This document shows positions 1 through 19,467 of a DNA stretch of 19,467 nucleotides, piece by piece. The translations under genes were made by a program, and so were the position numbers. The stretch is from Nitrososphaerota archaeon (lineage in GTDB: Archaea > Thermoproteota > Nitrososphaeria > Nitrososphaerales > CADDZS01): assembly GCA_021325255.1 (NCBI GenBank), contig JAJPHP010000055.1:1-19467 (forward strand), in the 5' to 3' direction. Positions within the stretch are counted from its first letter, which is position 1, and every line of letters starts with the position of its first letter. The notes below the pieces were generated by a model. It was not told where the DNA came from. It worked only from the letters and a program-made list of their open reading frames with translations, and searched no databases.

Positions 1-404
1 CTGGGTTTATTTCCTTCCTCCCTTATCCTCTTTTGCTTTGATGTCATGGCGTCAGCGGCGAATTGCTCTAACTAGCATATATTGTTACTTATCCAAAGAG
101 CGATAGTGCCGCTTGTTTTGCTTGCCCCTCGTCCTTTCCTTCAGAGACCATAAGGGAGTTCGCCACTCTAACTCTAACGATAGTTAAGCCTTGCTGACTT
201 TCGGGTAGATGTTTCTTGCCTTTTCTTGCTCGATACTATACAGAGAGACCTGCCAGGCTCTCTTTGGAAAGGAAAATCTTCATGATCTTTGACAGATCCG
301 TAGAACGCGGCAAGCTCGAAAGCACAGCCCGTTTTTTCTTCCCCTTTTTGCGCAATAGGAGTGATATCTTAGCATTTCAAATTTTGATTTCGAAGCACTA
401 AATT
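1..404. other. Stretch without a recognisable gene
   Basis: I see no supported gene here. An open frame at 216-401 (+) has no family resemblance and a basic, low-complexity composition, so I left it out. A TATA-like CATATATTG lies near 75-84 with nothing convincing downstream. The first 200 bases are pyrimidine-rich and show no tRNA-like or repeat structure that I could detect. Confidence 0.5.
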
Positions 405-644
405 TCAAGAGAATACTATACTGTCTTTGAAACCAGCCTTCGAACCTATCTCAAGAATTCTTTCAACCAGCTCTTCCCTGCCAAGAAGGCTCTCGTCAAA
501 CTCTACTATGATCTTGTTCAGCATGACGAGCGGTCTAACAGAGTTCACACCACGCAATTTTTCGATCTCTCGCTTGAAGACCGGCGTGCAAACCACGCAA
601 TCAATGCTCAGAACTTGGAACGAGAGCTTTCTAGTCGTCTTCAA
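405..644 (-). CDS. Small HMA-domain metal-binding protein (CopZ-like)
   Basis: A 79-residue protein that is almost entirely one heavy-metal-associated domain (beta-alpha-beta-beta-alpha-beta). The metal site is C16-V-V-C19 in SIDCVVC, where the family normally has GMTCxxC. Downstream, GVNSVRPLVMLNKIIVEFD fits the 'G V xx V xx xxx x xx V x F D' strand pattern of HMA domains. Known members are soluble copper (or other soft-metal) chaperones, or the N-terminal domains of P-type ATPases; no ATPase is adjacent. The start is TTG; no ATG is available in frame before the promoter region. Upstream on the minus strand, TTTGATAATATCC overlaps the inverted repeat at 677-694, so the transcript would be nearly leaderless. 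It diverges from the small membrane protein at 731-1195 and may share its operator. Domain call fairly sure; metal identity unknown. Confidence 0.75.
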   Translation of the reverse strand: MKTTRKLSFQVLSIDCVVCTPVFKREIEKLRGVNSVRPLVMLNKIIVEFDESLLGREELVERILEIGSKAGFKDSIVFS

Positions 645-676
645 ATTGGTTGCGTCGCCTCGAGTGGGAGGAGGAT

Positions 677-694
677 ATTATCAAACGTGAGAAT
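677..694. promoter_or_regulatory. Inverted-repeat operator between the HMA gene and the divergent membrane-protein gene
   Basis: ATTATCA-AACG-TGAGAAT is an imperfect 7-4-7 inverted repeat with one half-site of each type seen in this window (TTATCA and TTCTCA). On the plus strand a TATA-like CTTTAATTT follows 11 bases later (705-713), predicting transcription from about 730-738 towards the membrane-protein frame. On the minus strand the repeat overlaps TTTGATAATATCC, the likely TATA box of the HMA gene. It belongs to the same motif family as the sites at 10435, 11517, 12886 and 14358. Confidence 0.7.
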
Positions 695-730
695 TGTGTA
701 TGGGCTTTAATTTGCGCGAAGGGGTACATT

Positions 731-913
731 ATGCTTTGTGTGGGAGTGACTAGGATGATCACCGACATGAATCCGGAGGTGGCATCGACCAATAAAGCAG
801 CAGCAGAAAACTTTGCAGCATTCGTCATATCCATTGCAGGAGACACCCTGATTACTATCAGCTCGGTTCTTGGGTTTTCCTCCGCCACAACGGGAAGGCG
901 CTACTATTTTTAG
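731..913 (+). pseudogene. N-terminal part of a small membrane protein, interrupted by an in-frame TAG
   Basis: This frame runs from ATG 731 (alternative ATGs at 755 and 767) to TAG 911-913 and continues in the same phase through 914-925 into the open frame at 926-1195. It contributes one hydrophobic helix (AAFVISIAGDTLITISSVLG), then a Gly/Tyr-rich stretch RRYYF-stop-GFGGMMDGYTGY. Small archaeal membrane proteins of this kind typically have one N-terminal helix, a Gly/Tyr/Met-rich loop and two or three more helices. The continuation GFGG right after the stop therefore looks like coding sequence. The TATA-like box at 705-713 predicts a transcript start near 735, which favours ATG 755 or 767. 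It is either a nonsense-mutated gene, a sequence error, or two ORFs whose products work together. Confidence 0.45.
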
Positions 914-925
914 GGATTCGGAGGG

Positions 926-1195
926 ATGATGGATGGTTATACGGGCTATTCCTCGCTCAACACTGGTTTTTACTCGATGATGGCTGGGGTAGAACTTCTC
1001 GGACTGGTGTCGGGCCTACTTGTCCTGACATTCGCTATCTTGATGAGATTGGGACCTGAGAGCGCAAGGGTATTTGGAATACTTGTCCTTGCATTTTCTT
1101 TCCTTAGTCTGATTGGAACTGGCGGATTCTTCATTGGTGCTCTGCTTGGTATACTCGGTGGCTTTCTAGCCCTAACGAGTAGCTACAAATTGTAA
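926..1195 (+). CDS. Small multi-helix membrane protein (C-terminal part of the interrupted gene)
   Basis: An 89-residue protein with about three membrane helices: MMAGVELLGLVSGLLVLTFAILM, ARVFGILVLAFSFLSLIG and FFIGALLGILGGFLALTSS. The pattern 'P-E-x-x-R-x-x-G-I-L-V-L', then 'G-G-F-F-I-G-A-x-L-G-I-x-G-G', recurs in small archaeal and bacterial membrane proteins of unknown function (DUF4064/DUF6114-like by eye, not verified). GGAGGG directly before the ATGATG pair at 926/929 could act as a ribosome site for reinitiation, but it also encodes Gly-Gly in phase with the upstream frame 731-913. Relative to that family the N-terminal helix is missing here and is present upstream of the TAG, so the two frames were probably one gene of about 140-155 residues. 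Confidence 0.6.
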   Translation: MMDGYTGYSSLNTGFYSMMAGVELLGLVSGLLVLTFAILMRLGPESARVFGILVLAFSFLSLIGTGGFFIGALLGILGGFLALTSSYKL

Positions 1196-1392
1196 AGTCC
1201 TAGCATCCAAGTTTTTTGGCCGATCGGATCGACATGGTGAATCTTCTTCCCCTTGCAAATTTCCTAGCTCGTCTCGCAAATCGCTCCGCCTTCTCATTCT
1301 ACGTCCTTCTTTTTTATGCGTTCGCAGTGTTTCGGTTCAAATTTTGAACTCCAGAGACCTTTGAAATATCGACCCATTACATAGTACACTCT

Positions 1393-2181
1393 ATGCTACG
1401 AGTACGAGACTTGACGGTCGCATACAACAAGAGGTCAACTGAGGACCCGATCCTGAGAAAACTGAACTTGGAATTGAACCAAGAGAAGGCAGTGATAGTG
1501 GGACCGAACGGTTCGGGGAAATCCACTTTGTTCAAAGCAATCCTGGGTCTCGCCCCGATTTCTGGAGGGGCCGTGAAGCTATTTGGCATAGACGCGATGA
1601 GTGAAAGGCAGGATACTCGAGTCTCGACGAACCTGGCCGAGGTCTACAGGATTGCCTACGTTCGTGTTCGAGACCTCGTGAGCATCTTTGCAGAGCTGAA
1701 AGGAGGGAATCCTCAGGAGACTCTCGGGATGTTCAGAGATTTTGAACTCGAGTCGATACTCGGGAAGAAGGTTCACGAGCTCAGCACCGGGCAGGCGAAG
1801 ATGTTCGGCAACATACTCGCTGTCTGCTTTTCCCCCAAACTCATCTTGCTCGACGAGCCTTTTGACAACGTGGACAATAGGAGGAGAAGAAGATTCATCG
1901 AGATTCTCAGGGGACTCGATGTTGAAACGGTAATCATCACACACGAGTTCAACCTCTTGCAGCGACTCGGAGACTGGGGTCTGTATTCCATGCTAGAGGG
2001 AAGGCTCTGGGGAAAATTCTCCGTGTCTCAACTAGACAGGCTCTTCATCACTCGAGGTGATATGAGGGATGCCCTTGGAGTAATGGACACGAGTTTGGGA
2101 AAACTCTCCGTCACTCTGGATCACGGCGACATCGCAGTCAAGACGGCGAGGAGTCTCAACGCAGTGCTGGGGGAGGTGTAG
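1393..2181 (+). CDS. ABC transporter ATP-binding protein
   Basis: A 262-residue cytoplasmic ATPase that energises the permease encoded next door. Walker A is GPNGSGKST at residues 37-45, the signature is LSTGQ at 130-134 (a variant of LSGGQ), Walker B is LILLDEP at 150-156 and the H-loop histidine is H184 in ITHEF. The usual Q-loop glutamine is not evident: the corresponding stretch reads STNLAEVYRIAYVRVRDL. The C-terminal 60 residues extend beyond the ATPase core. The order ATPase-permease with a 7-base gap fits an exporter of the ABC-2 type; no substrate-binding protein is present, which argues against import. AAATATCG at 1363-1370 is a plausible TATA box 26 bases before ATG 1393, implying a leaderless message. 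Substrate unknown. Confidence 0.9.
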   Translation: MLRVRDLTVAYNKRSTEDPILRKLNLELNQEKAVIVGPNGSGKSTLFKAILGLAPISGGAVKLFGIDAMSERQDTRVSTNLAEVYRIAYVRVRDLVSIFAELKGGNPQETLGMFRDFELESILGKKVHELSTGQAKMFGNILAVCFSPKLILLDEPFDNVDNRRRRRFIEILRGLDVETVIITHEFNLLQRLGDWGLYSMLEGRLWGKFSVSQLDRLFITRGDMRDALGVMDTSLGKLSVTLDHGDIAVKTARSLNAVLGEV

Positions 2182-2188
2182 AAAGAAA

Positions 2189-2998
2189 ATGTCGCTCCTC
2201 AAGTATTACACGAAGGGAATTCTCTCGAACAGAAACCTGTGGTTCTGGGGAGTAGCCTTCATGATCTTTTGGCTGTTCCTCTACGCGTTCAGCTTCGCGC
2301 AGGGCGTCCCAAAGACGCAACCAGCTTTACTAGAGTTCTCGGCCTTCTCGTATGGATCAATCGCTCTGTTTTCATCGAGCTCGCTAGCGATCAGCATCGC
2401 GTACTCGATTTACTATGCTAGTTCCTCGCTAGTATACTCGTTCCGATTTACGAGACTAAATCTATCGTCTTACATCGCAACTCTCATCGGGAGCTCCTCA
2501 GCACTCGGGATTATCCTAAGCGCCATAATGATCGCGTGCACCTATATCATCATATTCAGCCTCAAATTTGGCTTCAACCTGGCTCCGGCGAATCAATTAG
2601 GCGCTTTCGGAGTCTCGGCTCTGGCTGGTGTCTTCATGATGACGTTCGCATTGTTCTTGGTTCTGCTCGTGGTAAACTATGCGGGCCTGCAGAACATCAG
2701 CCTCGTAACCTTCATCCTGTTGATATTAGCCTTCGGGCTGGGTCTTGCGACGGTCAACTCTCCGCTGCCCACTGGTTTGCTTTACGGGTCGCCCTACAAC
2801 GCAATACAGACACTTCTCTACACGACCTACTCTGGACTTGCCGCGCACGCCCAACTCAGTGATCCGACGAGCGCGATACTCCAATGGCAATACATGGTCG
2901 CATCCCTAATCGCGTGGATAGTCTTGCTCCTTGGGGTCGACGGTCTCCTACTCAGGAGGCTCAAACCAAGGCAAGCAGAAGAGGGAAGACAGATTTAG
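2189..2998 (+). CDS. ABC transporter permease (ABC-2-like membrane subunit)
   Basis: A 269-residue integral membrane protein with about six or seven hydrophobic segments: near residues 18-38, 50-72, 95-127, 135-163, 167-188 and 235-255. A charged C-terminal tail (RRLKPRQAEEGRQI) probably faces the cytoplasm. Starting 7 bases after the ATPase stop, with AGAAAGAAA before its ATG, it is almost certainly co-transcribed with it and forms the membrane channel of the exporter. Sequence alone gives no strong subfamily signature; ABC-2 type is inferred from length, helix number and gene order. It ends with TAG, one of several ordinary uses of TAG as a terminator in this window. Confidence 0.8.
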   Translation: MSLLKYYTKGILSNRNLWFWGVAFMIFWLFLYAFSFAQGVPKTQPALLEFSAFSYGSIALFSSSSLAISIAYSIYYASSSLVYSFRFTRLNLSSYIATLIGSSSALGIILSAIMIACTYIIIFSLKFGFNLAPANQLGAFGVSALAGVFMMTFALFLVLLVVNYAGLQNISLVTFILLILAFGLGLATVNSPLPTGLLYGSPYNAIQTLLYTTYSGLAAHAQLSDPTSAILQWQYMVASLIAWIVLLLGVDGLLLRRLKPRQAEEGRQI

Positions 2999-3014
2999 TT
3001 GTGGAGCACGACTC

Positions 3015-3703
3015 TTGCTGAGGCGGTGGGCACAGCACCTGTTGTCTGATGAAGATATCACAGCGGCAAAGCTCGGCGAAATCGCAAATCGGGCCCTCAC
3101 CTTTCAGCGGTACATTTTCAGGAGGGCGTGGCGGACCTACTATGCGATCTGGGCCGCGGCGTTTGTTGTATTCGTCTTCGGCAACTTCCTCCCCTCCAAA
3201 AGCTCGTCCCACAGAGCCTAGCATGGGTCCCTTACGCCGTGCTCTATGCAGCAGTGGGGTGGGGCTCCGGGATCGCTACGGCCCTGATATTCAGAAATGC
3301 GCTCCGCACCTTTTTCCTTCGAAAGGCCACGAGACCCTATCAGGAGCGCAAGTATGCCCTAATTTGGGTCTGGTGGGTAGCCTTCTATGTCATAGTTTAT
3401 TTGTCGTTCAACTTCCTTCCAAAGGACGCGCTTTCGATCCTGTACGCATTGCTGTCTTCGGTCGAGATTTTCATATACTATGGTCTCAAAATGTCCTTCC
3501 AGGACAAGATACCGATTGAGGGAAAACTCGTCCTCTGGTCATACGGTGTCTGCGTTGTCTCGAGTTTCTTTGTGTCTCTGTTCCCGAGCGCCTTCTTCTT
3601 TATCCTCGCGGTAATCTGGACAATCAACATCGCCGTGTGGCTATTCTGCGCGCTCTACTCCCTGAGACAAGCATCGGATGAATTGGCGGCGTTGGTGTAT
3701 TGA
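3015..3703 (+). pseudogene. Six-helix membrane protein with a frameshift near 3191-3201
   Basis: Two overlapping frames make one protein. The first starts at TTG 3015 (GGAG at 3003-3006) and encodes a soluble segment (SDEDITAAKLGEIANRAL) and the first helix (YAIWAAAFVVFVFGNFLP). It then loses sense at SKSSSHRA. The second frame becomes sensible from KLVPQSLAWVPYAVLYAAVG and carries five more helices to the TGA at 3701-3703. The frames meet at the homopolymers CCCC (3191-3194) and AAAA (3198-3201), as though one base were missing. The restored product would be about 229 residues. It follows the permease by 16 bases and overlaps the next possible start (ATG 3703), so it belongs to the ABC operon, perhaps as an accessory membrane subunit. 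I do not recognise the family. Cause could be a sequencing error or a true mutation. Confidence 0.65.
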
Positions 3704-3848
3704 TGGAGGAAGGAGAGGAGGAAGCAAAGCGGCAACAGGTCACGGATAAAGACAGAGATCCGCCGTCCCGAGACACTTCTCTCTCTTCGTCACACACATC
3801 ACCGCCGGGGGCAGGCGGCGCCGAGGACGCCCTGAAATCTCTGGGACC

Positions 3849-4124
3849 GTGTTCAGCGACCCGTGTCTCAAGTCTTCAACGCGGATACTGATACTTTTCT
3901 CACTCGCGCTCAACTCAAGACTCGGGTTCGTTGACCTGCTGAATCTGACGGGCACTGGAAAGGGGAGCCTGAGCAACCATCTGGAGAAGCTTGAGGCCGC
4001 GGGCTACATCAGGACAAGGAGCACCATGACTTTTAGTGAACCAAGAATTGTAGCTGAGATTACCGAAAAGGGACTTGAATCATACAAGACACTCGTGAAG
4101 ACCATAGGGGAGCTGCGAAAATAG
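3849..4124 (+). CDS. Winged-helix transcriptional regulator (ArsR/MarR-like, HTH_34 type)
   Basis: A 91-residue DNA-binding domain. SSTRILILFSLALNSRLGFVDLLNLTG forms the first helices. GKGSLSNHLEKLEAAGYI is the recognition helix region, close to the family pattern 'GNLSxHLxKLExAGYV'. RTRSTMTFSEPRIVAEITEKGLESY is the wing with the usual T-x-K/E-G. Single-domain regulators of this kind normally dimerise and control neighbouring transporters, so it probably regulates the ABC operon. The GTG 3849 start lacks a clear ribosome site. A second frame from ATG 3703, overlapping the previous stop, runs up to this region and could be a displaced N-terminal extension (see findings). A T6 run just after the stop would end the operon. 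Confidence 0.8.
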   Translation: MFSDPCLKSSTRILILFSLALNSRLGFVDLLNLTGTGKGSLSNHLEKLEAAGYIRTRSTMTFSEPRIVAEITEKGLESYKTLVKTIGELRK

Positions 4125-4132
4125 CGACTCAC

Positions 4133-4138
4133 TTTTTT
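4133..4138 (+). terminator. T-run terminator after the ABC operon
   Basis: Six consecutive T on the coding strand, 9 bases after the stop of the winged-helix gene. Archaeal RNA polymerase terminates at such runs without a hairpin. Confidence 0.55.
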
Positions 4139-4288
4139 CTCTGATCCGAAGACTTGACCACTGTAACGGGTTCCAGAAATAGGGTATGCAAATTTTGGAT
4201 TGCAACATGTTTCGATGGACTCTGAAAATTGCACTAGTGAGTTGTCCACTGTGCTCTAAGAGGAAAAAGAAGTGGAAAAAGTACGCTT

Positions 4289-4303
4289 CAATATTTATTA
4301 TAA
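4289..4303 (+). promoter_or_regulatory. TATA box of the VIT-like gene
   Basis: A 15-base A/T-only stretch around TATTTATTATA, about 60-70 bases before ATG 4361. A start site near 4323 would leave a leader of about 35-40 bases carrying GGGGAG at 4342-4347. This is the most A/T-rich spot in the 4125-4360 intergenic stretch. Confidence 0.5.
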
Positions 4304-4360
4304 CATTACAACTTCTTATCCAATTCAATTCAGGGCATGGTGGGGAGAGAGACATAGAAC

Positions 4361-4771
4361 ATGGCTTTGAAACGCGTCTCAAATTACTTGGGCAGATTCT
4401 GGACAGGGACCGAAGCTGCGTATGGAGTAATAATTGCTATGACATTTACGAGCACCCTGCGCGGCCTCAGCGATATCACATGGCAGGAACTCTACTCGAC
4501 TGTTGTGTTTACCGCTCTCTTCTGCTGCATAGCTTGGGGCATCGCAGACGGCTTCTTTTACGGGTGGGAGCGTAACTTCAATACACGGATGCAAGAGAAG
4601 ATTGTGGAATCGGCAAGATCTAGTGAGGACAAGAAGAAGGACCTCGCAATTTCGTTACTGCACGAAGAGCTTGACGATTCGATCATGGGTACATTCGACG
4701 CGCCGGTTAGGCAGAGAATCTACGAGAGGATAGTCGAGTATCTTTCAGAGACCGAGGTTGATGTGAAATAG
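4361..4771 (+). CDS. VIT1/CCC1-like transporter, N-terminal part, ending at an in-frame TAG
   Basis: A 136-residue frame. EAAYGVIIAMTFTSTLRG is the first helix and ALFCCIAWGIADGFFYGW the second; together they match the family pattern of VIT-like proteins ('VFGVxxxLTFTGTL...', then 'xxCNxAWGIIDGxxY'). The rest is the long soluble linker (KIVESARSSEDKKKDL to RIYERIVEYLSE). VIT/CCC1 proteins move Fe2+ or Mn2+ across membranes; this subgroup is uncharacterised, so substrate is inference. The frame ends at TAG 4769-4771. Only four codons later, in the same phase, ATG 4784 opens the segment with the remaining helices. The two frames therefore look like one gene of about 225 residues. Confidence 0.7.
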   Translation: MALKRVSNYLGRFWTGTEAAYGVIIAMTFTSTLRGLSDITWQELYSTVVFTALFCCIAWGIADGFFYGWERNFNTRMQEKIVESARSSEDKKKDLAISLLHEELDDSIMGTFDAPVRQRIYERIVEYLSETEVDVK

Positions 4772-4783
4772 CCTAGCGCGAGG

Positions 4784-5038
4784 ATGTACCCAACGATAAT
4801 ATTCGGCACTTTCTTGCTGTCTGCAGGCGCTGGAGTAATTGTCCTGATCCCCTTATTCATTTTCAGAAACGTGCTGTACGCAATCACAATCTCCAATATA
4901 CTGGGAGTATCCGTGCTGTTCCTAGTCGGGTTCTTCAGGCAGTACGAGAAGGGTTTCAGGAGAAGGGTGGCGGCAGGGACTGTAGCTGCTTTGCTTGGCG
5001 TGCCAATTGCCTTCATCACAGTAGTACTAGGCGGCTAA
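4784..5038 (+). CDS. VIT1/CCC1-like transporter, C-terminal part
   Basis: An 84-residue hydrophobic protein with three helices: TIIFGTFLLSAGAGVIVLIP, VLYAITISNILGVSVLFLVG and AAGTVAALLGVPIAFITVVL, ending in the family-typical 'LGG'. The motif 'A-x-x-x-S-N-x-x-G-V-x-x-L-F-x-x-G' is the expected C-terminal half of the VIT-like family named for 4361-4771. It is in the same reading phase as that frame, separated by TAG-Pro-Ser-Ala-Arg. Its own ATG has only a weak ribosome site (GCGAGG immediately before), so independent initiation is doubtful unless coupled to termination of the first frame. It converges on the HxlR gene 33 bases away. Confidence 0.65.
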   Translation: MYPTIIFGTFLLSAGAGVIVLIPLFIFRNVLYAITISNILGVSVLFLVGFFRQYEKGFRRRVAAGTVAALLGVPIAFITVVLGG

Positions 5039-5071
5039 CTAATCTCCGACTCTCTTCCTTTCACTTGATAA

Positions 5072-5464
5072 CTACTTTTCAGGCAGTTGTGGAAGCCACT
5101 TCCTTCCCCACTCGCCCATTGCTTCGAACACACTCTCGAGTGCGGTTCCCGCTGGCGAGAGGGAATATTGTACGGTGAAGGGGCGAGTCGAGATGACCTG
5201 GCGTACAACTATTCGATTATGCTCTAATGATTTTAGAGCGGAAGAGAGGGTCTTAGAATTAATGCCAGAATACCTCAGAAGTTCGTTGAAGAGCTTCGGA
5301 CCCTGAAGCAGGTACCTAATCACGAGCAACTTTGACTCGGAACCTATGCTCTCGATGGTCGCAACAGCAGGGCAGCCATCCTTCACGCTCACTTTGTCTT
5401 CGTCAACGTCGAAGATGCTCCCGCTCTTGTGAAAGGTGGTTCTCAGCTTCAATCTCGCTGCCAT
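5072..5464 (-). CDS. HxlR/DUF24-family redox-type transcriptional regulator
   Basis: A 130-residue winged-helix protein. The family opening 'CPVxxxLxxIGGKWxxLILRxL' appears as CPAVATIESIGSESKLLVIR from residue 31. It is followed by GPKLFNELLRYSGINSKTLS (DNA-recognition helix), LKSLEHNRIVVRQV and the wing FTVQYSLSPAG. About 30 extra residues precede the usual start. C31, followed by proline, sits at the position of the redox-sensing cysteine of Bacillus YodB, CatR and HypR. Those are homologues that repress genes for quinone, diamide or hypochlorite resistance. The gene diverges from the DoxX-CatE pair, and a TTACC-N4-GGTAA palindrome lies in the shared intergenic region. It therefore probably represses both itself and that pair. 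ATG 5464 is the only upstream ATG. Confidence 0.88.
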   Translation of the reverse strand: MAARLKLRTTFHKSGSIFDVDEDKVSVKDGCPAVATIESIGSESKLLVIRYLLQGPKLFNELLRYSGINSKTLSSALKSLEHNRIVVRQVISTRPFTVQYSLSPAGTALESVFEAMGEWGRKWLPQLPEK

Positions 5465-5487
5465 GCGCTGTAGTAAACACCACCAGG

Positions 5488-5501
5488 TTACCTAAGGGTA
5501 A
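5488..5501. promoter_or_regulatory. Operator TTACC-TAAG-GGTAA, probably bound by the HxlR regulator
   Basis: A 5-4-5 inverted repeat midway between the two divergent starts. TTTATAGG (5509-5516), a likely TATA box for the DoxX gene, begins 7 bases downstream, and the repeat occupies the place where the HxlR gene's own promoter elements should lie. Bound protein could block both directions. Short inverted repeats of this size are typical DUF24 targets; the link to this regulator is inferred from position. Confidence 0.55.
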
Positions 5502-5559
5502 GTTCTAGTTTATAGGCTTGATTATATCCACTAACTATAGAAAGTCAAGTGATCACTGC

Positions 5560-5985
5560 ATGACAAATAACACATTGTTGTTAGAACCTTTCCTAGCGTA
5601 TGTCCCCTACCTTGCACTCCTAGTAAGGGTAGTCGTTGGAGGCACATTGATGATCCACGGCTATCCCAAAGTAAAATCAAGAGAACAGAGCATGAATTGG
5701 ATGAAGAGCATGGGGCTGCCGGGAGCAACTGCCTTGATTGCAGGAGTCTTGGAGTTCTTCGGTGGTTTGCTTCTGGTAGTCGGGTTGATTGTCCCAATAA
5801 TAGGCTTCTTCCTTGCTATTCAATTCGCATCAATAATACTAATGAAGAAGAGCAGGATGAAGGCGTCGTACGTGAGTACTAGCAAGGTCTCTTTCGAGAT
5901 AGATGCCTTGTACTTGCTCCTTGCCATCATCTTGATAGTTATTGGCGCGGGTGTGCTTTCGATCGACGGGCTGGTCGGCTACTAG
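5560..5985 (+). CDS. DoxX-family membrane protein (CatD-like)
   Basis: A 141-residue protein with four membrane helices. VRVVVGGTLMIHGYPKV gives the DoxX signature 'R-x-x-x-G-x-x-F/M-x-x-x-G-x-x-K', then the typical GLPGATALIAGVLEFFGGLLLVVGL with the conserved E-F-x-G-G. A basic loop KKSRMKAS follows, and a last helix ALYLLLAIILIVIGAG. In bacteria CatD-type DoxX proteins are encoded with catechol dioxygenase CatE and respond to quinone or thiol stress; here a CatE-like gene starts 20 bases downstream. I chose ATG 5560 over TTG 5518 because promoter-like TATA sequences (5509-5516 and 5520-5526) overlap or follow the TTG start and because the DoxX domain starts just after ATG 5560. The biochemical role of DoxX is unsettled; it is thought to couple to membrane quinones. 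Confidence 0.85.
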   Translation: MTNNTLLLEPFLAYVPYLALLVRVVVGGTLMIHGYPKVKSREQSMNWMKSMGLPGATALIAGVLEFFGGLLLVVGLIVPIIGFFLAIQFASIILMKKSRMKASYVSTSKVSFEIDALYLLLAIILIVIGAGVLSIDGLVGY

Positions 5986-6004
5986 ATAGCAAAGAAAAAA
6001 AGGT

Positions 6005-6946
6005 GTGTCTGGATTGAATAATAGGACTTTGGCAGAGGAAAGGATAATCAAATTGCCCGCTGAGGCACGAGTCGGGCCTCCAATTTTGAGAGTGAAGGAC
6101 CTGGATCGAGTGCTCGCCTTCTACCGGGATGTCCTAGGACTCCAAGTGAAGCGCCCTGGTCAGGATCAAGAGAGTGTAGAGCTCGGGTTCGGAGAGCAAA
6201 TAGGAAAATTTGGCTCCGCAGCCAGCGATCCACTGCTTGTGTTGAAGTACGATCCTAGCGCGAAAGAAAACCCGCGCAGCTCTTCAGGCCTATATCACTT
6301 TGCTATCCTCGTACCTGACAGAAAGAGCCTTGGGCATGCATACTCGGCTATTGAGAAAAGTCGTCAGGTGCATTTCGACGGATTTGGAGACCACTTGGTC
6401 AGCGAGTCGCTCTACCTTCACGATCCGGAACACAACGGAATAGAGATTTACAGAGATAGACCGCGTAGCGAGTGGCCGCGCGACAAGGAGGGTCGTATCA
6501 TGATGGACACTTTGGCATTAGACCTGCCAGCGATATTGGACGAGTCGTCGCGGGATGAACAGGAGACTTCGAGTGCATTCCCATATGGAGCGAGGATTGG
6601 GCACATGCACCTCCGCGTCACAAATCTAGAAAGATCAGTAAAATTCTATCATGAGAAGCTTGGACTCGATATTGTCTTGAATCTGTCGTCAATGGCTGCT
6701 GCGTTCCTCTCGGCTGGAGGCTACCACCATCACATCGGATTGAACACTTGGCACACTCTCGACGGAAAGCATCATGAACCAAGCGAGGCGGGGCTGGACA
6801 CATTCACGATTGAGGTGCCCGCTGGTAATACCCCACTTCGCCAATTACGATCTCAACTTGAGAGTGCGCTCTTGCCCGAGACAAGAGAGCGGGAACTATG
6901 GGTATCCGACCCGGATGGCATTCCAATAAGAATCAGGTTCATATAG
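6005..6946 (+). CDS. CatE-like two-domain VOC protein (catechol 2,3-dioxygenase family)
   Basis: A 313-residue cytoplasmic protein with two vicinal-oxygen-chelate modules in tandem, as in Bacillus CatE. The first runs from GPPILRVKDLDRVLAFYRDV to HDPEHNGIEIYRDRP. The second starts GHMHLRVTNLERSVKFYHEK, continues through GGYHHHIGLNTWH and ends at DPDGIPIRIRF. GHMH and HHHIGLNTW supply the histidines expected around the metal. CatE enzymes open the ring of catechols by extradiol cleavage, removing quinone precursors; the exact substrate here cannot be read. The start is GTG 6005, 19 bases after the DoxX stop, with only a weak ribosome site (AAGGTG region), so it is most likely read from the DoxX message. 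An in-frame later start would remove little of the first module. Confidence 0.85.
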   Translation: MSGLNNRTLAEERIIKLPAEARVGPPILRVKDLDRVLAFYRDVLGLQVKRPGQDQESVELGFGEQIGKFGSAASDPLLVLKYDPSAKENPRSSSGLYHFAILVPDRKSLGHAYSAIEKSRQVHFDGFGDHLVSESLYLHDPEHNGIEIYRDRPRSEWPRDKEGRIMMDTLALDLPAILDESSRDEQETSSAFPYGARIGHMHLRVTNLERSVKFYHEKLGLDIVLNLSSMAAAFLSAGGYHHHIGLNTWHTLDGKHHEPSEAGLDTFTIEVPAGNTPLRQLRSQLESALLPETRERELWVSDPDGIPIRIRFI

Positions 6947-7057
6947 AATCCTCCCTTTCTTACGCAGATTTCCGGAGTGAGTAGTTCCACGAAGTTGCTT
7001 GTGCTAACTAAATTCCGAGGGAGGTCGTAGAAAAGATAGTGTATGCGATCACTAACA

Positions 7058-7663
7058 CTACTCTATCTTTATCTGAAGTCCCCTCTTAGGTGGCTCACGT
7101 TTCTTCTTATCCAAGGTCACTTCTAAAATTCCGTTTGTGCAAGTCGCTCTTGCACTGCCCGGTTCGACCTCTGCCGAGAGTTCGATCTCCTTGAAGTATT
7201 TTCTCTTTTCTCCATCGACGCGAATTGTGACACTGTTCTCAGTTGCGTTAAGCTGAACGTCTTCCTTTTTCACACCTGGTAGTTCGGCAACAACTTTGAT
7301 TTGTGCTTCCTCTTCTATCACGTCTACGACCGGTTCTCTCTCTGACCTGAGCTCCCTGGCTGGTCGGCCCAGAGGTAGGCCGGGTTTGATGTTTCCAAAT
7401 TCCCTGATCACTGGCTTGCCATCCGGTCCTACTGTGACAGAATAACCGTAGACAAATGGCCCAAATTCTCTAACGACACCCTCCTTCGAAGGCCTCTCGC
7501 GGACCAATTCCTTTGGGGCATGTTCCGAAATCCATCTGAACTCCTCTTCGAATTGGCGATCGAGCTCACGCATGAATGCCTCGGGATCCTCGAAAATACC
7601 CCGGAACGGAGGTAGTCTTCGACGCCTTCCCCTCATCCAGTCTTCCCATCGGTCATCTGACAT
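7058..7663 (-). CDS. Hsp20-family small heat-shock protein
   Basis: A 201-residue ATP-independent chaperone. The first 105 residues form an Arg- and acid-rich arm (MSDDRWEDWMRGRRRRLPPF; later FGPFVYGYSVTVGPDGKPVI) typical of archaeal Hsp20 of this length. The alpha-crystallin domain starts near PVVDVIEEEAQIKVVAELPG and includes GVKKEDVQLNATENSVTIRV and the hallmark NGILEVTLDKK. The C-terminal IKIE contains the I-x-I motif used for oligomer assembly. ATG 7663 is preferred to the TTG six bases upstream because AGGAAGG lies at a suitable spacing. CTTAAATGA near 7733-7741 is a possible TATA box. It points towards the CatE-like gene and is probably its own transcription unit; nothing odd in composition. 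Confidence 0.93.
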   Translation of the reverse strand: MSDDRWEDWMRGRRRRLPPFRGIFEDPEAFMRELDRQFEEEFRWISEHAPKELVRERPSKEGVVREFGPFVYGYSVTVGPDGKPVIREFGNIKPGLPLGRPARELRSEREPVVDVIEEEAQIKVVAELPGVKKEDVQLNATENSVTIRVDGEKRKYFKEIELSAEVEPGSARATCTNGILEVTLDKKKREPPKRGLQIKIE

Positions 7664-7928
7664 TGTCAAAACAGATACCTTCCTTCCTCGCTTCCTGCTT
7701 TCCTTCCTTCAGCTCTCTTTTAGACCGCTATTGTTTCATTTAAGTTATTACTAAAATTCTCACCAGTGTAGTGGTAATAGCTGCGTGTTCCCATTGAGCG
7801 CTCGATGTTTCTTACCTTCTTTCTTTGGAGCTAGACGTTCTCATTCGCTCGGTGAATAAAGGCAAAGAAGACAAGCTTTAGGTGAATGTCTTCCCAATGT
7901 AAACATCACTGGTGTCTAGCTTTACATT

Positions 7929-9383
7929 TTGGAGAAGAAGGAGAAAAAGAACTACGATCTAATAATAGTAGGGACCGGTTCTGCGACAAACCTCCTCGAG
8001 CCTCTAATCGAGCACAATCCGAAGATCAAAATTGCGATAATAGACAAGGACGAGACCGGAGGCATCTGCCTCACAAGAGGGTGCATCCCCTCAAAGATCC
8101 TGCTCTATCCAGCAGAACTCGTGAGAGACATCGAGCGTGCTCGAGATCTAGGCGTGGAGGCCGAAATCAGTAAGATAGACTTTCAGAAAATCATGAACAG
8201 GATGCGCTCCTTGATAGGGAATGACATAGAATCTATCCGTCGGGGACTATCAAGTTCTGAGAACATCGACTACTACCAGTCCGTCGCAGAATTTGTCTCC
8301 CCTTACACGATGAAGGTTGGTAGCGGAGATAACGAGACAATCATTTCATCGAAGATGTTTTTCCTCTGTCTAGGCTCAAAGACAATAATCCCACCGATAA
8401 AGGGCCTTGAGGAGGCAGGCTACATCACGAGCGACACAATCCTCAAACTCACTACGTTGCCTAAGAGTGTCGTGGTTGCAGGCGGAGGATACATTGCTGC
8501 CGAGTACGGGCACTTTCTCTCGAGCATGGGATCTGACGTGACAATAGTAGGGCGAAATCCAAAATTCCTCCCAGAGGAAGAGCCAGAGGTCTCTGAGCTT
8601 GTAAAGGGCGAGATGCAAAAACACATCCAAGTGATCACAAACCATGAAGTCAGGGAGGCCAACAAGACGAAGAATGGGACGAAGCGGGTGACAGCTTTCG
8701 ACAGACAGAGCGGGAAGAAAAAGGAGATCGAGGCGGAGGAGATCATGATCGCAGCGGGCAGGGGTCCGCTCACGGATATATTGCACCCGGAGAGAGGCGG
8801 AGTAAAGACGACCAAAGATGGCTGGATCCAAGTCAACGAGTACCTCGAGACCTCCCAACCAAACGTGTGGTCCTTCGGCGACGCCAAGGGCAGGTACATG
8901 TTCAGGCACGTCGCAAATTACGAATCCGAGATCGCTTACTACAACGCGATTTTGAAGCAGAGAATCAAGGCGGACTACCACGCAATACCCCACGCCGTCT
9001 TCACTTATCCTGAGGTGGCAAGCGTCGGAATGGGTGAAAAGGAGGCAGTGGAAAAGTTCGGTAGCGATAAAGTCCTGATTGGCTTTTACAAGTACGAAAA
9101 CACGGCGAAGGGCGAGGCGATGAATGTCAAGAACTACTTTGTCAAGGTCATCTTAGACGCCGACCAGAAGATCTTGGGCGCTCACATCGTCGGCCCAGAG
9201 GCCTCGGTCCTGATCCAGGAAATCATCAACGTGATGTATGCGCCGACTCAAAATGCCGAGATAATTAACCGGGCGATACACATCCACCCTGCATTGAGTG
9301 AGGTTGTCCAGAGGGCGTTTTCATCATTGATGCCGGTTGAGCACTACCACGAGCATGTACTCGCTGAAAAGAAGAAAGATTAG
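7929..9383 (+). CDS. Dihydrolipoamide dehydrogenase-like FAD/NAD disulfide oxidoreductase
   Basis: A 484-residue flavoprotein of the pyridine-nucleotide disulfide oxidoreductase class I. It has an FAD-binding GTGSAT near residue 15 and a redox pair C47-x4-C52 in GGICLTRGCIPSK. The NAD-binding site VVVAGGGYIAAEYGHFLSSM lies in the middle, and the dimer-domain base pair H453/E458 in HIHPALSE near the end. Dihydrolipoamide dehydrogenase is the best fit. Related mercuric or glutathione-type reductases share these motifs, and no lipoyl protein or 2-oxoacid dehydrogenase subunit is nearby, so the physiological partner is open. The extra C-terminal cysteines of mercuric reductase are absent. The start is TTG 7929; a weak TATA-like AATGTAAAC (7896-7904) would make the message nearly leaderless. 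A T-run follows the stop. Confidence 0.88.
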   Translation: MEKKEKKNYDLIIVGTGSATNLLEPLIEHNPKIKIAIIDKDETGGICLTRGCIPSKILLYPAELVRDIERARDLGVEAEISKIDFQKIMNRMRSLIGNDIESIRRGLSSSENIDYYQSVAEFVSPYTMKVGSGDNETIISSKMFFLCLGSKTIIPPIKGLEEAGYITSDTILKLTTLPKSVVVAGGGYIAAEYGHFLSSMGSDVTIVGRNPKFLPEEEPEVSELVKGEMQKHIQVITNHEVREANKTKNGTKRVTAFDRQSGKKKEIEAEEIMIAAGRGPLTDILHPERGGVKTTKDGWIQVNEYLETSQPNVWSFGDAKGRYMFRHVANYESEIAYYNAILKQRIKADYHAIPHAVFTYPEVASVGMGEKEAVEKFGSDKVLIGFYKYENTAKGEAMNVKNYFVKVILDADQKILGAHIVGPEASVLIQEIINVMYAPTQNAEIINRAIHIHPALSEVVQRAFSSLMPVEHYHEHVLAEKKKD

Positions 9384-9389
9384 GAGAGA

Positions 9390-9395
9390 TTTTTT
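9390..9395 (+). terminator. T-run terminator after the flavoprotein gene
   Basis: Six T residues 7 bases after the TAG stop, in GAGATTTTTTCTACC. No hairpin precedes it, as is usual for archaeal intrinsic termination. Confidence 0.55.
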
Positions 9396-9526
9396 CTACC
9401 TTTATCTCCAAAAGTGTGTAATGAATTTTGCTAAGTCGCACTCTATCTTTCCTCCCGAACAAAAATCGTAGAAGGCTTTTATCAAAGTAGGGCGATCTAT
9501 CACATTTACGGTGAGACGACAAAGAG

Positions 9527-9709
9527 TTGTCAAGCTACAAATTTAGGTGCAAGGATATCGGAATGAAGGACTGCGACTTTGAATTGAAGGGCGCATCTTC
9601 AAGGGACGAAGTAATGCAGGAGGCCTCGACTCACGCAAAGTACGCACACAACATGGAGACAATCACTCCGGACTTGGCAGGCAAAGTGGACTCTGCAATA
9701 AAGAGCTAG
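9527..9709 (+). CDS. DUF1059 small Cys/His protein
   Basis: A 60-residue protein matching the DUF1059 pattern: YKFRCKDIGMKDCDFELKG at the start, then HAKYAHNM. C8, C16, H36 and H41 are the conserved residues and could hold a metal, though no member has an established function. Start TTG 9527 with GGTGAG at 9510-9515; a TATA-like CTTTTATC lies at 9476-9483, giving a leader of about 20 bases. DUF1059 genes are common in archaea and are often found near stress or redox genes, which fits this neighbourhood (flavoprotein upstream, rubrerythrin downstream on the other strand). Confidence 0.82.
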   Translation: MSSYKFRCKDIGMKDCDFELKGASSRDEVMQEASTHAKYAHNMETITPDLAGKVDSAIKS

Positions 9710-9910
9710 ACTTCGCTGGTGGGCGAGGCAGACCCTTCCCCCGCTACAAGATGTACTTTTTCAAAGGCACGTAGAGCTTCTGAGCCGGGAGTGTGCAACT
9801 GCTTACAACAGTCAACAGTATCGGCGATGGAGAGCGTAATGCCTCTCAGAAGCATTTTTGGATTTCATGAGTATGCTCTCGGCTGAGCGTACAGTCTATT
9901 TCCGGCGTAT

Positions 9911-9936
9911 AGGTAGGCGCTAGGTTATTCCTACCT
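9911..9936. repeat. 7-bp inverted repeat beyond the rubrerythrin stop
   Basis: AGGTAGG (9911-9917) and CCTACCT (9930-9936) can pair around a 12-base loop, 22 bases past the rubrerythrin stop on the minus strand and between convergent genes. It may help define the 3' end. There is no strong T-run, and a stem of this size is not far above chance, so the role is tentative. Confidence 0.3.
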
Positions 9937-9957
9937 TACCAGGCGGGGCTTCTTGCG

Positions 9958-10374
9958 CTAAAGCGATTCTAAAGCTGATTTGTAGGCAGCGAGGTGGGTC
10001 TTTTCATCATTTCGTATTTCCGAGAACCTTTCTGCGACTGCTAGATCTCCGGCGGCTTTCGCCTCTTCCGAAAAGTCCTTGTACATCGTCGTGACTTCGT
10101 AAGACTCTCCATCTATCGAGTCCTCGAGATTCTTTTCATCGTTTCCAACCAGTCCGAAAAGTTCTGCTTCTTCCGCAAAGTGTTCGAATCGTTCCACATT
10201 GGCAGTCTTCTCGAAGAGCTCTGCCAATTTCGCATGTCCGTTCTTCTTTGCAGCTTCTGAGAAGAGCATGTATTTCACATATGCAAAGGCTTCTCCATGC
10301 ATGGCTTCTAACAGATGTTCGCGCGTCTTCTCGCCTAGAGGTCTTTTTCCTTTTTCGACTAGAGTCCTTGACAT
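9958..10374 (-). CDS. Rubrerythrin-family diiron protein (ferritin-like, no rubredoxin domain)
   Basis: A 138-residue four-helix protein. Candidate iron ligands are E28 (MHGEAFAY), E61/E64/H65 (VERFEHFAEEAELFGLVG), E90/E93 (GESYEVTTMY) and E124-x-x-H127 (RNDEKTHLAAY). Proteins of this group reduce peroxide at a diiron site; the C-terminal Cys4 rubredoxin domain of classical rubrerythrin is missing, so an external electron donor is needed. ATG 10374 is chosen over TTG 10392, which coincides with the predicted transcription start. TTTTATAC at 10414-10421 is the TATA box. A palindromic operator (10435-10450) sits 12 bases further upstream and places this gene in the putative regulon shared with the ferredoxin fusion and the cDPG synthetase homologue. 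No gene lies within 300 bases on the same side. Confidence 0.88.
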   Translation of the reverse strand: MSRTLVEKGKRPLGEKTREHLLEAMHGEAFAYVKYMLFSEAAKKNGHAKLAELFEKTANVERFEHFAEEAELFGLVGNDEKNLEDSIDGESYEVTTMYKDFSEEAKAAGDLAVAERFSEIRNDEKTHLAAYKSALESL

Positions 10375-10434
10375 TTCGACATCACAGTCCAAGAAAACTA
10401 GATCTCGGAGCCCGTATAAAAGACGGGGACACGG

Positions 10435-10450
10435 TTATCATTTGTGATAA
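10435..10450. promoter_or_regulatory. Operator upstream of the rubrerythrin promoter
   Basis: TTATCA-TTTG-TGATAA, a perfect 6-4-6 palindrome. Read towards the gene, 12-13 bases separate it from TTTTATAC (10414-10421). Motif and spacing match the sites at 11517, 12886 and 14358, which suggests an activator that contacts the pre-initiation complex from just upstream of BRE/TATA. Confidence 0.75.
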
Positions 10451-10708
10451 TCAGATAACAAAGCTGGAAGACAAAGTGACTCGTCCAACGATGAGCGGGC
10501 GCCTACTCATCTTAGCGTTTGCGTGAAATCGCTTTCGTAATGAACGACTCGCCTTGGCGTTGGAGAAGGAGACGATGCTCATGCCTTCGAAGGGCTCGAG
10601 CACAGATCCGGGATGGAATTGGATAAACGGACTTCTATTTTTTTCTCTCGCTCTCACACCCCTTTTCTCCAGATTATCCAAGGAGTTGAGCGTACTAATT
10701 CCAATGGC

Positions 10709-11200
10709 TTAGTGGTACGGAGAAGCGGACGTCCCCGGAGGTCCTATCTGAGCCCTAATTTTTGATTCGATCATGGACTTGGGAACTGCTCCAACAATCC
10801 CATCGACGACTCTACCATTTTTGAATATCAAGATCGTGGGAATGCCCTGCACTCGATATTGAGAAGATATATTGGGGTTTTCATCCACGTTGAGCTTGCC
10901 AAAGGTCACTTTTCCAGCGTATTCTCTGGCTAGCTGCTCAACTACCGGCGAGACCATCCTGCATGGACCGCACCAAGGAGCCCAGAAATCAACGACTAGA
11001 AGCTCATGTCGCTTCAGAGCATCAAAGAAATTCGCCTCGCTTAGCTCGATTGGACTCGTGACAAGAGGCCTGCTGCCACTGTTGCTCTCTTTGCTGCTCT
11101 CCGCAGACAGGGTTTTTCTCTGCATCAGCTCGGCGAGCTTCCTCTGCTTTATCCTTTCAAGTTCCGGATCGGCCCCTGTTTCGCCTTCTCCAAACGACAT
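10709..11200 (-). CDS. Thioredoxin with a PDCD5-like N-terminal extension
   Basis: A 163-residue protein. Residues 55-155 form a thioredoxin fold with the active site W76-C-G-P-C80 in [12 protein letters not shown], cis-proline P121 in GIPTILIF and the usual [16 protein letters not shown]. It reduces disulfides in cytoplasmic proteins. The first 50 residues are an extension: [19 protein letters not shown] closely resembles the N-terminal helix of archaeal/eukaryotic PDCD5 (TFAR19), followed by a Ser-rich linker. ATG 11200 starts exactly before this acidic, then basic segment. CAAATATAG at 11246-11254 on the minus strand is a likely TATA box, predicting a leader of about 25 bases. No inverted-repeat operator is seen at this promoter, unlike its neighbours. 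Confidence 0.93.
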
Positions 11201-11587
11201 TTGTGAGATCTATACGCCTCTCGCAGAATGTACAGAGACGTAGATCTATATTTGGGGTTATCTTACCCTGTTTGCTTCTGCGCACGATCCTACTGGAACC
11301 ATGAGGAAAGCAATTGCAAATTGTGAACTCGTTGATTTCAAATTACACTCAAAAGCCATCGCAACGCAATCGGACTCCTGCGGCAAGGAAAGAGTGATGG
11401 ACAGGGAATTTCTCCTTTCCTAGTTTGTCCTCGTTTGCGTTGATTATCATAACTTACAGATGAAGAGAAAAGCGAACTTTGACGCCGGAGAGCCCTTTAT
11501 GGTGCAAGTTCGACTCCGATTATCATTGATGATAATCGTACTCTCCTCTTAATAACAACGCTTACGTTTTCTATTAATCTGCGGGAG
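11201..11587. other. Intergenic region between divergent thioredoxin and 11.6 kb genes
   Basis: It holds the thioredoxin TATA box (11246-11254), the strong operator at 11517-11538 and TTAATAAC (11549-11556) as TATA box for the plus-strand gene. The middle (about 11290-11500) contains a lone TTATCA half-site at 11443-11448 and no gene, repeat or tRNA that I can support. Confidence 0.5.
11517..11538. promoter_or_regulatory. Strong operator upstream of the 11.6 kb gene
   Basis: CGATTATCA (11517-11525), spacer TTGA, TGATAATCG (11530-11538): a perfect inverted repeat with 9-base arms, the best example of the family in this window. The inner 16 bases match the 6-4-6 core. TTAATAAC begins 10-11 bases after the 9-base arm (13 after the core), the same geometry as at the rubrerythrin and ferredoxin promoters. 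Confidence 0.78.
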
Positions 11588-11605
11588 ATGAAAGGAGAGG
11601 GCATC

Positions 11606-12028
11606 ATGCAACCTCAACAAATTGCAAAAGGAGAACTTCTTGGGGAGTTTCGCGGCAAGGCTGTCTCGACTACGATCAAAGAAGTCACTCCGTTTGGCAT
11701 GAGATTAGAACAAAACATCCAAGGGGAATTTGTGGGAGCCAAGTATTCCGCTCGCCAGACGCAGACTACCGATCTCTTCCAGAGAATTGACGGGACTTAC
11801 GAATACGAGACGAAGATATTTGAGCAAACAAACGAGGGCGACTTTGTATTGGCCGTTACTCACGGGACTGGAAAGATGACGGGGCCAACTACGCACAAGG
11901 GCGAAGGGGAAATAGTCCACATGGCTCAGTCGCCGAAATTCGCTTGGCTGAACAATCTCAAGTGTAGGGTCGAAATGACCGGCGACGCGTCGACTGGAGA
12001 AATCTCCGGCAAAGTCTTCACACTCTAG
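11606..12028 (+). CDS. Unknown beta-rich protein, possibly DUF3224/avidin-like barrel
   Basis: A 140-residue soluble protein with alternating beta-strand character and no signal peptide or cysteine cluster (a single Cys in NLKCRVEMTGD). Features: AKGELLGEFRGKAVSTTIKE, a central DGTYEYETKIFEQTNEGDFV, a Gly/Thr-rich turn HGTGKMTGPTTHKGEGEIV, and a final strand EISGKVFTL. The 'G-x-G-x-x-T/G-P ... G-x-G' turns suggest a small barrel like DUF3224, but I cannot confirm the family. ATG 11606 is preferred over ATG 11588 because GGAGAGG lies five bases before it; the upstream ATG would add MKGEGI. The promoter carries the strongest operator of the set, so the protein is likely induced with rubrerythrin and the ferredoxin fusion. 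A hairpin and T-rich terminator follow the stop. Confidence 0.75.
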   Translation: MQPQQIAKGELLGEFRGKAVSTTIKEVTPFGMRLEQNIQGEFVGAKYSARQTQTTDLFQRIDGTYEYETKIFEQTNEGDFVLAVTHGTGKMTGPTTHKGEGEIVHMAQSPKFAWLNNLKCRVEMTGDASTGEISGKVFTL

Positions 12029-12049
12029 GAGATAGAGAGAATAAGGTAA

Positions 12050-12085
12050 AGAAGAGGGCCTCTTCTCACTCTTCAATTTTTGTTG
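12050..12085 (+). terminator. Hairpin plus T-rich terminator
   Basis: AGAAGAGG (12050-12057) and CCTCTTCT (12059-12066) form a near-perfect inverted repeat 21 bases after the stop, followed by CAATTTTTGTTG. It would end the 11.6 kb transcript. Confidence 0.5.
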
Positions 12086-12375
12086 TTATGATCAGATTTC
12101 TATACCTGACTCGAAATGTGTGATTCGAGCGCCGCAAGCTGAAGTCCCTTTTCCGAAATCGATTTCATTCAAACTGTAAATAATCTTGCTAAATCACAAT
12201 GGAATCTTGACATAGGCGGCGAACCTTTGTTTGATGCAAAGGCGTAGCCGCGATGACTGCTGGCTACGGTATAGACAACATCGCAGAGAAAGAAATCGGT
12301 ACGATTCGAAACGGGGAGTTGTCCCTCTGTCTTTGGCCTGATTGCCTTGCTCTTTGGCGAGAGTTCTCTCCCTTT
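12086..12375. other. Convergent intergenic stretch with several small stem-loops
   Basis: No protein gene is supported; an open frame at 12253-12543 is mostly the antisense shadow of the ferredoxin gene. Inverted repeats: CTCGAA-N8-TTCGAG at 12110-12129, CCTTTG-N7-CAAAGG at 12224-12242 and CGTAGCC-N12-GGCTACG at 12243-12268; the last two abut. TATA-like CTGTAAATAATC at 12174-12185 would place a start near 12206, just before the tandem stems, so a small RNA is conceivable. Each stem alone is near chance level. Confidence 0.3.
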
Positions 12376-12822
12376 TCAGAGAGGAACCTCCTCTCCGCTC
12401 TCCGCGTCAACTATTCTGATTGCCTTGTAGGGACAGGACCTCGCGGCCTCGATTATCCTCTCGCTGTCGATCTCCCTTGGCATGACATCCCTCATCGCAA
12501 GAGGCGCGTCCCTTCCCCCCGCTCTCACGAGCCCGAGGTTTGATTCATCTAACGCAAAGACCTCCGGCGCGAGCTGGACGCAGCTCTCGGCGCCCATGCA
12601 CACCCCCTGGTCTATGCTCAAGATGAGTCTCTTGTTATCCCTAGTCACGATCTCCTTATCCCCTCTCCTCTGGAGACCGTCGAGCTTGCTTGAGACGAGC
12701 CTCAGGATTACATCGGAGTAGTTCTCGTCCTTCCTCTTTGCCCACGTGAGTTTGTTGAAAGCCTTGGAGTTCAGCGTTACTATCCTTTCAGCTTCTTCCT
12801 GTTCACTTGTTAGTTCGGTCAA
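12376..12822 (-). CDS. Ferredoxin domain fused to a VapB/RHH-like N-terminal domain
   Basis: A 148-residue protein. Residues 66-145 are a monocluster ferredoxin: DQGVCMGAESCVQLAPEVFA and SCPYKAIRIVD give cysteines C75, C81 and C130. The central cysteine of a [4Fe-4S] motif is absent, as in actinobacterial P450-partner ferredoxins, which carry [3Fe-4S]. Residues 13-45 (RIVTLNSKAFNKLTWAKR, then ENYSDVILRLV) resemble the strand-helix-helix of VapB/DUF217-type antitoxins, a DNA-binding fold, though no toxin gene is adjacent. It may be an electron carrier with an unusual tail or an Fe-S-sensing regulator. Start TTG 12822 (no ATG in frame); GGAG about 10-12 bases upstream. TTTTTATC (12867-12874) is the TATA box, with an operator at 12886-12903 just above it. 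Confidence 0.82.
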   Translation of the reverse strand: MTELTSEQEEAERIVTLNSKAFNKLTWAKRKDENYSDVILRLVSSKLDGLQRRGDKEIVTRDNKRLILSIDQGVCMGAESCVQLAPEVFALDESNLGLVRAGGRDAPLAMRDVMPREIDSERIIEAARSCPYKAIRIVDAESGEEVPL

Positions 12823-12885
12823 ATTTTACAATCTCCACTTCCAGGATAGCACTATGTACGCAATCAGATAAAAACACCCGATACG

Positions 12886-12903
12886 ATTCTCAAAGTTGAG
12901 AAT
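12886..12903. promoter_or_regulatory. Operator upstream of the ferredoxin-fusion promoter
   Basis: ATTCTCA-AAGT-TGAGAAT, perfect 7-base arms with a 4-base spacer. On the minus strand, 11 bases separate it from TTTTTATC. It uses the TTCTCA version of the half-site, like the cDPG synthetase site at 14358-14375. Confidence 0.75.
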
Positions 12904-12942
12904 GCTAGTTTGTGCATGTGAATTGCATATGCTGGGATTCTC

Positions 12943-14289
12943 CTACTGCCGAGTTAGCTTCATGATTTCGATCGAATGCTTTGAAGCGAACTCAATAATT
13001 GCTTCTCTTATCGTTGACCCTCCAACTTCTTCGATCTCATATGTGACCCTCAAGGTCGGCCTCCGGATATGCAAGAACTTTGCGAGGTCGACTGGCGTGC
13101 CTACAATTACCAAATCGCACTCTGCCCGATTGATTGTCTCCTCGAGTTCTTTCCTTTGCTCCTCGCTATATCCCATCGCCGGAAGGACGGGCCCAAGGTG
13201 CTTGAATTTCTGGAAGACTTCCTTGAGCGAGCCGACGGCGTATTTTCTCGGGTCGAGAATCTCGCCTGCTCTAAATCGAGTTGCCACTTTGTAAGCCGCG
13301 CCAGTGGACAGGCCTCCGTGGGTTAGTGTAGGCCCATCCTCGATGCAGAGGACTCTCTTTCCTTCAATCGCTTCGGAGTTTTCGGCACTGTCTCTCAGAT
13401 TTGAAAGTATGATCTTCGTCCTTGGGTTCAATGCTTTCAAGTTAGCAAGAATTTGTTCGGTGTTCTCCTCGGGCGCCGCGTCCACCTTGTTGACGATGAT
13501 ATAGTCGGCCATCCTCGCGTTTGTTTCGCCTGGGTGGTAGGTCAGCTCGTGCCCCGGGCGCCTAGCATCCGCAACGACGAAAAGAAGATCTGGTTTCACG
13601 AAGGAGAAATCATTGTTTCCACCGTCGAAGATTACAATGTCTGCTTTCTCTTCCGCGAGTTTCAAAATCCTGGAGTAATCCACGCCGGCGTAGACCGGAA
13701 AGCCGTTTGCCAGGTGGGCCTCATACTCTTCCCTCTCCTCGATCGTAGTATGGTATCTTTCGAGGTCATCGAAGGAAGTAAACTCCTGCACGGCCTGACT
13801 TCGAAGATCTCCGTAGGGCATAGGGTGCCGAATTATTGCAATGCGGTACCCCATGTCTCTAAGCATGCGCGAGATCTTCCTCACAGTGGGACTCTTGCCC
13901 GCGCCAGTGCGGACGGCGCAGACTGCGACGACAGGCTTCTTTGAGACGAGCATCGTGTCCTTCGGGCCCAGAAGGGCAAAGCTCGCTCCACTAGCTAGGG
14001 CAATAGAGGCTTTGTGCATGAGTTCGACATGCGAAACGTCACTATAGGAGAAGACGACCTCGTCCACCTTGAGCCTACTTATCAAATCAGGGAGTTGCTC
14101 TTCGGGGTAGATTGGGACCCCGTCGGGATACCTGGGGCCCGCGAGTTCGGCAGGAAACTTTCTGTTTTCAATACCCGGGATCTGGGTCGCGGTGAAGGCT
14201 ACAACCTGGAACTCTGGCTTGTCTTTGTAGTAGGTAAGAAAATTGTGAAAGTCTCTTCCTGCCGCTCCGAGTATGATTACTCTTCGCAC
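12943..14289 (-). CDS. cpgS: Cyclic 2,3-diphosphoglycerate synthetase family protein
   Basis: A 448-residue protein with an N-terminal Rossmann-like segment (RRVIILGAAGRDFHNFLTYY) and a nucleotide-binding P-loop AVRTGAGKSP at residues 125-134. Further family motifs are FDGGNNDFSF and ADARRPGHELTYHPGETN. The length and the whole motif series agree with the cDPG synthetase family, which in hyperthermophilic methanogens uses ATP to close 2,3-diphosphoglycerate into the cyclic compound, a compatible solute and phosphate store. Homologues are widespread in other archaea and bacteria whose cDPG has not been shown, so the reaction is inferred. GTG 14289 is the start; CATTAATATTCGG around 14334-14346 is the TATA box (about 25 bases above a start site near 14313). 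An operator at 14358-14375 tops it. It lies 120 bases upstream of the ferredoxin promoter but has a separate promoter. Confidence 0.85.
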   Translation of the reverse strand: MRRVIILGAAGRDFHNFLTYYKDKPEFQVVAFTATQIPGIENRKFPAELAGPRYPDGVPIYPEEQLPDLISRLKVDEVVFSYSDVSHVELMHKASIALASGASFALLGPKDTMLVSKKPVVAVCAVRTGAGKSPTVRKISRMLRDMGYRIAIIRHPMPYGDLRSQAVQEFTSFDDLERYHTTIEEREEYEAHLANGFPVYAGVDYSRILKLAEEKADIVIFDGGNNDFSFVKPDLLFVVADARRPGHELTYHPGETNARMADYIIVNKVDAAPEENTEQILANLKALNPRTKIILSNLRDSAENSEAIEGKRVLCIEDGPTLTHGGLSTGAAYKVATRFRAGEILDPRKYAVGSLKEVFQKFKHLGPVLPAMGYSEEQRKELEETINRAECDLVIVGTPVDLAKFLHIRRPTLRVTYEIEEVGGSTIREAIIEFASKHSIEIMKLTRQ

Positions 14290-14777
14290 GATAATTTAGA
14301 CATCCCTCTCAGAATAATCAAAGATTGGCATGACCGAATATTAATGATAGGAATACAATTCTCACGATTGAGAATCACATACCGTGTTTTCGCTGTACTC
14401 TCGTTCTTGGCCGTTCCTCGGCTTTGAGGATCGACCGCCTGCCACAAGTTTCTTACTTTCACCGACTAAACCTAAACTAGACCATTTGTTTTGAGTACGA
14501 TTCTTTCATAAAACGACTTGCTCAATATGAAATCTCTGATCGTGCCTTGATAGCAAAATGCCGTATGATGCGTGCGCGATTATCTATCTTCTCTTTTTTC
14601 GCTTCATATTTTCGTGGTAAAACTGTAGCTCTTATGCCGGATTGTGTTCAATAGTCTGGGGCCTTTTCCAGACTTGCGCACAACTCTATCTCAATTTCTT
14701 ATTATCATCTTTGGTGATCAGCTTCTTCCATAAATCCCAGCTAGTCGCTAGATCAAACCTAGTGCATCTTTAACGCA
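14290..14777. other. Long intergenic region between cpgS and the CPBP gene
   Basis: The cpgS-proximal end holds its TATA box and operator. Beyond that I find no supported gene. GTCTGG (14654-14659) pairs with CCAGAC (14668-14673) around an 8-base loop. TTATCA at 14702 followed by TGATCA at 14715 looks like the operator family but has the wrong spacer (7) and a mismatched arm. No tRNA features were seen. Confidence 0.45.
14358..14375. promoter_or_regulatory. Operator upstream of the cpgS promoter
   Basis: ATTCTCA-CGAT-TGAGAAT, perfect 7-base arms. The distance to the TATA box on the minus strand (TAATATTC) is about 14 bases, close to the other sites. The half-site is identical to that of the ferredoxin operator. 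Confidence 0.75.
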
Positions 14778-15386
14778 ATGACTGAGGGTGCTTCGGTGAA
14801 ACCACTGCACGGTGAAGAGACCATTGTAGCAGTTCCATCAAGAAATCGCCGCGTTGGCTTGTTTCTTGTATTCCTTGTCTGCGGCCTCAGCCTTCCCGCT
14901 CTTTCCGGCTGCTGATCTTCCCCCTTCTCTATGATTCCCTCAAGCTGGGACTGGGTCTACAGGGTTACACTTTCGACGGCGTTCCTTCTCCTGACACTAG
15001 CATCAATGAAGTCAGGAGGATACAAGAGCTACCGGAAAGCATTCTTCTCCTTCTTCATAGCCTCTTTCGCCCTGAATCTTCAAGCGCTTAGCAGTTTCCT
15101 CAATTTTCAGTCAACTTCGATCAACAATATAGTTCTGAGCATGCTGGCGAGCACTTTGCTCGTCGTAGTTCCAATCATTGCATTGTCATTGGGCTCGGGC
15201 GACAGTCTTTCGATGATTTTCTTGGCGAAGGGGAATCTCAAGCGCGGACTCCTGGTAGGTTCGGTGGGATTCGCCGCGTTCGCAATAATTTCAATTCCCG
15301 CAGCCATGCTCTTGTATCAGGGCAAGGATCTGACAGTAGCCAGAGTGAGCACCTGGGCGTTCCCCCTGCTCATCACCGTATTCTGA
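14778..15386 (+). pseudogene. CPBP membrane protease gene, N-terminal part, with in-frame TGA at 14913 and 15384
   Basis: From ATG 14778 one reading phase encodes a polar N-terminus (TEGASVKPLHGEETIVAVPS) and a helix VGLFLVFLVCGLSLPALSGC. It then meets TGA 14913-14915. The same phase reopens (ATG 14931) with helices VTLSTAFLLLTLASM, FFSFFIASFALNLQAL, IVLSMLASTLLVVVPIIAL, LLVGSVGFAAFAIISIPAAM and up to TFPLLITVF-like ALFPLLITVF before TGA 15384-15386. The helix order is that expected upstream of the CPBP/Abi catalytic motifs, which follow in phase at 15387. Both stops could derive from TGG (Trp) codons by one change. CPBP proteins are intramembrane metal proteases; this copy is probably decayed or mis-sequenced. 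Confidence 0.6.
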
Positions 15387-15686
15387 AATGGATTTAGAGA
15401 AGAGTTACTTTATCGTGGTCTATTTTTGAAGAAATATGATCCGCTGCTTGGATCGAGGTCGTCCAACGTTCTGCAGGCGATAATTTTTTCATTGAGCCAT
15501 ACCGTTGCCGGTAGAGGGGTTATAGCGTATACCTCGTACATGCCTGTCCTAGTTGTATTCACACTTGCGCTGGGCCTAGTCTGGGGATTTCTGATGCAGA
15601 AAACTAACAACATCTACGGATCTGTTTTGTTCCATGCGGGGTCTGACTTGCCAGTGTTTCTTGGCGTTTTCTCAAATTTATCTTGA
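15387..15686 (+). pseudogene. CPBP membrane protease gene, C-terminal catalytic part
   Basis: Continues directly, in phase, after TGA 15384-15386. NGFREELLYRGLFLKK holds the family's catalytic motif E-E-x-x-x-R. The later IIFSLSHTVAG supplies the second motif's histidine (F-x-x-x-H), and GSVLFHAGSDLPVFLGVF the third (N/H-x-x-x-D region). Three helices are visible. The first available start codon after the TGA is TTG 15426, which would drop the E-E-x-x-x-R motif and so would not give an active enzyme. All catalytic residues are intact, which suggests the stops are recent or erroneous. Confidence 0.65.
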
Positions 15687-15936
15687 GACGCGTAGTTCGC
15701 AAAGCAAAGGGCTGTGAGAAAGGATAAGTGTAGAGAGAAGAGGATCTCCTTGTGTGAAGCCGTACCCGCTAGATTTGATCTAATTAAAATATGATTGTAC
15801 GCGCATAATAGCGCCGAAGTAAGACTAAAGGCGTAAAAACAACCAAAAGTAATTCGATTTTTGGCAGTGCGAGGCTCGAAGGGGAGGACCACCCGTCTCC
15901 CTCTATATCCTATCATGGAGTGTGCAATAGAAGAAA

Positions 15937-16896
15937 TTGTTGAAACATCGCTTTCACGGAATATCCACAGCAGCTTCTGCTACGGTTGTGATAATAACCA
16001 TAATAGTTGTGATAGGAGCGGTCTCGATTGCCAATATTGCGATTTCAGCCCAGCATCCCGCAGGCCAGAGCAGCACGCTAACTTCGACCACTAGTACTTT
16101 TGAAAGCGAAAGTCGCTTGGCCGTCAACGCGGTGAACCAGACTCCGACCTCGCGCTACTTTACCCTGACCTGGGAGCTCTCCCCCCAGGCCCATCAGGAC
16201 AGGTTCACACCGTTCAACATGATCGTCGCGCAGGGCGACACGGTTCATGTTACATTTATAGTCAATGATTCGGTCGCGCATACCTATACCATCGGGCCGC
16301 CCTACAACTACCAGATCAACGTCAGCGCCCCGGGCCTTGTGAACGACCTGACTGGGCAGAAATTTACGCAAAACTCTTTGCATGACTCTCCAGGCGTTGT
16401 GATCAGCGGGACCCCGGGGAATCTGACTGGATCTGGCTCTTTTGTCGCAAAGTACCCGGGTGTTTTTGAGTACTATTGCGTATACCACGTGCAAATAGGA
16501 ATGTTCGGCTACCTAATTGTCCTCCCGAACGCGGCCTATTCCTCAAACGAGACGACGACGACCAGTACGTCTACAGCAACAAGTGCTATAGGACAAGTGA
16601 GCATCAAGTTTGGCTCGGCAGCAAACACGACCTCGGTCTACTTTTCGCCGCAGGTCATTACCGTAATCATAGGCAAAAACAACACGGTCACCTGGGTGAA
16701 TAACGACATTGCACCACACACCGTGACGAGTGATACTCCTGGCCAGTTTGACTCTGGTCCGATAAACGCGGGAGAGAGCTGGAGCTACACTTTTACCACT
16801 CCCGGGACCTACACGTACCACTGCTCATACCACCCGTGGATGCACGGGACGGTCATAGTCGAGCAGGCGAGTGGAAGTAGTAACTCTACGACGTAA
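15937..16896 (+). CDS. Membrane-anchored protein with two cupredoxin (blue-copper) domains
   Basis: A 319-residue secreted or membrane-tethered protein. Residues 14-34 are a signal-anchor helix (TVVIITIIVVIGAVSIANIA) and 45-60 a Ser/Thr-rich linker. Domain 1 (about 73-198) has a full type-1 copper set H115, C181, H184, M189 (AHTYTI; YYCVYHVQIGMFGY). Domain 2 (about 218-310), after another Thr/Ser linker, has H261, C296, H299, M302 (PHTVTS; YHCSYHPWMHG). Plastocyanin-like proteins of this design carry electrons outside the cell membrane and are abundant in Thaumarchaeota. The C-x2-H-x4-M spacing in domain 1 differs from C-x2-H-x2-M in domain 2. Start TTG 15937 (or TTG 15940); TATA-like CTATATCC at 15902-15909. 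Many N-x-S/T sites suggest glycosylation. No redox partner gene is adjacent. Confidence 0.88.
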   Translation: MLKHRFHGISTAASATVVIITIIVVIGAVSIANIAISAQHPAGQSSTLTSTTSTFESESRLAVNAVNQTPTSRYFTLTWELSPQAHQDRFTPFNMIVAQGDTVHVTFIVNDSVAHTYTIGPPYNYQINVSAPGLVNDLTGQKFTQNSLHDSPGVVISGTPGNLTGSGSFVAKYPGVFEYYCVYHVQIGMFGYLIVLPNAAYSSNETTTTSTSTATSAIGQVSIKFGSAANTTSVYFSPQVITVIIGKNNTVTWVNNDIAPHTVTSDTPGQFDSGPINAGESWSYTFTTPGTYTYHCSYHPWMHGTVIVEQASGSSNSTT

Positions 16897-16916
16897 CTCT
16901 CTTTCTTGGCCCTTTA

Positions 16917-16976
16917 CTTGTTGGCCGCAAGCAATGCAAAAGAGCGCCTGCCCATCTTTACGAGTGGGCCAACAAG
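16917..16976. repeat. 10-bp inverted repeat downstream of the cupredoxin gene
   Basis: CTTGTTGGCC (16917-16926) and GGCCAACAAG (16967-16976) are perfectly complementary and enclose 40 bases, starting 21 bases after the stop. It could fold in the 3' end of the cupredoxin mRNA. In a window of this size a match like this is only slightly better than chance. Confidence 0.3.
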
Positions 16977-17067
16977 GAAATTAAGAAGGATCGTCACAAA
17001 TGGCCATCTGGTTCGAGACAAGCCGCTCGGATCTAGCTTGGCATTCCCTCCCGCATTTCATTTCATT

Positions 17068-17469
17068 TCAACCCCTCTGCGGCTGTTGATTTACCATTGG
17101 ATTCTTTGCCATTTGGTCCCACCTCATGGCCATAAAAGTTCCAGCGATAGTAATTCCATAGATGCCCATTGCTACGACGAAGTGAATCCAGGCAAGAATT
17201 GAACTTCCGGTTTGCAGCGTTTCAAACCCAAGGATTATTTGGATTACGATTAATGCCACGAGTCCTATCGACATTCCTCTCAGCGGTCTTAAGGCAGGTT
17301 TTGAAACCAGAACGACGATCATTGTGGCAAGGGCCAGGATAAAGACGATGAGCCCGGTTATGATGTGCGATACTGCACCGATGAAATCGAATGTGAGCAG
17401 CCCGCCGAGTAGAAGCTGGATGAACACTACTATTCCTGTGACTCGGAAGAGAAGGGTGCCGAGTTTCAT
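17068..17469 (-). CDS. Four-helix membrane protein with two helix-embedded histidines (possible heme b protein)
   Basis: A 133-residue protein with four membrane helices: FRVTGIVVFIQLLLGGLLTF, SHIITGLIVFILALATMIVV, GLVALIVIQIILGFETLQ and LAWIHFVVAMGIYGITIAG. H35 (GAVSHIITG) and H96 (AWIHFVVAM) sit at similar places in helices 2 and 4. This arrangement resembles half of a CtaA/COX15 heme A synthase or a small b-type cytochrome; the assignment is inference. ATG 17469 is chosen over GTG 17478 because GGTGG lies five bases before it, inside the 3' end of the SHOCT gene, so translation is probably coupled to that gene. Third gene of a minus-strand operon with the SRPBCC and SHOCT genes. Confidence 0.7.
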   Translation of the reverse strand: MKLGTLLFRVTGIVVFIQLLLGGLLTFDFIGAVSHIITGLIVFILALATMIVVLVSKPALRPLRGMSIGLVALIVIQIILGFETLQTGSSILAWIHFVVAMGIYGITIAGTFMAMRWDQMAKNPMVNQQPQRG

Positions 17470-17471
17470 CT

Positions 17472-17822
17472 CTACCACCTTTCGAGGTCCTTCCTCATCT
17501 GCTCGTACTGCTCCTTTGTGATTTCTCCGCGGGCAAATCTTTCCCTTAATGTTTCAAGAGCTGGGTCGTTGTAGTAGCGGCCAGAGTTCCACCAGTATCC
17601 CCACCCCCACCACCATCTGAGGAGAAAGAACCCGAAGAAGAACAAGGGAATGAGAATCCACCACCACCCAAAGAAAAAGAAGAATGGCGGATAGCCAACG
17701 AGTGAAAATCTTCCAAATAGCGCGAAGATTACAACGAGCGAGGCGATGGCAATTATCACTGCGGCGAATACCAAAGCATCTGTTTGTCTCATTCGCCTAA
17801 ATTGTTGGGAGTCTGATTCCAT
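17472..17822 (-). CDS. Aromatic-rich membrane protein with C-terminal SHOCT domain
   Basis: A 116-residue protein. A polar N-terminus (MESDSQQFRRMRQTD) leads to helix ALVFAAVIIAIASLVVIFAL. A second hydrophobic segment exceptionally rich in Phe and Trp follows (YPPFFFFFGWWWILIPLFFF, then LLRWWWGWGYWW). Residues 86-116 (DPALETLRERFARGEITKEQ, then YEQMRKDLE) are a SHOCT motif, a short helix pair found at protein ends and thought to mediate oligomerisation. ATG 17822 has GAGGTG about 10 bases upstream. It follows the SRPBCC gene by 18 bases and precedes the four-helix protein with overlap, so the three are co-expressed. Function unknown. Confidence 0.85.
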   Translation of the reverse strand: MESDSQQFRRMRQTDALVFAAVIIAIASLVVIFALFGRFSLVGYPPFFFFFGWWWILIPLFFFGFFLLRWWWGWGYWWNSGRYYNDPALETLRERFARGEITKEQYEQMRKDLERW

Positions 17823-17840
17823 ATCAAATTCGCACCTCTC

Positions 17841-18302
17841 TTATTTGGAAGAAACGAGTGCAACTTTGGGTGAGGACGACGATCCTTCTGCGGCGCTTGC
17901 TACCTTCTCGAGAGCCTCCTTGGTTCCTCCTTCGATCTGAGACTTTACAAAGCCGCGGGCGAAGACCGGCACACCGGAGAACTGAAAGTCCCATTCGACA
18001 TCAAGTTTCGTCCTCTTTCCATCCTTGCTTGGGATCAGTCTCATTTGCCTGGATCCTCTCAACGGGCCCTTGGTCATCGTGAGGTCTATGGATTCTTTTG
18101 GATTGAGTCTGATTGTTTGTCTTCCTTCGTTTCCCATGAATCCGACCTTCACTTCGCGCTCGACGAGATTTTCCTCTTTCCTTACATTGCGGATGGCGTT
18201 GAGACCTGACCAATAAAGAGGATCGTTGTCCACATCGGAAACGATCTCCCAGACTTTCTCCGCTGATGCATTCACTTCACAGGTCGCTTTGATAGATACC
18301 AT
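17841..18302 (-). CDS. SRPBCC (polyketide cyclase/START-like) protein
   Basis: A 153-residue soluble protein of the helix-grip fold. IKATCEVNASAEKVWEIVSD is the classic opening of SRPBCC proteins ('ixxs..V...w.v.sD.....w'). A middle REVKVGFMGNEGRQTIRLNP and TKLDVEWDFQFSGVPVFARG precede the long C-terminal helix. The fold makes a hydrophobic pocket for a lipid or other small molecule; the ligand is not predictable. ATG 18302 is favoured (others at 18311 and GTG 18314) because GATAGTTTA at 18328-18336 would put the transcript start at about 18305. First gene of the minus-strand operon with the SHOCT and four-helix membrane proteins, which suggests a membrane-linked role. Confidence 0.85.
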   Translation of the reverse strand: MVSIKATCEVNASAEKVWEIVSDVDNDPLYWSGLNAIRNVRKEENLVEREVKVGFMGNEGRQTIRLNPKESIDLTMTKGPLRGSRQMRLIPSKDGKRTKLDVEWDFQFSGVPVFARGFVKSQIEGGTKEALEKVASAAEGSSSSPKVALVSSK

Positions 18303-18578
18303 GATTCTCATCACATACCCCTAAACTATCAGAGGGTGTTCTTCTTAACCCGAACCCAAAGATGCTCCGTGTTTTTGGACAGTCTCTTGTGGAAGGGAGA
18401 GAGTGTTCTCACAAGTACGTTCGAAGAAACAGAATTCGAAGACGAGACGAACTCGGATTTTGCGGGAGAGTCTTAAGAAGGGGGCGGCTTTTCTTTGGCC
18501 CTGATTACCTCAAGGACGCCTGTTTGAAGGCAAGGGTTATTTCACAGAGGTTTCCTATTCTCCCAATTAGTTATCGCC

Positions 18579-19001
18579 ATGCAGGGCCCCGCAACCGGCA
18601 ACAACAAAGAGACCAAAAACGAGAAGAAGGACAAAGCCCCTACCTTTCCCATAGATCTTTTGTCAACCTTTGCATCCGGTATCTTGACGGCCAATGTGAG
18701 CGGCATCCCGCTTCTCAAGATCGACGCAGAATCAAGATCCGTTGGAGTTGAGGCGACAGGAGTAAAGGAATGTGGTATCAGACTTTCAAAAATCGTCAGA
18801 CTCCCGAAGGGGGGCGGAGGGGTCGTGGAATTTGTGAAGAGCTCAGAGTCGGCGGCACGGGAGCTCTCCGAGAATGGTTGGGAGTTGTCACTCTACGACA
18901 GAGGTAGCAGAATAGTCAGCATAGGAAGAGGTGCCTCGAAGCTGACAGGATATGTAAACATCAATCCCCTAAAGTTAGGGAGACTATTGAAAATTCTCTG
19001 A
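18579..19001 (+). CDS. Conserved-looking protein of unknown function
   Basis: A 140-residue protein I cannot assign. A charged, Lys/Glu-rich N-terminus (NNKETKNEKKDKAP, about 20 residues, probably disordered) is followed by an alpha/beta part. This includes IDLLSTFASGILTANVSG, an ECGIRLSKIVRLPKGGGG loop, a helix VKSSESAARELSENG, and strands WELSLYDRGSRIVSIGRG, ending NPLKLGRLLKIL. There is a single Cys (C65) and no membrane helix. The codon use and low number of rare starts look like an ordinary gene. ATG 18579 is close behind TTATTTCAC (18537-18545), possibly a TATA box giving a short leader. The gene converges on the unknown gene at 19032-19310, separated by a GC-rich palindrome. Confidence 0.7.
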   Translation: MQGPATGNNKETKNEKKDKAPTFPIDLLSTFASGILTANVSGIPLLKIDAESRSVGVEATGVKECGIRLSKIVRLPKGGGGVVEFVKSSESAARELSENGWELSLYDRGSRIVSIGRGASKLTGYVNINPLKLGRLLKIL

Positions 19002-19004
19002 AAA

Positions 19005-19020
19005 CCTGCCTGCAGGCGGG
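19005..19020. terminator. GC-rich palindrome between convergent genes
   Basis: CCTGCCTGCAGGCGGG has a perfect ten-base core GCCTGCAGGC with further partial pairing outside. It lies 3 bases after one stop and 11 bases before the other, so it could act as a two-way transcript end, though no T-run follows on either strand. Confidence 0.35.
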
Positions 19021-19031
19021 TGCGTCACTGC

Positions 19032-19310
19032 TTACTCCCTTGCCATTGCCGCGACGTTTTTGGCTGAGAGTGCCTGCTTCTCCTCACTAGACAGCTCTCT
19101 CATATGGACTGACAGAGTGACCGTCCCGTCCAATTCGACACCAACCTGCTGCATCCCTGGCACCCTCAGCGTTACCCTTTGGAAGTTCAACTCGAGCTGT
19201 GAATGTTTGTCCGCTAATGCTTCTATCAAGCCCTCTAGCATCCCTTCGACCTCAGCAACCATACTTCCTCCTGCGCCCCCTTCACCCACTTTCTTCTGTG
19301 TTGCGCTCAT
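19032..19310 (-). CDS. Small protein of unknown function
   Basis: A 92-residue soluble protein. Residues 16-40 (MVAEVEGMLEGLIEALADKH) form an amphipathic helix. Then come two beta-like segments, LELNFQRVTLRVPGM and VGVELDGTVTLSVHMREL, and a short final helix SEEKQALSAKNVAAMA. I do not recognise the family. ATG 19310 is preferred over GTG 19331: CTAAATATACG (19332-19342) is an obvious TATA box whose spacing puts transcription at about 19311, giving a leaderless message. The GTG would lie upstream of the transcript. Convergent with 18579-19001. Confidence 0.7.
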   Translation of the reverse strand: MSATQKKVGEGGAGGSMVAEVEGMLEGLIEALADKHSQLELNFQRVTLRVPGMQQVGVELDGTVTLSVHMRELSSEEKQALSAKNVAAMARE

Positions 19311-19420
19311 GGGCTTTGAGAAATATTTCACGTATATTTAGGAGTTGCATATCTTTTGCACGGTACCGTCAAGTTAAGCCCAGTAAGATAAAGGGTTATG
19401 GCCAGAAGGACTGATCTCTC

Positions 19421-19467
19421 ATGTTTTTGGTGATGACAAACACGGAAGACGAGTTCCTCCTAGCCAC
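19421..19467 (+). CDS. Possible 5' end of a gene running out of the window
   Basis: ATG 19421 (or ATG 19433) opens a frame, MFLVMTNTEDEFLLA, that is still open at the window end. GTAAGATAAAG near 19383-19393 may be its TATA box. Too short to identify. Confidence 0.35.
   Translation, partial: MFLVMTNTEDEFLLA

Follow-up and report, generated by a model that had tools for sequence, protein, structure and literature searches.

The window analysed here, a whole stretch of 19,467 nucleotides from a Nitrososphaerota archaeon, carries one 6-4-6 palindrome, TTMTCA-N4-TGAKAA, at five places between genes. This raises the question of whether the five copies are binding sites of a single regulator and, if they are, how that regulator acts, on which genes and in response to which signal. 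We read the palindrome as the operator of a transcription activator with a fixed promoter unit, and give this reading a probability of roughly 0.78. The half-sites are written ACGATTCTCA-N4-TGAGAATCGT, and the extended consensus is ACGATTMTCA-N4-TGAKAATCGT. In some little-studied archaea the palindrome is probably a genome-wide genetic switch at dozens of genes, serving redox and energy metabolism, and two protein families are named below as candidates for its regulator.

Palindromic sites and their genes

All five sites listed by the initial annotation are exact matches to the motif, and four have perfect arms, as had been claimed; the exception is the site at 678, with arms TTATCA and TGAGAA. 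Their intergenic placement was likewise borne out, as none of the five lies within an ORF of at least 100 aa according to a crude ORF caller. Among shorter ORFs, one of 61 aa contains the site at 14359 and the end of one of 87 aa overlaps the site at 678, both of these ORFs being unsupported. A TATA-like hexamer is present at +14..+19 of every window site.

The operator TTATCAAACGTGAGAA (678..693, + strand) has imperfect arms and the hexamer TTAATT on its + side. The first candidate gene there is a hydrophobic ORF of 52 codons (755..913, + strand), whose ATG is 61 bp past the site; geometry is the sole basis for treating it as a gene. After a gap of 12 bases it is followed by the gene for a DUF6114 membrane protein (926..1195, + strand), probably the second gene under this site. 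The target at this site was itself picked by TATA geometry. The HMA gene on the - strand, which had been suggested as a possible target, is disfavoured because the TATA geometry points to the + strand, the hexamer on the HMA side being CTCGAG. In genome G071, a site lies 65 bp upstream of a membrane protein gene (L222:1121-1483) whose similarity to DUF6114 is weak (E 6e-04, in a single comparison); a Pfam scan of the L222 and L176 proteins found no family.

The operator TTATCATTTGTGATAA (10435..10450, - strand), with TTTTAT on its - side, is 43 bp from the gene for a rubrerythrin-type ferritin-like protein (9958..10392, - strand). The operator TTATCATTGATGATAA (11520..11535, + strand) has arms of 9 bases when flanks are included and TTAATA on its + side, and it lies 53 bp from the gene for a 146-aa protein of unknown family (11588..12028, + strand), for which no Pfam or NCBIfam match was found at the thresholds applied. 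The operator TTCTCAAAGTTGAGAA (12887..12902, - strand; TTTTAT on the - side) is 65 bp from the gene for a CopG-like/ferredoxin fusion protein (12376..12822, - strand), which serves as a regulon marker. Finally, the operator TTCTCACGATTGAGAA (14359..14374, - strand; ATTAAT on the - side) is 70 bp from the gene for a cpgS-like P-loop protein (12943..14289, - strand).

Enrichment and conservation across genomes

Pairs of 6-base arms at a single spacer occur only a few times by chance, as had been supposed: the window has 7 at spacer 4, and 1 to 9 at each of the other spacers from 0 to 10. The motif itself occurs 5 times in the window, compared to a mean of 0.01 in 200 dinucleotide shuffles (largest 1; none reached 5), a result which by itself overstates the case because the pattern was chosen after the sites had been seen. 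The unchanged pattern was tested in the genome of the nearest named relative (G001), a Nitrososphaerales archaeon whose cpgS-like protein is 75% identical to that of the window, and in 150 other genomes sampled from Nitrososphaerales. G001 has 33 sites versus 1 for the reversed control. Other enriched genomes among the 151 include G058 (60 sites/1 control), G051 (28/1) and G034 (22/0), while most have counts near background, strong enrichment being confined to a subset.

A strict form of the motif, CGATTMYCA-N4-TGRKAA, gave 2 control matches over the whole set of 151 genomes. Its strand matches, in which one site may count on both strands, numbered 43 in G058, 28 in each of G001 and G051, and 27 in G034. 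Plain counts by themselves can mislead, because G132 (10 sites/2 control), G050 (10/2), G092 (8/2) and G044 (7/0) have raised counts without any strict match.

The site is also kept at close orthologous promoters. It was found in 8/10 testable orthologs of the ferredoxin fusion (at least 50% identity), leaving 2/10 without it, and in 4/4 close cpgS-like promoters (at least 70% identity). It was found in 0/3 ferredoxin promoters at 38-39% identity and in 0/22 cpgS-like promoters at 48-58% identity, and these distant promoters indicate that the regulon is lineage-limited. The central claim of the initial annotation, one operator at many promoters, thus holds, the motif being enriched far above controls and conserved among close relatives.

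In four members of the Nitrososphaerales-related group with large genomes, the regulon would comprise some 20-60 promoters, and in several others about 9-14. In related lineages it would be a small core, consisting of an HTH_10 regulator, an HTH_20-linked membrane protein and a Usp gene, with the drifted half-site TTNYCA. A large regulon with the variant ATTYYCA-N4-TGRRAAT was rejected, since its whole-genome count does not separate genome sets: 0-6 sites in 20 genomes with the HTH_10 protein called HTH_10-A (four of them from the enriched list) versus 0-7 in 20 without it. Position-specific sites alone, unlike these whole-genome counts, set the HTH_10-A genomes apart.

Position relative to the TATA box

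We examined site positions in a set of 169 sites, using gene starts from the crude ORF caller. Genome G033 (13 sites) was left out of the position and TATA counts and treated as background because strict matches are absent from it and 8/13 of its sites fall within ORFs; even so, an A/T hexamer accompanies 10/13 of its sites on one side, versus 157/169 elsewhere. Of the 169 sites, 133 have a called start at a distance of -10 to 130 bp and 100 have one at 30-80 bp, with a peak near 50-67 bp; 14 fall within an ORF of at least 100 aa. Where the gene side is unambiguous, an A/T-rich TATA hexamer occupies +14..+19 on that side at 89/94 sites and on the other side at 25/94, the same criterion being met by 13% of random hexamers.

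An operator placed upstream of BRE/TATA is the geometry of an archaeal activator, and known archaeal regulators are described as activating from this position (PMC4158304, PMC9426492, PMC6737238). The fixed spacing to TATA argues for activation rather than repression. A dimer would bind the operator directly upstream of the BRE and, with the TATA box following after a 13-bp gap, the bound protein would be placed to recruit TBP/TFB. Activation would thus act through a nearly fixed promoter unit, with the start codon most commonly about 50-67 bp past the site.

Target genes and the possible inducing signal

In a scan of 117 downstream proteins, CBS (8), Usp (7) and Fer4_15 single-cluster ferredoxins (6) were the most frequent families. 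Other targets include molybdo- and flavo-enzyme subunits, small ferredoxins and enzymes of amino-acid catabolism. The target set suggests an energy/redox or low-oxygen regulon, whose signal may be reducing or low-oxygen conditions together with energy limitation. Of the "redox/metal stress regulon" proposed earlier, the redox part is thereby retained to some extent (CBS, Usp and Fe-S targets) and metal stress was not established: no metal-resistance family is among the 25 commonest of 92 target families, and the window's HMA gene lies outside the activator geometry. In G001, a VIT1-family gene (L096:1243-1944) begins within about 30 bp after a TMEM175 gene under one site and could be co-transcribed with it.

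Two other readings of the palindromes have to be weighed against an activator operator. That they arose by chance or belong to a repeated mobile element is hardly credible. The motif was, admittedly, chosen after inspection of one window, but an independent genome gave the 33 sites against 1 control cited above; moreover, spacers and flanks vary from site to site and the genes differ, whereas the TATA spacing is fixed. It is also quite improbable that a repressor similar to MsvR, DtxR or HxlR uses the sites to control stress genes (redox, peroxide or metal), a version of the stress regulon put forward by the initial annotation. The rubrerythrin and ferredoxin targets would suit such a repressor, as would the VIT1-family gene if it is indeed co-transcribed, and the HxlR protein of the window (5072-5464) resembles the redox regulator RrpB, at a score below the model cut-off. 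But the promoter of this HxlR gene has no relaxed site, the bases differ from those of MsvR, many of the targets serve energy or amino-acid metabolism, and the sites are 13 bp upstream of TATA instead of covering TATA or the start. An activator operator remains our preferred reading.

Candidate regulators

Two families, with about equal claims, could supply the activator. The regulator may be a four-cysteine HTH_10 protein (A or B), an Fe-S or thiol sensor of redox state or oxygen like haloarchaeal NarO, which would activate both the regulon and itself; we regard this as a tentative assignment. The promoter of HTH_10-A carries a relaxed site 42-60 bp upstream in 19/24 best orthologs, and in 1 more with one mismatch, and all 20 of these promoters have 5 or 6 of 6 A/T at +14..+19; the site is missing from the other 4/24, and 0/6 more distant ones have it. 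HTH_10-A or -B is present in 13/15 enriched genomes versus 16/136 others, a suggestive co-occurrence, though one confounded by phylogeny. HTH_10-A as the sole regulator is nevertheless disfavoured, being absent at the cut-off from 7/15 enriched genomes. HTH_10-B is found in 5 of these 7, but its own promoter in L102, L167, L178 and L203 has no site within one mismatch; neither protein was found in G109, and G017 gave weaker matches only.

The four cysteines of HTH_10-A, the putative sensor, are invariant in 24/24 orthologs and, by eye, present in 17/20 database relatives, although the three remotest of the 20 lack two of the four. NarO also has four conserved cysteines, but their spacing is other than that in HTH_10-A (C-x57-C-x9-C-x2-C in P0001). 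The HTH_10 domain comes without PAS or GAF, PF04967 being the sole match above cut-off in L146, L221 and L195. The predicted structure of HTH_10-A is a confident model (mean pLDDT 88.7); a sequence search returned no solved relative, and Foldseek gave TM-scores of at most 0.24 over the query among the 50 matches listed.

Alternatively, the regulator may be HTH_20, a winged-helix protein of ArsR-like type; its partner, a DUF7521 membrane protein, may relay a membrane or energy signal, and the HTH_10 protein would be just a target. This assignment, too, falls somewhat short of an even chance. In a 6-4-6 palindrome the half-sites are spaced by one helical turn, an arrangement that suits a winged-helix dimer such as HTH_20. 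HTH_20 is present at E <= 1e-19 in 14/15 enriched genomes (the exception, G058, at 4e-17) versus 26/136 others, again with phylogeny as a confounder; it is thus not absent where the regulon is absent, and some non-enriched genomes keep a few relaxed sites. Site clusters contain HTH_20 genes, and sites occur at HTH_20's own promoter in G001 (67 bp), G043 (69 bp) and G071 (45 bp). A relaxed site with TATA 9-13 nt past the HTH_20 stop was seen at 11/30 loci. However, this is a large family with several copies even in genomes without enrichment, and of its members examined only a minority have a site at their own promoter. Whether half-site drift co-varies with the recognition helices of HTH_10 or HTH_20 was judged by eye, and the comparison did not decide between them. 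A bolder picture, to which we give less than an even chance, is a global redox/oxygen regulon of 20-60 promoters. Its activator would be a four-cysteine HTH_10 sensor of NarO-like type, acting by itself or together with an HTH_20/DUF7521 pair, and all of its promoters would share one palindrome held at a constant 13 bp from TATA.

Comparison with known systems

Among the matches listed, open full-text papers contained no description of this motif or of such a regulon (subscription papers and preprints were outside the scope), and the matches listed by a motif text search of open papers came via two 8-mers, none with the full-motif spelling. The palindrome predicts co-regulated genes in organisms represented by metagenome-derived genomes and marks their promoters to the base, and it ties uncharacterised proteins (the ferredoxin fusion, the 146-aa protein, DUF6114 and DUF7521) to Usp/CBS/Fe-S metabolism. 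The MsvR operator, TTCGTA-N4-TACGAA, shares the 6-4-6 architecture, but its bases differ from those of the five window sites, and two window regulators reach 19.9 and 16.6 bits with the MsvR model, whose cut-off is 220. Usp, CBS and ferredoxin proteins also abound in DosR-type hypoxia/dormancy regulons. The likeness is in gene content only, as DosR is a bacterial two-component system with an unrelated motif.

In haloarchaea, two members of the HTH_10 (bacterio-opsin activator) family that lack PAS/GAF, NarO and DmsR, regulate anaerobic metabolism, and NarO has been termed an oxygen sensor (PMC11218638). The HTH_10 candidate is alike in family, in lacking these domains and, putatively, in its link to anaerobic metabolism; the target genes here differ, and binding by HTH_10-A is putative. 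A haloarchaeal denitrification semi-palindrome, CGAAYATDKTYG, is found at three of four promoters, 66-79 nt ahead of the start codon, and its mutation significantly lowered activity at two promoters (PMC10062603). It has other bases than the operator here and no N4 spacer. It was studied in H. mediterranei, where no narO gene was found, so that study does not demonstrate a connection with NarO (PMC10062603).

Closer in geometry is the Thermococcales glycolytic motif TATCAC-N5-GTGATA (TrmBL1/Tgr), also a genome-wide archaeal palindrome that activates from upstream of BRE/TATA; it differs in bases, spacer and targets, and it occurs downstream as well, as a repressor site (PMC4158304). The operator of Tar (TK0271), TGGACA-N8-TGTCCA, is likewise a palindrome upstream of BRE/TATA, and Tar activates in vitro, but the bases and spacer differ and three operons only are involved (PMC6737238). 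Few archaeal activators are known, according to the same source (PMC6737238). If the bolder picture of a global redox/oxygen regulon is true, operator and core promoter would form a fully fixed unit, rare among archaeal regulons, and the regulator would serve as a functional counterpart of FNR or DosR among Nitrososphaerales-related archaea.

The shared palindrome is enriched in a subset of genomes

The initial annotation described a palindrome, TTMTCA-N4-TGAKAA, at window positions 678, 10435, 11520, 12887 and 14359. All five occurrences are exact and correctly placed, whereas 200 dinucleotide shuffles of the window give an expectation of 0.01 matches. Derived from the window itself, the pattern was applied unchanged to other genomes as a pre-set test, with the reversed pattern as control. 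The cpgS-like protein at 12943-14289 led to L001 (75% identity), which lies on a contig of 201 kb from a Nitrososphaerales archaeon (genome G001, 2.7 Mb), and G001 has 33 sites against one control match, 20 of the 33 being on the contig that also carries the cpgS-like gene. The whole-genome enrichment that the initial annotation had proposed to look for was thus found in relatives, in G001 and in several others. Among 151 genomes sampled from the same order, G001 included, the highest site/control counts included 60/1 (G058), 28/1 (G051) and 22/0 (G034), followed by 14/2 (G071), 13/2 (G033), 11/0 (G081), 10/0 (G053), 10/2 (G050 and G132, each), 9/1 (G065) and 9/3 (G043), with a few in-between counts such as 8/1 (G007), 8/2 (G092) and 7/0 (G044); in most other genomes sites were about as frequent as control matches. 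The flanked form CGATTMYCA-N4-TGRKAA has any match in 39 of the 151 genomes and at least three strand matches in 15 (one site may count on both strands), hereafter the enriched genomes, with two control matches in all 151 together. It has no match in G033, G050, G132, G092 or G044, and the plain matches in these five are therefore taken as background. Judged by the sequence evidence, we regard the regulon as real.

Promoter geometry

Flanks were read for 182 sites, comprising all those of G001, G051, G034, G033, G043 and G065, 50 of the 60 in G058, 13 of the 14 in G071, and the five in the window. Of the 169 sites that remain once G033 is dropped, 133 have a called start at a distance of -10 to 130 bp and 100 have one at 30-80 bp, with a peak near 50-67 bp; 14 of the 169 fall within ORFs of at least 100 aa. 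Alignment of 122 site-gene pairs with the start 30-100 bp away revealed ACGA...TCGT flanks and, at +14 to +19 after the site, a block in which each position is 84-93% A/T; no later position up to +70 exceeds 70%. For 94 sites a gene start lies 30-100 bp away in one direction and not in the other; at least five of the six bases at +14 to +19 were A or T on the gene side in 89 of these, compared with 25 on the other side. Shifting the hexamer to +20 reduces this count from 89 to 7, and a random hexamer in the same loci reaches at least 5/6 A/T 13% of the time. According to PMC4158304, PMC9426492 and PMC6737238, archaeal regulators that bind upstream of BRE/TATA activate, and those that bind downstream repress. 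From the site layout, activation is the most likely mode of this regulon.

All five window sites have 6/6 A/T at +14 to +19 on one side, which in four of them is where the gene named in the initial annotation lies. The hexamer of site 678 faces the + strand, away from HMA, which had been named as a possible target; the likely targets are therefore a 52-codon ORF (755-913) and the DUF6114 gene at 926-1195. Elsewhere in the window, the HxlR protein encoded at 5072-5464 resembles the redox regulator RrpB (59.9 bits against a cut-off of 175), and the relaxed palindrome TTNYCA-N4-TGRNAA is absent from its promoter.

Conservation at orthologous promoters

For the ferredoxin fusion, 14 of 39 search rows were examined, leaving out second copies and ferredoxin-domain-only rows. 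Eleven orthologs are at least 50% identical and ten of these are testable (that of G051 begins at a contig edge). For cpgS-like genes, 26 of 31 rows were examined, leaving out G130 and split fragments in G094 and G085. The conservation that the initial annotation had looked to holds among close orthologs, namely at eight of the ten ferredoxin-fusion promoters (five exact, three with one strict mismatch, the other two having none) and at all four cpgS-like promoters of at least 70% identity (two exact, two relaxed, one of the latter 118 bp away), but not among distant ones, with 0/3 at 38-39% and 0/22 at 48-58% identity, respectively (one mismatch in G112). The operator thus tracks lineage rather than gene.

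Target genes

The following families have a site no more than 300 bp from the start in at least three of the eight genomes plus the window: Usp, CBS, the ferredoxin fusion, CoA-transferase, short-chain dehydrogenase, an HTH_10 regulator, carbamoyltransferase, VKOR-like, class-IV aminotransferase, glutamate dehydrogenase, cpgS-like, small ferredoxin, HTH_20, an exported protein lacking a Pfam match, and two molybdo/flavo-enzyme subunit types. A Pfam scan of 117 proteins starting 25-110 bp from a site returned 92 families, the 25 commonest of which are led by CBS (8), Usp (7) and Fer4_15 (6). HypC-like genes near sites occur at L104:3014-3304 (below-cut-off match) and L178:12114-12368 (assigned by eye). 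We infer that the target set may serve the economy of energy and redox when electron acceptors or nutrients are limiting. Of the redox/metal stress theme originally proposed, the redox part is partly supported and widened to energy, with Usp, CBS and ferredoxins leading, and redox/energy is a more likely theme than metal.

Several individual loci deserve mention. The name cpgS for 12943-14289 was not confirmed by Pfam or NCBIfam, which return only weak cobW, LpxK, MobB or HypB-like matches; many bacteria and archaea nevertheless have relatives that are 53-60% identical. The protein at 12376-12822 joins a CopG-like N-terminus to a single-cluster ferredoxin; 129 proteins match it at E <= 0.001, several of the 120 listed being named 'ferredoxin/predicted CopG family antitoxin' at source. 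Between two sites in G043, L177:2680-5137 holds genes resembling DUF302, sulfide-quinone reductase, TusA and DsrE (by eye), which suggests a link to sulfane sulfur. An AsnC-type regulator that carries a cysteine-rich motif at its C-terminus (L143:973-1614, G058) has a site 54 bp upstream. At L096:557-1944 (G001), a TMEM175-like gene begins 63 bp after a site, and about 30 bp beyond this gene comes one of the VIT1 family, which may point to metal.

Candidate regulators

The regulator probably belongs to one of two families, HTH_10 or HTH_20, both of which stay candidates. HTH_10-A proteins (L146, L195, L221) have 214-225 aa and a C-terminal HTH_10 domain. In 19 of the 24 best orthologs the relaxed palindrome precedes the aligned start by 42-60 bp, one more has a single mismatch and four lack the site; all 20 with a site, the mismatched one included, have five or six A/T of six at +14 to +19. 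Across these promoters the half-site shifts gradually from TTCTCA to TTTCCA with palindromy largely kept. None of six more distant relatives has a site. All 24 orthologs share four invariant cysteines, two of which are missing, on visual inspection, from the three remotest of 20 database relatives. In the predicted structure (pLDDT 88.7), two alpha/beta repeats precede the DNA-binding helices; a sequence search found no related solved structure, and Foldseek returned poor global matches only, among the matches listed. HTH_10-A is absent at cut-off from seven of the 15 enriched genomes, five of which have the paralog HTH_10-B. HTH_10-B adjoins an HTH_20 gene inside site clusters of three genomes (L102:7388-8656, L167:4320-5559, L178:2518-3725).

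All 15 enriched genomes encode HTH_20 winged-helix proteins, given a slightly looser cut-off for G058, and so do 26 of the 136 others. The small HTH_20 gene is followed by a DUF7521 membrane gene (by Pfam in L110 and L118), a pair recurrent in L110-L139, e.g., L118:1470-2180, with a Usp gene adjoining in several loci. In 11 of 30 loci, a relaxed site with A/T hexamer lies 9-13 nt past the stop codon of the HTH_20 gene. In 13 of the 30, a TTCCCA-N4-TGRGAA site lies 757-1042 bp before the HTH_20 gene, the hexamer facing away in 12, and in at least five loci a Usp-like gene (Pfam for L117; by eye for L118, L119, L121 and L131) starts 34-48 bp from this site.

Comparison with known systems

No description of this motif or regulon was found among the matches listed for open-licence papers. 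NarO and DmsR are described in PMC11218638 as HTH_10-family proteins that lack PAS/GAF and serve anaerobic respiration in haloarchaea. PMC10062603 reports a semi-palindrome that precedes the start codon by 66-79 nt in three of four denitrification genes of H. mediterranei, an organism where its authors did not find narO. As an analogy rather than proof of membership, haloarchaeal NarO/DmsR and the denitrification semi-palindrome would be the nearest parallel to how this regulon may work.
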